From contig NZ_JACNMJ010000001.1 in assembly GCF_014526325.1 (NCBI RefSeq), positions 682,001 to 746,000 of the forward strand: 64,000 bases of DNA, written 5' to 3'. Positions 1-64,000 of this stretch are shown here, in pieces. The position numbers were made by a program, and so were the translations under genes. Under the pieces are notes generated by a model. That model was not told the origin of the DNA. It made no database searches and worked only from the letters and a program-made list of their open reading frames with translations. Origin of the DNA: Psychroserpens algicola. Lineage in GTDB: Bacteria > Bacteroidota > Bacteroidia > Flavobacteriales > Flavobacteriaceae. The stretch's first letter is position 1; each line of letters opens with the position of its first letter.

Positions 1-1255
1 GAAATCGAATGGTTCCACTTCCACCAAAATTAGAAAATTGACCTTCAGTAAACGCTTCTTCTATGACTAAGGTTCCTTCATCACTAATAATATCTGAACC
101 ATTATACAAATCTGTCAAGTTTATAGTTGAAATTCCTGAACCTGCTGTTTTTTTAATTCCTCCAATACCTTGAATTTGAAAGGAATGATTTGTTCCGCTA
201 TCATAACCAATAGTAATATTATCGGCATTAATATTATAATTAACCAAATTAAAAATTCTAATTCTTCCATTATTAATATTTAAATCTCCTTGATTATGTT
301 CAATATCTGTTTCAAAAGCCCAGATTTCAAAATCATCTTCTATTTCTTTTAAACCAGGACCATCTATAATTAAACTTCCGTAATTAATTAAAAGCGATTG
401 AACATTGACATCTTGTTTTGAAATTTCACCAGCATTCCAAATAATTGTACCTCCAACATTATTATTAATTAATGAATACATCGACAAGTTTCCATTAATG
501 ACAAGCGTATTATTTCTTCCAACGATAATCTCTTTAGCACTTGTAGTACCTGCGCCATCTGTATACGCTATATCACCTACACCAGGTTGGTTAAAATACA
601 CAATGTCGTCTGCGGTTGGGAGACCATTTGGGTCCCAATTGGCAGGATTGTTCCACAGGCCGTCTCCGCCTTCACCATCCCAGGCTATCGCAGAGGCATA
701 ATTTATATCGGTTACTGTATAGTAGATTCCATCAGACTCGCACTCAACACCAAAAGTAACTTCAATACCAGAGGTTTGATTTTCAGGAACAAAAAGAGTT
801 GTTGCTGTACCACATGAACCTTGAGCTCCTTCAATAATTTGAAAAGAATCTCCAATTTGAGGCCCAAATCCAGGCATATAAACTACCATAGAACCGTTAA
901 AAAAGTAATTTCCCTCACAACTTATTTGTGTGAAAATATCAACTTCATTGACATATAATTCTACTGAACTTGTTACATCAACAATAAAGTCACCTAATAA
1001 CACAATATCGCTTTGGGTAAATAGGGACGATCCATTTCTAAGCTCAAGAGTTCCATAAGGTTCAAACGTAAAGCCTTCGTAGTAAACAAAACCATTATCA
1101 ATTAAAATATCATCACCATACTGAGGCACATCAAAATAAGACCAGTTAAAGGGGTCACTCCAACTATAACCATCTCCTTCTCCAGTAAATTCGTTTTGAG
1201 CTAAAGCACTCATTGAGACACAAAGAAGTGTCATAAAAAATAAAATTCGTTTCAT
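1..1255 (-). CDS. Secreted protein, N-terminal part (cut by window edge)
   Basis: An open frame starts with ATG at 1253-1255 and runs without a stop to base 1, so the C-terminus lies outside the window (418 codons seen). The N-terminus MKRILFFMTLLCVSMSALAQ is a clear Sec signal peptide with a cleavage-like ALA-Q. The mature part is rich in Asn, Gly, Ile and Thr. It repeats a motif of the type W-x-G-E-G-D-G-x-W-x-N-P-x-N-W, seen near residues 25-40 and again around residue 195, followed by long beta-prone stretches such as INNGRIRIFNLVNYNI. This looks like a repetitive beta-helix or adhesin-like cell-surface protein, often exported through type IX secretion in Flavobacteria. No sorting domain can be seen because the end is missing. 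The function is not known. Confidence 0.8.
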   Translation of the reverse strand, partial: MKRILFFMTLLCVSMSALAQNEFTGEGDGYSWSDPFNWSYFDVPQYGDDILIDNGFVYYEGFTFEPYGTLELRNGSSLFTQSDIVLLGDFIVDVTSSVELYVNEVDIFTQISCEGNYFFNGSMVVYMPGFGPQIGDSFQIIEGAQGSCGTATTLFVPENQTSGIEVTFGVECESDGIYYTVTDINYASAIAWDGEGGDGLWNNPANWDPNGLPTADDIVYFNQPGVGDIAYTDGAGTTSAKEIIVGRNNTLVINGNLSMYSLINNNVGGTIIWNAGEISKQDVNVQSLLINYGSLIIDGPGLKEIEDDFEIWAFETDIEHNQGDLNINNGRIRIFNLVNYNINADNITIGYDSGTNHSFQIQGIGGIKKTAGSGISTINLTDLYNGSDIISDEGTLVIEEAFTEGQFSNFGGSGTIRF

Positions 1256-1376
1256 AATTAATAGCATTTATATGTTTATATATGGATACATCGAAACACT
1301 ATTTAAATGTGAGCACAAAAAACCAACCTAAATTTTTTACATTTAATTAAGACAAACTTTTTATATTGCAGTAATC

Positions 1377-2693
1377 ATGAAATTCAAACTTCTTTTTATT
1401 CTTGTCTATAGCTTATTGATTTCTTGTAATCAAGAAAACAAGCAGCAACCTATTGATGCCTTTGATACTGAAAACTTAAACTATGCCAACAAAGTTTTAT
1501 TAGAAAGTGTCATGGAAGACGCGTTCACTCCTCCTGTTGCCAGTAGAATTTACGCCTATGCACATCTTGCACATTATATTACATTACAAAGTGTTGAAAA
1601 CGACAGTTTATCTGAAATAACCTCTAAAATAAATGGTTTAGATCAGTTTACCATCCCTGAAACTTCAAATATAGATGCTAAACTTTCGGCCTTATTAGCT
1701 TTTTCTAGAATTGGAAAAAAACTGATTTACTCCGAGCAATATTTTGATGAATTAACAAATACCTTAAAAGCCAAAGCAAAAGAGAAAGGGCTTTCAGAAG
1801 CACATATTAATCGTTCAGAAGATTATGCAGTGTATATTACAAAACAACTTAGTGATTGGATTGATAAAGATATGTATATCGAAACCAGAACATATCCGCG
1901 TTTTACCAGTACCAAAAAACCTGAAAATTGGAGAGAAACGCCTCCAGATTATACCAGTGCCTTAGAGCCTTATTGGGACAACATTAGAACACTCGTTATA
2001 GATAGCGCTAATGTTTATAAAGCTAAACCGCTTCCTGAATATGATACTGACAAAAATTCGGACTTCTATAACATGGTATATCAGGTGTATGAGGAGTCGT
2101 TAAGTTCTACTGAAGAAAAAGGAAAAATTGCCTGGTTTTGGGATTGCAACCCTATTCTAACAGTACATAAAGGACATATGGTGACGACGATTCACAAGTT
2201 TACACCTCCTGGACACTGGCTCAATATTATAAGTCAGATTACAGATAAAGAGCAATCCGACTACTATACTACAACAAAAGCTTATACCTTAACAGCAACA
2301 GCAATGTTTGATGCTATTATAGGTGCTTGGCATGTTAAGTACAAAACCGATTTGGTAAGACCTGTTACTTATATCCAAGAATATATTGATCCTGAATGGA
2401 GCCCTATTTTACAAACACCTCCTTTTCCTGAATACACAAGTGGTCACAGTGCAACGTCTGCTTCAGCTGCAGAAATATTGACAACACTATTTGGAGAAAA
2501 CTATGCTTTTACAGATCAAACCCAACTACGATTCGGACTGGAAGAACGTTCTTTTAATTCATTTAAAGAAGCAGCAAATCAAGTGAATTTGAGTCGTTTT
2601 TATGGTGGTATTCACTACATGCAAGGTGTAGAAGAAGGTGGAAAACAAGGTACATTTATTGCTCAACAAATATTAAAAAAACTTCAACCCTAA
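1377..2693 (+). CDS. Vanadium-dependent haloperoxidase-like (PAP2 superfamily) lipoprotein
   Basis: The 438-aa protein has a lipoprotein signal (LLISC, Cys17). The C-terminal half carries the three blocks of the vanadium haloperoxidase/PAP2 phosphatase superfamily: K321 with RP at 328-329, the PEYTSGHS block (SGH at 355-357) and R407-x4-GIH (His413). These residues bind vanadate or phosphate in the family. In haloperoxidases the last block usually continues with an acidic residue; here it reads GIHYMQGVEEG. The enzyme may oxidise halides with peroxide or act as a phosphatase; the sequence alone does not decide. The stop is followed after only 4 nt by the next gene, a giant FG-GAP/ASPIC lipoprotein, so the two are almost certainly co-transcribed. 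Confidence 0.85.
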   Translation: MKFKLLFILVYSLLISCNQENKQQPIDAFDTENLNYANKVLLESVMEDAFTPPVASRIYAYAHLAHYITLQSVENDSLSEITSKINGLDQFTIPETSNIDAKLSALLAFSRIGKKLIYSEQYFDELTNTLKAKAKEKGLSEAHINRSEDYAVYITKQLSDWIDKDMYIETRTYPRFTSTKKPENWRETPPDYTSALEPYWDNIRTLVIDSANVYKAKPLPEYDTDKNSDFYNMVYQVYEESLSSTEEKGKIAWFWDCNPILTVHKGHMVTTIHKFTPPGHWLNIISQITDKEQSDYYTTTKAYTLTATAMFDAIIGAWHVKYKTDLVRPVTYIQEYIDPEWSPILQTPPFPEYTSGHSATSASAAEILTTLFGENYAFTDQTQLRFGLEERSFNSFKEAANQVNLSRFYGGIHYMQGVEEGGKQGTFIAQQILKKLQP

Positions 2694-2697
2694 TACT

Positions 2698-5600
2698 GTG
2701 TATTATCTAAGATTTATAATTGTTTTGAGTAGTCTGCTATTATTTTTCAACTGTAAAAAAGATGAAAAAAATAGCGCTGATAATCCTAAAACAGCTAACA
2801 CACCTACCACTCCCGAACCTGCATTATTTGAGTTTTTAGAACCCTCTCTGACTAATGTTTCTTTTAAGAATGAGATTACCGAAACAGAAACGTTTAACAT
2901 TTTACTCTATGAATACCTTTATAATGGTGGAGGTGTTGCCGTTGGAGATATTAATAACGATGGATTAGACGACATCTATTTCTCTGGTAATACAGTTGAA
3001 AACAAACTCTATTTAAATTTAGGAGACTTCAAATTTAAAGACATCACCAGTACAGCACAAGTTAATGGTGGTAATGGTTTTAAAACCGGTGTAACCATGG
3101 CAGATGTTAACAATGATGGCTATTTAGATATCTATGTTTGTAAATCTGCAGTAAACGAAACCGATTTTAGAAGAAATTTTCTTTATATCAACAATGGCGA
3201 TTTGACATTTACTGAAAGTGGAAAAGCGTACGGTTTAGATGATACTGGATTCTCAGTTCAAGCCTATTTTTTTGATGCTGATGGTGATAATGATTTAGAT
3301 GCCTTTGTTTTGAACCATCCAAGTAACATGGTTGAAGCCAATAGCATAAAAGTTGCTCAAAACGAAAATGGAGAACTAACGATGGTCAAACCTAAATCGT
3401 ATGAACATATCTCAAACCGACTTTATGAAAATAACAACAATCGCTTTAAAGATATCTCTGAAAAATCTGGTGTCTTAAATGATGCTTTTAGCTTAAGTGC
3501 AGTTATTGGTGATTTTAATAATGACTTTAAACCCGATATTTATGTGTGTAATGATTATATAAAACCCGATAGGTTATTTATAAATAAAGGAGGAAATCGA
3601 TTTGTTGATGAAATTGAATCCTATTTTAATCATACATCTTTCTCCTCAATGGGATCTGATTTTGCCGATGTGAATAACGATGGAAATTTTGACTTATTGA
3701 CCTTAGATATGTCTCCAAAAGAAAACTACAGACGAAAAATGATGATGATGGCTCAAAACTATGATAAGTTTGAGAAAATGACAACCTATCAGTTTGGAAC
3801 ACAATATTCGGCAAATGCTTTACAAATAAATAATGGTAATAATCATTTTTCGAATATTGCTTTTTTAGACAATCTGGCACAAACCGAATGGAGCTGGAGC
3901 ACACTACTGGCCGATTTTGATAACGATGGTCTTAAAGATATTCATATTACTAATGGTTATAAAAGAGATGTCACTAATAATGACTATGCGCGATACAAAA
4001 TGGATGTGCTTCAAAAGCAATTTAATGCTAAAGAAATATCCTTAAAGCATTGGATAGAAGAAATCCCAAGTCAGCCTGTTTCTGCATTCTTATTTAAAAA
4101 TCAGGGTCAAAGTAGATTTGAAGATGTATCTCATACTTGGAATAGCGGTCACGCCACATTTTCTAATGGTTCGGCGTATTCAGACTTAAACAATGATGGA
4201 TATCTAGATCTTATTGTCAATAATATAAATGAGTTGCCATTTATCATGAAAAATAAAGGTGGTAGTTTATTTGACAATGCGTATTTAAGCCTTGAACTTG
4301 AATACAAAAAAGGAAAAACGAATATTGGAACTCTAGCAAAATTAACTCTCACTGACGGATCTGTTTTAACTGAATTATACAATCCCACTCGTGGATTTTT
4401 ATCATCATCACAACACCGTTTACATTTTGGTATAAAAAAGGGCTTAGCTGTTGAAACACTTGAAGTTATTTGGCCAGATCAACAAGTTCAGCGTATCGAG
4501 AAACCCGAATTAAATCAAATTCTAAACATTAGCAGAACTTCAAATCCGAAGTATATCAATTCTAATATGACTTCTAAATATTTTGAAGATGCAACATCAA
4601 AACTAAGTGACGCTTTTACACATACAGAAAATGATTATATAGATTTTAAACGTGAAATTTTATTACACCATAAATACAGTGAAGAAGGACCAGCAGTAGC
4701 TATCGCAGATGTTAATAGTGATGGCTTGGAGGATGTCTATTTAGGTGGTGCTTTAGGCTTTGCAGGGAAATTACTCCTACAAACCTCATCAGGAGGTTTT
4801 AAATTAGAACCGCAAACCGATTTTGATTCAGACCGTATATTTGAAGATACTGACGCCTTGTTTTTTGATGCCAATTTAGATGGACATTTAGATTTATACG
4901 TCGTTAGCGGCGGAAATGAACATCAGGCCAATTCTAAAAACTACATAGACCGTTTATATATTAATAATGGAAATGGTCAATTTATAAAAGATACAGCAGC
5001 AATTCCTGATATTTTTGTAAGTGGCTCGGTTATTAAGGTTCATGATATTGATAATGATGGTCAATTGGATGTCTTTATTGGCGGACGTGTTACTCCTGGT
5101 CGTTATCCGGAAATTCCTAAAAGTTACCTTTTAAAAAATGATAATGGTGTATTTAAAGACGTCACATCACAATGGTCTCAAGGGCTTTCAAATATTGGAA
5201 TGGTTACTGATGCTGAATTTTCAGATATAAATAATGATGGCATAAAAGAACTTATCGTTGCCGGAGAATGGATGTCGGTTTCTGTATTTCAAATGGAAAA
5301 TAACCAATTCGTTAATTCAAGTAAAAACTTTAATCTGACAGACACTAAGGGTTGGTGGAGATCAATTACTGTGAGCGACATCAACAATGATGGTTATAAT
5401 GATATTCTAGCTGGAAATTTAGGACTAAATTCTTTTTTCAAAGCATCTCAAGCAGAACCAGCAACATTACATTATAAAGATTTTGATAACAATGGAAGCG
5501 TTGATGCCATATTATCAACCTATGTCAATAACGTAAGTTATCCTGTACACAACCGAGACCGAATGCTCAGCCATATGGTGATGTTAAAAAAGCGTTTCAC

Positions 5601-6054
5601 CCGATACGACCCTTATGCAAACGCTACAGTTCTTGATTTATTTACTGCTGAAGAATTGAAAGACGTTAAGGTTTTAGAGGCAAATCATTTTGAACACACC
5701 CTGTTTTTGAATCAAGGCGGTCAATCTTTTACACTAAAAGTACTCGCTAATGACACTCAAATATCTGTATTAAATGATGCCCTTATTTTAGACCTCAATC
5801 AAGATGGTAAAAAAGATATAATTACTGGTGGAAATTTTTACGGAACCGATGCAGAATTTGGCAGATACGATGCATCAATAGGTACTGTTTTAATGCATAC
5901 AGAGGATTCTAATTTTAAAAGTATTTCCAGTTCTGAAAGTGGCTTTAATATTCCGGGTAATGTGCAACATGTAAAACCAATTACCATAAATAAAGACCAA
6001 TATATTTTAATTGTCAGAAACAATGATAAATGTAGTTTATTGAAACTAAAATAA
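2698..6054 (+). CDS. FG-GAP/VCBS-repeat lipoprotein with ASPIC/UnbV domain (CRTAC1-like)
   Basis: The 1118-aa protein starts with GTG, 4 nt after the preceding stop, followed by a lipoprotein signal (LLLFFNC, Cys about residue 19). Many calcium-binding beta-propeller blades of the form D-x-N-N-D-G-x-x-D are present, for example DINNDGLDDIYF, DVNNDGYLDIYV and DADGDNDLDAFV. They form two propeller-like halves separated by an ASPIC/UnbV segment around residues 540-615 (GTLAKLTLTDG, then HFGIKKG and EVIWPDQQ). Such proteins sit on the cell surface in Bacteroidota, and their function is not settled. Pairing with the haloperoxidase-like gene suggests a shared surface role. A palindromic terminator follows at 6071-6094. 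Confidence 0.88.
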   Translation: MYYLRFIIVLSSLLLFFNCKKDEKNSADNPKTANTPTTPEPALFEFLEPSLTNVSFKNEITETETFNILLYEYLYNGGGVAVGDINNDGLDDIYFSGNTVENKLYLNLGDFKFKDITSTAQVNGGNGFKTGVTMADVNNDGYLDIYVCKSAVNETDFRRNFLYINNGDLTFTESGKAYGLDDTGFSVQAYFFDADGDNDLDAFVLNHPSNMVEANSIKVAQNENGELTMVKPKSYEHISNRLYENNNNRFKDISEKSGVLNDAFSLSAVIGDFNNDFKPDIYVCNDYIKPDRLFINKGGNRFVDEIESYFNHTSFSSMGSDFADVNNDGNFDLLTLDMSPKENYRRKMMMMAQNYDKFEKMTTYQFGTQYSANALQINNGNNHFSNIAFLDNLAQTEWSWSTLLADFDNDGLKDIHITNGYKRDVTNNDYARYKMDVLQKQFNAKEISLKHWIEEIPSQPVSAFLFKNQGQSRFEDVSHTWNSGHATFSNGSAYSDLNNDGYLDLIVNNINELPFIMKNKGGSLFDNAYLSLELEYKKGKTNIGTLAKLTLTDGSVLTELYNPTRGFLSSSQHRLHFGIKKGLAVETLEVIWPDQQVQRIEKPELNQILNISRTSNPKYINSNMTSKYFEDATSKLSDAFTHTENDYIDFKREILLHHKYSEEGPAVAIADVNSDGLEDVYLGGALGFAGKLLLQTSSGGFKLEPQTDFDSDRIFEDTDALFFDANLDGHLDLYVVSGGNEHQANSKNYIDRLYINNGNGQFIKDTAAIPDIFVSGSVIKVHDIDNDGQLDVFIGGRVTPGRYPEIPKSYLLKNDNGVFKDVTSQWSQGLSNIGMVTDAEFSDINNDGIKELIVAGEWMSVSVFQMENNQFVNSSKNFNLTDTKGWWRSITVSDINNDGYNDILAGNLGLNSFFKASQAEPATLHYKDFDNNGSVDAILSTYVNNVSYPVHNRDRMLSHMVMLKKRFTRYDPYANATVLDLFTAEELKDVKVLEANHFEHTLFLNQGGQSFTLKVLANDTQISVLNDALILDLNQDGKKDIITGGNFYGTDAEFGRYDASIGTVLMHTEDSNFKSISSSESGFNIPGNVQHVKPITINKDQYILIVRNNDKCSLLKLK

Positions 6055-6070
6055 TACAGTGTAGAAGCAA

Positions 6071-6094
6071 AAAGCACCTTAATTAAGGTGCTTT
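6071..6094. terminator. Bidirectional intrinsic terminator (24-bp perfect palindrome)
   Basis: AAAGCACCTT, a 4-nt AATT centre, then AAGGTGCTTT form a perfect inverted repeat between two convergent genes ending at 6054 and 6119. It is flanked by A- and T-rich ends and could stop transcription from both sides. Confidence 0.8.
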
Positions 6095-6118
6095 AAGTGT
6101 TGTAAGTTAAGTTTCGAT

Positions 6119-6694
6119 TTATAAGGTAAAATGTTCTGCAAATCGACGTTTTCCTGAAGTCATTCGAATGTAATAATCTCCTTTTTGCTCTTCAGATAGT
6201 GCATAAACACGCTCTAAGATTTTATCACCTTCTAATACGTCTTTATAAATAATCTCATCATTATAATAAAGTGCAACTTTTAAAGGTTCATTATCTAATG
6301 CCAATTGGGAGACATACAGTTGATTGTTATCTAATCTTGCCATAGGTTTAAAAACCCTTGAATCTCTGTACGTTAAAAATGTAACCTTATTAGCGTCGAT
6401 TTTAAAAGGCTTAACAAGAATTTCTACATCTTTATCTAACTCAATAGTGTAATATCCATCTTCTAAGGCTGTAAGATCAAAGTGTTTTGCATATTTACCT
6501 TGTCCTGAAATAACCTCTTTATGTAATATAACTCCCTGACTATCTTTTAGAGTCAATTGATATCCCTTTTTAACATCAAGAAATTCGAATTTAGTCATAC
6601 GAATTGCTGGAGTTCCATCTTTAATTCCTTCTGCGTAGCCTATTACAATAGTTAACATCATTGCTACAATTAATACTTTTTTCATTGTTTTCAT
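6119..6694 (-). CDS. Small secreted beta-sheet protein of unknown function
   Basis: The protein is about 192 aa from the ATG at 6692-6694 (MKTMKKVLIVAMMLT...GYAEG), a typical signal peptide. A longer frame reaching 6769 was not used, because a promoter-like TACATTTG lies inside that extension at 6724-6731 on this strand. The mature part consists of short alternating beta strands with patterns such as YQLTLKDSQGVILHKEVISG and DGYYTIELDKD. This resembles the DUF3244-like or sorting-domain-like fold that many Bacteroidota use as a small periplasmic beta-sandwich. No catalytic residues are apparent. It ends against the shared terminator at 6071-6094 and faces the divergent AraC gene. Confidence 0.75.
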   Translation of the reverse strand: MKTMKKVLIVAMMLTIVIGYAEGIKDGTPAIRMTKFEFLDVKKGYQLTLKDSQGVILHKEVISGQGKYAKHFDLTALEDGYYTIELDKDVEILVKPFKIDANKVTFLTYRDSRVFKPMARLDNNQLYVSQLALDNEPLKVALYYNDEIIYKDVLEGDKILERVYALSEEQKGDYYIRMTSGKRRFAEHFTL

Positions 6695-6723
6695 CACGAT
6701 ATAGGTTTTAATGATTAACAGTA

Positions 6724-6731
6724 CAAATGTA
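6724..6731 (-). promoter_or_regulatory. -7 promoter element (TACATTTG)
   Basis: On the minus strand this octamer matches the Bacteroidota TAnnTTTG element, about 30 bp before the chosen start at 6694. A second match, TAAATTTG, lies at 6767-6774. Confidence 0.45.
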
Positions 6732-6773
6732 TGACGCTTTAGTCCCTTAGAAAACAACAGATTTGGCAAATTT

Positions 6774-6836
6774 ATATAGTATATTAACTTTAATAATTCA
6801 ATAAAATTTACTTTAAGTTAATATAGTATACTTTTG
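6774..6836. promoter_or_regulatory. Repeat-rich control region between divergent genes
   Basis: A perfect 10-bp inverted repeat, ATATTAACTT (6781-6790) and AAGTTAATAT (6815-6824), overlaps a 10-bp direct repeat ATATAGTATA (6774-6783 and 6821-6830). The rightmost copy runs into a TACTTTTG -7-like element (6829-6836), and a second, TAATTTTG, lies at 6873-6880. It is a plausible binding site for the neighbouring AraC regulator. Confidence 0.4.
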
Positions 6837-6897
6837 TGATAATTTTGAATAGAAAATAAAAATCAAATACTGTAATTTTGTAAGTAACATAATTACT

Positions 6898-7770
6898 ATG
6901 AAGCAAAGAAAACCTACTTTAGAAAAGATTAGTCCGAATTTTGGAAGTTCAGTGTTTGTAAAAAAAGGCACTTCCGAAGATAATGAAAGTAAGCCCTTCT
7001 GGCATTTTCACCCAGAAATAGAATTGGTCTATGTCAACAAAGGACAAGGAAAGCGTCATATTGGTAATCATCTGTCGTATTTTAACAATAGTCAGTTGAT
7101 TTTAATTGGTTCTAACTTACCACATAATGGGTTTACAGATCGATTAACTCAACATGGCTCTGAAGTTCTGGTACAATTTAGACCTGAATTTTTAGGAGAT
7201 AATTTCTTCGATATTCCAGAAATGACCGCTATTAACGCCCTCTTTGAACGTGCTAAAAACGGAATTTTGTTCAAACCCGAAACTAAACGTCGAGTTGGTA
7301 AAAAAATTCAAAAGCTTAATGAAGTAGAAGGCTTTGAACGTGTGATGCTACTCTTAAAGATTTTAGATAAGCTCTCTAAAGCTAAAGATTATGAAATTTT
7401 AAATGCTGACGGGTTTGTTTTTGAAACCGAACTTCAGGATAGTGCTAAAATTGATATCATATACAAACACATTAATAACAACTTTCAAAATCATATATCA
7501 CTTGATGAAATTGCCGAAAAAGTAAGCATGACCGTTCCTGCATTTTGCAGATACTTTAAAAAATCAACTGGAAAGACCTTTACAAAACTCGTGAATGAGT
7601 ATCGCATTGTTCATGCGACTAAACTACTTTCGGAAAGCCAAATTACTATTGCTGATGTTGCTTTTGAATGCGGTTTCAATAACTTTTCACATTTCAATAA
7701 ACTATTTAAAGAGTTCACTGGAAAAAGTGCTTCAAAATATAGAGGAGAACTTAAACTAATGGTTAAATAA
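6898..7770 (+). CDS. AraC-family transcriptional regulator with N-terminal cupin
   Basis: The 290-aa protein has an N-terminal cupin-like sensor region (residues about 25-90, with FWHFHPEIELVYVNKGQG typical of small-molecule-binding AraC proteins). The C-terminus holds the paired helix-turn-helix AraC domain (about 190-285), seen in SLDEIAEKVSMTVPAFCRYFKK and ADVAFECGFNNFSHFNKLFK. The family binds tandem half-sites near promoters and often its own. Upstream repeats at 6774-6836 are candidate operators. A 57-aa frame follows after 15 nt. The ligand and target genes cannot be read from sequence. Confidence 0.92.
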   Translation: MKQRKPTLEKISPNFGSSVFVKKGTSEDNESKPFWHFHPEIELVYVNKGQGKRHIGNHLSYFNNSQLILIGSNLPHNGFTDRLTQHGSEVLVQFRPEFLGDNFFDIPEMTAINALFERAKNGILFKPETKRRVGKKIQKLNEVEGFERVMLLLKILDKLSKAKDYEILNADGFVFETELQDSAKIDIIYKHINNNFQNHISLDEIAEKVSMTVPAFCRYFKKSTGKTFTKLVNEYRIVHATKLLSESQITIADVAFECGFNNFSHFNKLFKEFTGKSASKYRGELKLMVK

Positions 7771-7785
7771 TTTAGCTTGCTAAAG

Positions 7786-7959
7786 ATGAAAGATAAGATA
7801 GAGACAACTTTAGAGTATTATCAAACAAAAGAGAGGCAAATACTTGATGCTGTTAATTCTAATTCTAAGTTAACTGCTGAAGATATTATTCATTATGGTG
7901 AAGAAATGGCTATTATTGTTTATAAAATAACAGCTTTAGAGATTGCCAAAGAAAATTAA
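7786..7959 (+). CDS. Small acidic helical protein, unknown
   Basis: The 57-aa product starts at the ATG at 7786-7788, 15 nt after the AraC gene stop; a TTG start 9 nt earlier is possible. The sequence is almost entirely alpha-helix-prone and charged (IETTLEYYQTKERQILDAVN, then EDIIHYGEEMAIIVYKITAL). It has no Cys, signal or transmembrane segment. Its position suggests co-transcription with the regulator. It ends 4 nt before the convergent HD-domain gene, so it fills the available space, which supports a real gene. The function is unknown. Confidence 0.55.
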   Translation: MKDKIETTLEYYQTKERQILDAVNSNSKLTAEDIIHYGEEMAIIVYKITALEIAKEN

Positions 7960-7962
7960 GAT

Positions 7963-8619
7963 TTATTTTTCTCCATCCCATTCGGCATAGAACTGTTTCA
8001 AAAACCCTTCCATATACTGATGCCTTTCTAGAGCAATTTTTTGCCCTGTTTTAGTGTGCATTCTATCCTTTAATAGTAAAAGCTTTTCATAAAAATGATT
8101 AATCGTAGGTGCTGTAGAAGCTTTATAGGCTTCCTTGGTCATATGCAAATTTGGCTTAATTGATGGATCAAACAATTTACGGTTTTTAAAACCTCCATAA
8201 TTAAAGGTTCTGGCAATTCCTATGGCGCCTAATGCATCGAGTCGATCGGCATCCTGAACCACATCAAGTTCTGGAGAACGAAACTGTTGTTCTTCATTTC
8301 CACCTTTAAAAGACACATGTTTTATGATCTTAACAACATGCTCAATTACAGCAGAATCTACATTTAATCTGAACAAAAACTCACGTGCTTTCTGAGGGCC
8401 GATTGTTTCATCTCCATCATGAAATTTACTATCGGCGATGTCGTGTAACAAAGCACCTAAAGCCACTACAAATTGATCTACTTTTTCATGTTTAGAAATT
8501 AGTAATGCGTTATTATAAACTCTTAAGATATGAAACCAATCGTGTCCACCTTCGGCTTTTTCAAGTTCTTTTTTTACAAAAGCCTTAGTTTGTTTTATAA
8601 TCGTTTCTGAAGTATTCAT
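7963..8619 (-). CDS. HD-domain phosphohydrolase (YedJ-like)
   Basis: The 218-aa protein carries the HD-family metal ligands in order: H in GGHDWFHILRVYNNAL, then the paired HD in GALLHDIADSKFHDGDE, and a late D in QDADRLDALGAIG. This pattern belongs to the cytosolic HD phosphohydrolases of the YedJ/YpgQ type, which act on nucleotides or related phosphoesters. Its physiological substrate is not known. There is no signal peptide. The gene lies downstream of the desaturase on the opposite side of a short gap (8620-8676) and converges with the small helical gene. Confidence 0.9.
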   Translation of the reverse strand: MNTSETIIKQTKAFVKKELEKAEGGHDWFHILRVYNNALLISKHEKVDQFVVALGALLHDIADSKFHDGDETIGPQKAREFLFRLNVDSAVIEHVVKIIKHVSFKGGNEEQQFRSPELDVVQDADRLDALGAIGIARTFNYGGFKNRKLFDPSIKPNLHMTKEAYKASTAPTINHFYEKLLLLKDRMHTKTGQKIALERHQYMEGFLKQFYAEWDGEK

Positions 8620-8676
8620 TATTTAAAATTAAAAGTCTTTCAAGTTCTAAAAATAAATGATCAATGTTGTATTGAA

Positions 8677-9666
8677 TTATTTCAAACGCGCAGGTTCAAC
8701 CCATTTAAATTGGTAAGAGTTTTCCGGAATGGTTATTCGGTCTGCTAGTCGTAACATTCGCGCAGGTAATTTCATTAAATAATCTCTTGCTCTTTCGGCA
8801 TCATCAGAAAGATTTTTAATATTACTAATATCCCATCTATCGATTAATTTTTGCAAAATATCAACATAATCGGCAGATGTATATACACCAATTCGCTGAG
8901 CTGTATTTGAAAACTCTTCAAATGCAGTCCCAATTTTATCTCCAGATTCTCTAAGGAAATGTGCTGGCATGGCTATTTTTTTCTTCATCATATAATGAAA
9001 AGCCATCATCATCTGACTCGGATCTACCTCAAAAATGCGCTCTACAAATTCAGAATACGCATGATGGTGTCGCATTTCATCACCAGAAATAATTTTACAC
9101 ATCTTTGCTAATTGCTTATTACCTTTTTCTTTGGCAATCTTAGCAACTCTATTATGGGAAATATAAGTAGCCAGCTCTTGAAAACTTGTATACACGAAGT
9201 TTTTATAAGGGTCTCTATCTGTACCAATATCAAAGCCATCTGCAATAAGATACTGAGTCGTTTTTTCTATTTCTCGCATATTGACTCGTCCCGATAGATA
9301 CAAATATTTATTAAGCACATCTCCATGTCTGTTTTCTTCGGCTGTCCAGTGCATAACCCATTTTGACCAGCTATTTCGTCCAACCTGATCAACGCCTTCT
9401 ACGTCCATCAACCAAGATTCATACGATGGTAACGCTTCTTCTGTAATCATATCTCCAACTAAAACTACCCAGAAATCATAGGGCAATTCTTTTGAAAGTT
9501 CTCTAATTTCTTTTACCTCATCATAAAAGTTATCACTTTCAGAATCTGGTAAAAAATCTGTAGGTTGCCAGATTTTTTCAATAGGAATCAGGTATTTTTC
9601 GATAAGATGATCAACATCTTTTTCGAGATGTTGCATAACTTCCAGCCGTACATTTTTCAGCGACAT
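8677..9666 (-). CDS. Acyl-ACP desaturase (stearoyl-ACP desaturase family)
   Basis: The 329-aa protein is a soluble di-iron desaturase. Iron ligands are visible in the two classic helices: TAEENRHG (Glu110/Glu111, His114) and GDEMRHHHAY (Glu197, His200). It would introduce a cis double bond into acyl-ACP, producing unsaturated fatty acids for the membrane. The gene starts 18 nt after the stop of the plsC-like acyltransferase gene. The two probably form a lipid-synthesis operon: one makes unsaturated chains and the other loads acyl chains onto lysophosphatidate. Confidence 0.93.
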   Translation of the reverse strand: MSLKNVRLEVMQHLEKDVDHLIEKYLIPIEKIWQPTDFLPDSESDNFYDEVKEIRELSKELPYDFWVVLVGDMITEEALPSYESWLMDVEGVDQVGRNSWSKWVMHWTAEENRHGDVLNKYLYLSGRVNMREIEKTTQYLIADGFDIGTDRDPYKNFVYTSFQELATYISHNRVAKIAKEKGNKQLAKMCKIISGDEMRHHHAYSEFVERIFEVDPSQMMMAFHYMMKKKIAMPAHFLRESGDKIGTAFEEFSNTAQRIGVYTSADYVDILQKLIDRWDISNIKNLSDDAERARDYLMKLPARMLRLADRITIPENSYQFKWVEPARLK

Positions 9667-9684
9667 ATATAAACGGATTAATGG

Positions 9685-10419
9685 TTAGTAGATCGCGTCA
9701 ATAATCGTATGTTCTACTCTACTAACTAACGCTCTCTTATCTGTAAAGGTAGCTATTTCTAAAGGCTTATGAACAGTAAATTTAATATGATTTCCAATTC
9801 CCATCGGAAACTTACCATAACGTAACATTTTCCATGAGTTATTTACCGTAACAGGAACTATCCAAGCAGAAGGTGTTTTTGATATTAAAAGATCAAGTCC
9901 TTTGGTTTTGAAAGGTTTTGGAGTTCCGTCTTTACTCCTAGTACCTTCAGGAAAAATAACACCTGCACGATTGGTACTTTCTAGATAGTCGGCAAACGTC
10001 ATCATAGCTGGTAAAGCCTGCCGAGGATTTTTCCTATCAATCAAAACCGAACCGCCATGTCGCAAATTAAACGATACGCTCGGTATGCCTTTTCCTAACT
10101 CTTTTTTAGCAACAAATTTCACATGGTGCTTTCGCATATACCACATAATAGGAGATATGTCATACATACTTTGATGATTAGACACAATGAGTAGTGGTTT
10201 ATTTTTGGGAATATCATGTGGGTTATTCCAGGTAAACCGCGTACCTAAAACATTTAGACAACGCATTAAACTATACTGAAGTGCATCAACAGATATTTTA
10301 TGTGCCTGATAGCCAAAGACTTTAAAACAAAACCACTGAATTGGATGAAAAAACAACAGTGTGATTCCGAAGACTATAAAATAGATAACTGTTAAAGGAT
10401 AGGCTAGTAGTTTTCTCAT
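9685..10419 (-). CDS. plsC: 1-acyl-sn-glycerol-3-phosphate acyltransferase (PlsC family)
   Basis: About 244 aa from the ATG at 10417-10419 (MRKLLAYPLTVIYFIVF, an N-terminal membrane anchor). The acyltransferase motifs are present: block I SNHQSMYD (H-x4-D) and block III FPEGTRS; block II is seen as GSVLIDR. It transfers an acyl group to lysophosphatidic acid in phospholipid synthesis. An upstream ATG at 10435-10437 would add six residues, but a TATTTTTG promoter-like octamer (10424-10431) lies between the two, so the inner start is preferred. The gene heads a likely operon with the acyl-ACP desaturase. Confidence 0.9.
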   Translation of the reverse strand: MRKLLAYPLTVIYFIVFGITLLFFHPIQWFCFKVFGYQAHKISVDALQYSLMRCLNVLGTRFTWNNPHDIPKNKPLLIVSNHQSMYDISPIMWYMRKHHVKFVAKKELGKGIPSVSFNLRHGGSVLIDRKNPRQALPAMMTFADYLESTNRAGVIFPEGTRSKDGTPKPFKTKGLDLLISKTPSAWIVPVTVNNSWKMLRYGKFPMGIGNHIKFTVHKPLEIATFTDKRALVSRVEHTIIDAIY

Positions 10420-10423
10420 GAGA

Positions 10424-10431
10424 CAAAAATA
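10424..10431 (-). promoter_or_regulatory. -7 promoter-like element (TATTTTTG) very close to plsC start
   Basis: The octamer matches TAnnTTTG and ends only 4 nt before the ATG at 10419. Transcription would then begin at or next to the start codon. Confidence 0.35.
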
Positions 10432-10456
10432 ATTCAATGTCGTATATTCACAAAAA

Positions 10457-10477
10457 AACCACGATTAAATCGTGGTT
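10457..10477 (-). terminator. Intrinsic terminator of the bacilliredoxin gene
   Basis: AACCACGA and TCGTGGTT pair around a short TTAAA loop. Read on the minus strand, the hairpin is followed by a run of T (TTTTTTTG). It lies 28 nt after the bacilliredoxin stop. Confidence 0.85.
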
Positions 10478-10504
10478 ATAATTATTGGAATACGGTTATG
10501 CTTT

Positions 10505-10915
10505 CTAACAATGATCGTTATAAGCATCCATAAGGTTTTCAGCAATTAATTCAGCTGGACGACCTTCAATATGATGACGCTCTAACATATGAACCAATTC
10601 ACCATCCTTAAATAAAGCCATGCTTGGTGAACTTGGAGGAAAAGGAACCATATGTGCTCTTGCAGCATCAACAGCTTCTCTATCGACACCTGCAAATACA
10701 GTTACAATATGGTCTGGACGTTTTGCATTTTGCAAACTTTGTCTCGCTCCAGGACGAGCATTCGCAGCGGCACAACCACAAACCGAATTTACGACAACTA
10801 AAGTCGTTCCTTCTTTTGCTAATGCAGCTTCAACAGCTTCAGCTGTTTGTAATTCTTCAAAACCAACGTTGGTTAAATCCTCACGCATAGGTTTTACTAA
10901 TTCTGCTGGATACAT
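10505..10915 (-). CDS. Bacilliredoxin (BrxA/BrxB, YphP/YqiW family)
   Basis: The 136-aa protein has the family's hallmark Cys-Gly-Cys active site (Cys46 and Cys48 in NSVCGCAAANARPG) in a thioredoxin-like fold. Members of the family remove bacillithiol or related thiols from S-thiolated proteins, or act as disulfide isomerases. Length and motif match the full family. The gene is monocistronic, with a TATCTTTG promoter element 32 bp upstream and its own terminator downstream. An overlapping reading frame on the opposite strand is not considered a gene. Confidence 0.93.
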   Translation of the reverse strand: MYPAELVKPMREDLTNVGFEELQTAEAVEAALAKEGTTLVVVNSVCGCAAANARPGARQSLQNAKRPDHIVTVFAGVDREAVDAARAHMVPFPPSSPSMALFKDGELVHMLERHHIEGRPAELIAENLMDAYNDHC

Positions 10916-10946
10916 ATATTTTGTTTTTAAATTAATATTTAGACTG

Positions 10947-10954
10947 CAAAGATA
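10947..10954 (-). promoter_or_regulatory. -7 promoter element (TATCTTTG) of the bacilliredoxin gene
   Basis: Exact TAnnTTTG match on the minus strand, giving an expected leader of about 25 nt. Confidence 0.55.
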
Positions 10955-11100
10955 CGTAAAATTAGTAGCTATTTATAAGTATTCGGTAAGCAGTTTAAAT
11001 GCCGTTATTTAAGTTTTCAATAGTTCATCTAAATGTTTTTAATTTTTATTTGACTTCATTTTTCAGTAACAAAGTCTGTATCATTTCTACTAACAAATAG

Positions 11101-11108
11101 TATATTTG
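11101..11108 (+). promoter_or_regulatory. -7 promoter element (TATATTTG) of the TerB/J-domain gene
   Basis: Exact TAnnTTTG match ending 26 bp before the ATG at 11135. Confidence 0.5.
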
Positions 11109-11134
11109 GTATTCACATTAAATAAAATAGATAC

Positions 11135-11926
11135 ATGAGTTTTGCAAAATGGGTAGGAGGCGCTTTAGGATGGTCATTTGGTGGTCCTATTGGAGCTATA
11201 ATTGGTCTTGCTATTGGAAGTTTAATTGATGGTGCAGCCGAACAAAAAGGGTTTTTACTGGGTGATGGAAACTCACAAAACAGACAAAGTTCTAGGCCAT
11301 CATCTCGACATCGTACACAATCGAGAACAAGAACGCGTCCTCAAACGCAATCTGGTGATTTTGAAGTGAGTTTATTAATTCTAGCTTCGGTTGTTATAAA
11401 AGCCGATGGTAAACAAGACCAAAGCGAGTTGAATTATGTACGCCAACAATTTGTAAGCATGTATGGAAAAGATAGAGCCAATCATGCGTTTAGGCTATTT
11501 AAAAATATAAGTAAGCAACAAATTCCGACACGAAAAGTTTGTTTACAAATTAGAGAAATGATGGATCATTCCTCACGATTACAGTTGCTGCATTTTCTCT
11601 TCGGAATAGCCAAAGCAGATGGTATGGTAACCGATGATGAAGTTTCACAAATTTATATGATTTCTGGCTATTTAGGAATCAGCTCTCGAGACTACTCTAG
11701 CATTAAAGCTATGTTTTACAATAGCAGTGATAATGCCTATAAAATATTAGAAATCACCAAAGAGGCAACTGATGAAGAGGTTAAAAAAGCCTACAGAAAA
11801 ATGGCAAAAAAATACCATCCAGATAAAGTTATTCACTTAGGCAAGGAGCATCAAAAAGGTGCTGAAGAAAAGTTTAGACAAGTTCAAAAAGCTTATGAAC
11901 ACATACAGAAAGAACGTGGGTTTTAA
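11135..11926 (+). CDS. DjlA-like TerB and J-domain protein
   Basis: The 263-aa protein begins with a Gly-rich hydrophobic segment (ALGWSFGGPIGAIIGLAIGS, about residues 10-30) resembling a glycine-zipper membrane anchor. A basic Arg/Ser/Gln-rich linker follows (about 50-73), then a TerB-like helical domain (about 78-195, with KADGKQDQSELN and KADGMVTDDEV). The C-terminal J domain contains HPD at 228-230. This is the DjlA arrangement, a membrane-associated co-chaperone that stimulates DnaK through the HPD loop. Clients are unknown. It is apparently a single-gene unit. Confidence 0.88.
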   Translation: MSFAKWVGGALGWSFGGPIGAIIGLAIGSLIDGAAEQKGFLLGDGNSQNRQSSRPSSRHRTQSRTRTRPQTQSGDFEVSLLILASVVIKADGKQDQSELNYVRQQFVSMYGKDRANHAFRLFKNISKQQIPTRKVCLQIREMMDHSSRLQLLHFLFGIAKADGMVTDDEVSQIYMISGYLGISSRDYSSIKAMFYNSSDNAYKILEITKEATDEEVKKAYRKMAKKYHPDKVIHLGKEHQKGAEEKFRQVQKAYEHIQKERGF

Positions 11927-12103
11927 TCTTTTAATAATTTGATTTTATTCAGGTGAAGACTTCAATATCTATCTAAAATGCAATCAGATATGTCTTGTTA
12001 AATGCCTATCTATTAGACCTGAAAGCTAACTTTTGTGAATTGTGCGTATTAATTTGAGGCATAGAATTTGTGATAAACTTTTAGCTAATCAATACTATTA
12101 CTA

Positions 12104-12520
12104 ATGACATTCTCGATTTCTTTTTTACTGCTTTTAAGTGCTGTTATTACAAATGCACAAGAGGTTACAGGAACCTACCAGCTACATTCTAAATCTGATG
12201 ATTTTGAACTTACCCGAACACTTACACTTAATGCCGATGGTACCTTCGATTATTATAATTACAGATGGGTAGAAAGAGGTATTCCTCAAGATACGCATAC
12301 CTACGGAAAAGGAACATGGACTCAAGATGATAAGGTGATTTCTTTTTTTACTGAAGCTGAAAGTTTAGATGATAAATTCACCTTAGATTTTAGTGGTACA
12401 AAAGCCCGGTTTATTAGTAAATCATCAAGAGATAAGTCTGACCGCTCCATTAAAACTGCTCTAAGATTTTACGAATCTGAAATTTTTTGGATAAAAGGAA
12501 TGAAACTTATTAAACAATAA
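12104..12520 (+). CDS. Small secreted lipocalin-like protein, unknown function
   Basis: The 138-aa protein has a signal peptide (FSISFLLLLSAVITNAQE). The mature part reads as an antiparallel beta-barrel-like run: VTGTYQLHSKSDDFELTRTL, LNADGTFDYYNY, GKGTWTQDDKVISFF. The G-T-Y followed by L-x-x-D-G-T-F and G-x-W pattern is common in lipocalin-like secreted proteins of Bacteroidota. No catalytic residues are seen. The 177-bp gap before it contains no gene or clear promoter. It converges with the metal permease operon, the two stops being separated by a single base. Confidence 0.72.
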   Translation: MTFSISFLLLLSAVITNAQEVTGTYQLHSKSDDFELTRTLTLNADGTFDYYNYRWVERGIPQDTHTYGKGTWTQDDKVISFFTEAESLDDKFTLDFSGTKARFISKSSRDKSDRSIKTALRFYESEIFWIKGMKLIKQ

Positions 12521-12521
12521 A

Positions 12522-13685
12522 TCAACCTCTAAACAAAAAGAAGTCATCTTTCATGTCTTCAATTTGTGCGTCTTCATTAGTAATAATGTAATCTATAGCT
12601 TGTGTTGTAAATTCATCACCTTTTGAAGTTAAGGATACTATATGATTATCGATGATTATCATATTATTTTTTAAAGCTAAATCTAAAACCGTTTTTGAAC
12701 GCACTTTTTGCCAATTAATGTGCTCATTTAGATGGTTAACATGACGCTCTTGCACTTCATCATGATTTTTTAAATGGAGTAAAAAGGTAAGTAACGAGAC
12801 TTCTGTGCGCTGTTGTTTTTCTCTATACAATACCGCTATCACACCTTTACTAGGAGCAAATAAGTATACCATTAAAAATAAAAATCCGAGCATTGTTGTT
12901 ATCGATCCAGCAATAGAGGCATCGAGCCAATGAGCAAACCAGTAACCAGAAATCGCACTAAACACGCCAAAAATAATTGAGAGTAGCAACATCTTTTTGA
13001 GATCTGTAGTTAGTAAATAGGCAGTGGCAGAAGGCGCAATCATTAATGCCACAACCAAAATTGCACCTACAGCATCAAAAGCGCCTACTGTAGTAACAGA
13101 GGACACGGTCATCAAACCGTAATGAATTATTACAGGAGAAAAGCCTAATGACGCTGCTAAACCTTTATCGAAAGTACTCAGTTTTAATTCTTTAAAAAAT
13201 GCGATTAGCAGGATGATGGTAATGATGAGTATGCTTCCAATAATCCATAACGATTTCGGACCAACATCAACTCCCGAAATTATCAAACGATCAAAAGGTG
13301 CCAGGGCTAGTTCTCCAACCAGAACAGCATCAATATCGAGATGAATATCATTGGCTCTTTTGGCAATCATAAGTACTCCAATACTAAACAACACAGGAAA
13401 AACCAATCCTATTGCGGTGTCTTCTTTTACCAATCCTGTTTTTTGAATGTATTCTACCAAGACTACTGTGATGACTCCAGTTAAAGCTGCCAGAACGATT
13501 AATAAAGGTGAGTTTAAATCTTGAGTTATAAAAAATCCAACCACAATTCCTGGTAATATAGAGTGGCTAATTGCATCGCTGATCATGGCCATTTTCCGAA
13601 GCACTAAAAACGTTCCAGGAATGGCACAAGCAACAGCAACAAGGCTCGCTATGAGTTGTATTTCTAGTTGAGCGCTATTCATCAT
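12522..13685 (-). CDS. Metal ABC transporter permease with C-terminal winged-helix-like extension
   Basis: The 387-aa protein matches the ZnuB/TroC/MntB (ABC-3) permease family over about residues 1-280, with about eight membrane segments and motifs such as MAMISDAISHSILPGIVVGF. The family moves Mn2+, Zn2+ or Fe2+ inward. The protein is about 100 residues longer than classic members. The tail (about 295-380) is soluble and helical and ends in a wing-like NMIIIDNHIVSLTSKGDEF, resembling DtxR-type DNA-binding domains. It overlaps the upstream permease gene by 11 nt, indicating tight co-expression. The metal cannot be read from sequence; the linked repressor suggests manganese or iron. Confidence 0.9.
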   Translation of the reverse strand: MMNSAQLEIQLIASLVAVACAIPGTFLVLRKMAMISDAISHSILPGIVVGFFITQDLNSPLLIVLAALTGVITVVLVEYIQKTGLVKEDTAIGLVFPVLFSIGVLMIAKRANDIHLDIDAVLVGELALAPFDRLIISGVDVGPKSLWIIGSILIITIILLIAFFKELKLSTFDKGLAASLGFSPVIIHYGLMTVSSVTTVGAFDAVGAILVVALMIAPSATAYLLTTDLKKMLLLSIIFGVFSAISGYWFAHWLDASIAGSITTMLGFLFLMVYLFAPSKGVIAVLYREKQQRTEVSLLTFLLHLKNHDEVQERHVNHLNEHINWQKVRSKTVLDLALKNNMIIIDNHIVSLTSKGDEFTTQAIDYIITNEDAQIEDMKDDFFLFRG

Positions 13686-14802
13686 TCTTAGTAAGTTGGT
13701 TATATAAATTTAATGCCGACTCAAAGCCTTCGTTGGTTAAACTCCATGTAGAACCATCGAGTGTTACATAATTTTTTTCTACCAGTTTTTTAAGGGTTCC
13801 TTTTGTATATCCTTGAAAATTATTCAAGATTTTAATTTCATGAGGATGAGATATATTATCGTGTGTTATTGCAATGTCATACATAAATGACAAGGTTTTG
13901 TGCAGTTGTAAATCACGTCGATTTTTAATAAATCGAATTTGCTTAAATAATAAACCTCGACTTGGAGAGAACACAAAAGAAATAAACACAAAAACCGCTG
14001 CAACCAAAACAATGACCGGACCCGTAGATAAATTATTCTGACTGGCACTAATTGCAGTTCCGAACACACCAGAAAACGCTCCAAATATAGCAGCTAAAAA
14101 CACCATTGTAGCCAAACTATTAGTCCATTGTCTGGCTGCTGCTGCAGGTGCTAAAAGCATCGCACTCATTAACACCACTCCAACAGTTTGGAGTCCTAGT
14201 ACTATAGCCAGAACTATAAAACTTGTAATCAATATATCTATTGTTTTTGTATTGAATCCTAATGTTTTTGCATAATCTTTATCAAAGAGTAAAATTTTGA
14301 ATTCTTTCCAGAACAATAACAGTACGAAGAGGCAAATCCCTGTAACTATAACCATCATCCAGACGTCACTTTCAACAAGCGTAGCCGCTTGACCAAATAA
14401 ATATTTGTCTAATCCTGCTTGATTTGCATTGGGTTGCTTTTGAATAAATGTGAGTAGGAGCATTCCGAAGCCAAAAAACAACGATAATATAAGTCCAAGT
14501 GCTGTATCTGATTTAAGATGCGTTTTGGTGATAATACCTCTAATCCAAAACGTACCAATCAACCCACTCACTAATGCGCCTAGTAATAACGTATTACTAT
14601 CTTTTGCTCCTGTAATAAGAAATGCAATGGCAATTCCGGGAAGTGCAGCATGTGAGATAGCATCACCAAGTAAACTTTGTTTTCTGAGTACAGCAAAGCT
14701 TCCCAACATGCCAGTGACAGCTCCAAGAATTGTGGTTCCGAGTGTAATGGTTCTGAGGGTATAGTCAGAAAATACTAAAGAGAAATACTCCTGAATAGTC
14801 AT
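13675..14802 (-). CDS. Metal ABC transporter permease with C-terminal winged-helix-like extension
   Basis: The 375-aa protein is a second ABC-3 family permease, homologous to its downstream neighbour: compare AVLRKQSLLGDAISHAALPGIAIAF here with LRKMAMISDAISHSILPGI there. About eight TM segments span residues 1-285. A soluble tail follows (about 300-375) with LKKLVEKNYVTLDGSTWSLTNEGFESAL, the recognition helix-wing pattern of DtxR/MarR-like domains. The start codon overlaps the ATPase gene stop by one base. The two permeases probably form a heterodimeric channel with the ATPase. Confidence 0.9.
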   Translation of the reverse strand: MTIQEYFSLVFSDYTLRTITLGTTILGAVTGMLGSFAVLRKQSLLGDAISHAALPGIAIAFLITGAKDSNTLLLGALVSGLIGTFWIRGIITKTHLKSDTALGLILSLFFGFGMLLLTFIQKQPNANQAGLDKYLFGQAATLVESDVWMMVIVTGICLFVLLLFWKEFKILLFDKDYAKTLGFNTKTIDILITSFIVLAIVLGLQTVGVVLMSAMLLAPAAAARQWTNSLATMVFLAAIFGAFSGVFGTAISASQNNLSTGPVIVLVAAVFVFISFVFSPSRGLLFKQIRFIKNRRDLQLHKTLSFMYDIAITHDNISHPHEIKILNNFQGYTKGTLKKLVEKNYVTLDGSTWSLTNEGFESALNLYNQLTKNDE

Positions 14803-15539
14803 TATTCTTGTATACTTACTTTATAATTAATACCATAGGTCTTGGTCAAATTATCATCGTTGAAAATATCCTTCACCGGACCTGTGGCTATTTTTTTCAC
14901 ATTTAAAAAGGTTACCCAATCAAAATATTCGGGAACAGTTTGTAAATCATGGTGAACTACAATAACTGTTTTTCCTGCTTTTCTTAATTCTTTTAAAATA
15001 TTGATGATAGCAATTTCGGTCGTAGCATCAACACCTTGAAAGGGTTCATCCATAAAATAGATAGATGCATCTTGCACAAGAGCACGTGCTAAAAATATAC
15101 GCTGTTGTTGTCCTCCTGATAACTGACTTATTTGTCGGTTTTTAAAAGGCAGCATCCCTACTTTTTCAAGGGCTTCTAAAGCTGCTTTTTTTTGCTTTTG
15201 TTTTGGGCGTTTAATCCAGCCTAAACTTCCGTAAGTACCCATTAATACAACATCTAAAGCTGTCGTTGGGAAGTCCCAATCTACACTCCCCTTTTGAGGT
15301 ACATAAGCAACTAAAGACCGTTGCTTTTCATATGATTTCCCATAAATAGATACACTTCCAGCTATAGGTTTTAAAATCCCTAAAATAGATTTAATTAATG
15401 TCGATTTACCAGCACCATTAGGACCTACAATCGCCATCAAAACACCTTCAGGTATTTCTAAATCAATATCCCAAAGCACAGGTTTGTAATTATATGCTAC
15501 TGTTAAATCATCTACTTGTACAGCGATTTTATGACTCAT
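14802..15539 (-). CDS. Metal ABC transporter ATP-binding protein
   Basis: The 245-aa ATPase shows Walker [10 protein letters not shown] (about residues 39-47), the Q-loop near [13 protein letters not shown], the signature LSGGQQQR and Walker [10 protein letters not shown], followed by an H-loop (VVHHD). It energises the adjacent permeases of the Mn/Zn/Fe chelate type; DWDFP after the Q-loop is typical of this subfamily. Its start overlaps the stop of the binding-protein gene by one base, and the next gene starts on its stop. All four transporter genes are therefore translationally coupled. Confidence 0.95.
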
Positions 15540-16447
15540 TATTTTAATGCGTTTACAATTGTGTTTACGTTATATTCAAACATTCCAATATAGGTACCTT
15601 CAACTGTTCCTGCATTTCCTAATGCATCAGAATAGAGTGTCCCTCCTATTGTCACTTCATGACCTTTAGATTTTACGGCTGCCTGTAAGGCTTCAATGGT
15701 TCGTTTGGGTACTGAACTCTCAACAAAAATAGCTTTGATTTGTTTTTCAATAATAAAAGCAGATAACTTCTGTACGTCTTGAACTCCAGCTTCAGTAGCA
15801 GTAGATAACCCTTGTAATCCAACCACTTCAAAATCGTAAGCTTTTCCAAAGTAATTAAAGGCATCATGAGCTGTCACCAAAATTCTTTGATCCCGAGGGA
15901 GCTCATTAACAATACCAACAACATTGTTTTCGAGAGCTGTAAGCTTTTCTAGATAAGCCGCTAAATTTTTTGAATAGGCTTCGGCATTTGTGGGATCTTT
16001 TTCTGAAAGCACCTCAGCTACTTTTTTTGAAAATTGCTTAAAATAGTTAATATCAAACCACACATGAGGATCGTAATTTGAAGCAAAATAATCAGACCCA
16101 ATCAAAGTATTTTTATCCAGCGTTTCTCCGAGAGCAATTGGTGTTTTAGTTGCAGTACCCATTTTTTCAAAAACCTCAACAAGTTTACCTTCTAAATGCA
16201 ATCCGTTATAAAAAATCACATTAGCATTAACCAATTTGGTTACGTCTCCTTCACTGGCTTTGAACAGATGTGGATCAACACCACTTCCCATTAAACCCTG
16301 AACATTTACATAATCTCCACCTATATTTTTCACCAAATCGGTAATCATGGTGGTTGTGGTTACGATGTTTAGTTTACCGTTAGTTGGTGTCTCATTTTTA
16401 CAACTGAAACTTACTATGATTAATACTAGGAATATAATTTTTTTCAT
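15539..16447 (-). CDS. Metal-binding lipoprotein of ABC importer (ZnuA/TroA family)
   Basis: About 302 aa from ATG 16445-16447 ([18 protein letters not shown], a lipoprotein signal with the lipobox Cys). Family metal ligands are visible: His in [15 protein letters not shown], His in NYDPHVWFD, His in [14 protein letters not shown] and a late Asp in TLYSDALG. There is no long His-rich loop of the kind usual in zinc-specific ZnuA, which favours Mn or Fe as the substrate (inference). It delivers metal to the membrane permeases encoded downstream. A start seven codons earlier (16468) is possible but lengthens the basic N-terminus before the signal peptide. Confidence 0.92.
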
Positions 16448-16474
16448 TTTTATTTTTTTAATAATCATTATTAG

Positions 16475-17284
16475 TTAGCGTTCATTAAGCATTCTGAAAC
16501 TTGCGCCGAAACCCACTAATATATCTTGTCCTTTGGTGATACTTGTTCCGAAATAGGCATCTAATTGCAAATCATTCGACACCAAATACGTAAAGCCTGC
16601 GTCCCAGTAATGGTTGGCCAAACTATCTTCGGGCAAATCGCCATAAAGTTCTGCGTATATTCCAAATTTATCCGTAATACTATAACCATAAGCAAGCGTA
16701 TAGATAGCGGCAGCTTCAGGAGAATCATTTCCCCATTGAGCTCCAATATTATAGCCTAAACTGGATTTTTCGCTTAAGGTATGTGAGAGAGAAAATCTAA
16801 AATCGACACCTGTTGTTTCCGGACGGTAATCTTGAGCCGCTGAAAACAATGGAAAAACGTGACCAATTAAAGCTATTTCTGGCATACCATTTTCTTCTTT
16901 GGCAATATCAATTTTAACACCCAATAACAATGGAGATAAACCGCTGCTTACATTCGCTAATTTATTGCCATTAACTTTAGTTACACCTTCTACAAAATCC
17001 CAGCCCAAACGTAATTCTAAATTATCTAGAATTCCATAACGAATAAGCGTTGTATTATAGGTATAGGATTCCTGCTTTATAGAATTCTCTTCAAAAGATT
17101 CATACACTCCTCCTGTTTCGATTTGGAGAATTCCTTTTCCAACTGTTGATGAAGCTTCAGTAGCATCTGGTCTATCAGTTATCAGAGGTTCAGATTTAAC
17201 ACTTGTTTGGGTATCACTTTGTGCAGCAATTGCAGTAGTGACTAGCATGAATAAAATAATTACGTAGGTGTTACTAGTTTTCAT
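16475..17284 (-). CDS. Outer-membrane beta-barrel protein, MetA-pathway/transporter family
   Basis: About 269 aa from ATG 17282-17284 (MKTSNTYVIILFMLVTTAIA, signal peptide ending AAQ). The mature start EPLITDRPDATEASSTVGKG matches the 'MetA-pathway of phenol degradation' transporter-like family. Alternating strands follow (LELRLGWDFVEG, YAELYGDLPEDS), ending in an aromatic residue-rich strand as outer-membrane barrels do. The gene starts inside the last codons of the metal repressor and lies immediately before the metal-binding lipoprotein gene. I infer an outer-membrane component for metal entry; the family itself has no firm substrate. Confidence 0.8.
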   Translation of the reverse strand: MKTSNTYVIILFMLVTTAIAAQSDTQTSVKSEPLITDRPDATEASSTVGKGILQIETGGVYESFEENSIKQESYTYNTTLIRYGILDNLELRLGWDFVEGVTKVNGNKLANVSSGLSPLLLGVKIDIAKEENGMPEIALIGHVFPLFSAAQDYRPETTGVDFRFSLSHTLSEKSSLGYNIGAQWGNDSPEAAAIYTLAYGYSITDKFGIYAELYGDLPEDSLANHYWDAGFTYLVSNDLQLDAYFGTSITKGQDILVGFGASFRMLNER

Positions 17285-17930
17285 CAACATAAATAATTTT
17301 AGTAAAATCTTCATTTAAAACAATGGTGTTTGAACCAATTAAAATCTGAGTCATTTTGTTATTAACAAACTGCTTTGAAACCGTAAGTGTATTTCTGTAC
17401 TTAATCTGGTTTTGAGCACAAAATTCAAAAAACTCTTTATCATCGCTCATTAATCTTGAAATCATATAGGTTTGACCTTCTTTAGCTTCAGACAATGAAA
17501 TTGAAGTGTTTTTAGTCGTGATTTCTCCTAACGCATTCGGAATAGGGTCGCCATGAGGATCAAATTTTGGATGTCCTAAATACTCACTTATTTTTTCTGC
17601 CAACAAATCCGAAGTTTGATGCTCTAAGAGTTCCGCTTCACGATGAATATCATGCAAAGACATGTCAAACATTTTAAACAGTAAAGCTTCCCAAAGACGA
17701 TGCTTCCTAATTACATTGAGAGCCATTTTAGTGCCTTTTTCCGTAAGTTGGAGTTCTTGATATTTCTCGTAATTCAATAATTCTTTAGCAGCCAGTTTTT
17801 TCGCCATATCTGTTGCTGCTGCATTAGAAATACCTAGCTTTTTTGCAATATTCCCAGGCTTGGTATCCTTTATATCATGCATATTATTCTTGTAAATAGC
17901 TTTTACAAAATTTTCTATCGCTACAGACAT
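17274..17930 (-). CDS. DtxR/MntR-family metal-dependent transcriptional repressor
   Basis: The 218-aa protein has an N-terminal winged helix (residues about 1-65, TKPGNIAKKLGISNAAATDM) and a metal-binding/dimerisation domain with the family ligands in KHRLWEALLFKMF, EAELLEHQ and HPKFDPHGDPIP (about 75-135). The C-terminal domain (about 140-215) is FeoA/SH3-like. Members bind Mn2+ or Fe2+ and then repress uptake genes. It is the first gene of the operon that includes the outer-membrane protein and ABC transporter. A perfect palindrome at 17952-17967 just downstream of its promoter is the likely autoregulatory operator. Confidence 0.93.
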   Translation of the reverse strand: MSVAIENFVKAIYKNNMHDIKDTKPGNIAKKLGISNAAATDMAKKLAAKELLNYEKYQELQLTEKGTKMALNVIRKHRLWEALLFKMFDMSLHDIHREAELLEHQTSDLLAEKISEYLGHPKFDPHGDPIPNALGEITTKNTSISLSEAKEGQTYMISRLMSDDKEFFEFCAQNQIKYRNTLTVSKQFVNNKMTQILIGSNTIVLNEDFTKIIYVDEN

Positions 17931-17951
17931 TTATTATTGCTTTAAATTATT

Positions 17952-17967
17952 TTTAAGTATACTTAAA
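17952..17967. promoter_or_regulatory. Palindromic operator (MntR/DtxR-like box)
   Basis: TTTAAGTATACTTAAA is a perfect 16-bp palindrome 21 bp upstream of the repressor start. It sits directly downstream of the -7 element at 17975-17982, so it overlaps the expected transcription start. Shape and position fit repression by a DtxR-type dimer. Confidence 0.7.
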
Positions 17968-17974
17968 TATTTTA

Positions 17975-17982
17975 CAAAAGTA
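17975..17982 (-). promoter_or_regulatory. -7 promoter element (TACTTTTG) of the metal-uptake operon
   Basis: Exact TAnnTTTG match on the minus strand. The candidate TTG at 18005-18007 is 22 bp away, slightly more than the usual 19. Confidence 0.5.
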
Positions 17983-18053
17983 ACTAAAAAATTTAAAGTT
18001 AGGACAACTTTATTAGAATTAGTAACTTCACATCATTATTAAAACAACCATTT

Positions 18054-20081
18054 ATGTATCGATTATTCTTTCTGTTGCTAATTATATTAGGTGTTCAAGA
18101 TATCAATGCCCAATCTGAAAAAATACCATTTCAACCATTAGACGTCTTTGAATTAGAATGGGCATCTAACCCTCAAATTGCTCCTGATGGCTCACAAATT
18201 GTATATAGAAGAAATGGTTATGACATCATGAAAGATACATCTAAAGGCAGTCTTTGGATTATTAATGCTGATGGTTCTTCACACCGAAAATTGACGTCTC
18301 GAGAAGTAAACGAATCACAGGCCAAATGGTCACCTTCAGGTGATAGAATAGCATTTGTAAGCGCTACTGATGAAGGTTCAGAATTGTATATGTATTGGAC
18401 TAAAACTGGACAAATCGCTAAGCTATCTCAGCTTGAAAAATCACCAGGCAATATCACATGGTCTCCAGACGGAACACAGATAGCATTTACGATGTTTATA
18501 TCTCAAAAACCACCTGTTGTAGCCGAGATGCCTGCTAAACCTAAAGGTGCCGATTGGGGAAAACCTGTTCGAATTACAGACCGGTTAAAACATGAGGCTG
18601 ATGGCAGAGGCTACATGGAACCTGGATTTACTCATATTTTTACAATACCTGCTGAAGGAGGTTCGCCACGTCAGCTAACCACAAATGATTATAATCATAA
18701 TAGTAATTTATCATTTTCACCCGATGGGAACTTCATTTATTTTTCTGCAAATCGAGTAGAAGATTGGGAATACCGCTTTAATAACAGTGAGATTTATAAA
18801 GTCAATATTACAACAAAACAAATAACAACCTTAACGTCGCAAGATGGACCAGATTACAATCCTATAGCCTCTCCTGATGGTAAAACTGTGGCTTTTTTAG
18901 GTTATTTAGACAAAGTTCAGGCGCATCAGAATACCGTTTTGCATTTAATGAATACTGACGGCAGTAACCGCAGAATTATATCATCAGCCTTAGATGAAAG
19001 TGTCTCTAATATCTCGTGGGACAACTCCGGAAAAGGGCTTTACTTTACTTATGATTTCAAAGGAAATTCTAAAATTGCCTACATCACAACTTCAGGAAAA
19101 ATCACTAAGCTAGCTGATAACTTAGGAGGTACAACACTAGGACGACCTTATGCTTCAGGTTCATATGCTGTGGCTAATAATGGTACGCTGGTTTACACAC
19201 AAACCCGACCAGAATATCCTGCCGATTTGGCTATTATTCAGAATAAAAAAGCACCAAAACTAATTACGAGTTTAAATGCTGATGTTTTAGGCCATCGTGA
19301 ATTGGGAACGACCGAAGAAGTATGGTATACATCTTCGGTTGACGGTAGAAATATTCAAGGATGGATTGTTAAGCCTCCCTTTTATGACAGTTCTAAAACG
19401 TATCCGTTACTGGTAGAAAATCATGGCGGACCAATTTTAAATTATGGCGATCGTTTTACTGCCGAAATTCAATTATACGCTGCAGATGGTTACATAGTTT
19501 TCTATCCAAATCCAAGAGGAAGCACAAGTTATGGTGAAGAGTTTGGGAACTTACTATATAATAATTATCCTGGTGAAGATTATAATGATGTTATGGATGG
19601 TGTTGATTATTTAGTCAATAAAGGCATCGTAGATAATGAAAAGCTCTTTGTTACTGGAGGAAGTGCTGGAGGTATAATGACTGCCTGGATTATTGGAAAA
19701 AATGATCGTTTTAAAGCTGCAGTTGTAGCAAAACCTGTAATGAACTGGATAAGTAAAACCTTGGTTGCTGATAATTACTTTGGCTATGCAAATTCTAGAT
19801 ATCCTGGTCAGCCATGGGAAAACTTTGAAACTTACTGGAAATTTTCACCAATTTCACTGGTAGGACATGTAGAAACACCAACTATGGTTATGGTAGGTCT
19901 TAATGATTTGAGAACACCTCCTAGTGAAGCTAAACAGTTATATCACGCATTAAAGTTGCGGAAAATTGAAACTGTTTTAGTTGAAATTCCAGATGCATCT
20001 CATGGTATTGCCAGCAAACCGAGTAACTTAATTACTAAGGTTGCTCACACTTTAGCATGGTTTAAAAAGTACAACAAGTAG
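18054..20081 (+). CDS. Secreted S9-family serine peptidase (prolyl oligopeptidase superfamily)
   Basis: The 675-aa protein has a signal peptide (MYRLFFLLLIILGVQDINAQ), a seven-bladed WD40/TolB-like propeller (about residues 30-400, with recurring SPDG/SPSG blade ends) and a C-terminal alpha/beta-hydrolase domain (about 430-675). The catalytic triad is visible: Ser537 in GGSAGG, Asp618 in GLNDLRTPP and His650 in DASHGI. The family releases dipeptides or acylated residues from peptides. A periplasmic or surface nutrient-peptide role is likely. It stands alone, converging with the feoB-associated small gene. Confidence 0.93.
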   Translation: MYRLFFLLLIILGVQDINAQSEKIPFQPLDVFELEWASNPQIAPDGSQIVYRRNGYDIMKDTSKGSLWIINADGSSHRKLTSREVNESQAKWSPSGDRIAFVSATDEGSELYMYWTKTGQIAKLSQLEKSPGNITWSPDGTQIAFTMFISQKPPVVAEMPAKPKGADWGKPVRITDRLKHEADGRGYMEPGFTHIFTIPAEGGSPRQLTTNDYNHNSNLSFSPDGNFIYFSANRVEDWEYRFNNSEIYKVNITTKQITTLTSQDGPDYNPIASPDGKTVAFLGYLDKVQAHQNTVLHLMNTDGSNRRIISSALDESVSNISWDNSGKGLYFTYDFKGNSKIAYITTSGKITKLADNLGGTTLGRPYASGSYAVANNGTLVYTQTRPEYPADLAIIQNKKAPKLITSLNADVLGHRELGTTEEVWYTSSVDGRNIQGWIVKPPFYDSSKTYPLLVENHGGPILNYGDRFTAEIQLYAADGYIVFYPNPRGSTSYGEEFGNLLYNNYPGEDYNDVMDGVDYLVNKGIVDNEKLFVTGGSAGGIMTAWIIGKNDRFKAAVVAKPVMNWISKTLVADNYFGYANSRYPGQPWENFETYWKFSPISLVGHVETPTMVMVGLNDLRTPPSEAKQLYHALKLRKIETVLVEIPDASHGIASKPSNLITKVAHTLAWFKKYNK

Positions 20082-20107
20082 TGCTTTAAAATTGCTTTGT
20101 TAACATC

Positions 20108-20251
20108 TTAGTGACAACCACAATCGTCTTGTCCGCAAGCTTTGTTGGTTGCTACTTTTCTCTTCGGAAACAGGCCAAACTTTTGCAATAAAAACCATAT
20201 CGCTAATGCTAGTGAAGTAAATACTAATATATTTTGGATAATAGTGTTCAT
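20108..20251 (-). CDS. FeoB-associated Cys-rich membrane protein (47 aa)
   Basis: A short frame begins with ATG at 20249-20251 and ends with TAA at 20108-20110. The product has one membrane helix (NILVFTSLALAIWFLLQKF, residues 7-25), a basic segment FPKRK, and a Cys-rich tail ACGQDDCGCH (Cys39, 44 and 46). This is the size and layout of the FeoB-associated Cys-rich membrane proteins. The gene follows feoB after 29 nt on the same strand. It may help ferrous iron passage or handle Fe-S or thiol chemistry at the membrane; the role is not established. Confidence 0.85.
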   Translation of the reverse strand: MNTIIQNILVFTSLALAIWFLLQKFGLFPKRKVATNKACGQDDCGCH

Positions 20252-20280
20252 AATTAGTTTGTCGTTTTATATGCTGTAAC

Positions 20281-22380
20281 TTACTTTAAAAACTGGTAGG
20301 CTATCAACGCTACAATATAAGCAAATACACTCATAATAACCAGTTGTAATATAGGCCATTTCCAACTATTAGTTTCACGTTTTACAATTGCTAATGTACT
20401 CATGCATTGCATTGCAAAGGCATAAAACAGCAATAAGGAAATCCCTGAAGCCAAAGTAAATAACTTTCCTCCGGTTGTACGGTTGGTATCTTTAGCCATT
20501 CTATTAGTTATGGTATCCACATCATCATCCTCAACACTATAAATCGTCGCTAATGTACCAACAAACACTTCTCTGGCAGCAAATGAACTTACAATTGCAA
20601 TTCCTATTTTCCAGTCGTATCCTAGCGGTTTGATTACAGGTTCTATGGCACGACCAGTGATTCCTATAAATGAATGTTCGAGTTTGTGCGAAGCTATTTT
20701 TTGTTGCAAATCTTGTTGAGATAAATTACTGGATGCATATTCGGTGGTAACAATTGCTTCAGCATTATTAAAGTTTTCACCTGGACCATAAGATGCTAAA
20801 AACCATAATACAATCGAAATGGCCAAAATGATTTTACCTGCACCAAACACAAATGATTTTGTTTTTTCTAAAACGGTTAAAGCTACATTTTTAAACAGCG
20901 GAAGTTTATAATTAGGCATTTCAACCACAAAAAATGTTTTGCTCTTAATCTTTAGTATTTTATTTAAAATCCATGCCGAGCATACAGCGGTTCCAAACCC
21001 TATCAAATAGAGTAACATTAATGTTAATGGCTGATAACCTAAGCCAAAAATACGTCCTTCAGGAATCACCAATTCAATAATGATTAAATATACAGGCAAA
21101 CGAGCAGAACAGGTGGTAAATGGAGTAACCAGTATGGTAATTAAACGCTCTTTCCAGCTTTCAATATTTCGTGTAGCCATAATCGCAGGAATTGCACATG
21201 CTGTACCTGAAATAAGAGGCACAACACTTTTTCCGCTGAGTCCAAAACGTCGCATAATACGATCCATTAAAAAGACAACACGACTCATGTATCCACTTTC
21301 TTCTAAAACAGCTATAAATAAAAACAAGAAGGCTATTTGCGGAATAAATATTACTATGCCTCCAAGTCCTGGTATGATACCTTCAGCAATTAAATCGGTA
21401 AATGCACCTTGAGGCATGATGTTTTTTGTCCATTCGCTTAAGGAAGCAAAAGCTCCATCGATAAGCTCCATAGGCACCTGAGCCCAATCGTAAATGGCTT
21501 GAAATATGGTCAATAAAATCACAAAAAAGATAAGATAGCCCCAAACCTTATGGGTTAAAATTCTATCTAATTTAATTCGTAAATCTTTAGCTGTACTGAG
21601 GTCAATAGACTGTCCTTTTTTGAGTGTATTATTTATAAATTGATAGCGCTTAATCGTTTCTTTTTGTTGCAAGCGCTTCAAATCTGCATTACTCTTTGTT
21701 TTAAAACTATCAATTGCATCAACCTGATTTCTATCTATTGTTCCAAAGTTGACATCTTGAGTAATCACTAGCCAAAGCTTGTATAGCAACTGGTTAGGAA
21801 ATGCATGTCGCAGTTTATCAAAATACGTATTATCAATTTCAGAAGCATTTAAACAAGGTGTAATTGATAAGTCTTTGTAGTTAGATATCAAATCTTTAAG
21901 CCCATTAATACCAATTTTTTTTCTGGTACTTATAAGTGCAATTTTTGTCTTCAGTTCTTTTTCCAAATACGGAATATCCAGTTGAATACCTTTATATTCC
22001 ATACGATCAGACATATTAATCACTAAAATAGTAGGAATCTCTAAGTCTTTAATCTGAGTGTAAAGCAGCAGATTTCGCTTCAAATTTTCGACATCACTAA
22101 CTACGACAGCAACATCAGGAAAATCTTTATCTTTTTTATTAAGAAGTAATTCTATTACTAGATTTTCATCTAATGACGAAGCATTTAAACTATACGTACC
22201 TGGTAAATCAATAATATGTGCTTTAACACCTCTGGGTAATTTGCAAATACCTTCTTTTTTCTCGACAGTAATCCCAGGATAATTACCTACTTTTTGGTTG
22301 AGACCTGTAAGTGCATTAAACACCGAAGTCTTTCCTGTATTAGGGTTTCCAATAAGGGCAACATTAATTTGTTTAGGCAT
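20281..22380 (-). CDS. feoB: Ferrous iron transporter FeoB
   Basis: The 699-aa protein has an N-terminal GTPase domain with G1 GNPNTGKTSVFN (about residues 11-22), G3 DLPGTYSL and G4 NMSD. A linker and two Gate-type membrane halves follow (from about residue 275, with CxxP-like GTACAIPAIMATR and TCSARLPVYLI). It imports Fe2+ across the inner membrane. Its start overlaps the feoA stop by 8 nt, so the two are translationally coupled, and a small Cys-rich protein gene follows. Length and motifs are complete. Confidence 0.96.
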   Translation of the reverse strand: MPKQINVALIGNPNTGKTSVFNALTGLNQKVGNYPGITVEKKEGICKLPRGVKAHIIDLPGTYSLNASSLDENLVIELLLNKKDKDFPDVAVVVSDVENLKRNLLLYTQIKDLEIPTILVINMSDRMEYKGIQLDIPYLEKELKTKIALISTRKKIGINGLKDLISNYKDLSITPCLNASEIDNTYFDKLRHAFPNQLLYKLWLVITQDVNFGTIDRNQVDAIDSFKTKSNADLKRLQQKETIKRYQFINNTLKKGQSIDLSTAKDLRIKLDRILTHKVWGYLIFFVILLTIFQAIYDWAQVPMELIDGAFASLSEWTKNIMPQGAFTDLIAEGIIPGLGGIVIFIPQIAFLFLFIAVLEESGYMSRVVFLMDRIMRRFGLSGKSVVPLISGTACAIPAIMATRNIESWKERLITILVTPFTTCSARLPVYLIIIELVIPEGRIFGLGYQPLTLMLLYLIGFGTAVCSAWILNKILKIKSKTFFVVEMPNYKLPLFKNVALTVLEKTKSFVFGAGKIILAISIVLWFLASYGPGENFNNAEAIVTTEYASSNLSQQDLQQKIASHKLEHSFIGITGRAIEPVIKPLGYDWKIGIAIVSSFAAREVFVGTLATIYSVEDDDVDTITNRMAKDTNRTTGGKLFTLASGISLLLFYAFAMQCMSTLAIVKRETNSWKWPILQLVIMSVFAYIVALIAYQFLK

Positions 22381-22606
22381 TAGAAATCTCTATTAAAATG
22401 TGAATAGCAGTTTCTTTTCTAATAGCGAGATGTGTTCCATTAATATTGAGATACATCGGATCTGCAAAAGGAGCAACTTGTAAAAGTTTTACCGAATTGC
22501 CTGGCAAACACCCCATTTCTAATAGTTTAAGTGGAATATGAATGGAAGAAACATCTGTAATGATAGCCTCTTGACCTCGTTTTATATCTGCTAAAGTGAC
22601 CTGCAC
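22373..22606 (-). CDS. feoA: Ferrous iron transport protein FeoA
   Basis: The 77-aa SH3-like FeoA protein is recognised by MQVTLADIKRGQEAIITDV at the start, the central LLEMGCLPGNSVKLLQVAPF block and RKETAIHILIE at the end. It is a cytosolic accessory protein that supports FeoB. It is the first gene of the feo unit, preceded by a TATTTTTG promoter element (22633-22640), and overlaps feoB by 8 nt. Confidence 0.94.
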   Translation of the reverse strand: MQVTLADIKRGQEAIITDVSSIHIPLKLLEMGCLPGNSVKLLQVAPFADPMYLNINGTHLAIRKETAIHILIEISNA

Positions 22607-22632
22607 GCTTATTTAGATTGATTTTAAAGAAG

Positions 22633-22640
22633 CAAAAATA
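22633..22640 (-). promoter_or_regulatory. -7 promoter element (TATTTTTG) of the feo operon
   Basis: Exact TAnnTTTG match on the minus strand, 26 bp before the feoA start. It separates feo transcription from the upstream SCO1-like gene. Confidence 0.5.
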
Positions 22641-22678
22641 AGTGAAAAATTCAGTGTAAAAAAATTGTTGTGATAAAA

Positions 22679-23347
22679 CTATTGATATTCTCTTTTCAGT
22701 CGCTTTATATCCTGAAGTAAGGAGTCTACTGAAGCCGGACTAATACCATTATATAACCCTCTAATTTGCTTGTCTTTATCGATGAGAGCAAAATTTTCGG
22801 TGTGCACCATTCCGTAGTCTTCAGAATCATCATCCTTTACGACTAAATATGATTTTCGTGCTAAATCATAAATTTGTTTGCGATCGCCTGTAACCAAGTT
22901 CCACTTTTTATCATTGACGCCTTTTTCAATGGCATAACGTTTCAGTTGTGCTACAGAATCAATTTCAGGAGTAACCGAATGAGATAACAGTAACACCTCA
23001 TCATCATGCAATATGTCTTGTTGAATACGATACATCTGGTCGGTCATAATCGGACAAATAGTTTGGCATGTCGTGAAAAAGAAATCGGCTACATATATTT
23101 TATTGTCATAGGTCTTTTGAGTAATCGTATCACCATTTTGATTGATGAGTTTAAAATCGGCTATTTTATGATATTTCTTTTTGTACTGAATGGTACTATC
23201 AACTAAGGATGCATCGACTCTGTTGGGTTGGTAAATTGGCAATGGTTTTTCAACATCCAGAATAGAATAAATTACTGAAATAATAAGTACTGAAACTACT
23301 AATAGAACAATGAAGAACATTTTAAACTGCTTGATATAGGCTATCAT
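22679..23347 (-). CDS. SCO1/SenC/PrrC-family thioredoxin-like copper protein
   Basis: About 222 aa from ATG 23345-23347. An N-terminal membrane anchor (MFFIVLLVVSVLIISVIYSI) is followed by a periplasmic thioredoxin fold with the copper/thiol motif FTTCQTICPIM (CxxxCP) and the conserved His in VHTENFALID. SCO proteins deliver copper to the CuA centre of cytochrome c oxidase or handle disulfides. A longer start at 23398 is rejected, because a TATTTTTG promoter element lies inside it (23385-23392). It lies upstream of feoA, but feo has its own promoter. Confidence 0.92.
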   Translation of the reverse strand: MIAYIKQFKMFFIVLLVVSVLIISVIYSILDVEKPLPIYQPNRVDASLVDSTIQYKKKYHKIADFKLINQNGDTITQKTYDNKIYVADFFFTTCQTICPIMTDQMYRIQQDILHDDEVLLLSHSVTPEIDSVAQLKRYAIEKGVNDKKWNLVTGDRKQIYDLARKSYLVVKDDDSEDYGMVHTENFALIDKDKQIRGLYNGISPASVDSLLQDIKRLKREYQ

Positions 23348-23384
23348 GTGCTGATTTTTAAAGTAATACTGTAAGATTCGAGTG

Positions 23385-23392
23385 CAAAAATA
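23385..23392 (-). promoter_or_regulatory. -7 promoter element (TATTTTTG) of the SCO1-like gene
   Basis: Exact TAnnTTTG match on the minus strand, 38 bp before the start at 23347; it decides the start codon choice. Confidence 0.5.
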
Positions 23393-23459
23393 CGACACAA
23401 TACCAACAAAATGACTACTTTTAACAAGCTATATTAGAAAAAGAAAAAAATAATTTGAT

Positions 23460-25394
23460 ATGAAGTTAAGACTACTTATTCTCTTTGTATATACATGCTC
23501 AATGTCATTTTCACAGGATTTTGACGGTACATTAAATAGCATTCGTGAAGCAGAAGCAAAATCGGCATTGAGTCATATCATGCAACGCTCAAACCTCAAT
23601 ACTGGGAATTATGATTTAAAATATCACAGGCTAGAACTAAACGTCGATCCTTCGGTAGCTTTTATTTCGGGCGCTGTGACTTCATATTTTGAAGCAAAAA
23701 GTGATATGAGTTCTATTACTTTTGATTTAGCATCAAATATGATTGTTTCTCAAGTATTACAACGTGGTAATCCCTTGGCATTTACTCAAAATACAGATGA
23801 TGAATTAATCATTACGCTACCAACGACACTAGCTACCGGAGTTTTAGATTCGTTAACAGTGAGTTACTCCGGAAACCCAATAAGCTCAGGTTTTGGTTCA
23901 TTTGAACAAACCACACATAATGGAGATCCTGTCATCTGGACCCTTTCTGAACCTTATGGTGCTAAAGGCTGGTGGCCTTGCAAACAGGACTTAATTGATA
24001 AAATAGATTCGGTAGATGTATTTATGACTACGCCTCAATTTAATGCATCCAATGAGCCGTATATATCTGTTTCTAATGGGTTGGAGCAAAGTCAAATTAT
24101 CAACGGAAACGAGAAAACAACACATTTTAAGCATCGCTATCCAATTCCTGCGTATCTCATTGCCATCGCTGCAACCAACTATGAAGTATATTCGCATACA
24201 GTTCCTAACAATGGAAATCCTTTTGACATTGTCAATTATGTATATCCGGAAAATTTAATTTCTGCACAAAATAGCACACCAGTTACTGTTGACATTATGA
24301 ACCTTTTTACCAACCTATTTGAAGAGTATCCATTTGCTAACGAAAAATATGGTCATGCACAATTCGGCTGGGGAGGCGGTATGGAACACACCACAGTTTC
24401 ATTTATGGGAAGTTTTGATCGCAACTTAATAGCTCATGAACTTGCGCATCAATGGTTTGGAAATAAAATTACCTGCGGAAGCTGGAAAGACATTTGGTTA
24501 AATGAAGGTTTTGCTACATACCTCTCAGGAATTGTATATGAAAACTTAGATAATAACAATAATTTTATAGCCTGGAAACAACAACGTAATGCGTCAATAA
24601 CCTCTGCTCCTGATGGCGCTGTGTATTTAAGTGATATTGATACAACAAATGTCAGTAGAATTTTTAATGGCCGACTTTCTTATAATAAAGGCGCAATGGT
24701 ATTACACATGTTGCGTAAAAAGCTTGGAGATTCCAACTTTTTTCAAGCGCTACAAGAGTATCTGGCAACACCTATACATGCTTTTGACTATGCAAAAACT
24801 AATGAATTTATAGCCATAGTAGAAACGTCTTCTAGTGAAGATTTAACTGAATTTTTCAATGACTGGCTGTACAATCAAGGGCATCCGAGTTATACTGTTT
24901 CCTGGAATCAACCCACTGATAATGAGGTTTCCATAACTTTAAACCAATCGCAAAGCCATGCGTCAGTCTCTTTTTTTGAAGCACCTGTTCCCATTCGTTT
25001 AATTGGTACACTTGGAGAAGAATTAAATCTTATTTTAAATCACACCACTAATGGAGAAACCTTTACAGAAACTGTTAGTTTTGAAATTCAGGACATTATA
25101 TTCGACCCAGAATCTGATTTGATTTCGGCAAATAACGTGGTTTTACATACCGAAGAATTTGACTCCAACAACACACTAATTGTATATCCTAATCCAACTA
25201 CTGATGTCCTATATATTGAAAAACCTGATTTAATGAGCGTTTCAGAAATACGCGTTTTTAATACACTCGGACAGTTAATTGGTTCTTACAACTGGCAACA
25301 GACTATAAATACGAGTTCTTGGTCTTCAGGAGTATTATTTGTTCAATTTCAAACTAACGAAGGTAGCATTATTAAATCGGTGTTAAAAAATTAG
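23460..25394 (+). CDS. Secreted M1-family metallo-aminopeptidase with type IX sorting domain
   Basis: The 644-aa protein has a signal peptide (LRLLILFVYTCSMSFSQ), an M1 N-terminal beta domain, and the catalytic domain with GGGMEHT (305-311), zinc motif HELAH (326-330) and the second Glu in WLNEGFATYL (Glu349). The last about 75 residues (YPNPTTDVLYIE, VFNTLGQLIGSYN, then a basic end) form a type A C-terminal sorting domain, so the enzyme is probably exported by the type IX system and anchored or released outside. It cleaves N-terminal amino acids from peptides. It is a single-gene unit diverging from the SCO1-like gene. Confidence 0.94.
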   Translation: MKLRLLILFVYTCSMSFSQDFDGTLNSIREAEAKSALSHIMQRSNLNTGNYDLKYHRLELNVDPSVAFISGAVTSYFEAKSDMSSITFDLASNMIVSQVLQRGNPLAFTQNTDDELIITLPTTLATGVLDSLTVSYSGNPISSGFGSFEQTTHNGDPVIWTLSEPYGAKGWWPCKQDLIDKIDSVDVFMTTPQFNASNEPYISVSNGLEQSQIINGNEKTTHFKHRYPIPAYLIAIAATNYEVYSHTVPNNGNPFDIVNYVYPENLISAQNSTPVTVDIMNLFTNLFEEYPFANEKYGHAQFGWGGGMEHTTVSFMGSFDRNLIAHELAHQWFGNKITCGSWKDIWLNEGFATYLSGIVYENLDNNNNFIAWKQQRNASITSAPDGAVYLSDIDTTNVSRIFNGRLSYNKGAMVLHMLRKKLGDSNFFQALQEYLATPIHAFDYAKTNEFIAIVETSSSEDLTEFFNDWLYNQGHPSYTVSWNQPTDNEVSITLNQSQSHASVSFFEAPVPIRLIGTLGEELNLILNHTTNGETFTETVSFEIQDIIFDPESDLISANNVVLHTEEFDSNNTLIVYPNPTTDVLYIEKPDLMSVSEIRVFNTLGQLIGSYNWQQTINTSSWSSGVLFVQFQTNEGSIIKSVLKN

Positions 25395-25435
25395 GCATTA
25401 AACAGATTAAAATTTTCTAAATCACCCTAAAACAC

Positions 25436-25443
25436 TACTTTTG
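25436..25443 (+). promoter_or_regulatory. -7 promoter element (TACTTTTG) of the rseP-like gene
   Basis: Exact TAnnTTTG match, 29 bp before the ATG at 25473. Confidence 0.5.
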
Positions 25444-25472
25444 TCGCTTAGAATTTTTTAGGATTAAAGACA

Positions 25473-26798
25473 ATGGAGTTTGTAATAAGAATATCTCAAT
25501 TTTTACTGAGTCTTTCATTACTAATCGTATTACACGAATTAGGACATTTTATACCAGCAAAATTATTTAAAACCAGAGTAGAAAAGTTTTACCTCTTTTT
25601 TGATATAAAGTACTCTTTATTTAAAAAGAAGATTGGTGAAACCGTTTACGGAATTGGATGGTTGCCTTTAGGCGGTTATGTGAAAATTGCTGGAATGATT
25701 GATGAAAGTATGGACAAAGAGCAAATGAATCAACCACCTCAACCCTGGGAATTTCGCTCTAAACCAGCCTGGCAACGCTTAATTATTATGCTTGGTGGAG
25801 TTACAGTTAACTTTATTTTAGCTTACGTAATTTATGTTTTTATTGCTTTTATTTATGGTGATAAAACCACTAAAGTTGAAAGTCTAAAAGACGGCTATTG
25901 GATTGAAAACAAACTGCTTCAAGATATTGGTTTTAAAACCGGAGACAAGATTTTAAAGGTTAACGACTTAAAGGTTGTTAATGATTATGACGTACGCTCA
26001 AATATTATCGGAGCCGAGTCTATTACAATTAGAAGGAATGGGCAAGAAAAAGTCATCACACTTCCTGAGGATTTCTTAGGGCAATTTTCTTCAGCAAAAA
26101 GTAGAGATTTATTTGAACGTAGAATCCCATTTATGATTGGCGCTATAGCTGATACTTCATCAAATAAAGATGTTGATGTAAAACCAGAAGATATTATTAC
26201 TACTATTGATGGCAAACCTTTGCGATATTTTGATCAGTTAGATTCATTAATGACTGGATATAAAAATCAAACCTTAAACGTTGAATTATTAAGAGGAGAT
26301 GAAACCATTACTCGACAATTAAAAGTTGACCAAAATGGCAAATTCGGAATTCAAGCTGCCTTAGATTATGATCGTTTTGCTGAATTAGGCTATTTTGATA
26401 TTGCTATTCAAACCTATACTTTCGGTGAGAGTTTTGGTGCTGGAGGAAGAGATTTCGTAGAAACCCTTCAAAAATATGGTGCTCAATTAAAAGCCATATT
26501 TAATCCAAGTACTGGTGCTTACAAAGGCGTTGGTGGTTTTAAGGCTATTTATAGCATTTTCCCGAGTGTTTGGAGTTGGCAGGCATTTTGGGCATTAACC
26601 GCCTTCTTATCAATTATGTTAGGCGTTCTTAACCTATTACCAATTCCAGCTTTAGATGGTGGTCATGTCATGTTTTTATTATTTGAAATGATCTCTGGAC
26701 GAAAGCCAAGCGAAAAGTTTTTAGAACGCGCTCAGCTGGTTGGATTCGTGATATTAATTACATTGGTACTGTTTGCCAATATCAACGATTGGATTTAG
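25473..26798 (+). CDS. rseP: RIP metalloprotease RseP (site-2 protease)
   Basis: The 441-aa inner-membrane zinc protease has HELGH at residues 21-25 in the first TM segment, the G-x-G-loop motif PLGGYVKIAGM, two central PDZ-like regions (about 130-300) and NLLPIPALDGGH in a C-terminal TM segment. It performs intramembrane cleavage of anti-sigma factors or signal peptides. Length and motif order are complete. It is transcribed alone, followed by tRNA-Asn. Confidence 0.95.
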   Translation: MEFVIRISQFLLSLSLLIVLHELGHFIPAKLFKTRVEKFYLFFDIKYSLFKKKIGETVYGIGWLPLGGYVKIAGMIDESMDKEQMNQPPQPWEFRSKPAWQRLIIMLGGVTVNFILAYVIYVFIAFIYGDKTTKVESLKDGYWIENKLLQDIGFKTGDKILKVNDLKVVNDYDVRSNIIGAESITIRRNGQEKVITLPEDFLGQFSSAKSRDLFERRIPFMIGAIADTSSNKDVDVKPEDIITTIDGKPLRYFDQLDSLMTGYKNQTLNVELLRGDETITRQLKVDQNGKFGIQAALDYDRFAELGYFDIAIQTYTFGESFGAGGRDFVETLQKYGAQLKAIFNPSTGAYKGVGGFKAIYSIFPSVWSWQAFWALTAFLSIMLGVLNLLPIPALDGGHVMFLLFEMISGRKPSEKFLERAQLVGFVILITLVLFANINDWI

Positions 26799-26853
26799 AA
26801 AAAAATTAATTATTTTTTTTAAAAAAATCTTTTTTTAAACTTAAAAAATAGTA

Positions 26854-26861
26854 TATATTTG
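26854..26861 (+). promoter_or_regulatory. -7 promoter element (TATATTTG) of tRNA-Asn
   Basis: Exact TAnnTTTG match ending 22 bp before the tRNA, in a very AT-rich stretch after rseP. Confidence 0.6.
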
Positions 26862-26883
26862 CGCTCGCTAATGCGATAAACAC

Positions 26884-26957
26884 TCCTCCTTAGCTCAGTT
26901 GGTTAGAGCATCTGACTGTTAATCAGAGGGTCCTTGGTTCGAGCCCAAGAGGAGGAG
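26884..26957 (+). tRNA. tRNA-Asn (anticodon GTT)
   Basis: A full cloverleaf is visible. Acceptor strands TCCTCCT (26884-26890) and AGGAGGA (26950-26956) pair, with discriminator G. The D arm is GCTCAGTTGGTTAGAGC. The anticodon arm CTGACTGTTAATCAG shows GTT, and the T arm CTTGGTTCGAGCCCAAG is canonical. The 3' CCA is not encoded. Confidence 0.97.
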
Positions 26958-26964
26958 CTTCATT

Positions 26965-26994
26965 AAAAATCCCACCATTTCTGGTGGGATTTTT
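26965..26994 (+). terminator. Intrinsic terminator after tRNA-Asn
   Basis: AAAAATCCCACCA pairs with TGGTGGGATTTTT around a TTTC loop, followed by more T. The hairpin could also act for the convergent operon that ends at 27030. Confidence 0.9.
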
Positions 26995-27029
26995 TTATTT
27001 TCAATCTCAAGCAAAGCCCATATAACTAA

Positions 27030-28118
27030 TCATCTTCCTTTCCATATCTTAATCATTTCTGGGTCAAACTTGGCATAACCTCTTCGTTCTGGATCTTCTT
27101 GCAAGTTTAAATAAGTCTTGTAAAAGCGAACTATAGCTGCAAAACTGTATCCATATACACTAGTATTGGTAGGAACAACCATAACCCGTTTATTAGATCT
27201 ACCTGTTTTTTCATAATCGGCACCAGTTCCTGGTAAGGCAGCATATACATTAGTTTTTGTATTATATGCCATTTGCCCAGAATAGGTATGGCAAAGACCT
27301 CTAATCAAAAAATCTTTTACCTCTCTTAGTGTACGAGTAAATCTGCGATTCGAGATGTCACCTGCAGTTCTTGACCTATAGAAAAATAAAGGGTCGTAAC
27401 TAAAATGTTCTTCGGCAAAGGCTCTAGAAAATGTCAATGAAAAACTATCGGTGTCGATATGACTTCCATAACGCTTTCTAGAAAACTCCACCGAATTATA
27501 CACTTCTTGAATAACTTTTTTATACAATCTACTTGCCGCGCAACCCCAAATCCAAATGCGAGTGTCAGTATTAAAAGCATTTATAAAGTCTACCCAATCT
27601 GTAAAATTCATATTGGTGGTGTTAGTGTCTTTTCGTCGTCCATCTTTGTCCCATGGATCTCGCAATCTAGGCGTGACACCTGTATGTTGATATGCCTCCC
27701 TTTGATAAGAGTTTACTAAAACAGGTCCTCCTCGCCAACCATGACCAACTACTGAAAACTCATACACATGACCAAGATTATTCTTTCCTATATTTCTAAT
27801 AAAATCATAAGCGTCTGCGATGGATATGACATTAGTGTCTTGCTGAATAAAATGACGTTCAGAAGAATAATGTACGCTATCATTTATGGCATCATACTCC
27901 TCAGAATGTGTTTCCCAATCTATACCAGTACCATTTGGTGTACCTTCGTCAATTCTTCCAAAGCGCACATCAAATAACACAAATTTGATATTAGAATTAT
28001 TCTGCCATGAACTGTTTTGATCTAATAGCACATTAGCTCTTCGTTTACAAATGGTAGCCATATTCGTTCTGCCATGATGATACTCGTATCCCGCAACTAA
28101 AATGATGTAGGTTTTCAT
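27030..28118 (-). CDS. Uncharacterised protein with caspase-like His-Gly / Gly-Cys motifs
   Basis: The 362-aa protein has no signal peptide or TM segment. It opens with a beta strand (KTYIILVAGYEYHHG). Residues 119-137 read as a strand ending in a His-Gly pair, with His126 in SVVGHGWRGGPVLVNS. About 65 residues later a second strand ends in Gly-Cys, with Cys193 in RIWIWGCAAS. A His-Gly followed by a hydrophobic strand and Gly-Cys is the arrangement of clan CD (caspase-fold) peptidases, so a Cys-His dyad is plausible. That is inference; no specific family is recognised. It is the last gene of the large operon, and its ATG overlaps the stop of the membrane protein gene (ATGA). Confidence 0.8.
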   Translation of the reverse strand: MKTYIILVAGYEYHHGRTNMATICKRRANVLLDQNSSWQNNSNIKFVLFDVRFGRIDEGTPNGTGIDWETHSEEYDAINDSVHYSSERHFIQQDTNVISIADAYDFIRNIGKNNLGHVYEFSVVGHGWRGGPVLVNSYQREAYQHTGVTPRLRDPWDKDGRRKDTNTTNMNFTDWVDFINAFNTDTRIWIWGCAASRLYKKVIQEVYNSVEFSRKRYGSHIDTDSFSLTFSRAFAEEHFSYDPLFFYRSRTAGDISNRRFTRTLREVKDFLIRGLCHTYSGQMAYNTKTNVYAALPGTGADYEKTGRSNKRVMVVPTNTSVYGYSFAAIVRFYKTYLNLQEDPERRGYAKFDPEMIKIWKGR

Positions 28119-28684
28119 GGAATTTGCTGTATTGGTATCTGATGAATTTGAGATCTAGATCGTAATGTTCTCTCAGCCTGTTCTCTAACTTGCGTTGATA
28201 TGGAATCGTTGACATCTTGAATTTGATATGTTCTTACAGGTTGTATTCTAGAATAATCGACGTACCTGAATACCGAAGGATTACTAGCCAATACACCACG
28301 TATATCTGTATTGGGTCTTGTTGGTGGATTGTTATCACCTCTTACATTGTTGTCTTCTAAGGTTTCGACCAGTTGGTTAATAGCAACTTCATATTGTGTT
28401 ACCATTGCTAAAAGCTGTGACATATCTGAAGTTAATGTATTAACCTCAGCGCTCAATTCATCATTTTCGTTAGCAATTGGCAGGCTAAAAAATCCAACAA
28501 TTGCAGTTGATACTAATACTAATGTCATAAAGCCCCATATGGTCTTTACCGCAATACTTCTTGGTTCTTCGCGTTTCAATTCTGAACGCATTAAATAATA
28601 GGTTAATCCTATCATAATTAATGCAAATCCAGATACGCCGTAGCTCAATAGTTCTCCTCCTAATGATTCTAGTAAATTATCCAT
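28115..28684 (-). CDS. Two-TM coiled-coil membrane protein, unknown
   Basis: The 189-aa protein has two membrane helices (about residues 14-32 and 45-67) with a basic-acidic turn between them (RSELKREEP). A coiled-coil-prone stretch follows (about 72-112, ENDELSAEVNTLTSDMSQLL), then a Pro/Asn-rich linker and a polar C-terminus ending in HQIPIQQIP. The topology is probably N-out or N-in with a long soluble tail; the side is not certain. It is the only clear membrane protein of the operon and could anchor the rest. The gene starts 4 nt after the preceding giant gene and overlaps the next by 4 nt. Confidence 0.8.
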   Translation of the reverse strand: MDNLLESLGGELLSYGVSGFALIMIGLTYYLMRSELKREEPRSIAVKTIWGFMTLVLVSTAIVGFFSLPIANENDELSAEVNTLTSDMSQLLAMVTQYEVAINQLVETLEDNNVRGDNNPPTRPNTDIRGVLASNPSVFRYVDYSRIQPVRTYQIQDVNDSISTQVREQAERTLRSRSQIHQIPIQQIP

Positions 28685-28688
28685 TTTT

Positions 28689-31010
28689 TTAAGGTTTTAT
28701 GATTATTTCTTTTGTTGTAACTTCGTTATAATTAGTCTTTTCTTTTCGACCATCTATATATCTTTTAGTGATTTTAAACAGCAATTTTCCCTCTCCTTCA
28801 TAAGTGTAATGAATGGGTTCTGGAATTCCGTCTACTGAAAATTCCTTTTTAGGTAATTTTTCTTCAGTGCCATCCTCATGTTCTAACTTAAATTCAACAC
28901 GAACATAATCCAAATCTTCACTTTCAAAAGATGGACCGTCCCATCTAATAAGCAGACCTTGATCTGGTATGATATCTTGTATTTTTAATATTAGTGGGCC
29001 ACCTGTAGTTTTTCCTTCCTCTAAAACAAGTAATTCTCCATCTGTAGTTATAACCGTAAATGTATAAGCAACTGTATCTCCTTTCTCAAGCACAGGAATA
29101 CTAATCTCATCTAAGCTAAAATCTGGAGCTTTTGACTTAAAGCGTTGATTAAATTCGAAATCATCTTCAGAAGACTTATAAGTCACTTCTAACATAATTT
29201 CTAAATGTTTATCGGGATTTGCTCCTATTGTTACAGGAATAATAGTAACATTCTTAAATTCAAAAGGATCTGCTATAATTAATTCTTCGTCAATTAAAGC
29301 CACTGCATTTTCTTTTAAATTTGGTCGTCCATCTGAAAAATAAAAATGACGTTCCTCTTCAATATAGGCATTGCTCTCAGGATGGTTTCTCACTTTCCAA
29401 ATGACCTCATTATGTGTTTCTGAAAGACTCAAAATCTCTTGATTTAGTTGCTTACCTTCTAAGTCTTTTGAACGTATAAAAACATCAACACCTTTAATTT
29501 TATCTGCATCAATGTGTCCTAATCTAAAATTGAAAACTTTCAGCGGCACAAGCACTTGAGGAATGATGACCAAGTCCTGTGAGCTGCTAAAAACAACATC
29601 ACTAAAAATAGTGGTTGGTGAATGGATATTCTCGATATCTTGACGATAGGTAAATTTAACTTGGTAATAGTAACCCGCTGGCTCGTCGGCTTCTGTAATC
29701 CATGCAATGTCTTGTTGTTCTTGATTATTTTTTGTTATGGTAAAACTTGTCAGTGGCGAAGCATCATTTGGAATTTTAAATCCGTCCTGGCCTACAGTTT
29801 CTTTTTTACCATCTTTTTTCCTCCAAATTAAAACCTCAGCACTTAGTAAATCATCATCTAATTTATTAAAATCATGAAGTAGGTTAACTTCAAGGTGGTT
29901 TTCTCGCCATAAATCTCCAAAAACAACAGTTTGCGTGTACTTCTCTATTTCATCTTTTATTTGATTCCCAATTAACCATAGGTGCGACTGCGGATTATGA
30001 GTTTTTAGTGTTGCTGATCGTTGGCGGTAGTCTACTGAAATTTTCTTGTTATGAAATAATTTTTTCTGCTGAAATTTATAAGCTGCTCCAATCAAAATAC
30101 CATCTCCAGGTGTAGGATTCGGAACACCACTTGGTAAATCTGGAAATTCTGGTGAGACATAAGGACTAAAAAGCTCTCGCATGACCTTATCAGTAAACTC
30201 CTTTATCATCTCATCAATCATCTTTTTGGTATCGGGATCGGTAACTTGAGACAAGACATTGACTTTAATATCACCATCTTCGATGAGTTTTTCTTTAATA
30301 AATTCAAACTCTGCTTTCGCGGAAACAGTCAATTCTCCATATTTTATTGCAGCACCTGCTGCAATAGCATGCGTTACTTTTTTATGACAACGGTCTAAAT
30401 CTGCTTCAATAGTCATGTCTAAAGCAGGACGCATGGCTTTTAATTTTAAATCATACAACACACCTCCAACAGAACTTCGCTCACCTTGTAAAGCCCCAGC
30501 TATTAGGCTAGCGCCTTTCCGGTCTAATCGTACATTGAAAACAGCTTTTAAATCACTACTCATTAACGATGGTTTTTTTGAACCAATGACGCTTTCAACA
30601 AAAGCATCTTCGGAAATGGTATCTTCATCTTGCGTAGTCGTATCTAAAGCAATTAAATCGATAGATCCATCGGTCCATTCGGGAAGGGCAAAAAAGAAAT
30701 CTTCTGGTAAGTGATGCTGGTCTATTAAAATATCTCTAGCTTCTTCTAATAAGGCTTCATTAGCAATACATTGCACACCTAAAGACATGATGGCTCCTGA
30801 GGTGTCTTCTAAAGCCTCAAGACCTCCTTTTATTGCTGTTCCCTCACGAAATATTTGTAAAAAAAAGTCGAATGATGATTCATTATCTTCGTGAATCACT
30901 GGTGCTAAACCTACCTCATTTGGTAAGTAATACACCACTTTTTCTTGCTCATGATCTCCGTAGAAAATGATATTTTTATATACACCATATGGTTTTGATA
31001 AGTCTAACAT
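28689..31010 (-). CDS. Large modular protein, paralog 6 of the operon family
   Basis: The 773-aa protein has no signal peptide, TM segment or known catalytic motif. The N-terminal core (about residues 1-285) matches its neighbours: an opening VVYYLPNEVGLAPVIHED block (25-42), the KPSLMSSDLKAVFNVRLD block (146-163), VLYDLKLKAMRPALDMTIEAD, and an amphipathic end (KKMIDEMIKEFTDKVMREL). Beta-rich units follow, with repeated patterns such as VEVTYKSSEDDF, VRVEFKLEHEDG and a final HYTYEGEGKLLFKITKRYIDG. This suggests several Ig- or FN3-like sandwiches (inference). It starts 2 nt after its upstream paralog. The function is unknown. Confidence 0.85.
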   Translation of the reverse strand: MLDLSKPYGVYKNIIFYGDHEQEKVVYYLPNEVGLAPVIHEDNESSFDFFLQIFREGTAIKGGLEALEDTSGAIMSLGVQCIANEALLEEARDILIDQHHLPEDFFFALPEWTDGSIDLIALDTTTQDEDTISEDAFVESVIGSKKPSLMSSDLKAVFNVRLDRKGASLIAGALQGERSSVGGVLYDLKLKAMRPALDMTIEADLDRCHKKVTHAIAAGAAIKYGELTVSAKAEFEFIKEKLIEDGDIKVNVLSQVTDPDTKKMIDEMIKEFTDKVMRELFSPYVSPEFPDLPSGVPNPTPGDGILIGAAYKFQQKKLFHNKKISVDYRQRSATLKTHNPQSHLWLIGNQIKDEIEKYTQTVVFGDLWRENHLEVNLLHDFNKLDDDLLSAEVLIWRKKDGKKETVGQDGFKIPNDASPLTSFTITKNNQEQQDIAWITEADEPAGYYYQVKFTYRQDIENIHSPTTIFSDVVFSSSQDLVIIPQVLVPLKVFNFRLGHIDADKIKGVDVFIRSKDLEGKQLNQEILSLSETHNEVIWKVRNHPESNAYIEEERHFYFSDGRPNLKENAVALIDEELIIADPFEFKNVTIIPVTIGANPDKHLEIMLEVTYKSSEDDFEFNQRFKSKAPDFSLDEISIPVLEKGDTVAYTFTVITTDGELLVLEEGKTTGGPLILKIQDIIPDQGLLIRWDGPSFESEDLDYVRVEFKLEHEDGTEEKLPKKEFSVDGIPEPIHYTYEGEGKLLFKITKRYIDGRKEKTNYNEVTTKEIIIKP

Positions 31011-31012
31011 AA

Positions 31013-33268
31013 TTACCAGATATCGTTAGGAATAGTTATTTTTATATCTTCATTTGTAGTGGAAATCCACTCCGATTTATAGCGATTTCCACTCTTGCTT
31101 TTCGCTTTGTATCGGTACTTATAATTTCGCTTTGAAGCATCAATCATAGGATGTGTGAATCGCAAGGTTTCACCAACCGATTGAAACACTAACTTTTCAA
31201 TGTCATCCGAATCAATTGCGATGTCATTCTCTGAGTCTTCATATACAATTGTGATACTTATTTCTTTGATTTCTAAATCCTCAAAATCAGGAGCATCAAC
31301 TAACGTAGCTTTTATACTTCTTTCGGGTTTAGTATCATCCTTAATCATTAGAATAGGTCCTGTATGTTCTTTCCAAGCGCCTCTAATAATGTTTCCTTCG
31401 GAAGTAATAACAGTATTTCTAAATTCTAAAACTTCTTTTGGTGTCTCTAAACTCGTCACGACAGAAAATGTAGAACTATCTTGATCTTTCGTAAAATTGA
31501 ACTTTTCCTCAATCCATACTGCTCTGGTATGGTCCCAAACACGTAATTCGCTAATAATTTTGGAAGTATTATCCCAATTGGATTTGGTCATTAATTCAAC
31601 TGACCACTTATTTTCAAAAGGATTTGGAATAAAGAAACTGAAATCTGTATGATTGGGTAGCGTTAAGGTATATTCTTCAGAACCTACAATGTAATACTTA
31701 ACTTCAAGATCAATTTTAACAGGATTCAACTTACTATATAACAAAGACAATACTTTTTGATCTTTACCGTCTTCGGTATCCTTCAATAAAAATGTTTGTG
31801 AAAGCAATTTATTATTTGAATCCTTTTCGCTAACAACAACTGTAGTTTCAATGAGGTGTGTGTGATTAAAAATATCGGTATCATCAACTCCAATTTGAAG
31901 TTTGACATTTTCAAAATATTCAGTAGGATTAAAATAAATAAATTCTGAATTGGTCTCTTGCCAATCTACTTCCATCTGAGATGGTAAACCTGTACCTTCA
32001 TTATCTAAGTAGATGGTTGCTTTATATTTATACAGGTATTCGTTTTTTAACTGTCTGGTGTACTTAAAAGTTCCTTTTAATTCGGTTTCCCCTTTATTAA
32101 AAATGGATGTATGGTCAATGTCTTTAGTATTGGTTGTGGCGTCCCAAACTTCGCAATCGATTTTTACGGTTCTAATATTATTAATCGTAAAGGTATCTGC
32201 TGCTAAATCTAGAGTTATAGTTTCTGTTCTAAATGGTAAATCATCAAGCTCTATCCATTTGAGACGATCTTGCATACCGCCAATATCACGAATCATACTT
32301 GATAATAAGGCTTGAGGATAAAACGGATATTTTTTAACTTTTCGTTCTCGAAGATCTACAATCAATTCATTTGTTTGTACCTCATGATTCTCACGAAGAA
32401 TATGAAATGAGCCAGGATGTACCGATGAGTAAATCATCCCAAAAGCTTGAGCAATTCTGTTCTCTATTTTTTTACTGGCGCTCAATGGAGGCACCGAAGG
32501 TTTAAACAAGCGCTTAATAGCTTCCGTTTTTAATTCATTAAGTAGTGTTTTAGAAGCATACTCTGTGACGTCTGGATCTAATTCTTCTATCTCCATTTCT
32601 ACCATACTTGTTTCTTTGAGGTCATCAAGCGTACTTCCTATTTCCTCTCTATAAAACACATAGTTTTTAACTTTCATGTCTTCAAAATGCTTATAAATAC
32701 GATCCCATTTGATGCGCATTTTAGCTTTAAAAGTGGGAGCAATTCCTAAGATATTTAATTCATAGTACACATGTCCAGCGACAAGATCTTCATTAAGTGC
32801 AGCAACAAGACGCTTGGCTTCTTCACCATCGGTTTTAACAACTAAAGCAGCACGATTATCACCAAAAATGGAAGGCGAAACTCCCGATGTGACATACCAA
32901 TCGTCAGGATTAGGATTTTCTCCAGCCGAAGCTAGAATCATATAAACCTTTCCGTCGGTTACAGTTACAGGCATTAAACGTTTGGCTGTTTTTCCCCATT
33001 TCTCTTTGATTTGCTCTTTTGCTTTTTCTAATATGTCTTGAGAAACTTTTAGCGACACTTCCATAGATAAACTCGTATCGATGACTTGTTTGATGTCTTC
33101 GCTAGTGCTGCTCTCAGGCAAAATGGTATAGGCCGATATTGCTGGTCCGGAATCTTTTTGCACAATAGAGGGTTGGATATTTGCGTAATAAAACGTTTCT
33201 GGATCTATATCATCTCTAAAGATGGTTAGATTTCCAACGCCCATAAATGGTGGTTGATAGCTTAACAT
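31013..33268 (-). CDS. Large modular protein, paralog 5 of the operon family
   Basis: The 751-aa protein has no signal peptide. Its N-terminal core includes FRDDIDPETFYYANIQPSI (residues 17-35), a V-x-L strand MEVSLKVSQDIL (69-80), the SPSIFGDNRAALVVKTD block (131-147), YYELNILGIAPTFKAKMRI (168-186) and a helical end with LDDLKETSMVEMEIEELDPD. The C-terminal two thirds consist of beta units, each closing with a Tyr-rich strand and a late Trp, for example YKYRYKAKSKSGNRYKSEW. The final copy is very like a unit in paralog 4. Gaps are 4 nt upstream and 2 nt downstream. No catalytic motif was recognised. Confidence 0.85.
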   Translation of the reverse strand: MLSYQPPFMGVGNLTIFRDDIDPETFYYANIQPSIVQKDSGPAISAYTILPESSTSEDIKQVIDTSLSMEVSLKVSQDILEKAKEQIKEKWGKTAKRLMPVTVTDGKVYMILASAGENPNPDDWYVTSGVSPSIFGDNRAALVVKTDGEEAKRLVAALNEDLVAGHVYYELNILGIAPTFKAKMRIKWDRIYKHFEDMKVKNYVFYREEIGSTLDDLKETSMVEMEIEELDPDVTEYASKTLLNELKTEAIKRLFKPSVPPLSASKKIENRIAQAFGMIYSSVHPGSFHILRENHEVQTNELIVDLRERKVKKYPFYPQALLSSMIRDIGGMQDRLKWIELDDLPFRTETITLDLAADTFTINNIRTVKIDCEVWDATTNTKDIDHTSIFNKGETELKGTFKYTRQLKNEYLYKYKATIYLDNEGTGLPSQMEVDWQETNSEFIYFNPTEYFENVKLQIGVDDTDIFNHTHLIETTVVVSEKDSNNKLLSQTFLLKDTEDGKDQKVLSLLYSKLNPVKIDLEVKYYIVGSEEYTLTLPNHTDFSFFIPNPFENKWSVELMTKSNWDNTSKIISELRVWDHTRAVWIEEKFNFTKDQDSSTFSVVTSLETPKEVLEFRNTVITSEGNIIRGAWKEHTGPILMIKDDTKPERSIKATLVDAPDFEDLEIKEISITIVYEDSENDIAIDSDDIEKLVFQSVGETLRFTHPMIDASKRNYKYRYKAKSKSGNRYKSEWISTTNEDIKITIPNDIW

Positions 33269-33272
33269 GATC

Positions 33273-35552
33273 TTATGAGTTTACATCTTTAATAATTAAA
33301 AATTTGCCCTTCCCTTCTAAATTAGAAACCGTAATTCCATCACCTTGTTCTGGATACAGCGTCATTGCGTAAGAGTAACTATCGTGGTGATCATCTATTC
33401 TTGGAATAAACCAATTAATAGGTTGGCTCGCGTTATCTGAACTCAAAAAGAATTGATGATTTATATTTTGATTTTCATGCTCATAAGTCAGTTCTAAAAC
33501 TGCATTTTGATATTTCTCTCCAATTTTTAATCGACTCACATCAATTTTCACCTGAAGTATTGGTAAGATAACAGTCTGGTCTCCCGAACTGTTTACCCAT
33601 CCACTTTTAGAAAACAAGTTATCACCTATGAGTTTGTATCTGTATTTAAAATCTTGTTTATCTTTATGTAACTGAACCAATTTTGCAGTTACTGATTCCC
33701 AGTCATCTTCAGCAGATAATTCAACTTTATCTTCACTCGTAAATTGACTTTCGGTATCTTCATACTGAAATTCTACAATAATTTTTTTTAAGCTTTGGTC
33801 TGGAGACATGCCTAATTCGACATCTAAATCTAAAGTGTCTTCATATGGATTTGGTGTGAAAATATCTTCAGATTGATTTTGAGAGAAATAGAATTTTTGT
33901 TTAGGCATTTCAATGACTTTTCCATTTTTACTGAAATACTTAACAGTATATTCTATTGGAGCATCAATATTGGTATATAATGCTCTTTCTAATTTCTTTC
34001 CATCAATCTCCTCTGGAGTAAATAATAAGGAGGTTTTAAAATGCTCTGGCGCATCAGGTGTTTTATAATTAACATCAACTTGGATTCCAGTAATCTTATT
34101 ATCTCCAGATAATGAACTTAAGGTTGTATGAGGTTTAAAATTGGCGACCATTAAACCTATCTTTCCAACCTCAACATTAATAAGTCCGTTGGTTTCTTTC
34201 GTAGGTATTCTTAACGGTTCTGAAACCCCTTTGAAGTAGACTTCTGAAGTATATTTAACGACAGCATCGTCTTGTTTAGGTCTTCTAAACAACCATTTAT
34301 CTTTACTTTTAGTCTTATCAAATAGCCATGATTTTGATTTATTTGCAGAATCATATTGAGCTGTTACTTTGACTGAAGACACGTAAGGCGCTTCTTCCCA
34401 AGCTGCATTTACTTGTATAGGAATTTCAACAGTTCCGACGATATCATCAGCTAAGTCGACAATTTTAGTGACATTTTTTTTATTTTCTTCGCTAACATCT
34501 TCTAAGAAATTCATGATGGTAGCTTGAGGTGACATAGGCCACTCAACAACATCACGTTGTGTAAAACGCAACTCTACAAACGATTTCACTTCTTCTTTCA
34601 TGAGTTCTATCATAGAGCTTTTTCGCTCTTCCTCAGTCATACCGTGAATTCTTGATTTTATAATTTCTTTTACCTTTTCTTCAATGAGTTTGATAGCCAT
34701 CGTGCGAAGTTGATTGACATGTTCATCAGAAATTTTAGTAGAACCTTTATTGATTTCAATATTCATCAGACCTTCTTCGGTCATGGTCTCTACAACACTG
34801 CTTACATCAATACGTTCGACATCAGCATCAGAGCAGCCTTGGTCTTGGTTTTTCCAAACCCGATCTACTTTACGCTCAATAGTTGACTCTTGATGAGATC
34901 CTGCCCAAGCTCTAATTTCTAAACTTGGTAACCGAAGTTTTACTTTTAAATCATAACGTGCACTTATGGCTTTGTCTCCTTGCTCTAATGCTTTATACCA
35001 AACCGCAGCACCATCGGCACTTAGTCTAATAGCAAAAGCCGCATTATTATCTCCAATTAAACTTGCTGGACCACCAGCAGAAGACCAAGACACCAAGCCA
35101 CCTTCTTTTTCTTCTAATAAGGTCACCGTACCTTCGGTATATTCTAAGGCACCAAAGACGATTTCTCCCACTTCTGGAACATCAGGTGTTGGAATAGTAT
35201 CTTGCCCTTTAGCCCTTGCAATTAAACCAAGTCGTTCCTTTTCTAGTTTTACGATATCGTGTCGCCTTTGCTCTTGAATTTTCATTTGCTTGAGTTTTTG
35301 AGCGACTTTTGTCTTTTCCTCTTCTGAAATTCCTAAGTTGATATCAAAGTTGATGTATCCACCGGCTAATCCCGATGTTGAAGTATCTGTACCGTTGGCT
35401 TTATCGGTCCAAAACAAACCATTAAATACAGGCATATCACCATCCATACGAATTTGAGGTGTTGAACGTGCTAAGTAGAACATATTTGGGTTTTCATCAT
35501 CTGGGTAAGCGATGATATCGTCTAATACTGATATTTGTGGTAAAGTTGTCAT
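33273..35552 (-). CDS. Large modular protein, paralog 4 of the operon family
   Basis: The 759-aa protein has no signal peptide. Its N-terminal core contains YPDDENPNMFYLARSTPQIR (residues 16-35), GGYINFDINLGISEEEK (64-80), a charged coiled-coil-like stretch (about 80-115), the GPASLIGDNNAAFAIRLSAD block (161-180), RYDLKVKLRLPSLEIRA (199-215) and an amphipathic region (about 280-320). Beta units follow from about residue 380, including FKYRYKLIGDNLFSKSGW. SLIGDNNAAFAIRL here against SIFGDNRAALVVKT in paralog 5 shows direct homology. It starts 18 nt after paralog 3 and ends 4 nt before paralog 5. Confidence 0.85.
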   Translation of the reverse strand: MTTLPQISVLDDIIAYPDDENPNMFYLARSTPQIRMDGDMPVFNGLFWTDKANGTDTSTSGLAGGYINFDINLGISEEEKTKVAQKLKQMKIQEQRRHDIVKLEKERLGLIARAKGQDTIPTPDVPEVGEIVFGALEYTEGTVTLLEEKEGGLVSWSSAGGPASLIGDNNAAFAIRLSADGAAVWYKALEQGDKAISARYDLKVKLRLPSLEIRAWAGSHQESTIERKVDRVWKNQDQGCSDADVERIDVSSVVETMTEEGLMNIEINKGSTKISDEHVNQLRTMAIKLIEEKVKEIIKSRIHGMTEEERKSSMIELMKEEVKSFVELRFTQRDVVEWPMSPQATIMNFLEDVSEENKKNVTKIVDLADDIVGTVEIPIQVNAAWEEAPYVSSVKVTAQYDSANKSKSWLFDKTKSKDKWLFRRPKQDDAVVKYTSEVYFKGVSEPLRIPTKETNGLINVEVGKIGLMVANFKPHTTLSSLSGDNKITGIQVDVNYKTPDAPEHFKTSLLFTPEEIDGKKLERALYTNIDAPIEYTVKYFSKNGKVIEMPKQKFYFSQNQSEDIFTPNPYEDTLDLDVELGMSPDQSLKKIIVEFQYEDTESQFTSEDKVELSAEDDWESVTAKLVQLHKDKQDFKYRYKLIGDNLFSKSGWVNSSGDQTVILPILQVKIDVSRLKIGEKYQNAVLELTYEHENQNINHQFFLSSDNASQPINWFIPRIDDHHDSYSYAMTLYPEQGDGITVSNLEGKGKFLIIKDVNS

Positions 35553-35570
35553 AGTCTTATGGTCTTAATG

Positions 35571-38174
35571 TTAAACTTGTGGGTAGATATATAAATGTTC
35601 TACACCTGTACTTTCACTACTCTTCCATTCTCCTGGAATTGAGGGTTGTAATGTGATATTGGTTTGGCGATATTGGTATTTTCTATTGTCATGATTTGAA
35701 TTTTGTAGCATCTGCTGGACCGTACTAGACATCTCAACAAGATGTCTTGGGTTGGCTCTATTTAATTCATAAGATCCAATGATTTCGCCATCATCGCGTC
35801 TAATTTCTACAAGAACACCGATGATTTTTTTGAAAGGGTCTTTCTCTTCTTCAGACCAAGAGTCCCAATTTTCATATAATGGAGACGTGATGTTAAGGTG
35901 CCACATTTCAGAATCTCCTGTAGCTCGATCTATTACAGATGCCATGATAATCTCTGGACTAATATCTGCTCGCATTCCATGCGGTTCACAGACCAAACTA
36001 TTCCATACCATATTTTCTACTGAAAGTTCGTCGATATCTAATGGATTAATAAACACACCCTGTTTATCACCAGCTTTCAGACTTAGCGGCCAGTCTATTC
36101 CGGTGGTGCCTAAATCATAATCTGCATCATAAATAAAATTACCATTTTTAGACAGCATCGTGAGTTCGACGCCTTCAACGTTAACTTCAATAGTTGTGTC
36201 ATTTTTTAAATAGAAACCCGATGGCACATTTCCTTGTTGATGAAAATCTTCAATCTTATCGACAGTAATAGGAATGTTTTTTAGTTTTTTGAAATTAAGC
36301 TCTACATTGATAGGCCTGCTTTTTTTAACCACCAAACCATCTTGGGTCTCTTCTTCTAATTCAAAGTATATTTTACCGATGTCTATGCCGTTGGTTAATA
36401 ACTCATGTTTAAAAGCTTCAAAAGACTCTAAACTATGATCTGCAGTAATTGTAAATCCTGAAGGATTAATTTCGGCTAATGTTTCTGTAATTCTTTGAGA
36501 GAATAATGCCTTATCACTTAAAAACCGTTCTTCTACATTAAAAGAGACGTTTTGATAGCCTCCTAAAACATAATTTTCAACATATTTAATATTTCCTTTG
36601 GAGAGTTCTGATAAATCTCCCATCAAATCCTTTTTCGCTCTAGGGTGGAAATAAGGTTCCATATAAATAGTCATATTGATACGATACTCTTTACTCCCAT
36701 CGTCATCTACATGTTCATATAAATTAAGGTACAATTTGGGTTCTCCAGTGTCGTGATTAACACCAATGCGATACACTTGTGGTAAAAAGAACACCTTATT
36801 TGGGTCATTGGTTAACCTGTAGTAATACGAATGACTTATGTCGCCATTTTCAATTTTATTCTCTTGTTGCCATTTGTATTCCTTAGATTCTAACTCATCA
36901 AAGAACCCTTGAAAAACACTAGCATCTTCACGATCATAAAGTAGGTTAAGTTCACTTGTAATGATTACTTTTTGAGGTTTTGAAGCTTGTGTTCTTTCAG
37001 GTTTAATAGCAAGATCAAGAAGTCTCGGCTGTAAGACGGCATGAAACATTTGTAAGCGAATTGGCTTTGTGCGTTTTAGGTACACCATTTCTGGGTTTGG
37101 TCGACCCACATAACACGTAGTATCAAAGCCGTGCTTTTTTATAATGTTAAATGCCTTGTGTGCACTGTTTTTATCAATTCCGAAATCGAACAACGACCTG
37201 TTACCTTCAACAATTTTCCAGCGTTTACTTATATATTTTACTTGGAGTTTGGAGGTGTTAAAAGCTAGCGCATCTTCGCCTTTAAGTTTCCCAACTGGCG
37301 GATTATTTCCAGAAAGAAAATAGCTGAATGTTTTACCAACAGAGCATCTTCTATCTAATTTATAGTGTTTAATGATATTGAGTGCTTTTTTTGCGTCTTG
37401 ATTGGTTGCAAAATTCATAAACGGTTTGGCACCAAATAAAGCCATCATTCCCGTTTTCTTTTTACCAGAAATTAAAATTCTATTCTGTACTACAATCAAT
37501 TTTGAAGCATCAAACGCTGTACAAGTATCTTGGACCTGAGGCCGTCGTCTAGGCGGTTTAGGTTGTATTCTTGGGTTTGGCGGATTAGGCTTAGGAGGAT
37601 TACTTGCAGGTTTTTGCCACCATACATCTGCCTTAACTACTAGTTTTGATGCTGTACTTGGAGTGACTAATGCTTCATAAATTTGCTCTTTGTCTTCATC
37701 TTTGATAATGGTGTGCGCATAGATATGTTTTAATTCGTTAGGTTTTTGAACAGGCAACATTTGTATGACCTCTAATGGCAAAGTCTTCAAGCTCTCATCA
37801 GATTTATATTGCAATTCAATTTGTACCGTTCTAAAGTCTAGCGGTATGACATTGGATTGAGGATGAAATGCTTTAACAATTATATTGAGATGCAATATCC
37901 CTTCATTATCTTTTGTAAATTGAAATCCCTTTTGACCTGGTAAGCCTCCATTTTCAATAGCATTAGGCAAAAGCTCAAATTGAGGCTGACCATAATTTTT
38001 CTTATTATAGGAATATATTTTATCAGAAATAGGCGCCTCATTTAACATTTGAGTCGCATTATTTTGTAAGGTAAGTGCCTGAAAATTTTTCATGATTGCA
38101 GGTTTTACCATATAACTCAATTTACTTGCCTTATATACTCCAGCTATTTTTGGAGGGTTTGTTTCTTTTGACAT
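35571..38174 (-). CDS. Large modular protein, paralog 3, with two internal 'VGRP'-type modules
   Basis: The 867-aa protein has no signal peptide and differs from the other five in order. After a beta region (80-185) and a Pro-rich linker (189-212) come two related modules (218-286 and 301-366). Each has a start of the form F-[DN]-x-S-K-L, a K-x-x-x-F/L core, A-x-x-A-[LF]-N-I-I-K and a final C-x-VG-[KR]-x, as in DTTCYVGRPNPEMVYL. The family block SYYYRLTNDPNKVFFLPQVY appears only at about 449-468, so the shared core is displaced to the middle. The C-terminus is beta-rich. The function is unknown. Confidence 0.85.
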   Translation of the reverse strand: MSKETNPPKIAGVYKASKLSYMVKPAIMKNFQALTLQNNATQMLNEAPISDKIYSYNKKNYGQPQFELLPNAIENGGLPGQKGFQFTKDNEGILHLNIIVKAFHPQSNVIPLDFRTVQIELQYKSDESLKTLPLEVIQMLPVQKPNELKHIYAHTIIKDEDKEQIYEALVTPSTASKLVVKADVWWQKPASNPPKPNPPNPRIQPKPPRRRPQVQDTCTAFDASKLIVVQNRILISGKKKTGMMALFGAKPFMNFATNQDAKKALNIIKHYKLDRRCSVGKTFSYFLSGNNPPVGKLKGEDALAFNTSKLQVKYISKRWKIVEGNRSLFDFGIDKNSAHKAFNIIKKHGFDTTCYVGRPNPEMVYLKRTKPIRLQMFHAVLQPRLLDLAIKPERTQASKPQKVIITSELNLLYDREDASVFQGFFDELESKEYKWQQENKIENGDISHSYYYRLTNDPNKVFFLPQVYRIGVNHDTGEPKLYLNLYEHVDDDGSKEYRINMTIYMEPYFHPRAKKDLMGDLSELSKGNIKYVENYVLGGYQNVSFNVEERFLSDKALFSQRITETLAEINPSGFTITADHSLESFEAFKHELLTNGIDIGKIYFELEEETQDGLVVKKSRPINVELNFKKLKNIPITVDKIEDFHQQGNVPSGFYLKNDTTIEVNVEGVELTMLSKNGNFIYDADYDLGTTGIDWPLSLKAGDKQGVFINPLDIDELSVENMVWNSLVCEPHGMRADISPEIIMASVIDRATGDSEMWHLNITSPLYENWDSWSEEEKDPFKKIIGVLVEIRRDDGEIIGSYELNRANPRHLVEMSSTVQQMLQNSNHDNRKYQYRQTNITLQPSIPGEWKSSESTGVEHLYIYPQV

Positions 38175-38200
38175 CGTTTTGTGTTTTTTAAAATTCCGGA

Positions 38201-40699
38201 TTAGTTTTCGTCTGCCATTGGATCTGGTAGAGGTGCTTCTTCAGGATTTTTTAGTAATAAAATGCCGCCTTTAATAGTTGCTGGATCTATGTCTATCATT
38301 TGATTAGTACCAGCAAATTTTAAGGTGTATTCAAAGACATTACTTCCTGGACTGAAAGCCATAATTTCAAAAGTTTTCATAAAATCTTCTGATGTAATTC
38401 GAATGGTTTCTTCCTTGAGATATTTGTTTTCTACATCGTTATGCTGCACATTGACATAAACCACTTTCCATTTTGTCCAATCCAACATTCCTCCATCGAT
38501 GGTGAGCGATTTTTGATAACGCTTTAAATCGATTGGATCAATGTTTTCATCACTTGTAGCTGTTTTCCATTCAGATGTTTTTACTAATCCGTCTGTGAAT
38601 TGAGCAAAGTATCGGTATTGAAATTGGTTAGTAGCACCTTCACGTAATCTCATATTCCAATCCCAAGTTTCTGATCCTGAAAACCATTTTGAGAATTCTT
38701 CGTTAACGGCATTAACTTCATCTTTATAGAGAATTTCAACCTTTGCAGAGGTCACATAATTTGGATCCATTAATACATCGAAAGATGCTTTGACACGTCC
38801 TACTAAATCGTCATCAATAACTAGTGTTTCTCTAGTATCTGTTATATAATCTGATTCGCTTTGTGTCCCATCTAAATAAATCCACTTTTTCTTGTATCTG
38901 TAGCTTTTATCTTTATGACCATACATAAAGCATTTCCAATTTCCTAAGGGAGAATCTTGAGTTAAACGTATTTGTTTTTTAGAATCTGGTTTATTGGGTT
39001 CTGAAATGTATTCAAGGTCTACAATTGCTTCTTTAACAACTGCCCAATCGATATCACCAGCACTCACTTTAGTTGTAATAAATCCAAGTTTATCGTATGA
39101 AATATTAAGCACTCTATCACTTATATTATCTAGTACAATTGGAGGTGGTGCATCGGCTGTACCTCTATATGAAATTTTAGCTTCTGCTTTGTAGAAATCT
39201 ATAAGTTCGCCATTGGCGTTTCTAGCCATACTTACTCTAAATGTATGCACTTCGCTTCCGTTTTCGAATAGGAATGACCTTGCATTTTGACGCACAATGC
39301 CTGTTTTATGATCTTTTTGCTTATATGATAAGTTGACAATCACCGAATGGATGTTATCGGCTTCAAAGTCGGCATTAACTTTAACTTGAACTTCCATCAT
39401 TTGAACCTCAGGACTACTAACATCTAATATTTTTACAGCTGCTTTACGCTCGCTATCTGTAAGTTGTGCCAAAAGAGAACCACTAGGGTTGACCTGAAAT
39501 TCTACAGTACTATTCTTTTTAAAATGAAAATTTATATTTGAAATTTTATTTTTTGAAATTTTATTCTTGAAATAATAGGAATGATTTTGGTCTTTTACAT
39601 GGTCGAATTTTTTGGCTTCTTCAGTAGTACTTCCTGGACCAGTTTGAGGCGTGGTTCCTTCTTCAGAGGTCTCTTGATCTTCGATAAATGCGGTTTCAAA
39701 AAATGATTTAATAATGGTATTGGTAACCATATCCATGATATTAGCCATTAACGCTTGTTGCGCTTCTTTTTCTTCTTGGCTTCGTTCACCCGTAACCAGG
39801 TCATCATTAACTTCTACTCTTATCACCTTGTTTTGCCTCATCGTCTCTACCAAATTGTGAATTTCACTTTTGTCGATATCGACTTTACTATCAAAAGTTG
39901 TTGTTTTTTTACTGATGGTGCGTCCTAAAAATTTTCGGGTACGTGTTCGTTTTCCTTGTTTGACATCTCTTATAAACTCATTGTTTTGTGTTTCAAGAAA
40001 GTTATAGATGTCGGTAGATCGTGCAGATACTTTAATTTCCATATTTGCGATATAACCGATGGCCAAACCTGTATAGTTTACAGTAGCTAATAGTGGTGTT
40101 TTTTCACTGTTTCCGTCGTCATCTTTAACACCTTCAGATAGTGCTTGATACATGAGTTGAGATCCTTCAATACCATAAGTTGCATACAGTGACGCAGAAT
40201 TCCAGCCAACCAAAGAAGGTTTTACCTCACCACTTGAGCTTTTAGTAAACGTATCTCCAAAACCAGATAAAACGTTTAAAGTTACTGTACCATTTTTCCA
40301 GTTAGGCGCTGCAATTTTAGGTTCTACTCTTTTTGTTAAAGGTTTTAGACGGTACCTTCTATTATGTCTTCTTATTAATACACTTTTATTATTGTTATTT
40401 AGCATTTTACGCAAATAATCAAGTGCTTTTTTTTCTTCCTCATTTGTGAGTGCTAAGTCGACCGTAAGTAATAATTGACCTAATTGGGTTTCTACTAAAT
40501 CTTTATTAGCACTACTCGCATAAGCTATTTCAGCATTTCTTGAAATCAAATTATAACTAAAAGCCAATTTATTGTCCTGATCTCTTTTAATAAGTGGCGT
40601 TGATCTAATCGCGTAAAACGTATCTCTTTTTTTATGATCAAAGTAGAAGTCTACATTTGATATTCCTGGGATTGTAAATTTATCTGTTAATGAAAGCAT
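38201..40699 (-). CDS. Large modular protein, paralog 2 of the operon family
   Basis: The 832-aa protein has no signal peptide. Core blocks are FDHKKRDTFYAIRSTPLIK (20-38), LGQLLLTVDLALTNEEEKK (73-91), a basic stretch (about 107-123), VKPSLVGWNSASLYATYG (159-176), YTGLAIGYIANMEIKVS (209-225) and an amphipathic segment (about 276-340). A short polar linker (341-362) is followed by about four beta units of roughly 95 residues with conserved closing strands YRYKKKWIYLDGTQSESDY and FQYRYFAQFTDGLVKTSEW. Gaps are 27 nt upstream and 26 nt downstream. No enzyme motif was seen. Confidence 0.85.
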   Translation of the reverse strand: MLSLTDKFTIPGISNVDFYFDHKKRDTFYAIRSTPLIKRDQDNKLAFSYNLISRNAEIAYASSANKDLVETQLGQLLLTVDLALTNEEEKKALDYLRKMLNNNNKSVLIRRHNRRYRLKPLTKRVEPKIAAPNWKNGTVTLNVLSGFGDTFTKSSSGEVKPSLVGWNSASLYATYGIEGSQLMYQALSEGVKDDDGNSEKTPLLATVNYTGLAIGYIANMEIKVSARSTDIYNFLETQNNEFIRDVKQGKRTRTRKFLGRTISKKTTTFDSKVDIDKSEIHNLVETMRQNKVIRVEVNDDLVTGERSQEEKEAQQALMANIMDMVTNTIIKSFFETAFIEDQETSEEGTTPQTGPGSTTEEAKKFDHVKDQNHSYYFKNKISKNKISNINFHFKKNSTVEFQVNPSGSLLAQLTDSERKAAVKILDVSSPEVQMMEVQVKVNADFEADNIHSVIVNLSYKQKDHKTGIVRQNARSFLFENGSEVHTFRVSMARNANGELIDFYKAEAKISYRGTADAPPPIVLDNISDRVLNISYDKLGFITTKVSAGDIDWAVVKEAIVDLEYISEPNKPDSKKQIRLTQDSPLGNWKCFMYGHKDKSYRYKKKWIYLDGTQSESDYITDTRETLVIDDDLVGRVKASFDVLMDPNYVTSAKVEILYKDEVNAVNEEFSKWFSGSETWDWNMRLREGATNQFQYRYFAQFTDGLVKTSEWKTATSDENIDPIDLKRYQKSLTIDGGMLDWTKWKVVYVNVQHNDVENKYLKEETIRITSEDFMKTFEIMAFSPGSNVFEYTLKFAGTNQMIDIDPATIKGGILLLKNPEEAPLPDPMADEN

Positions 40700-40726
40700 G
40701 ATCTTATGTTTTAAAGGTTATTTATC

Positions 40727-43426
40727 TTAATTGATTGTTGTAATTGGCAGCATTAACTGTGGTGAATTTGGAGGTACAACAAAGTTGAGTTCTTCCTGAG
40801 TTCCATCATCAGAAAATAATTTTACTGCTGCATTAAGTGTGATTGTTACAGGCACATTTGGTATGATGGCTGTTTGCTCTAAAGTAGATTCGTTTAAGAA
40901 CAATACACTACTACCAGGATGGTCTTCATCAGTACTTGTTAAGGTCACTTCAATAGCGACTAATTTTCCGCTAAATGTTGTTGCTCCAAGTAACAAAGCC
41001 ACTTTTAAAGTTCTGAAGCCACTATTATCTAGGTTTATAAGCGGTTGTTCGGTATCATAGTTAATCCAATCCCCTTCTAGAAGCCTTCCGTCGTTTAGTA
41101 CAAAGCGACTACGACCATTCCATGCTCTTGGATCGTCTTCTTCAACCAACACTGCGAAAGATTTTTTAGGGTCTTCGGGTGTTAGATTTAAAGTAGTTTC
41201 CTTTTCTTCTGCATCAGCTGTAGCATATTTAATATCAATTAAAGCTTGTTTTATTAAATCGTGGCTTCCAGCTAAATTAGGAGTGATACTAAAAATCCTA
41301 GCTAATGGTCTATCAACAATTACTTGAGAGTCTTTTAAGTTTTCTTCTTCAAATACTAATTTTTCATCTTTAAAGAAAAATTCTGTTCTTAAAAAATAAT
41401 CGTATTGGTTCTCTGTGGGTGGATGAATAAGGTAGCGCTTCATGGTTGCTTCACCTTCTTTAAGAATTGTAGTTCGTCCGTTTCCACCTTTTTTTGGTGC
41501 GAGAAACACCTGTACAGATCGGATTCCTTCATCTTCAAATTGCAATTCTCCTGTTTGGATTTCAACTGGAATAAGCGGTGAATGTGTATCCATATTGATA
41601 CTCAAATCACGTTTAGTTTCATCTTCAAATACTTGAGAAGTTACTTTCGTCTCTGGACTACCGATAATTGAGCCTGTTTTGTGAATAAACTCTACATAAT
41701 AATCATAACTCAATGTTCTGTAGTCATCTACAAAGAATTTAATTTTATCACTAAGATTATTTTTATCTAAGGTTAAACTATGTTCATGTAAGCGTTTTGT
41801 TTTATCACCTTCATCACCTTTATAACCATAGGATAAGTGAACTACGGCTTCTGTAATATCATACTCATCAAAATCGAAACTTGCTCTAACTTCTAATTCA
41901 ATTTCTTTAAAAGGTCCCTCTCCAAGTTTTACTAGTAGTAATTGAGTATCTGTATCAAATGACGTTCCTGCGACAGATAAGGGTCCGTTAGGATGGTATT
42001 TAATTGTTTTGGCTTCAGATTTATTAAATGTAAATTTTCGTTTAACTTGTTCAGATATTTCTCTTCGTCTTAACGTATAACCAACATTAATGTCGACGTC
42101 AAAGGCTTCATCAGTTTCATCCTCTTCGGTATCGTCATCATCGTCGTCGTCTTCATCATCGTCTTCAGTATCAGGAGTTGTAATAGCATCTGATGGTTCT
42201 TGATCATCATTACTTGTTTCATCTGTTTCACCTGTTGCTCCTTCTTGATCTTCAGCGCTATCACCAGTGTCTTCTGTATCTTCATCTTCAGTTTCATCTA
42301 TACCACTGTCATCGTCTTCAGTCTCATCCTCGTCTCCATCTTCGGTATCCTCTCTATCGTTGTCGGTATCTGTTCCGTCAACACTTCCTTCATCTCCTTC
42401 TTCACCATCTCCAGAGTCGTCAGTATTGGTATTGTCTGTTTCTTCTTCAGTATCATCTTCGTCATTAGTTGTAGGTGGATCATCTTGTTCATCACCACCT
42501 GGAGGACCGTCGGCATCGCCACCTTCCCCATCTCTAACTCTATCTGCAATAGTTTCATTTATAGCTGCACTATAATCTTCGGTAGGAATAGCGGTAGCTT
42601 GAAAGATTGTTGGTCCCATTAATTTTTTCACCAATTCAATTCCAGAAGGATCATTAGCTAAAAGGCTAGTTTGTGATTCACCTTGAGCGTATATTGTCTC
42701 TTTAACTTTTATAGAGCCTTCGCTCATGAGTGCTCGAATCATGACATCTATATCAGCACTTGCTGCTATTTTTACATCATCATTTTTTACGCTAGCATCC
42801 AAATCGAAGGTATGGTTCCAGAAGTCTTCAGTGGCTTTAAAATCTACTTCAATCTCAAGATTATAAGCTTTCATAACACCTAAATAGCTAAGGTCATATA
42901 TCACAGAAACTTGAGTTTGCCCTTTTTGTTGAAGCATATTCCACATGGCTTGGGCTGGTTTGTTACTGAGTCGAACTGAAAACACAGCCGTTTGCCTCAA
43001 GTTTAAAGATGGTTTTGTTGAACCCGCTATCGTTACTTTTAAATCTTCTGTATTATTTTCGTCTGAGCCATCAGTTCCAAACATGACGAGTTTTACATCG
43101 CCATCTTTAAAAGGCACTAAAGAGAGGTTAACGCCATCACCATATTTTGAAACAAGTTCACTTTTAATGGCTTCAAATTTATCTTGTGAGGGTCCTAGTT
43201 CTACTTGAAGTGTTAGGAAGCCACCAACTCTAGACTCATCATTATCAAAATTGGGGTCGTCCCCTTCTATAATGTCATTATCAGTATACACCATATACTG
43301 AATACCTTTACCATCATCTGCTATTTTGGCTTTTTCTTCTGGTAAACAATAAAAACTATTTGGATCTGTATAATCTTGATAAACGACGCACCCTTGAATA
43401 ACTTCTTGTTTTTCTATATTTAACAT
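40727..43426 (-). CDS. Large modular protein, paralog 1, with long acidic linker
   Basis: The 899-aa protein is the first and longest of the six paralogs. Core blocks are YQDYTDPNSFYCLPEEKAK (16-34), GGFLTLQVELGPSQDKFEAI (68-87), LVPFKDGDVKLVMFG (103-117), TKPSLNLRQTAVFSVRLS (137-154) and VIYDLSYLGVMKAYNLEIEV (175-194). Residues 299-440 are an extreme Asp/Glu/Thr-rich linker. It is probably a flexible, possibly calcium-binding, spacer between the core and a C-terminal half of beta units (from about 445, with VVHLSYGYKGDEGD). No signal peptide is visible. It lies 37 nt downstream of the peptidoglycan-binding protein gene. The function is unknown. Confidence 0.85.
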   Translation of the reverse strand: MLNIEKQEVIQGCVVYQDYTDPNSFYCLPEEKAKIADDGKGIQYMVYTDNDIIEGDDPNFDNDESRVGGFLTLQVELGPSQDKFEAIKSELVSKYGDGVNLSLVPFKDGDVKLVMFGTDGSDENNTEDLKVTIAGSTKPSLNLRQTAVFSVRLSNKPAQAMWNMLQQKGQTQVSVIYDLSYLGVMKAYNLEIEVDFKATEDFWNHTFDLDASVKNDDVKIAASADIDVMIRALMSEGSIKVKETIYAQGESQTSLLANDPSGIELVKKLMGPTIFQATAIPTEDYSAAINETIADRVRDGEGGDADGPPGGDEQDDPPTTNDEDDTEEETDNTNTDDSGDGEEGDEGSVDGTDTDNDREDTEDGDEDETEDDDSGIDETEDEDTEDTGDSAEDQEGATGETDETSNDDQEPSDAITTPDTEDDDEDDDDDDDTEEDETDEAFDVDINVGYTLRRREISEQVKRKFTFNKSEAKTIKYHPNGPLSVAGTSFDTDTQLLLVKLGEGPFKEIELEVRASFDFDEYDITEAVVHLSYGYKGDEGDKTKRLHEHSLTLDKNNLSDKIKFFVDDYRTLSYDYYVEFIHKTGSIIGSPETKVTSQVFEDETKRDLSINMDTHSPLIPVEIQTGELQFEDEGIRSVQVFLAPKKGGNGRTTILKEGEATMKRYLIHPPTENQYDYFLRTEFFFKDEKLVFEEENLKDSQVIVDRPLARIFSITPNLAGSHDLIKQALIDIKYATADAEEKETTLNLTPEDPKKSFAVLVEEDDPRAWNGRSRFVLNDGRLLEGDWINYDTEQPLINLDNSGFRTLKVALLLGATTFSGKLVAIEVTLTSTDEDHPGSSVLFLNESTLEQTAIIPNVPVTITLNAAVKLFSDDGTQEELNFVVPPNSPQLMLPITTIN
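42107..42532 (-). repeat. Low-complexity acidic (Asp/Glu/Thr) coding repeat
   Basis: This stretch codes for residues 299-440 of paralog 1 and is built mainly of GAT, GAC, GAA and GAG codons, imperfectly repeated. It produces long spurious open frames on other strands and frames. Confidence 0.85.
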
Positions 43427-43463
43427 GATTTCTGTTTTTTTTGATTATATATTTTGCTAATTT

Positions 43464-44519
43464 TTATACACCTAAGCTCCTAAAAGTGCTTTCATTAGCG
43501 TAACCTAATGCGCTACCGTTTAATGTGTCTTTTTGAAACCTGATAAGAGCTTGAGCCGTTCCACTTCCGAAATCGCCATCAATAGTGCCAGAATAATATG
43601 GGTTTCCTGTTCTAGAACTTCTCATTCGAGTTAAACCTCTTTGAAGTCGTTCTACTTGAGACCCTGTAGAGCCATGTAAGACTTTAAATAATGTAGGGTC
43701 TGATGAATTAGCCTCAGAAATAGCTAAGACATCGGCACTGTCTAATAGCAAGTATTTAAAATTGGTTTGATTTTCAGCAAAATGGTCATAAGCGTTACTT
43801 ATAAATTTATCCCAAGCATTCCAGTCGCCATTACTTTGACCTCTAGGAATATACTGTGGTGGGCAACCGACAATAACTTGACAGCCATAACTGCTGTAGT
43901 AATCAGACATACAAAATATTGGCGAATAGTTTGTCCCTCTAATAGATCTAACTCTTGTTGTGTTTGGGTTGTTTCTGGCACAATGAATATTATCTCCAGG
44001 GTTACTTACTGAAATTGATGCGGTAGGACCATAATCGATAACAGGCTGACCTGATTGTAAGGTATAGTTGGCTCTTCTTAAAGTGATTTGGCTATTAAGC
44101 CTAAGCGCCCTATGAGGTTGGTATCCAGAATTACTTCTAGGGTGTTGTCCTTTTCTATAGTCATAAAACCCAGGAACCATGCAATTGAATTGATGTTTTC
44201 TCTTTCTATTTCGTTGCACAACTTTTAAGTTAGGAACTGTGCTTCCTGGAAAAACAGCGATTTTTTGTTGTGCAGGTAACCATTGTCCTATCACACATCG
44301 TGGATAATAGTAATTAACTCCAACTCGCTGTAATAAATGATCACTTTCAAACTTTATATGGTCTGAATAATCTAAAAGACACACATCATTTGCTGCAGGT
44401 AAAGCTCCTCTAATTGCAAAAAGAATCATTTCATCTTCTCTGTTATGAATATCTATACTGTTGAAATGACATACTTGTCTTAAAACTTGGTCGGAAATTG
44501 TAAATGAATATTGTGACAT
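43464..44519 (-). CDS. L,D-transpeptidase-like protein with C-terminal peptidoglycan-binding domain
   Basis: The 351-aa protein has no signal peptide. In the centre, NIHCARNN (His179) is followed about 30 residues later by SSYGCQVIVG (Cys213). An isolated IH and a downstream S-x-GC-[QIV] segment are the catalytic pattern of YkuD-type L,D-transpeptidases and their phage-like relatives, so a Cys-His peptidoglycan enzyme is plausible (inference). The C-terminus (about 283-351) is a PG_binding_1-type domain: GSQVERLQRGLTRM, then GTIDGDFGSGTAQALIRFQK. It lies between the TIGR02594-like hydrolase gene (12 nt) and the giant paralogs (37 nt). Confidence 0.8.
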   Translation of the reverse strand: MSQYSFTISDQVLRQVCHFNSIDIHNREDEMILFAIRGALPAANDVCLLDYSDHIKFESDHLLQRVGVNYYYPRCVIGQWLPAQQKIAVFPGSTVPNLKVVQRNRKRKHQFNCMVPGFYDYRKGQHPRSNSGYQPHRALRLNSQITLRRANYTLQSGQPVIDYGPTASISVSNPGDNIHCARNNPNTTRVRSIRGTNYSPIFCMSDYYSSYGCQVIVGCPPQYIPRGQSNGDWNAWDKFISNAYDHFAENQTNFKYLLLDSADVLAISEANSSDPTLFKVLHGSTGSQVERLQRGLTRMRSSRTGNPYYSGTIDGDFGSGTAQALIRFQKDTLNGSALGYANESTFRSLGV

Positions 44520-44531
44520 TTTAATTAGTTT

Positions 44532-45200
44532 TTATAAAGTTGATAATTGTCCAAGCATTGCCTTGCGAGTGTCTCTATTAAAAACCCCATCAATGGTTAA
44601 ATTTGGAATTGTAGTTTGAAATATTTTAAGAGCCGCCTCGGTTTTTGGCCCGAAAATACCATCTGAAGTACCTGGTTTAAAACCACATAATTTTAGGGCA
44701 TCTTGTAATTGCTCTACTTCAACTCCAGTACTCCCTCGTTTTAAAACTTTAGTGCTTAATTTCATTTTCTTTATAGGTCTTAATCTTCTAAAACCTAAAA
44801 GCTGATTTGCAGCATAAGCAGTTTCACCTACTTGATTGGATTGATTTCCACCAAGTGTGTAAATTCTCGTTTGATCTTGAGAATATCCCATAAATACGCC
44901 AACATGTCCCTTATATGAATTTGGAGATTCTCTCCAAAATATCACAATGTCTCCTGGCTCTGGGTGTGATACCGGAACCCCTACATTTAACCAGGATCTC
45001 GCATTAGCTAATTTTGTAGATTCTAAGCCAGCTTGTTGTGCAATCCAATTCATAAAAATGCTACACCAAGGAGTTTCATCATCGTTTATATGATTAAAGC
45101 CCGATTCTTGTGCATATGATACTATTCTCGGATTATGTTGTCTACCAGGAATCTCTCTCGTTCCAATTTCCTTTGATGCTATGTGAATTAAACTACTCAT
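44532..45200 (-). CDS. TIGR02594-like peptidoglycan hydrolase with peptidoglycan-binding domain
   Basis: The 222-aa protein has an NlpC/P60- or CHAP-type papain-like domain over residues 1-140 with Cys46 in ETPWCSIFMNW, His99 in YKGHVGVFMGY and Asn119 in LGGNQSNQV, the layout of TIGR02594 proteins. A PG_binding_1 domain follows (about 155-215, GVEVEQLQDALKLCG and GIFGPKTEAALKIFQ). It should cut peptidoglycan stem peptides. No signal peptide is present, which is more usual for phage- or secretion-system-linked lysins than for housekeeping hydrolases. It is the second gene of the operon, 12 nt from both neighbours. Confidence 0.9.
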   Translation of the reverse strand: MSSLIHIASKEIGTREIPGRQHNPRIVSYAQESGFNHINDDETPWCSIFMNWIAQQAGLESTKLANARSWLNVGVPVSHPEPGDIVIFWRESPNSYKGHVGVFMGYSQDQTRIYTLGGNQSNQVGETAYAANQLLGFRRLRPIKKMKLSTKVLKRGSTGVEVEQLQDALKLCGFKPGTSDGIFGPKTEAALKIFQTTIPNLTIDGVFNRDTRKAMLGQLSTL

Positions 45201-45212
45201 GGCGTTCTGATA

Positions 45213-45521
45213 TTAGATATTATGATTTGTAAGTTCTCCATCGGCATTGATAATCAATACATCGCTAAGATGAAGTAATGTTAATATTGAAGGCAGCATT
45301 GATAACGGATATGTTACATTGATAAAACCGCCTCGGTTTATAAAAGCAGGTTTGTGTTTTTCCATAGGTTTTGAAGAAAATTGGAAATCGGCAATGATGC
45401 TTTGACTCTGATTTTCATCATCATCTTTATGACTCGTTTCAAATCCATATAACCTTATAGCGGTTTTTGAAGGAGATGTTTGTATAGTGTACCTATGAAT
45501 TTTTGCTGGATAAGTGATCAT
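45213..45521 (-). CDS. Small protein of unknown function, first gene of the large operon
   Basis: The 102-aa protein has no signal or TM segment. It begins MITYPAKIHRYTIQTSPSK, is beta-prone in the first half (AIRLYGFETSH) and ends in a hydrophobic stretch (MLPSILTLLHLSDVLIINADG) that looks like a buried helix-strand rather than a membrane anchor. The gene starts the operon and is 12 nt from the peptidoglycan hydrolase gene, so it is probably part of the same system. No family is recognised. Length, spacing and absence of competing frames support it as real. Confidence 0.7.
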   Translation of the reverse strand: MITYPAKIHRYTIQTSPSKTAIRLYGFETSHKDDDENQSQSIIADFQFSSKPMEKHKPAFINRGGFINVTYPLSMLPSILTLLHLSDVLIINADGELTNHNI

Positions 45522-45858
45522 TGTAGTCTTGTATTTTTACTCGTAAATATTCGTTCTAAATTGTAAGTAAAAGTACTAACAGATTGTATTATATTTGAAA
45601 TATAAAATACTGTTTTTCAGGTGGTTATATTCCTGTATTTAAGAAAGAAAAAACCTTATCAGATATGGGAAATTCCTCTAGCACAAAAAAATAACCCCTT
45701 TAAAAAAAAGGGGTTTTATGACACATAAATAGTTAGTGAATTATAGTATATAATGCTTTACAAGCAACTATTAAAAACTCAAGATGAATTTACTGCATGA
45801 GTTTTTGTTTAGAGGACTTTATTCTATGTCGCATCTTAGGGAAGTTGGTCTTATTAAA
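45522..45858. other. Intergenic region upstream of the large operon
   Basis: These 337 bp contain no gene. They must hold the promoter of the large operon, but no exact TAnnTTTG octamer is found on the minus strand; the nearest is a TACTTTTA-like site about 45 bp before the start at 45521. Two hairpins (45693-45715 and 45773-45806) end the signalling operon on the left. Confidence 0.6.
45693..45715 (-). terminator. Intrinsic terminator of the two-component operon
   Basis: AACCCCTTT and AAAGGGGTT pair around a 5-nt A loop. On the minus strand the hairpin is followed by ATTTTTTTG. It lies about 145 nt after the response regulator stop and separates the signalling operon from the large operon. 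Confidence 0.75.
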
Positions 45859-46500
45859 TTACAAATTCACAATTTTATTTTTGATGGCATAAAGTACTAG
45901 TCCAATTTTATTTTTAATATGGAGTTTTTGAAATAAGGTATCTCGATACCCATCAATAGTTTTCGGACTTAAAAACATTTTTTCGGCAATCTCTTTATAT
46001 GTGAGTTCAGAGCAAACTAATTTAATAAATTCAATTTCTCGTTCTTTTAATTTGTTTTCAGAAGGCCCTTCATCATTTAAAGAGTTTATTAAAATATTAG
46101 CCACATTCTTGGTATGATAATACCCAGTTTCTAAGACTTCTTTTAGTGCTGTTTCTAGAACTTCTTTTTCTACATCTTTTAATAAATAGCCTTTAGCTCC
46201 AGCTTTTAGCATCTTAATAATAGTTTCATCATTGCCTTCTACCGAAAGTGCAATGACGCTAATTTGGGGATATTCTTTTTTAATAATTTTGGTAGTTTCG
46301 ATACCATTTAAAATTGGCATGTTTACATCCATTAATACAATTTCAGGAAGCGTATTCGAATTTTTAAGTTGTGTTAAAAGTTCCTCCCCATTTTTACAGA
46401 TATAAGGCACTTCAAAATTGTCAAAAGAATTTACTAGACCAGCTATAGCTTGTGAAAGCAATATATGATCTTCTACGATAATTACATGATGTGTTTTCAT
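45859..46500 (-). CDS. NarL/LuxR-type response regulator
   Basis: The 213-aa protein has a receiver domain (1-120) with phospho-acceptor Asp58 in IVLMDVNMPILNG and the conserved Lys in GAKGYLLKD. The C-terminal LuxR helix-turn-helix (about 150-210) reads LKEREIEFIKLVCSELTYKE and MFLSPKTIDGYRDTL. It should be phosphorylated by the kinase encoded 3 nt upstream and bind paired inverted sites. A perfect TACGTAG/CTACGTA inverted repeat before the operon (48786-48801) is a candidate target. Confidence 0.95.
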   Translation of the reverse strand: MKTHHVIIVEDHILLSQAIAGLVNSFDNFEVPYICKNGEELLTQLKNSNTLPEIVLMDVNMPILNGIETTKIIKKEYPQISVIALSVEGNDETIIKMLKAGAKGYLLKDVEKEVLETALKEVLETGYYHTKNVANILINSLNDEGPSENKLKEREIEFIKLVCSELTYKEIAEKMFLSPKTIDGYRDTLFQKLHIKNKIGLVLYAIKNKIVNL

Positions 46501-46503
46501 AGG

Positions 46504-47247
46504 TTAATATTTATATGTAATTATTAATTTGGTGCCTATATTTGGTTTAGAAAAAATTGAAACATTGGCATTAACCAGCTGTGCTCTATTTTTAATATTG
46601 TTTAACCCAATCCCTGAGAAATTATTCTTTTTTTCAGAGTCAAATCCTTGTCCGTTGTCCTTGGCTGTAATTAATAATTCTTCAGGTTTGTAATTTACTT
46701 TGACAACAAGATTACTTGCTTTAGCGTGTTTGATTGTATTTGAAAAAAACTCTTGCAAAATCCTAAAAAATACAATTTCAGTTTTTTCATTTATTTTTTT
46801 TTCTTGACCTTCAATCTGAATAGAAGCATTGATAAAATTAAGCCTGTTAAAACGCTCTATTTCTTGAGCTATAGCCTCTGTAAACTTCATTTTCTTGAGC
46901 ACATCAGGATTAATTTGTTTAGAAAGTGATCTCAGTTCAGTTAATCCTTTATTCAATGTGTCTTTGACCTCTTCAATATCAGATGCGTTTTGTAATTGTA
47001 TTTTGGCTAAGGTTAACAATTGACCTATATTATCGTGCAATTCCCAACTGATATTTCTAAAGGTTTCTTCTCTTATTTCTATTTGCGTTTTGGCTATTTC
47101 TTGTTCAAAATGTTTTTCAATTTCTTTCTGCTTTAACAGTAAAGTATTTTTACGTTTTTGAAAAATCAAAAATAAAACCACTAGTATTAAACACAGAAAT
47201 ACGAGTGTAAAAACTGCTACTAATATTGTTTGTTCTTCTCTCCCCAT
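46504..47247 (-). CDS. Membrane sensor histidine kinase (HisKA_3 type)
   Basis: About 247 aa from ATG 47245-47247. One N-terminal TM helix (about residues 7-29) leads into a coiled coil and the HisKA_3 dimerisation helix with His71 in ISWELHDNIGQLL. The HATPase domain contains FFSNTIKHAKA (N box), DNGQGFD and GIGLNNIKNRA. It lacks a large sensor domain, so signal input may come from the partner membrane protein or lipoprotein of the same operon. The start lies 27 nt inside the end of the multi-TM gene. An earlier in-frame start (47268) would overlap more and puts YYRIY before the TM helix. Confidence 0.93.
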   Translation of the reverse strand: MGREEQTILVAVFTLVFLCLILVVLFLIFQKRKNTLLLKQKEIEKHFEQEIAKTQIEIREETFRNISWELHDNIGQLLTLAKIQLQNASDIEEVKDTLNKGLTELRSLSKQINPDVLKKMKFTEAIAQEIERFNRLNFINASIQIEGQEKKINEKTEIVFFRILQEFFSNTIKHAKASNLVVKVNYKPEELLITAKDNGQGFDSEKKNNFSGIGLNNIKNRAQLVNANVSIFSKPNIGTKLIITYKY

Positions 47248-47879
47248 ATAAATCCTATAATAAAACAAACATTTAATATTATACTTAAAATACTACTAAT
47301 TTCAAGAATGTACTCTAAGTTTACGACTTCCGTAAAATAATTTCTTATCACTCTTATAGGAAGATTTCCTGATAGGTATAAAAGGTAGCCAACACTAATC
47401 CAAAACAGGATGTTTTTTTTAACAAACAAAACCTCGTTTGTATTTAATAATTCTGAAAAATAAAATACAATGCTTATGATTAGAAAAATTGAAGCCATTA
47501 AAAAAGGAATCGTTTGTACTTGGATAAAATAATTTTCAAAACATAAATTGATAAAAAAACCAATGATATAGGTTAGTAAAAATATTTTAGTCCATTGTTT
47601 ATGCTTTGCCTTGCTTAAAGACCTGTTGAATAGTAAAAACAGAAACGAGAAATTAATGAAATGAAAAACATTATAAATAATAATATTGTTAGTATATCCT
47701 ATTTTTTTTAATAAAAAACCGAAAAACTCGTTGATGGCTGTATACCATAAAATAATTAAAAAATACTTTAGAAAAGTGCGCTTGTATTTGAAGTAATAAA
47801 TAGTTCCAATAATTGCAACTATCAGTTCTATGTACTTAATACTACTCCTTAATGAAAAAGACGACACCTCTATCAACAT
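47220..47879 (-). CDS. Multi-TM membrane protein, possible sensor partner
   Basis: The 219-aa protein is almost entirely hydrophobic, with about six to seven membrane helices (for example YIELIVAIIGTIYYF, FHFINFSFLFLLFNRSL and FLMASIFLIISIVFYFSELL). There are no catalytic residues or known motif. Similar 7TM-like proteins precede HisKA_3 kinases in Bacteroidota, where they may supply the missing sensing part; that is inference. The gene overlaps the kinase gene by about 28 nt and starts 5 nt after the lipoprotein stop, which supports a functional unit. Confidence 0.85.
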   Translation of the reverse strand: MLIEVSSFSLRSSIKYIELIVAIIGTIYYFKYKRTFLKYFLIILWYTAINEFFGFLLKKIGYTNNIIIYNVFHFINFSFLFLLFNRSLSKAKHKQWTKIFLLTYIIGFFINLCFENYFIQVQTIPFLMASIFLIISIVFYFSELLNTNEVLFVKKNILFWISVGYLLYLSGNLPIRVIRNYFTEVVNLEYILEISSILSIILNVCFIIGFIWGEKNKQY

Positions 47880-47884
47880 ATTAA

Positions 47885-48574
47885 TTAATTATTAGGTGGC
47901 GGAGACATTTCTCCTTCATTAAAGATTGTACTGATGGTCGTTTTATTACTTTCTTGGGCTAATAGGCTTCTTGCACCAAAACTACTTTCTAAATTAATAT
48001 CTGTTTTGTTATAAGTATCTAATCGAAGCTTCTTATCGTAATCCAACATGAGTTCTTCGACGATTTTAAAAGACCCTTTTAATACATTATCTCCTTTGGA
48101 TTCAATAACAAATGGTAAATGATTTAAGTTGACATTTTTTTCTGTTGATCTTTTATTTTTAACAGTTGGTATCATGAAAAAAGTCTGCTGTCTCGGATGT
48201 TTAATACGTTTCCCATTAAATTCATTTGAATTTGGATATGCAGCAAAATATAGACGTAGTCCGCTAACATCCTTTGTAGGGTTTTCCTTTTGTATCGTCT
48301 CAACAAAATGGATGTATGTTTTCATATCATCTAAAGAAACCCAAACAAATTTGGTATCTTGAAAAGTACTATCGTTGTAATGGTTTTGTAGAATAGGTTC
48401 AATTAAATTGGTTCTACTATTATGAAATTCGTGGAACATATCAATGCCTTGTTGTTCTGAGATGATATGCTTTTTAAATAAATTATCGAATGTCTGTTTT
48501 TTCTTTTTCTCACAAGAAAAGACAGCAATTACTATTAGTAATAAAATAACGGATGAGCGATAAAAAGTTTTCAT
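47885..48574 (-). CDS. Lipoprotein of unknown function, first gene of the signalling operon
   Basis: The 229-aa protein has a lipoprotein signal (YRSSVILLLIVIAVFSCEKK, lipobox Cys about residue 21). The mature part is mixed alpha/beta with KFVWVSLDDMKTYIHFVETI, a segment GLRLYFAAYPNS and QQTFFMIPTVKN. No family name is recognised. Its place in front of a multi-TM protein, kinase and regulator suggests an envelope-facing sensor or its modulator. The C-terminal tail EGEMSPPPNN is polar. The upstream region contains the TACGTAG inverted repeat. Confidence 0.82.
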   Translation of the reverse strand: MKTFYRSSVILLLIVIAVFSCEKKKKQTFDNLFKKHIISEQQGIDMFHEFHNSRTNLIEPILQNHYNDSTFQDTKFVWVSLDDMKTYIHFVETIQKENPTKDVSGLRLYFAAYPNSNEFNGKRIKHPRQQTFFMIPTVKNKRSTEKNVNLNHLPFVIESKGDNVLKGSFKIVEELMLDYDKKLRLDTYNKTDINLESSFGARSLLAQESNKTTISTIFNEGEMSPPPNN

Positions 48575-48961
48575 GTTAGCTGTTTTTGAGATGTTAAAGT
48601 TAATTTGTACGATGTTATATAATGGCAGGAAAAACCCCTAAAGTGATAGCGTGAATGTCCTGTTTTTTTGTTGTATTTCATCATCCAACTCAAAGCAAAA
48701 ACAAGAGTAAAAAACATCTTGATTTTTTGAAAGTAGTTATAGATGCTTTGTAATTAAAATTAAGCTAATTATTTGGTCTTTTTTGTACGTAGTTCTACGT
48801 ATATATTCTTCCCTAATAAATATACAAATAATTGATTTTCAATACAATATATTTTTATTTATAAAATTGAAAAGAGATGGATACGGCGTTTTAAGCCATT
48901 AAACTCATTTTATTTGAGCTTGACAGCTATGATATTCTAACAATGATTTAAAGCAAAAAAT
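48575..48961. other. Intergenic region with palindromic operator
   Basis: These 387 bp contain no gene. They serve as the upstream region of the signalling operon, and the TACGTAG inverted repeat at 48786-48801 is the only clear structure. No exact TAnnTTTG element was found on the minus strand. Confidence 0.6.
48786..48801. promoter_or_regulatory. Perfect inverted repeat TACGTAG-TT-CTACGTA
   Basis: Two 7-bp arms separated by TT form a symmetrical site about 215 bp upstream of the lipoprotein start. It is a candidate binding site for the LuxR-type response regulator of the same operon. Confidence 0.55.
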
Positions 48962-50035
48962 TTAAAATAACTTCATCTGACCATCCTTATAAATCTCATG
49001 TAATTCAGTGTTAAGCTTAGGTATAGATTTCCCTTTAAAATATTTAAGTCGTGCTAATGCCACAAGATCATTAATTTGCTTGGCAATTTGCCCTTCACCT
49101 CTCATGCGTTGCCCAAAACGTGAATCATTGAGTGTGCCGCCATGACAATTTTCAATTTGATGCAATACCTTGTCTGCCCTATCTGGCATGGTTTTATGAA
49201 TCCAGTCTGTGAAAATTTCACCAATCGCTCCATTCAATCTAACAATGGTATGGGCTATACTTGATGCTCCAGCTTCAGAAACCGCCTTTGCTAATGGTAA
49301 AATCTCATGACTGTTAATAGATGGGATTATTGGTGCTAACATTACGTTAACTGGGATACCATTATCGCTTAAAACTTTAACCGTTTCCAGACGTTTTTTT
49401 ATGGTTGCTGTTCTAGGTTCAAGAATACGTCTAGTGGTCTCAGATAAAGATGTAATAGACACATTTACACTTACCAAATTATCCTGAGCTAAAGCCTTAA
49501 GCATATCTAAATCTCTAAGAATTAAAGCATTTTTTGTAATAATACCTACTGGGTGTTTATATCTTAAAAAGACATCTAAACATTGTCTTGTAATTTGAAA
49601 TTGTTGTTCCGCAGGCTGATAGCAATCTGTATTTCCAGACATAATAATAGGGTAAGCTTTCCAGCTTTTACGCTTGATATAGGCTTCTAATAATTTTGGC
49701 GCATCTTTTTTAACTAAAATTCGTCGTTCAAAATCTAAACCAGCACTAAATCCCCAAAACTCATGACTATTTCTAGCATAGCAGTAAATACAACCATGCT
49801 CACAGCCTTGATACATATTCATTGAATACGCCATCCCAACATCTGGACTCTTCACTTTATTGACTATAGTTTTAGGAAATACTTGAAGGTATAAGGTTTT
49901 ATTTTGATCAGGAACTTCACCCTCTTTATAACAATACTCTAAAAAATCATCACGCTGTTCGTGACTCAATTCAAAAAAACGATTGTGTACATTTTGTTGA
50001 GCACCACGACCTTTTATGAGAGATTTTTTAAACAT
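48962..50035 (-). CDS. Radical SAM protein of the PA0069/spore-photolyase-like family
   Basis: The 357-aa protein has the radical SAM cluster motif with Cys78, Cys82 and Cys85 in YQGCEHGCIYCYARNSHEF, and later family motifs such as PIIMSGNTDCYQPAEQQ and NVSITSL. This C-x3-C-x2-C motif with YCYAR is typical of PA0069-type proteins related to the DNA lyase SplB. It should cleave SAM to make a radical; the substrate of this subfamily is not known. It is a single-gene unit. The sequence upstream is very AT-rich. Confidence 0.9.
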   Translation of the reverse strand: MFKKSLIKGRGAQQNVHNRFFELSHEQRDDFLEYCYKEGEVPDQNKTLYLQVFPKTIVNKVKSPDVGMAYSMNMYQGCEHGCIYCYARNSHEFWGFSAGLDFERRILVKKDAPKLLEAYIKRKSWKAYPIIMSGNTDCYQPAEQQFQITRQCLDVFLRYKHPVGIITKNALILRDLDMLKALAQDNLVSVNVSITSLSETTRRILEPRTATIKKRLETVKVLSDNGIPVNVMLAPIIPSINSHEILPLAKAVSEAGASSIAHTIVRLNGAIGEIFTDWIHKTMPDRADKVLHQIENCHGGTLNDSRFGQRMRGEGQIAKQINDLVALARLKYFKGKSIPKLNTELHEIYKDGQMKLF

Positions 50036-50115
50036 ATTTTGTGATTTTTTGTAAAATTACAAAATTATATAATACAAAAAATCACACTATATTTCTTTTA
50101 TCAACAAATTGTTTT

Positions 50116-50898
50116 TTATTGTCCTGGAAAATCAGCTTCACGCTTTTCTAAGAATGCTGAAGTTCCTTCCTTGAAATCTTCGGTTCCAAAACACTTACCA
50201 AATTGTTTAATTTCTGTTTTAAAACCATCGACGCCATCTTTATAGTTTGCATTAATCGATTTGATAGCGCCTTTAATTGCCACAGAAGAATTTCTCATAA
50301 TTTTACCAGCTATCTTTTCAGCAAGTGCTATCAACTCACCCTCACCAGTAACATGATTTACCAAACCATATTCTAAGGCCTTATTTGCGTCTATCATTCC
50401 GGCTGTCATAATCATTTCCATAGCACGACCTTTACCTACTAATTGTGGTAAACGCTGTGTCCCACCATAGCCAGGAATAACACCAAGAGAAACTTCTGGT
50501 AAGCCCATTTTTGCATTAATACTTGCAACTCTAAAATGACAAGCCATAGCCAATTCTAAACCACCTCCTAGAGCAAAACCATTAACTGCAGCAATTACAG
50601 GTGTCGATAAATTTTCGATATAATCGAACAATAACTCTTGTCCTTTTGCTGCTAATTTTCCTCCTTTTTTAACATCAAAATCTGCAAATTCACTAATATC
50701 GGCTCCTGCCACAAAAGCTTTTTCACCACTTCCAGTTATAATAATGACTTTTGTATCCTTACTCTCGTTTGCAACTTCAAGTGCATCGTGTAATTCTTGA
50801 ATAGTATCTCTATTAAGTGCATTAAGTTTACTTGGTCTATTGATCGTAATTTGAGTAATTCCGTTACTTGTCTGTGATAAAATATTCTGGTAAGTCAT
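50116..50898 (-). CDS. Enoyl-CoA hydratase/isomerase (crotonase family)
   Basis: The 260-aa protein shows the crotonase oxyanion-hole segments AFVAGADISEF (about residues 61-71) and NGFALGGGLELAMAC (about 105-119). The two catalytic Glu of hydratases appear in GLPEVSLGVIPGYGGTQRLPQ. It should hydrate 2-enoyl-CoA in fatty acid beta-oxidation. Length is normal for the family. It starts 14 nt downstream of the NtrY-like kinase gene, so both may share a transcript. Confidence 0.92.
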   Translation of the reverse strand: MTYQNILSQTSNGITQITINRPSKLNALNRDTIQELHDALEVANESKDTKVIIITGSGEKAFVAGADISEFADFDVKKGGKLAAKGQELLFDYIENLSTPVIAAVNGFALGGGLELAMACHFRVASINAKMGLPEVSLGVIPGYGGTQRLPQLVGKGRAMEMIMTAGMIDANKALEYGLVNHVTGEGELIALAEKIAGKIMRNSSVAIKGAIKSINANYKDGVDGFKTEIKQFGKCFGTEDFKEGTSAFLEKREADFPGQ

Positions 50899-50912
50899 AA
50901 TGTATTGTCTTA

Positions 50913-52367
50913 TTAAATCTTCGGAAATGTAACCGTAAAAATGGTTCCTTTGCCTTGTTGAGATGTAAAGGTAATATTTCCTTTATAAGTTTCAACAATA
51001 TTTTTAACCATAGCTAGTCCTAGTCCCATTCCGCTGGTTTTTGTGGTAAATTTGGGTTCAAAGATTTTACTTTCATTTTCTTCGGAAATACCAACTCCGT
51101 TATCTTTTACAGTTAGTTTTACCATCTCATTTTCTAATGATACTCTGACTTCAATTAACGGATCAATTTTGTCTTCTGGGATAGCTTGAATTCCGTTTTT
51201 AACCAAATTGGTAACAACACGTATCAATTGCGTACGATCAAAATTTGCCATGATGGTATCATCTTCAGAAGAAAATCGTATATAATCTTCGCTAAAAATA
51301 TCTAAGCCTAATTTAACAATGTTTGACACATTAAGTGTTTCATTTTGTTGAGCTGGCATCTTAGCAAAATTGGAAAAGGCAGAAGCTATAGAACTCATGG
51401 TGTCTATTTGCTGAATAAGCGTTTGACTATATTCATCTACTTTTTGATGGATATGTTCATCTTCGGGATTAAATTTTCGCTGAAAGCTCTGAACACTCAA
51501 TCGCATAGGAGTTAAGGGGTTTTTAATCTCGTGAGCAACCTGCTTAGCCATTTCTCGCCATGCTTGCTCTCGTTCGCTTGTCGCTAACTTTACTGCGCTT
51601 TCCTCTAGCTCATCAATCATACTATTATAAGAATTGACTAAGGTTGATATTTCTTCACTGGATGATGTGATATCAATTCTTTTATTACGTTTTTCTAAAC
51701 GCGTTTCATTAATCTTATCGGAAATTGTTTTTAAGGTTCGGGTAATATACTTTGATAATAAAAAAGCTAAGATTATGGCAATTAGCATCATAAATAAATA
51801 CGCATAACCCAAACGTTCTAAAAACTCGTTAAGCTCTTTATTTAAGAAATCGTCATTTTCTAAATACGGTAAATTTAATATCGCTAATGGCTTAGATTTG
51901 GTATCGTATAAATAGGAATAGGACGACTGAAATGTTTCACCGTTTTTCTGATTTTTCACAACATACCGATGTTCGGCCGTATTAGAAATTTCATTTAAAA
52001 CATCGGTCTCTATACATCTTGAGATTGAATCGTTTGCAAAACTAGCTTTCGACGTAATTAAAAGCGTGCCATCGGTATTATATAGGTTAATTCTTAAACT
52101 ATGTATTTCAGCAATTCTATAAATTTCATCTTTAAAAATAAGAGGCACTTTATCTGTTTCAACAGGATAAGTTGTTTCTCTAATCACATAGTTAATATCA
52201 CTAATTATGGCTTTTTCTTTGCGCTCTAAACGCTCTTTGTGATAATCAATTGCTTCTTCGTTATATTGATATATGGTCACACCTGCTATAAGTATAGATG
52301 CAATGAGCACCAATAATATCATAGCAATGAAAATGCGGACTCTTAAAGACAATTTATTTAATCTCAT
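50913..52367 (-). CDS. NtrY-like sensor histidine kinase
   Basis: The 484-aa protein has two membrane helices (about residues 11-31 and 186-206) flanking a periplasmic sensor domain, a HAMP segment (about 207-260), HisKA with His279 in QVAHEIKNPLTPMRLSVQSF, and a HATPase_c domain with KNGIQAIPE, KDNGVGIS and KTSGMGLGLAMVKNI. The HEIKNPLTP sequence is typical of NtrY/PAS-type kinases. The ligand is unknown, and no response regulator is adjacent. It is followed by an enoyl-CoA hydratase gene and preceded, in its direction, by hemJ. Confidence 0.92.
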   Translation of the reverse strand: MRLNKLSLRVRIFIAMILLVLIASILIAGVTIYQYNEEAIDYHKERLERKEKAIISDINYVIRETTYPVETDKVPLIFKDEIYRIAEIHSLRINLYNTDGTLLITSKASFANDSISRCIETDVLNEISNTAEHRYVVKNQKNGETFQSSYSYLYDTKSKPLAILNLPYLENDDFLNKELNEFLERLGYAYLFMMLIAIILAFLLSKYITRTLKTISDKINETRLEKRNKRIDITSSSEEISTLVNSYNSMIDELEESAVKLATSEREQAWREMAKQVAHEIKNPLTPMRLSVQSFQRKFNPEDEHIHQKVDEYSQTLIQQIDTMSSIASAFSNFAKMPAQQNETLNVSNIVKLGLDIFSEDYIRFSSEDDTIMANFDRTQLIRVVTNLVKNGIQAIPEDKIDPLIEVRVSLENEMVKLTVKDNGVGISEENESKIFEPKFTTKTSGMGLGLAMVKNIVETYKGNITFTSQQGKGTIFTVTFPKI

Positions 52368-52412
52368 CTTAATTTTTGTAGTTCCTTAAATGTATCAATA
52401 ATTGAGCCATTA

Positions 52413-52961
52413 TCAAGCATCAGGGTTTTTACGTCTAATATTTTTATACCATTTAAAACCTAACATCAGTAAAATTCCAAGGGCCAAAATTCCTATAACT
52501 CCAAACACCCAATTGATGGCACTTTTCAGAATAACTAAAAACACCACTGCAAACAAAATAAAAGTAGCACCTTCGTTCCATAACCTCATAAAATTTGATG
52601 TTTTATTTACCTCATCCCGTTGCAATTGCTTATAAAACTGATGTGTTTTTAAATGATATAAAATTAGCAAAACAACAAAGGTTAACTTCACATGCATCCA
52701 TGGTAGCTTTAACAACACTGGGTTTAAAACCAATAACCAAACAGCAAAAAAAGTGGCTAGTATTGCCGAAGGCCAAGTGATGATATTCCATAAGCGTTTC
52801 GCCATTAATTTAAGTTGCCTCCCAAGAATTTCTTTTTCAGGCGATGGTTTTTGAAATGCTTCTATTTGATATACAAACAACCTAGGAATATAGAACAAAC
52901 CTGCAAACCAGGTAATAATAAAAATAAGATGTAGTGCTTTTATATAATTGTAATACTCCAT
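52413..52961 (-). CDS. hemJ: HemJ-type protoporphyrinogen oxidase (UPF0093)
   Basis: The 182-aa four-TM protein begins YYNYIKALHLIFIITWFAG, the hallmark start of HemJ with the conserved His (His11), followed by IPRLFVYQIEA and a late Lys-Trp segment (FKWYKNIRRK). HemJ oxidises protoporphyrinogen IX to protoporphyrin IX, the step before ferrochelatase. hemH is about 4.5 kb upstream on the same strand. Its start overlaps the stop of the BNR-repeat protein by one base, suggesting co-transcription. Confidence 0.9.
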   Translation of the reverse strand: MEYYNYIKALHLIFIITWFAGLFYIPRLFVYQIEAFQKPSPEKEILGRQLKLMAKRLWNIITWPSAILATFFAVWLLVLNPVLLKLPWMHVKLTFVVLLILYHLKTHQFYKQLQRDEVNKTSNFMRLWNEGATFILFAVVFLVILKSAINWVFGVIGILALGILLMLGFKWYKNIRRKNPDA

Positions 52962-55900
52962 TAATCTTCTACAAATAAATAGTTTAAATTTTTAGCATTG
53001 AAATCTTTATTAAACTGACTAATTCGGTCTGCAATCATCCCATTAAATACATTTAACTGCTCATTGATTTTAGCCGTCAATTCATCTTTAACAGCAATAT
53101 CTTGATCTGTTGGCGGAAAATCTCCCATACTAACTAATGAATTTAAGTGCCCTAATTTATTGGTTAATCTAATTGGAAAATTCAATGGGTCTTGACCACT
53201 TCTGTTTTTCGTTTGATACAAGGCTTCTTCTATTTTGGTAAAGTCCTCTTTGAGACTTTTTGCATCTTCTAACAACTGTTTTAAGTTGTCATTGTCTTTA
53301 TATTGGGTTTCAAAAGCCGTGAGTTGTTTATTGATAGTTCTAATTTTCTTTATGGATTTGTGAGCATTATCCATAGTTGCATTAACATCTTTAATAAATT
53401 CAAACTGCTTTTGCATATCGGCTTGCGTACTTTCTGCTCTCGGATCGGCAAGAATATTAAATGATTGTGATGTTGATTCCCCATTCACATTTAAATGTAC
53501 TTTATAGGTTCCAGGAATAGCCTTAGGACCACTTAAACTTGCCCACCAGAGAATCATGCCATCGAGTTTTTCGGCACCATCATAAGTCATATTCCAAACA
53601 AATTGATTCATCCCTTTCTTCACCTCTAACTTATCTTTCTTTTTGTTTTTTGAAGAGAACGTTTTAATGGTATCGCCTTTAGTATCGAAATAAGTTAAGG
53701 ATACTTCATCAGTTTCGGCATCATAATTTTTTAAGTTAAAATAAGTCATCACACCATTAGGATGATTAGTTCCTGCGGTTTTACTGCCTTGTCTATAACC
53801 ACCATCCATACGATACGTGTCTTTAGGCTTAAAAAGTTGAGACGCTTCAGAATTAGAACCATACAACTGATGTAAAACGGTCAAATCATCAATAATCCAA
53901 AGGCTTCGTCCTTGAGTAGCTACGATCAAATTATTGTCTTTTAAAGCTAAATCTGTAATTGGTACAATTGGAAGATTTAACTGAAACGGCTTCCAGGTTT
54001 TACCATCATTAAATGAGATATACATGCCTGTTTCTGTTCCTGCATACAGCAAGCCTTTCTTTTTCGGGTCTTCACGAAGTACTCTTGTAAAATGCTCGGG
54101 ATCAATGCCGTCAGTAATCTTCTTCCAGGTTTTACCATAATCGGTCGTTTTATATAAATATGGCGCAAAATCTCCTGTTTTATATTTAGTCCCAGCCACA
54201 TAGCAGGTTCCTGCATCAAAAGCACTTGGTTCAATACTATTAATCATCATCCACTCTGGCATTCCTTTAGGTGTTACATTCTCCCAGTTTTTTCCGCCAT
54301 CTCTGGTAACATGAACTAATCCGTCGTCACTTCCAACCCAAAGTAATCCTTCAGTAATTGGTGATTCCTGAGCAGCAAAAATGGTACAGTAATACTCCAC
54401 AGATGTATTATCTTGAGTGATTGGTCCACCTGATGATTTTAACTTTTCAGGAGCGTTCCTGGTTAAATCCGGACTCACAATCTCCCAGGATTGCCCTTCA
54501 TTTTCGGTCACATGTACATGTTGTGAAAAGGTATACATACGATCTGGGTTGTGTTTTGAAAATATAATAGGAAAATTCCACTGAAAACGATATTTCATAC
54601 CTTCGGCACCATGACCCATCGGGTTATCTGGCCAAACATTGATAGCTCTAATTGTTCCGCGTTTGTGATTAACTCGTGTTAAAAATCCGTCATAACTTCC
54701 ACCATACACAATATCATTATCTTCGGGATCGATAGCAATATGAGCCGACTCTCCTCCTGCTGTACTTTCCCAATCGTCTTCGGTAATTGAACGTCCGTCA
54801 GTTCTATGCGGAATTCTAACTGTTGAATTATCCTGCTGTGCCGCATAAATACGATAAGGGAAATGATTATCTGTAGTCACCCGATAAAACTGAGATGTAG
54901 GCTGATTGTGATAAGTACTCCAGGTTTCACCTCCATCATATGTAACTTGAGCTCCACCATCATCTCCAATAATCATTCGGTTGGGATCTTCTGGAGCAAT
55001 CCATAAATCGTGATGATCGCCATGAGGCGCATTGTAAGTTTCAAATGACTTTCCACCATCGGTACTTTTATGATAACGTACATTTAAGACATATACCACA
55101 TCGACATCTTTAGTATCAGCATAAACCCGTGTATAATACCAGGCACGCTGACGCAATTTTCGTTCGCTATTGACTTGATTCCAGGTTTCGCCACCATCAT
55201 CACTTCTGTATAAACCGCCTTTATCTTTATGTTCAACGATTGCCCAAACCCGTTGATTATTCACTGGAGAAACCGTTACACCAATAATACCGAGTGTGCC
55301 TTCCGGAAAGCCTTTTTTGGTTGAAATTTCGGTCCAGGTTTCACCTTTATCTGTACTTTTCCACAGTGCAGAACCTTCACCTCCTGAACTTAAACTATAA
55401 GGTGTACGTTGCACACGCCAGGTTGAAGCATATAAAATTCTTGGGTTTGTTGGGTCAATCAATAAATCGACAACACCAGCCTGTTCATTAGCAAATAGAG
55501 TTTTCTTCCAGGTTTTCCCACCATCAATACTTTTATAAACACCTCTGTCTGTAGTGGGCTTATAGATGTTTCCTAAAACAGCAGCATAAACGATATTGTG
55601 GTTCGTTGGATCGACCGAAATTCGCGGTACGTGACGTGAATTTTTCAATCCAGAAGACGTCCATGTTTTTCCGGCATCGACACTTTTCCAAATGCCATAA
55701 CCAGAAGATACATTACCACGAACCGTTTTTTCTCCGCCGCCAACATACATCACATTAGGATCGCTTTTTGAAACTGTAATAGCACCAATACTTCCGCCGA
55801 AAAATCCATCAGAAATATTGTCCCAGCTTCGTCCGCCATCTTGTGTTTTCCAAATGCCTCCACCAGTTGAACCAAAATAATACAGGTTTGGTTTGTTAGG

Positions 55901-56053
55901 CACACCTGTTACAGCAGCACTTCGTCCGCCACGAAAAGGGCCGAGAAGGCGATACTCTAAAGCATCATATTGGGATTCATCAAAAGATTGGGCGTCGAGT
56001 TGTGTTACATTTCCGAAGAGAAACACACACAAGAATAAGGTAATTAGTCGCAT
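52961..56053 (-). CDS. Secreted BNR/sortilin-like repeat protein (1030 aa)
   Basis: The protein has a signal peptide (LITLFLCVFLFGNVTQLDAQ). It contains at least ten BNR/Asp-box or VPS10-like blades, recognised by S-x-D-x-G-x-T-W motifs such as KTQDGGRSWDNI, KSVDAGKTWTSS, KSTDKGETWTEI and RSDDGGETWNQV. They fill about residues 25-740 and form one or two beta-propellers. The C-terminus (about 760-1030) is a beta domain and then long helices (QKQFEFIKDVNATMDNAHKS). Such secreted proteins are common in Bacteroidota, with glycan or protein binding proposed and no clear catalytic site. It is followed directly by hemJ. Confidence 0.88.
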   Translation of the reverse strand: MRLITLFLCVFLFGNVTQLDAQSFDESQYDALEYRLLGPFRGGRSAAVTGVPNKPNLYYFGSTGGGIWKTQDGGRSWDNISDGFFGGSIGAITVSKSDPNVMYVGGGEKTVRGNVSSGYGIWKSVDAGKTWTSSGLKNSRHVPRISVDPTNHNIVYAAVLGNIYKPTTDRGVYKSIDGGKTWKKTLFANEQAGVVDLLIDPTNPRILYASTWRVQRTPYSLSSGGEGSALWKSTDKGETWTEISTKKGFPEGTLGIIGVTVSPVNNQRVWAIVEHKDKGGLYRSDDGGETWNQVNSERKLRQRAWYYTRVYADTKDVDVVYVLNVRYHKSTDGGKSFETYNAPHGDHHDLWIAPEDPNRMIIGDDGGAQVTYDGGETWSTYHNQPTSQFYRVTTDNHFPYRIYAAQQDNSTVRIPHRTDGRSITEDDWESTAGGESAHIAIDPEDNDIVYGGSYDGFLTRVNHKRGTIRAINVWPDNPMGHGAEGMKYRFQWNFPIIFSKHNPDRMYTFSQHVHVTENEGQSWEIVSPDLTRNAPEKLKSSGGPITQDNTSVEYYCTIFAAQESPITEGLLWVGSDDGLVHVTRDGGKNWENVTPKGMPEWMMINSIEPSAFDAGTCYVAGTKYKTGDFAPYLYKTTDYGKTWKKITDGIDPEHFTRVLREDPKKKGLLYAGTETGMYISFNDGKTWKPFQLNLPIVPITDLALKDNNLIVATQGRSLWIIDDLTVLHQLYGSNSEASQLFKPKDTYRMDGGYRQGSKTAGTNHPNGVMTYFNLKNYDAETDEVSLTYFDTKGDTIKTFSSKNKKKDKLEVKKGMNQFVWNMTYDGAEKLDGMILWWASLSGPKAIPGTYKVHLNVNGESTSQSFNILADPRAESTQADMQKQFEFIKDVNATMDNAHKSIKKIRTINKQLTAFETQYKDNDNLKQLLEDAKSLKEDFTKIEEALYQTKNRSGQDPLNFPIRLTNKLGHLNSLVSMGDFPPTDQDIAVKDELTAKINEQLNVFNGMIADRISQFNKDFNAKNLNYLFVED

Positions 56054-56100
56054 TGTTTGGATGGTTTTAATGATAGCTTAAAAATAAGCATAAAAAAATA

Positions 56101-57453
56101 CTATGCTACAGACTTATTTAATTTTAACTTCACTTCACGACGCAAGAAGAAAGCCGTAACGAGTGTTGACAGTACATCTGATATTGGAAACGACATCCAA
56201 ATACCGAGTTCACCAAAAAATAGAGGCAGTATATACATCAGCGGAATAAAGAAAATAGCTTGTCTTGTTAAGGTTAAAAGTAAAGCAGGTAAAGCCTTAC
56301 CAACCGCCTGAAAATAAGCTGCTCCTATAAGTTGCAAAGCGACAATAGGAACTGCAGCAAAGGCCCATCGCATATTGTTTGGTGTCACCTTAACAACATC
56401 CATATCGGTTGTAAACCATTTAGTAATCACTTCTGGAAAAACCATCAAACCAATAAATACAATCGCACCCAAAAGTGTGGCGTATTTTATAGCCGTAAAA
56501 ATAACTTCTTTAACACGGTCAAATTGTTGAGCACCATAATTATAGCCTGCAATTGGAATAAATCCTTGGGTGATACCAAATACAGGAAATAGCGCAAACA
56601 TCATCATTCTACCAACAATGGCATAAGCCGTTACTGAAGTTTCACCTCCAAAATTGAATAAGGCATTGTTAACGAGTAAGAAGGTCACACTTACTACAGC
56701 TTGTCTTGCTAATGTTACGAAGCCCAAAGATCCTATTTCGGAAACTATCGTTTTATTTAATTTGAAATGTGATAGGTTGATTTTTAATTCGGAGTTTTTC
56801 GACAAAAAGTACCATAGAATAAACAGAAACGACACAATATAAGAGCCTGTGGTTGCCCATGCTGCTCCTTCCATTCCCATGTCTAACACGTTGATAAAGA
56901 TGTAGTCGAAAAGTAAATTTCCGATGGATGGAATCAACATGGCGTACATTGCAAATTTAGGATTGCCTTCAGCTCGAATCACATTATTACCCATCATGAC
57001 GAATCCTAAAACAGGCACACCATAAAGAATGATCTCATAATAGATTTTTGCCGGATCGAAGATGTTCCCTTTTCCTCCAAAAGCAGGAATAAGTGTATCC
57101 ACAAAATAGAGTCCGAAAACCGCAAACGAAATTGTAAATAAAAATGTAAGCGTGATTTGGTTTCCGAATGTTTTTAAAGCTTTTGGTTTGTTGTCTGCAC
57201 CTAAAGCTCGAGAAATAATAGATGAACCTCCAACACCAATTGCCATTCCTAGAGCGGCAATAAAAAAGGACACTGGAAGCACCACATTAATGGCAGCTAT
57301 AGCTGTAGCACCAATCCATTGACCCACAAAAATGGTGTCAACTAAAATATTGAGCGACATGACTAAAATCCCTATAGACGCTGGAACCGCCTGCTTAATT
57401 AAAAGTTGCCCTATGGGTTGCGTTCCTAAATCTTTAGAGGAGGTTTTTGCCAT
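56101..57453 (-). CDS. MATE-family efflux transporter
   Basis: The 450-aa protein has about twelve TM helices in two homologous halves, with the family-type segments VDTIFVGQWIGATAIAAINVV near the N-terminus and RMMMFALFPVFGITQGFIPIAGYNYG in the second half. It is a Na+- or H+-driven exporter of cationic compounds. Substrates cannot be predicted. The gene starts on the last base of hemH (57453), so it is translationally linked to heme synthesis; a porphyrin or heme-related export role is possible but only a guess. Confidence 0.9.
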   Translation of the reverse strand: MAKTSSKDLGTQPIGQLLIKQAVPASIGILVMSLNILVDTIFVGQWIGATAIAAINVVLPVSFFIAALGMAIGVGGSSIISRALGADNKPKALKTFGNQITLTFLFTISFAVFGLYFVDTLIPAFGGKGNIFDPAKIYYEIILYGVPVLGFVMMGNNVIRAEGNPKFAMYAMLIPSIGNLLFDYIFINVLDMGMEGAAWATTGSYIVSFLFILWYFLSKNSELKINLSHFKLNKTIVSEIGSLGFVTLARQAVVSVTFLLVNNALFNFGGETSVTAYAIVGRMMMFALFPVFGITQGFIPIAGYNYGAQQFDRVKEVIFTAIKYATLLGAIVFIGLMVFPEVITKWFTTDMDVVKVTPNNMRWAFAAVPIVALQLIGAAYFQAVGKALPALLLTLTRQAIFFIPLMYILPLFFGELGIWMSFPISDVLSTLVTAFFLRREVKLKLNKSVA

Positions 57454-58484
57454 TATGCTTCAATACTTGTAGAAGTTGCCCATTCGTTAATCCATTTTGA
57501 TAGTAAATCAACAAATGCTTTATCGTCATTTAAGCATGGAACCGTTGTAAAATCTTGTCCGCCCATTTCATGGAAAATTTCTTCCCCTTCCATTGCGATT
57601 TCTTCAAGTGTTTCTAAGCAGTCGCTAACAAATGCTGGTGTGACTATCGCCATTTTTTTAATACCTTCTTTTCCTAAACGTTCAATGGTTCGGTCGGTGT
57701 AAGGTTGTAACCATGGGTCAAATCCTAAACGCGATTGAAAGGACGTTGAAAAGGTGCCTTCTTTTAAATTGAGTTTTTCACCAACAAGACGTGTGACTTC
57801 CAAACATTGGTGTCTGTAGCAAAATTCGTGAGCTGGTGATGGCGTAGCACAACAACTACCATCAATTTTGCAATGTGATTTAGTGATATCACTTTTTCTA
57901 ATATGACGCTCAGGAACACCATGATAAGAGAATAATAAATGCTCATAATCTTTCCCTTCTAAATGTCGAGCGATAGAATTTGAAAGCACTTCGATATAAT
58001 CTGTATTGTTGTAAAACGCTTTTAAATCCTGAATTTTTAACTGCGGAAAATGGGCTTGTCGAATCTCTTCAGCCAGGACTAAAATAGTCTCGGTAGTAGC
58101 CATTGCAAACTGCGGATACAACGGAATTAAAAACACCTCATCAACGCCTTTATCGACCAATTCCTGAAGTCCTTTTTTAATAGTCATACTTCCGTAGCGC
58201 ATTGCTAGAGCAACAGGAAAATCTACCTGTTCTTGAATTTTATCTTGTAGCCTTTCAGAAAGCACAATAAGCGGAGACCCTTCGTCCCACCATATTTTTT
58301 TATACGCAGCTGCAGATGCTTTTGGTCGTGTGTTTAAAATAATTCCTTTAACCAAGAGCGTTCTTGCCCAAAGCGGGACATCGATAACGCGTTCATCCAT
58401 TAAAAATTCACCTAAATATTTTTTGACATCTTTAGGCTCAGGACTATCTGGCGATCCTAAATTGACGAGTAAAACTCCTTTCAT
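57453..58484 (-). CDS. hemH: Ferrochelatase
   Basis: The 343-aa protein shows MKGVLLVNLGSPDSPEPKDV at the start, the catalytic His in LLFSYHGVPERH and the C-terminal Glu-rich VTPAFVSDCLETLEEIAMEG. It inserts Fe2+ into protoporphyrin IX to make heme. The length is normal, without the eukaryotic Fe-S tail. It overlaps the MATE gene by one base and is about 1.8 kb from divergent hemA. Confidence 0.96.
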   Translation of the reverse strand: MKGVLLVNLGSPDSPEPKDVKKYLGEFLMDERVIDVPLWARTLLVKGIILNTRPKASAAAYKKIWWDEGSPLIVLSERLQDKIQEQVDFPVALAMRYGSMTIKKGLQELVDKGVDEVFLIPLYPQFAMATTETILVLAEEIRQAHFPQLKIQDLKAFYNNTDYIEVLSNSIARHLEGKDYEHLLFSYHGVPERHIRKSDITKSHCKIDGSCCATPSPAHEFCYRHQCLEVTRLVGEKLNLKEGTFSTSFQSRLGFDPWLQPYTDRTIERLGKEGIKKMAIVTPAFVSDCLETLEEIAMEGEEIFHEMGGQDFTTVPCLNDDKAFVDLLSKWINEWATSTSIEA

Positions 58485-58534
58485 GTATGTCTTTTATTTT
58501 AGCAGTTTTGAAATAATACTTTGAGTGCTACTAG

Positions 58535-59128
58535 TTACTTCTTTAGTAAATCTGTTCTGATCTTTTCAGGAACAATTGTATCTACTAATTGTTTCATAGC
58601 GTCATCATTTCCAATAAATTTCCAATCCTTATATTTTGGATCTTTAATAGCAAACATGCTAGAATCCATATTGACAACCAATGACATTGTTTTAAAATCT
58701 GAAGTCACATTATCAGCACCAAATTGAGAATCCATAGTAGCTTTCATAAAGTCTAAAAAGCCTTTTCTATCCTCCTCAGGTTTATCTTTTTCAGACACAA
58801 ATGTCATTCGCATTTTACTGTTATAGAATACAGCAGCGTAAGTTACACCTTCATATACTTTATTATCTGTAACACTCGTAACGTTGTTTGAAACAAACTC
58901 AATTGTCATATCCTTAGAGCTAAACATTTGTTCCATTCCAGCCTTCATTTGTTCTCTGGATGCGACTTCAAATACTTTTGGATACATATAATCTAAAACC
59001 CCATCAAAATTTTGATTGGTCATGTAGTCATAATACGTTTGGGCATGTTTTCTAATTTCTGCCTGAGATTGTGAGAAGCTTGACAGCGTAAATAATAAGC
59101 TAATTAATAGGGTTGTAAAAAGTTTCAT
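58535..59128 (-). CDS. Secreted or periplasmic protein of unknown function
   Basis: The 197-aa protein has a signal peptide (KLFTTLLISLLFTLSSFSQS). The mature part starts with a helical region (AEIRKHAQTYYDYMTNQNFDGVLDYMYP) typical of NTF2-like folds, followed by beta strands (KVYEGVTYAAVFYN, MTFVSEKDKPEED). The ligand is unknown. It follows a TATTTTTG promoter element (59149-59156) and precedes hemH by 50 nt. Confidence 0.75.
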   Translation of the reverse strand: MKLFTTLLISLLFTLSSFSQSQAEIRKHAQTYYDYMTNQNFDGVLDYMYPKVFEVASREQMKAGMEQMFSSKDMTIEFVSNNVTSVTDNKVYEGVTYAAVFYNSKMRMTFVSEKDKPEEDRKGFLDFMKATMDSQFGADNVTSDFKTMSLVVNMDSSMFAIKDPKYKDWKFIGNDDAMKQLVDTIVPEKIRTDLLKK

Positions 59129-59148
59129 ATAAATGGTTTTGTTTTTGC

Positions 59149-59156
59149 AAAAATAC
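59149..59156 (-). promoter_or_regulatory. -7 promoter element (TATTTTTG) of the secreted-protein gene
   Basis: Exact TAnnTTTG match on the minus strand, 20 bp before the start at 59128; the transcript may continue into hemH. Confidence 0.5.
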
Positions 59157-59203
59157 GACAGTAATTGTTATGTTTAATGAGATTTACTATTCTTAGTATA
59201 AGT

Positions 59204-60124
59204 TTAACCCAAAGCCATCAAATACTTTTTAGGTGTTGTGCCATATTTCTTTTTAAATGCTGAAATGAAATGACTCGATGTACTGTAGCCAACTTTAAGT
59301 CCGACTTCATTAACATTATGGTTACCTGCTTCCAGGAGTTTTCTAGCGACTTCCATTTTATAATCGAACAAAAAACTGAATACAGAGTCACCATAAATTT
59401 GCTTAAAGCCTTCTTTGAGTTTTTTCAAACTCAGCCCAATTTCATCAGATAATTCCTGAAGTGTTGGCGGTTCGGCCATTCGAGCAATGATGATATCTTT
59501 TGCTTTGCGAATTTTAATCACATTAGTTTCATCAACTAAAAACGGACATTGCTCAATATCGGCATCTTCACTTCTGTTAAAATACAAACTTAAAAGCTCT
59601 AAGGCTTTACCTTTAAAGTAAAGGTGCTTGATAGACGAATTTAAATTATAGTTGATTAACTGATTTAAGGCAATCGCCATCGATGGTGTTATTTTTCCGT
59701 CTTTATAGTACTTTTTATCCTTGTTATCATCACTTAAAAAAGTGATATAATCTGCTTCTTGTGAAAATAACCCATGAAATTTTTTAATTGATACCAGTAT
59801 CGACACCAACCAGGACTTAGCATGTACCTCCAAATGAATAGGTAAATCACGTTGCGGATTATATAACAACAACGAGTTTTCTTCTTCTATTTTAAGTCGG
59901 TAATTTCCATTATTGAAAATAAATTCACTCGATCCTTTAATACAGAAGTGAAATTGAATAAACCGACTATCAATCTCACGTTCAACAGTTTGCACCTCGT
60001 CCGTTTCATTTTGATAAGTCAGCACAAAAAACCCATCGTCTAATTTTGTTTCATTAAACGAACCGCTAGCGATGTTTTTTAAGCCAGAATCTTCCGAATT
60101 ATTTTTAATGTTATTTAGATTCAT
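59204..60124 (-). CDS. AraC-family transcriptional regulator divergent from hemA
   Basis: About 306 aa from the ATG at 60122-60124; a TTG start three codons earlier is less likely. The N-terminal part (about 1-150) is a beta-rich sensor region, and the C-terminal part (about 210-305) is the double helix-turn-helix domain (PTLQELSDEIGLSLKKLKEG and NEVGLKVGYSTSSHFISAFK). Its promoter element (60161-60168) and that of hemA (60263-60270) share one 170-bp intergenic region, so it may control hemA and itself. The ligand is unknown. Confidence 0.92.
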   Translation of the reverse strand: MNLNNIKNNSEDSGLKNIASGSFNETKLDDGFFVLTYQNETDEVQTVEREIDSRFIQFHFCIKGSSEFIFNNGNYRLKIEEENSLLLYNPQRDLPIHLEVHAKSWLVSILVSIKKFHGLFSQEADYITFLSDDNKDKKYYKDGKITPSMAIALNQLINYNLNSSIKHLYFKGKALELLSLYFNRSEDADIEQCPFLVDETNVIKIRKAKDIIIARMAEPPTLQELSDEIGLSLKKLKEGFKQIYGDSVFSFLFDYKMEVARKLLEAGNHNVNEVGLKVGYSTSSHFISAFKKKYGTTPKKYLMALG

Positions 60125-60160
60125 TCTAAACAAAAATGATTTAAAGTGTTGATTTTACTA

Positions 60161-60168
60161 CAAAAATA
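60161..60168 (-). promoter_or_regulatory. -7 promoter element (TATTTTTG) of the AraC gene
   Basis: Exact TAnnTTTG match on the minus strand, 36 bp before the start at 60124. Confidence 0.5.
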
Positions 60169-60262
60169 TGACATTTATCATAGTATCAGAAGAAATGCCA
60201 ATAAAAAACCAGAAACGATACTTAAAGTTCTTCTAGCGTTGTTTTTTATCCATTGACCTTAC

Positions 60263-60270
60263 TATTTTTG
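60263..60270 (+). promoter_or_regulatory. -7 promoter element (TATTTTTG) of hemA
   Basis: Exact TAnnTTTG match with TTG at 60239-60241 (21-bp gap), 24 bp before the hemA start. Confidence 0.6.
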
Positions 60271-60294
60271 TTCTCGTAATTTTCCAAATCAGGT

Positions 60295-61557
60295 ATGGAG
60301 CACTACAATACGTCAAAAGGCACTACATTTTACGCGATTGGTCTCAGCTATAAAAAAGCCGATGCCGAAATACGTGGTCATTTTAGTTTGGACGATACAG
60401 CAAAACTTGCGGTATTAGAACAAGCTAAACAAAATGGTATTGAGAGCATTGTAGTAACTTCAACATGTAACAGAACTGAAATTTACGGATTTGCTGAACA
60501 TCCTTTTCAACTCATTCAATTGCTTTGTGATAATACGGTAGGAACTGTTGAAGAGTTTCAACGTGTGGCTTATGTGTATAAAAACAAAGATGCTGTTTCA
60601 CATATGTTTCGTGTAGGCTCAGGATTAGATAGTCAAATTCTTGGTGACTTTGAGATTATAAGTCAGTTAAAAATTTGTGCAAGACTATCTAAAAAACACA
60701 ACTTATTCAATCCGTTTTTTGAACGCTTAATCAATGCAGTGATTCAAGCTTCAAAACGTATCAAAACAGAAACCGAAATCTCATCTGGTGCAACATCAGT
60801 CTCTTTTGCGTCAGTGCAATACATTTTAAATACGATTGAAAACGTTTCTGAAAAAAACATTCTACTCTTTGGCACTGGTAAAATTGGAAGAAATACCTGT
60901 GAAAATTTAGTAAAGCATACCAAAAATGAGCACATCACATTAATCAACCGTACTAAAGATAAAGCTTTAGCCGTTGCTGGTAAATTTAATGTGCTGGTTA
61001 AAGATTATGCGAATCTTCAGGAAGAAATCAACACCTCTGACATCTTAATCGTTGCTACAGGCGCTCAAAATCCAACAGTAGATAAATTGTGTATTCAATC
61101 GTCAAAGCCTTTATTGATTTTAGATTTGTCCATTCCGAAGAACGTAAATCACAACGTTACCGAATTAGATAATGTAACTTTAGTACACCTTGATGATTTA
61201 TCTCAAATTACTGATGAAACTTTAGAACGCAGAAAAGCCTATATTCCTGTTGCCGAAGCCATCATTGAAGACATTAAAGCCGATTTCAACGCTTGGCTAG
61301 CAACCCGAAAATTTGCACCAACTATAAAAGCGTTAAAACATAAATTAGCAGATTTTGCTACTGCCGAATTAGATACACAACGCAAAAAAATGAGTGATTT
61401 CAATGAGGTGCAAGCCGAAGTGATTAGCAATAACATCATACAGAAAATTACCAATCACTTTGCACATCATTTAAAAGGCGATGATGTTTCTACAGATGAA
61501 AGCCTCGAACTCATAAAAAAAGTGTTTCAACTAGAAGCTACAAAAGACAATGTCTAA
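60295..61557 (+). CDS. hemA: Glutamyl-tRNA reductase
   Basis: The 420-aa protein has the active-site Cys58 in VTSTCNRTEIYG, the family motif GSGLDSQILGDFEIISQLK, an NADPH-binding region around LLFGTGKIGRNTCENL and a C-terminal dimerisation helix. It reduces glutamyl-tRNA to glutamate-1-semialdehyde, the entry step of C5-pathway heme synthesis. It overlaps hemCD by 8 nt, so the two are translationally coupled. Confidence 0.96.
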   Translation: MEHYNTSKGTTFYAIGLSYKKADAEIRGHFSLDDTAKLAVLEQAKQNGIESIVVTSTCNRTEIYGFAEHPFQLIQLLCDNTVGTVEEFQRVAYVYKNKDAVSHMFRVGSGLDSQILGDFEIISQLKICARLSKKHNLFNPFFERLINAVIQASKRIKTETEISSGATSVSFASVQYILNTIENVSEKNILLFGTGKIGRNTCENLVKHTKNEHITLINRTKDKALAVAGKFNVLVKDYANLQEEINTSDILIVATGAQNPTVDKLCIQSSKPLLILDLSIPKNVNHNVTELDNVTLVHLDDLSQITDETLERRKAYIPVAEAIIEDIKADFNAWLATRKFAPTIKALKHKLADFATAELDTQRKKMSDFNEVQAEVISNNIIQKITNHFAHHLKGDDVSTDESLELIKKVFQLEATKDNV

Positions 61558-63127
61558 ACTCATAAGAATTGGAACTCGCGATAGCGAATTAGCGCTATGG
61601 CAAGCCAAAACCGTACAATCACAACTCGAACATTTAGGTCACAAAACACAACTCGTTCCTGTTAAATCTACAGGAGACATTGTACTTGATAAACCTATTT
61701 ACGAGTTGGGTATTACTGGCGTATTTACTAAAACATTAGATATCGCATTGCTCAATGGCGAGATTGATATTGCTGTACATTCGTTAAAAGATGTCCCAAC
61801 TTTATTACCTAAAGGTATTGTTCAGGCGGCCGTTTTAAAACGCGGAAATGTTAGAGATTGTTTAGTATTTAAAAGTAACGAAGAGTTTTTATCACAACGT
61901 GATGCTGTGATTGCAACCGGAAGCTTACGTCGTAGAGCACAATGGCTTAATCGTTATCCAACACATACTATCGTTGGTTTGCGTGGCAATGTAAATTCAC
62001 GTTTACAAAAATTAGAAGACAACGACTGGAATGGCGCTATTTTCGCTGCAGCGGGTTTAGGTCGCCTCAATATGAAGCCTGAAGAAAGCTTTAATTTAGA
62101 GTGGATGATTCCTGCGCCTGCCCAAGGAGCCGTTATGATTGCAGCGCTTGAAAATGATGAAGAAATACGTACAATTTGCAAAGAGATTAATCATGAAGAC
62201 ACTCAAATTGCAACATCTATAGAACGTGAATTCTTAAATCGCTTAGAAGGTGGATGCTCAGCACCAATTGGCGCTTTAGCTTTTGTAAAAGAGGAAGAAG
62301 TCCATTTTCAAGGCATCTTATTAAGTCTTGATGGAAGTAAAAAAATAGAAGTCCAACGTACTGTCGCTTTAGGTAAACACGATGAACTCGCTCAGTTTTG
62401 TTCCGATTTTATAATCGAGCGTGGCGGAAAGCGCTTAATGGACGATTTAAAAAAATCATCTCAGGAGGTTAGTATATTTTCGACCAAAACCTTAACCGAT
62501 GATCAAAAACAATTGTTTCATGATGCTGTGGTTTCTGATAGTACCGATTTTATAAAAATCAGCCTCAATCGTATGACGCATAAAGTCTTACGACCAATGC
62601 CAAAAAATGTAATCATTACCAGCAAAAATGCTGTTGAGGCCTTGCTAACCAACTTTGCACCTCAAGAATTACAATTTGAAAACATCTATTGTGTAGGCCG
62701 ACGAACCAAGCGATTGGTAGAACGTAAAATAGGTCCTGTAAAACATACCGAAAACAACGCTAAAGCCTTAGCCGAATATTTAGTAGACTATATTGAAGGG
62801 ACTCAAGTCACCTATTTCTGTAGCGATATTCGTTTAGATGAATTGCCTGAAATTTTAAAAGACAATCAAATTGAAGTCAATGAAGTAACCGCTTATGAGA
62901 CTAAGTATGATGCTGTTAAAATTAAAGACACGGTTAAAGGGGTTATGTTTTATAGTCCGTCAACAGTTCAAAGCTACAAACAGGAAAATGAAAATGATGA
63001 TATTACTGCATTTTGCATAGGAGAAACTACTGCAAAAGAAGCCCGCAGACATTTTAAAGATGTTAGAATTGCTAAAGTTCCAACGGTAGAAAGTGTCATC
63101 GCGCTGGTCAACCAGTATTTTGAATAA
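61550..63127 (+). CDS. hemC-hemD: Fused porphobilinogen deaminase / uroporphyrinogen-III synthase
   Basis: The 525-aa protein has an N-terminal HemC domain (about 1-300) with IGTRDSELALWQAK, HSLKDVPT, GSLRRRAQW and the dipyrromethane-cofactor Cys236 in EGGCSAPIGAL. The C-terminal HemD domain (about 315-525) contains VIITSKNAVEALL and FYSPSTVQSYKQ. Together they turn porphobilinogen into uroporphyrinogen III. Such fusions occur in Bacteroidota. It starts inside the end of hemA and is followed after about 50 nt by hemE. Confidence 0.95.
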   Translation: MSKLIRIGTRDSELALWQAKTVQSQLEHLGHKTQLVPVKSTGDIVLDKPIYELGITGVFTKTLDIALLNGEIDIAVHSLKDVPTLLPKGIVQAAVLKRGNVRDCLVFKSNEEFLSQRDAVIATGSLRRRAQWLNRYPTHTIVGLRGNVNSRLQKLEDNDWNGAIFAAAGLGRLNMKPEESFNLEWMIPAPAQGAVMIAALENDEEIRTICKEINHEDTQIATSIEREFLNRLEGGCSAPIGALAFVKEEEVHFQGILLSLDGSKKIEVQRTVALGKHDELAQFCSDFIIERGGKRLMDDLKKSSQEVSIFSTKTLTDDQKQLFHDAVVSDSTDFIKISLNRMTHKVLRPMPKNVIITSKNAVEALLTNFAPQELQFENIYCVGRRTKRLVERKIGPVKHTENNAKALAEYLVDYIEGTQVTYFCSDIRLDELPEILKDNQIEVNEVTAYETKYDAVKIKDTVKGVMFYSPSTVQSYKQENENDDITAFCIGETTAKEARRHFKDVRIAKVPTVESVIALVNQYFE

Positions 63128-63138
63128 CGAAGCGTCAA

Positions 63139-63155
63139 GCTGAATCAAGTTCAGC
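63139..63155. repeat. Short intergenic inverted repeat (GCTGAA-TCAAG-TTCAGC)
   Basis: Two 6-bp arms flank a 5-nt loop between hemCD and hemE. It resembles small REP-like hairpins with a GCTGAA...TTCAGC core that recur between flavobacterial genes. Confidence 0.5.
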
Positions 63156-63176
63156 ATTTTAAAGGAATAAAAAACA

Positions 63177-64000
63177 ATGATAAAAAACGATTTATTTTTA
63201 AGAGCACTAAAAGGCGAAACCGTTGAGCGTCCACCAGTTTGGATGATGCGTCAAGCAGGACGTTACCTTCCAGAATTTATGGAAATCAAAGCAAAGTATG
63301 ACTTTTTCACACGTTGCCAAACGCCTGAGCTTGCCAGTGAAATTACTGTACAACCGATTCGTCGTTACGGGATGGATGCCGCTATTTTATTCAGCGATAT
63401 TTTGGTCATTCCACAAGCCATGAATATTGAAGTCCAGATGAAACCTAATTTCGGACCTTATTTACCAAATCCGGTTCGCACTCAAAAAGACGTCGACAAA
63501 GTTATTGTTCCCGATGTTAAAGAAGCTTTAAACTATGTGTATCAAGCCATTAAGGCGACTAAGGAAAAATTAAACGACGAGATTCCGTTAATCGGATTTG
63601 CAGGTTCGCCGTGGACGATTTTATGTTACTGCGTGCAAGGTCAAGGCTCTAAAAATTTTGATAAAGCCAAAGAGTTTTGCTTTACAAACCCTGTGGCGGC
63701 ACATCAATTATTGCAAAAAATCACCGATACTACCATTGCTTATTTAAAAGAAAAAGTAAAAGCAGGATGTAATGCTGTTCAGGTGTTCGATTCTTGGGGA
63801 GGCATGTTATCACCTGTTGATTATCAGGAGTTTTCATGGCAGTACATTCAACAAATTATTGATGCGTTAAAAGCCGATGCGCCTGTGATTGCCTTCGGAA
63901 AAGGCTGCTGGTTTGCATTAGACACCATGGCAAAATCTGGTGCTTCTGCTTTGGGTGTCGACTGGACTTGCTCTGCCAAAAACGCACGCTATTTAACTGG
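63177..64000 (+). CDS. hemE: Uroporphyrinogen decarboxylase (partial, runs off window)
   Basis: ATG at 63177-63179 opens a frame that stays open to the last base (274 full codons; about 70 residues missing). The protein starts [20 protein letters not shown], followed by the signature [14 protein letters not shown], the [13 protein letters not shown] segment, [13 protein letters not shown] and SWGGMLSP. It removes four carboxyl groups from uroporphyrinogen III to give coproporphyrinogen III. It continues the hemA-hemCD operon. Confidence 0.96.

What the first reader, a model, noticed from the sequence alone, without database searches (positions are those of the whole stretch)
27030..45521. An 18.5-kb, eleven-gene operon with no named counterpart
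Seen: eleven minus-strand genes with gaps of 2-37 nt and one ATGA overlap, bounded by tRNA-Asn on one side and a terminator on the other. They encode two peptidoglycan-associated proteins, six giant related proteins, a coiled-coil membrane protein, a possible Cys-His protease and a small protein. Known: TIGR02594-type hydrolases, peptidoglycan-binding domains and YkuD-type enzymes act on the cell wall. Inference: the products form one envelope-linked assembly, with the two wall enzymes making passage or attachment, the giant proteins as modular beta structures, and the last gene as a protease that matures or triggers it. I know no described system with this set.
Basis: partly seen in the sequence, partly recalled or inferred. 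Interest (0 to 1): 0.88.

Follow-up and report, generated by a model that had tools for sequence, protein, structure and literature searches.

The report
Unnamed gene cassette with exchangeable enzymes
Eleven neighbouring bacterial genes form a unit in which large unnamed proteins travel with a wall-cutting enzyme and a probable protease; distant relatives in other bacteria keep the large proteins but swap the enzymes, which suggests an undescribed weapon or self-destruct device.

Summary
The operon is real: eleven minus-strand genes (27030-45521), gaps -4 to 37 nt. Five of the six giants (C1, C2, C4, C5, C6) are one family; D3 is not detectably related. No library scanned names the giants or gene A. 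The set recurs in the same order in five genomes (8 to 11 of 11 genes) and is otherwise rare (2 of 23 genus genomes). One cassette-free relative has the window's flanks together at tRNA-Asn; a distant cassette in another genus sits at the same site. Distant C-family cassettes in four phyla keep C proteins but differ in enzymes: muramidase, GH46, papain, caspase, trypsin, PLD, HBL-type. The genome's only two PG_binding_1 domains are both here. Gene A has a His-Cys pair invariant in 7 of 7 relatives and a weak clan-CD-like model. Best reading: a conflict assembly, C/D proteins as scaffold, exchangeable hydrolases as effectors, acting outward on other organisms or else by self-lysis. Function is inferred; no random-gene control was run for the enzyme neighbours.

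The parts
45213..45521 (-). G: small protein, 102 aa, first gene; found in G010 and the Bizionia genome, not found in the MAG or the Catalimonadaceae genome
   Evidence: Pfam none
44532..45200 (-). F: CHAP/TIGR02594 wall hydrolase with C-terminal PG_binding_1, 222 aa
43464..44519 (-). E: 351 aa, PG_binding_1 at C-terminus, core with invariant H179 and S210-x-G212-C213 (YkuD-like motif from recall, unproven)
40727..43426 (-). C1: C-family protein, 899 aa, with an acidic low-complexity stretch
38201..40699 (-). C2: C-family protein, 832 aa
35571..38174 (-). D3: 867 aa, not in the C family; tandem-repeat insert (about residues 212-400) present in 3 of 5 orthologs; homolog in a Paracoccus C cassette
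36975..37541 (-). D3 insert: repeats also found in a membrane-anchored PASTA protein of Rhodovulum contractile-injection operons
33273..35552 (-). C4: C-family protein, 759 aa, highest identity of the giants between genomes; modelled as an alpha/beta N-domain plus four beta-sandwich-like modules
31013..33268 (-). C5: C-family protein, 751 aa
28689..31010 (-). C6: C-family protein, 773 aa
28115..28684 (-). B: 189 aa, one strong membrane helix (about 52-70); weak PHROG spanin match only (E 0.014)
27030..28118 (-). A: 362 aa, probable clan-CD-like cysteine protease; H126 and C193 invariant in 7 of 7
45859..46500 (-). response regulator (Response_reg + GerE) upstream of the cassette; absent from the G005 site
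46504..47268 (-). histidine kinase (HisKA_3, HATPase_c)
47220..47879 (-). membrane-protein-like partner of the regulator pair; close ortholog only in the two genus members that carry the cassette
47885..48574 (-). 229-aa protein; its G010 ortholog has a lipoprotein-like start (by eye)
26884..26958 (+). tRNA-Asn at one boundary
26965..26994 (.). terminator-like hairpin between tRNA-Asn and gene A
45693..45715 (-). terminator-like hairpin between the regulator operon and the cassette

Best explanation
A patchily distributed conflict (antagonism) cassette. Shown: a conserved operon with five paralogous large C proteins, one D protein, two proteins with peptidoglycan-binding domains (one a CHAP/TIGR02594 hydrolase), a membrane protein and a protein with an invariant His-Cys pair; distant cassettes keep C proteins and have other enzymes. 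Inferred: the C and D proteins assemble in the cytoplasm into a multi-subunit scaffold; the enzymes are its exchangeable effectors; gene A, a clan-CD-like protease, matures or releases parts; B anchors the assembly to, or opens, the inner membrane; the two-component module beside it turns it on. The assembly most likely leaves the cell, by lysis or an unknown route, and damages other organisms, because some partners elsewhere (GH46, which I recall as chitosanases, an HBL-type protein, an annotated tyrosinase) have no evident target in the producer.
For: Same order in five genomes; rarity: 2 of 97 relatives by C6, 1 of 395 phylum genomes by gene A, 4 of 395 (E up to 0.01) and 7 of 395 (E up to 0.001) by C profiles, own genome included each time. 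Site: G005 has radical-SAM gene, one 255-aa gene, tRNA-Asn and M50 gene together; G465 has M50, tRNA-Asn and a distant C cassette. Enzymes beside C genes: papain and PG_binding_1 + muramidase (G379), probable PG_binding_1 + muramidase (G298; by eye in 64, PG_binding_1 by 102), GH46 (G465), two caspases (G202), caspase fused to PG_binding_1 (Deinococcus), two EAD1 proteins (one with trypsin), an AAA/STAND-like NTPase, PLD, annotated tyrosinase and trypsin (Paracoccus), HBL (Azospirillum). PG_binding_1: 2 of 2 in the window genome and 2 of 2 in G010 lie in the cassette, 1 of 2 in G298, 1 of 3 in G379, 0 of 1 in each of G465, G317, G202; caspases 2 of 3 in G202. A's pair 7 of 7. C family by leave-one-out and hhalign to the Flavobacterium-type C set, E 1.9e-14. 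Regulator membrane protein: close ortholog in 2 of 23 genus genomes, the two with the cassette.
Against: No activity, assembly or export is shown; the exit route is unexplained. No immunity gene was recognised (none was specifically sought). Pararhizobium and Calothrix cassettes have no recognised enzyme among the genes scanned. The cassettes of G379, G298 and G465 are close relatives (C proteins 63-74% identical), so the examples are not all independent. No random-gene control for enzyme neighbours. G010 has another left flank, without tRNA-Asn in the stretches read, and a loss in G005 is not excluded. Weaker homologs of the regulator membrane protein are in 21 of 23 genus genomes, and cassette-free G001 has a diverged regulator module at its radical-SAM gene (71, 77). 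Caspases, EAD1 and the NTPase fit an inward role as well.
Confidence: 0.36

Rival explanations
1. Inward conflict system: a suicide or abortive-infection device. On a stress or phage signal the protease A is activated, the C/D scaffold releases the wall enzymes, B lets them cross the inner membrane, and the cell lyses itself.
For: No signal-peptide-like starts in the window proteins by simple hydropathy; caspases with C genes in G202 and Deinococcus; EAD1-trypsin, EAD1 and AAA/STAND-like genes just upstream of C genes in Paracoccus, a kind of set that PMC7159879 treats as conflict-system parts (passages and section 32 read); gene-A homolog near DrmB and SIR2_2 genes in Ensifer, E homolog in one stretch with SIR2-HerA and an endonuclease gene with a protease-like segment in Rhizobium johnstonii; a two-component module upstream.
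Against: GH46, HBL-type and tyrosinase partners fit self-killing poorly; no NTPase in the window cassette; PADLOC scan of ten of the eleven window proteins empty; the defence neighbours are those of lone A and E homologs, two cases, without C genes.
Confidence: 0.27
2. Envelope-building assembly: the wall enzymes open or modify peptidoglycan for a fixed surface structure made of giant modular proteins, matured by A.
For: PG-binding enzymes, membrane protein B and beta-sandwich-like modules in one operon; one distant C protein in G317 has a hydrophobic N-terminus and an Amidase_2-like neighbour below cut-off.
Against: No signal-peptide-like start or T9SS sorting domain in the window's giants; caspase, PLD, GH46 and HBL partners elsewhere do not suit a structural role; patchy distribution.
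Confidence: 0.13
3. A remnant or derivative of a phage tail or contractile injection system.
For: F's best PHROG is a tail-lysozyme family, 4.8e-32 (5); the D3 insert occurs in a protein of Rhodovulum contractile-injection operons; viral tail-type proteins match the C4 model.
Against: No sheath, tube, baseplate or spike match among the genes scanned; no C relatives found in phage records with two C queries, nor in viral contigs with the C4 patterns; the viral fold matches are generic tandem beta-sandwich proteins, TM-scores up to 0.26; the genome's sheath match is below cut-off and on another contig.
Confidence: 0.05
4. No single machine: an island of loosely related accessory genes.
For: C genes occur with very different partners in distant cassettes; A and E relatives occur without C genes.
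Against: One gene order kept at 42-83% protein identity between two genus members, with all five C paralogs retained in 5 of 5 genomes.
Confidence: 0.06

Closest known systems
Effector-diversified conflict systems of multicellular bacteria (PMC7159879; passages and section 32 read), especially its 'System 3' (trypsin + NucA, with EAD1-recruited lysozyme- and papain-like effectors)
   Same: exchangeable peptidases and peptidoglycan hydrolases; EAD1-trypsin and AAA/STAND-like genes beside C genes in Paracoccus; an endonuclease gene with a protease-like segment in the same stretch as the E homolog of Rhizobium johnstonii
   Different: no NTPase, EAD or endonuclease in the window cassette; its core is the C/D set, which I did not recognise in the passages read
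Contractile injection systems, including cytoplasmic ones that mediate cell death (PMC10066040, abstract read)
   Same: might work alike: cytoplasmic multi-protein assembly with effectors; D3 insert shared with a protein of such operons
   Different: no sheath, tube or baseplate match in the cassette
Phage endolysin/lysis genes
   Same: F matches tail-lysozyme and endolysin PHROGs, E endolysin PHROGs through its PG-binding domain; B is a small membrane protein with a weak spanin match
   Different: giants and A have no PHROG match better than E 0.013
Clan CD cysteine peptidases (C11 clostripain-like; C14 caspase/metacaspase)
   Same: gene A: His after one strand, Cys after a later one, invariant; top four Foldseek hits (three entries) are C11
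   Different: no Foldseek hit at E 0.001 or better, TM-scores about 0.2, no Pfam match; VIA Z 7.2 for a metacaspase tied with vWA-type folds

Membership tests
TIGR02594 / CHAP wall hydrolases (gene F) | profile score above curated cut-off | tested here: met
   TIGR02594 125.4 bits against 70.55; CHAP 39.1 against 26
YkuD L,D-transpeptidase-like (gene E) | profile match and active-site motif | tested here: inconclusive
   No YkuD profile rang at E up to 1; H179 and SxGC invariant in 6 of 6; the likeness to the YkuD motif is recalled
Clan CD cysteine peptidase (gene A) | invariant His and Cys after core strands | tested here: met
   H126 and C193 in 7 of 7 aligned relatives down to 24% identity; strands 118-124 and 182-191 in a weak model
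Clan CD cysteine peptidase (gene A) | caspase-hemoglobinase fold | tested here: inconclusive
   Foldseek best E 7.1e-03, C11; VIA Z 7.2 tied with vWA folds; pLDDT 59, four sequences
Clan CD cysteine peptidase (gene A) | proteolytic activity | not testable with these tools
   needs a bench assay
Contractile injection system / phage tail | sheath, tube and baseplate genes in the locus | tested here: not met
   none among the eleven genes by Pfam or, for ten of eleven, PHROGs; sheath match in the genome is below cut-off and on another contig
NTP-dependent conflict systems (PMC7159879) | NTPase core component | tested here: not met
   no NTPase domain in the eleven genes; AAA/STAND-like gene beside C genes in Paracoccus
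Known anti-phage defence systems (PADLOC) | profile match | tested here: not met
   ten of eleven proteins scanned at E up to 0.1, none; G not scanned
Type IX secretion cargo | C-terminal sorting domain and signal peptide | tested here: not met
   no Por_Secre_tail in the eleven; the same library finds it in 23460-25394; signal peptides judged by simple hydropathy only
C family (defined here) | recognised by a profile built without the group tested | tested here: met
   5 of 5 groups at 109.8-153.6 bits; D3 not

The most novel reading that the evidence does not exclude
An undescribed class of enzyme-carrying assembly, present in at least four phyla (Bacteroidota, Pseudomonadota, Deinococcota, Cyanobacteriota): paralogous C proteins, in several cases with a D protein, form a scaffold onto which cells load interchangeable wall hydrolases, proteases, lipases or pore formers, with PG_binding_1 as one loading or targeting tag and a clan-CD protease as trigger.
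Probability: 0.38. Interest if true: 0.88.

Novelty: categorically new. Interest (0 to 1): 0.72.

Why it matters
If the reading holds, a family of large proteins that the plasmid records seen here annotate only as hypothetical is the shared chassis of a weapon or self-destruct device, and the enzyme next to it hints at what each version attacks. That makes the function testable gene by gene and gives a marker, the C profile, to find more such cassettes.

Tried and rejected
Libraries: no Pfam match at E up to 1 for the window's C proteins, D3 or A; NCBIfam gave C5 and D3 matches near E 0.001, far below their cut-offs; PHROGs nothing better than 0.013 for these; PADLOC none; Pfam on 25 C sequences, best 0.0024 in one member. 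PDB sequence searches with A, C and D profiles: nothing at E below 0.4; with E, the matches up to 0.02 cover the PG-binding part, weaker ones include an unrelated ribosomal protein. D3 against the 707-717-aa proteins of G379, G465 and G298: hhalign E 0.035, probability 1.4; D3 against C, E 0.31: not accepted as homology. Weak D3-profile hits to G202, Pararhizobium and Flavobacterium-type proteins fall on one region and are a lead only; the Paracoccus 744-aa protein is the one clear D homolog outside the window type (blastp E 3e-16). C4 fold search: tandem Ig/Fn3-like, pilin, complement and macroglobulin-type beta-sandwich arrays, low TM-scores, best Z 7.7; a complement-like reading (beta modules, a 698-aa Paracoccus protein with a sub-threshold SQHop match at E 0.076, proteases) was set aside. 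The C N-domain was barely tested by these searches and is not claimed as a new fold. No C relative was found in phages or viral contigs; D3 insert likewise. The scans of viral contigs use short patterns and find close relatives only. Horizontal transfer of the window-type cassette was considered from its even identity to G010 and to the Bizionia record; dropped, because the kinship of that record to the window genome is not told and its core genes were not compared. No integrase was among the genes scanned; attachment repeats were not searched. G466 (fragment at a contig end) was not examined. E of G010 lies across two fetched stretches and was left out of the dN/dS table. Eight paper searches showed no such set in their listings; subscription journals are not held, so it may be in print elsewhere.
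Full report
What is there. The finding's eleven minus-strand ORFs exist as stated, with gaps of -4 to 37 nt, tRNA-Asn at 26884-26958 and a hairpin between it and gene A; a second hairpin at 45715-45693 lies between the cassette and an upstream operon. From 5' to 3' I call the genes G, F, E, C1, C2, D3, C4, C5, C6, B, A. F is a TIGR02594/CHAP hydrolase with PG_binding_1; E has PG_binding_1 after an unnamed core. Giants and A have no match over a curated cut-off in Pfam or NCBIfam and none of note in PHROGs or PADLOC (G was scanned with Pfam only).

The giants. C1, C2, C4, C5 and C6 are paralogs: profiles built without each group recover it at 109.8-153.6 bits (best shuffle 4.6), while D3 scores no better than -0.6 bits. 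So five, not six, are related. AlphaFold2 on C4 with 14 sequences (pLDDT 73, pTM 0.40) gives a mixed helix-strand N-part to about residue 370, then strands in what look like four beta-sandwich modules (the division into four is my reading of the strand list). Fold searches find generic tandem beta-sandwich proteins, aligned mostly over residues 373-750.

Conservation. The genes occur in the same order in the window genome, in the same-genus genome G010 and in an uncultured Bizionia (11 of 11 each); a Flavobacteriaceae MAG has 10 (G not found) and a Catalimonadaceae genome 8 (F, G, B not found). Against G010 the proteins are 42-83% identical, dN 0.12-0.52 with pS 0.66-0.72, near saturation, ten of eleven genes measured; D3, G and B change fastest. 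The neighbouring radical-SAM protein is 87% identical. The set is rare: 2 of 97 relatives including the own genome, 2 of the 23 genus members among them; 1 of 395 phylum genomes, the own one, by gene A; a pattern scan for close relatives of gene A in genome contigs (84,980 species) gave three loci (own or near records may be left out).

Site. In cassette-free G005 the window's left flank (M50 gene, tRNA-Asn) and right flank (radical SAM) lie together with one 255-aa gene between, so cassette, regulators and the 229-aa gene look like one inserted block, though a loss in G005 is possible and this is one relative. In G465, of another genus, an M50 gene and tRNA-Asn are followed by a distant C cassette (the M50 gene there was recognised by eye). 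G010 shares the right flank but not the left, and no tRNA was found in its stretches. The membrane protein beside the kinase has a close ortholog (72%) in 2 of 23 genus genomes, the two with the cassette; 19 of the other 21 have only a homolog of about 25-32%. Related modules stand beside the C cassettes of G298 and G465, divergently. Cassette-free G001 has a diverged module at its radical-SAM gene, so the link is suggestive only.

The wider family. C profiles found 4 of 395 and, when broadened, 7 of 395 phylum genomes, and plasmid searches found Pararhizobium, Paracoccus, Azospirillum, Deinococcus and Calothrix. I listed twelve cassettes: window type (four genomes); Catalimonadaceae; G202 (three C, two caspases); G379 (papain, C, two unnamed, PG_binding_1 + muramidase); G298 (C, unnamed, probable PG_binding_1 + muramidase); G465 (C, unnamed, GH46); G317 (C with hydrophobic N-terminus, unnamed, Amidase_2 below cut-off); Deinococcus (C, unnamed, caspase + PG_binding_1); Paracoccus (EAD1-trypsin, EAD1, AAA/STAND-like, four C, PLD, unnamed, C, D homolog, unnamed, annotated tyrosinase and trypsin); Azospirillum (unnamed, HBL-type, unnamed, C, two unnamed); Pararhizobium and Calothrix (no enzyme recognised in the genes scanned). 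Ten of twelve carry a recognised or probable enzyme or pore former in or beside the C run. Limits: G317 is below cut-off, G298 is by eye, Catalimonadaceae rests on E and A alone and is an ortholog of the window type (nine of eleven if merged), G379, G298 and G465 are close to each other, the Paracoccus tyrosinase and second trypsin rest on annotation, the nSTAND match there is below cut-off (AAA_16 is over it), and no random-gene control was run. Genome-wide counts help: PG_binding_1 occurs twice in G000 and twice in G010, all in the cassette; 1 of 2 in G298 and 1 of 3 in G379; 0 of 1 in each of G465, G317 and G202. Caspases: 2 of 3 of G202 are in the cassette; the window genome and five others searched have none.

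Gene A. A weak model (pLDDT 59, pTM 0.62, four sequences) puts H126 after strand 118-124 and C193 after strand 182-191. The four best Foldseek hits, from three entries, are C11 peptidases, E 0.007-0.04; VIA ties a metacaspase with vWA-type folds at Z 7.2. Homologs in Tsukamurella and Ensifer (24-26% identity) keep both residues: 7 of 7. The Ensifer one lies between a DrmB gene and, further on, a SIR2_2 gene; E homologs in two Rhizobium plasmids keep H179 and SxGC (6 of 6), and one lies in a stretch with SIR2-HerA. No C gene was found near these four by profile.

D3. Its insert is in 3 of 5 orthologs and resembles repeats in a PASTA protein with a membrane helix (by eye) encoded in Rhodovulum contractile-injection operons; I read it as a binding module that comes and goes. 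A Paracoccus protein in a C cassette is a D homolog.

How it may work. Shown: conserved operon, five-paralog family, hydrolase F, invariant pair in A, different enzymes in distant cassettes. Inferred: C and D form a scaffold; enzymes are its effectors; A triggers; B acts at the membrane; the two-component module controls it. Outward antagonism is a little favoured over self-lysis because GH46, HBL-type and tyrosinase partners have no clear target in the producer; caspases, EAD1, NTPase and the defence neighbours of A and E homologs pull the other way. The anatomy cannot decide.

Known or new. It may work like effector-diversified conflict systems (PMC7159879, passages and section 32) or like cytoplasmic injection systems linked to cell death (PMC10066040, abstract), but it lacks the tested defining features of each. 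Eight paper searches listed no such set. I rate the C/D core as categorically new, with the caveats that function is unproven and the search of print is partial.

Noticed in passing
L063 11146-12486 and L064 7077-8408 (Rhodovulum plasmids): PASTA proteins in contractile-injection operons end in the same repeats as the D3 insert; the giants' library scans did not name this repeat.
   Followed up: partly
L066 11523-20744 (Ensifer plasmid): DrmB gene, gene-A homolog, a 992-aa protein and a SIR2_2 protein in a row: a possible defence locus with a Cys-His protein.
   Followed up: partly
L067 11995-24039 (Rhizobium johnstonii plasmid): E homolog in a longer protein (689 aa), followed by an endonuclease gene with a protease-like stretch and by SIR2-HerA.
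   Followed up: partly
window 40727-43426, middle of C1: Acidic low-complexity stretch; the Catalimonadaceae ortholog has a threonine-glycine-proline repeat there instead.
   Followed up: no
L008 2481-3833, L015 11330-12694, L016 5030-6375: A sigma-factor-like and anti-sigma-like gene pair (by eye from ORF starts) lies near the cassette in three of five genomes, and a similar pair in the cassette-free G001 stretch (L059 16024-17382).
   Followed up: no
L032 14334-16246 and L033 14357-16198: Azospirillum and Calothrix C cassettes share two unnamed accessory genes (31% and 34% identity).
   Followed up: partly
G000:C13:212553-212804: Phage-sheath match below cut-off (27.3 against 31.4 bits) in the window genome, unlinked to the cassette; 8 of 10 genomes searched have some sheath match at E up to 0.001, 3 of 10 over the cut-off.
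   Followed up: no
L059, L060, L061, L062 around the radical-SAM gene: Genes beside the radical-SAM gene differ between genus members: one 255-aa gene then tRNA-Asn in G005, a diverged regulator module in G001, other genes in G002 and G006.
   Followed up: partly
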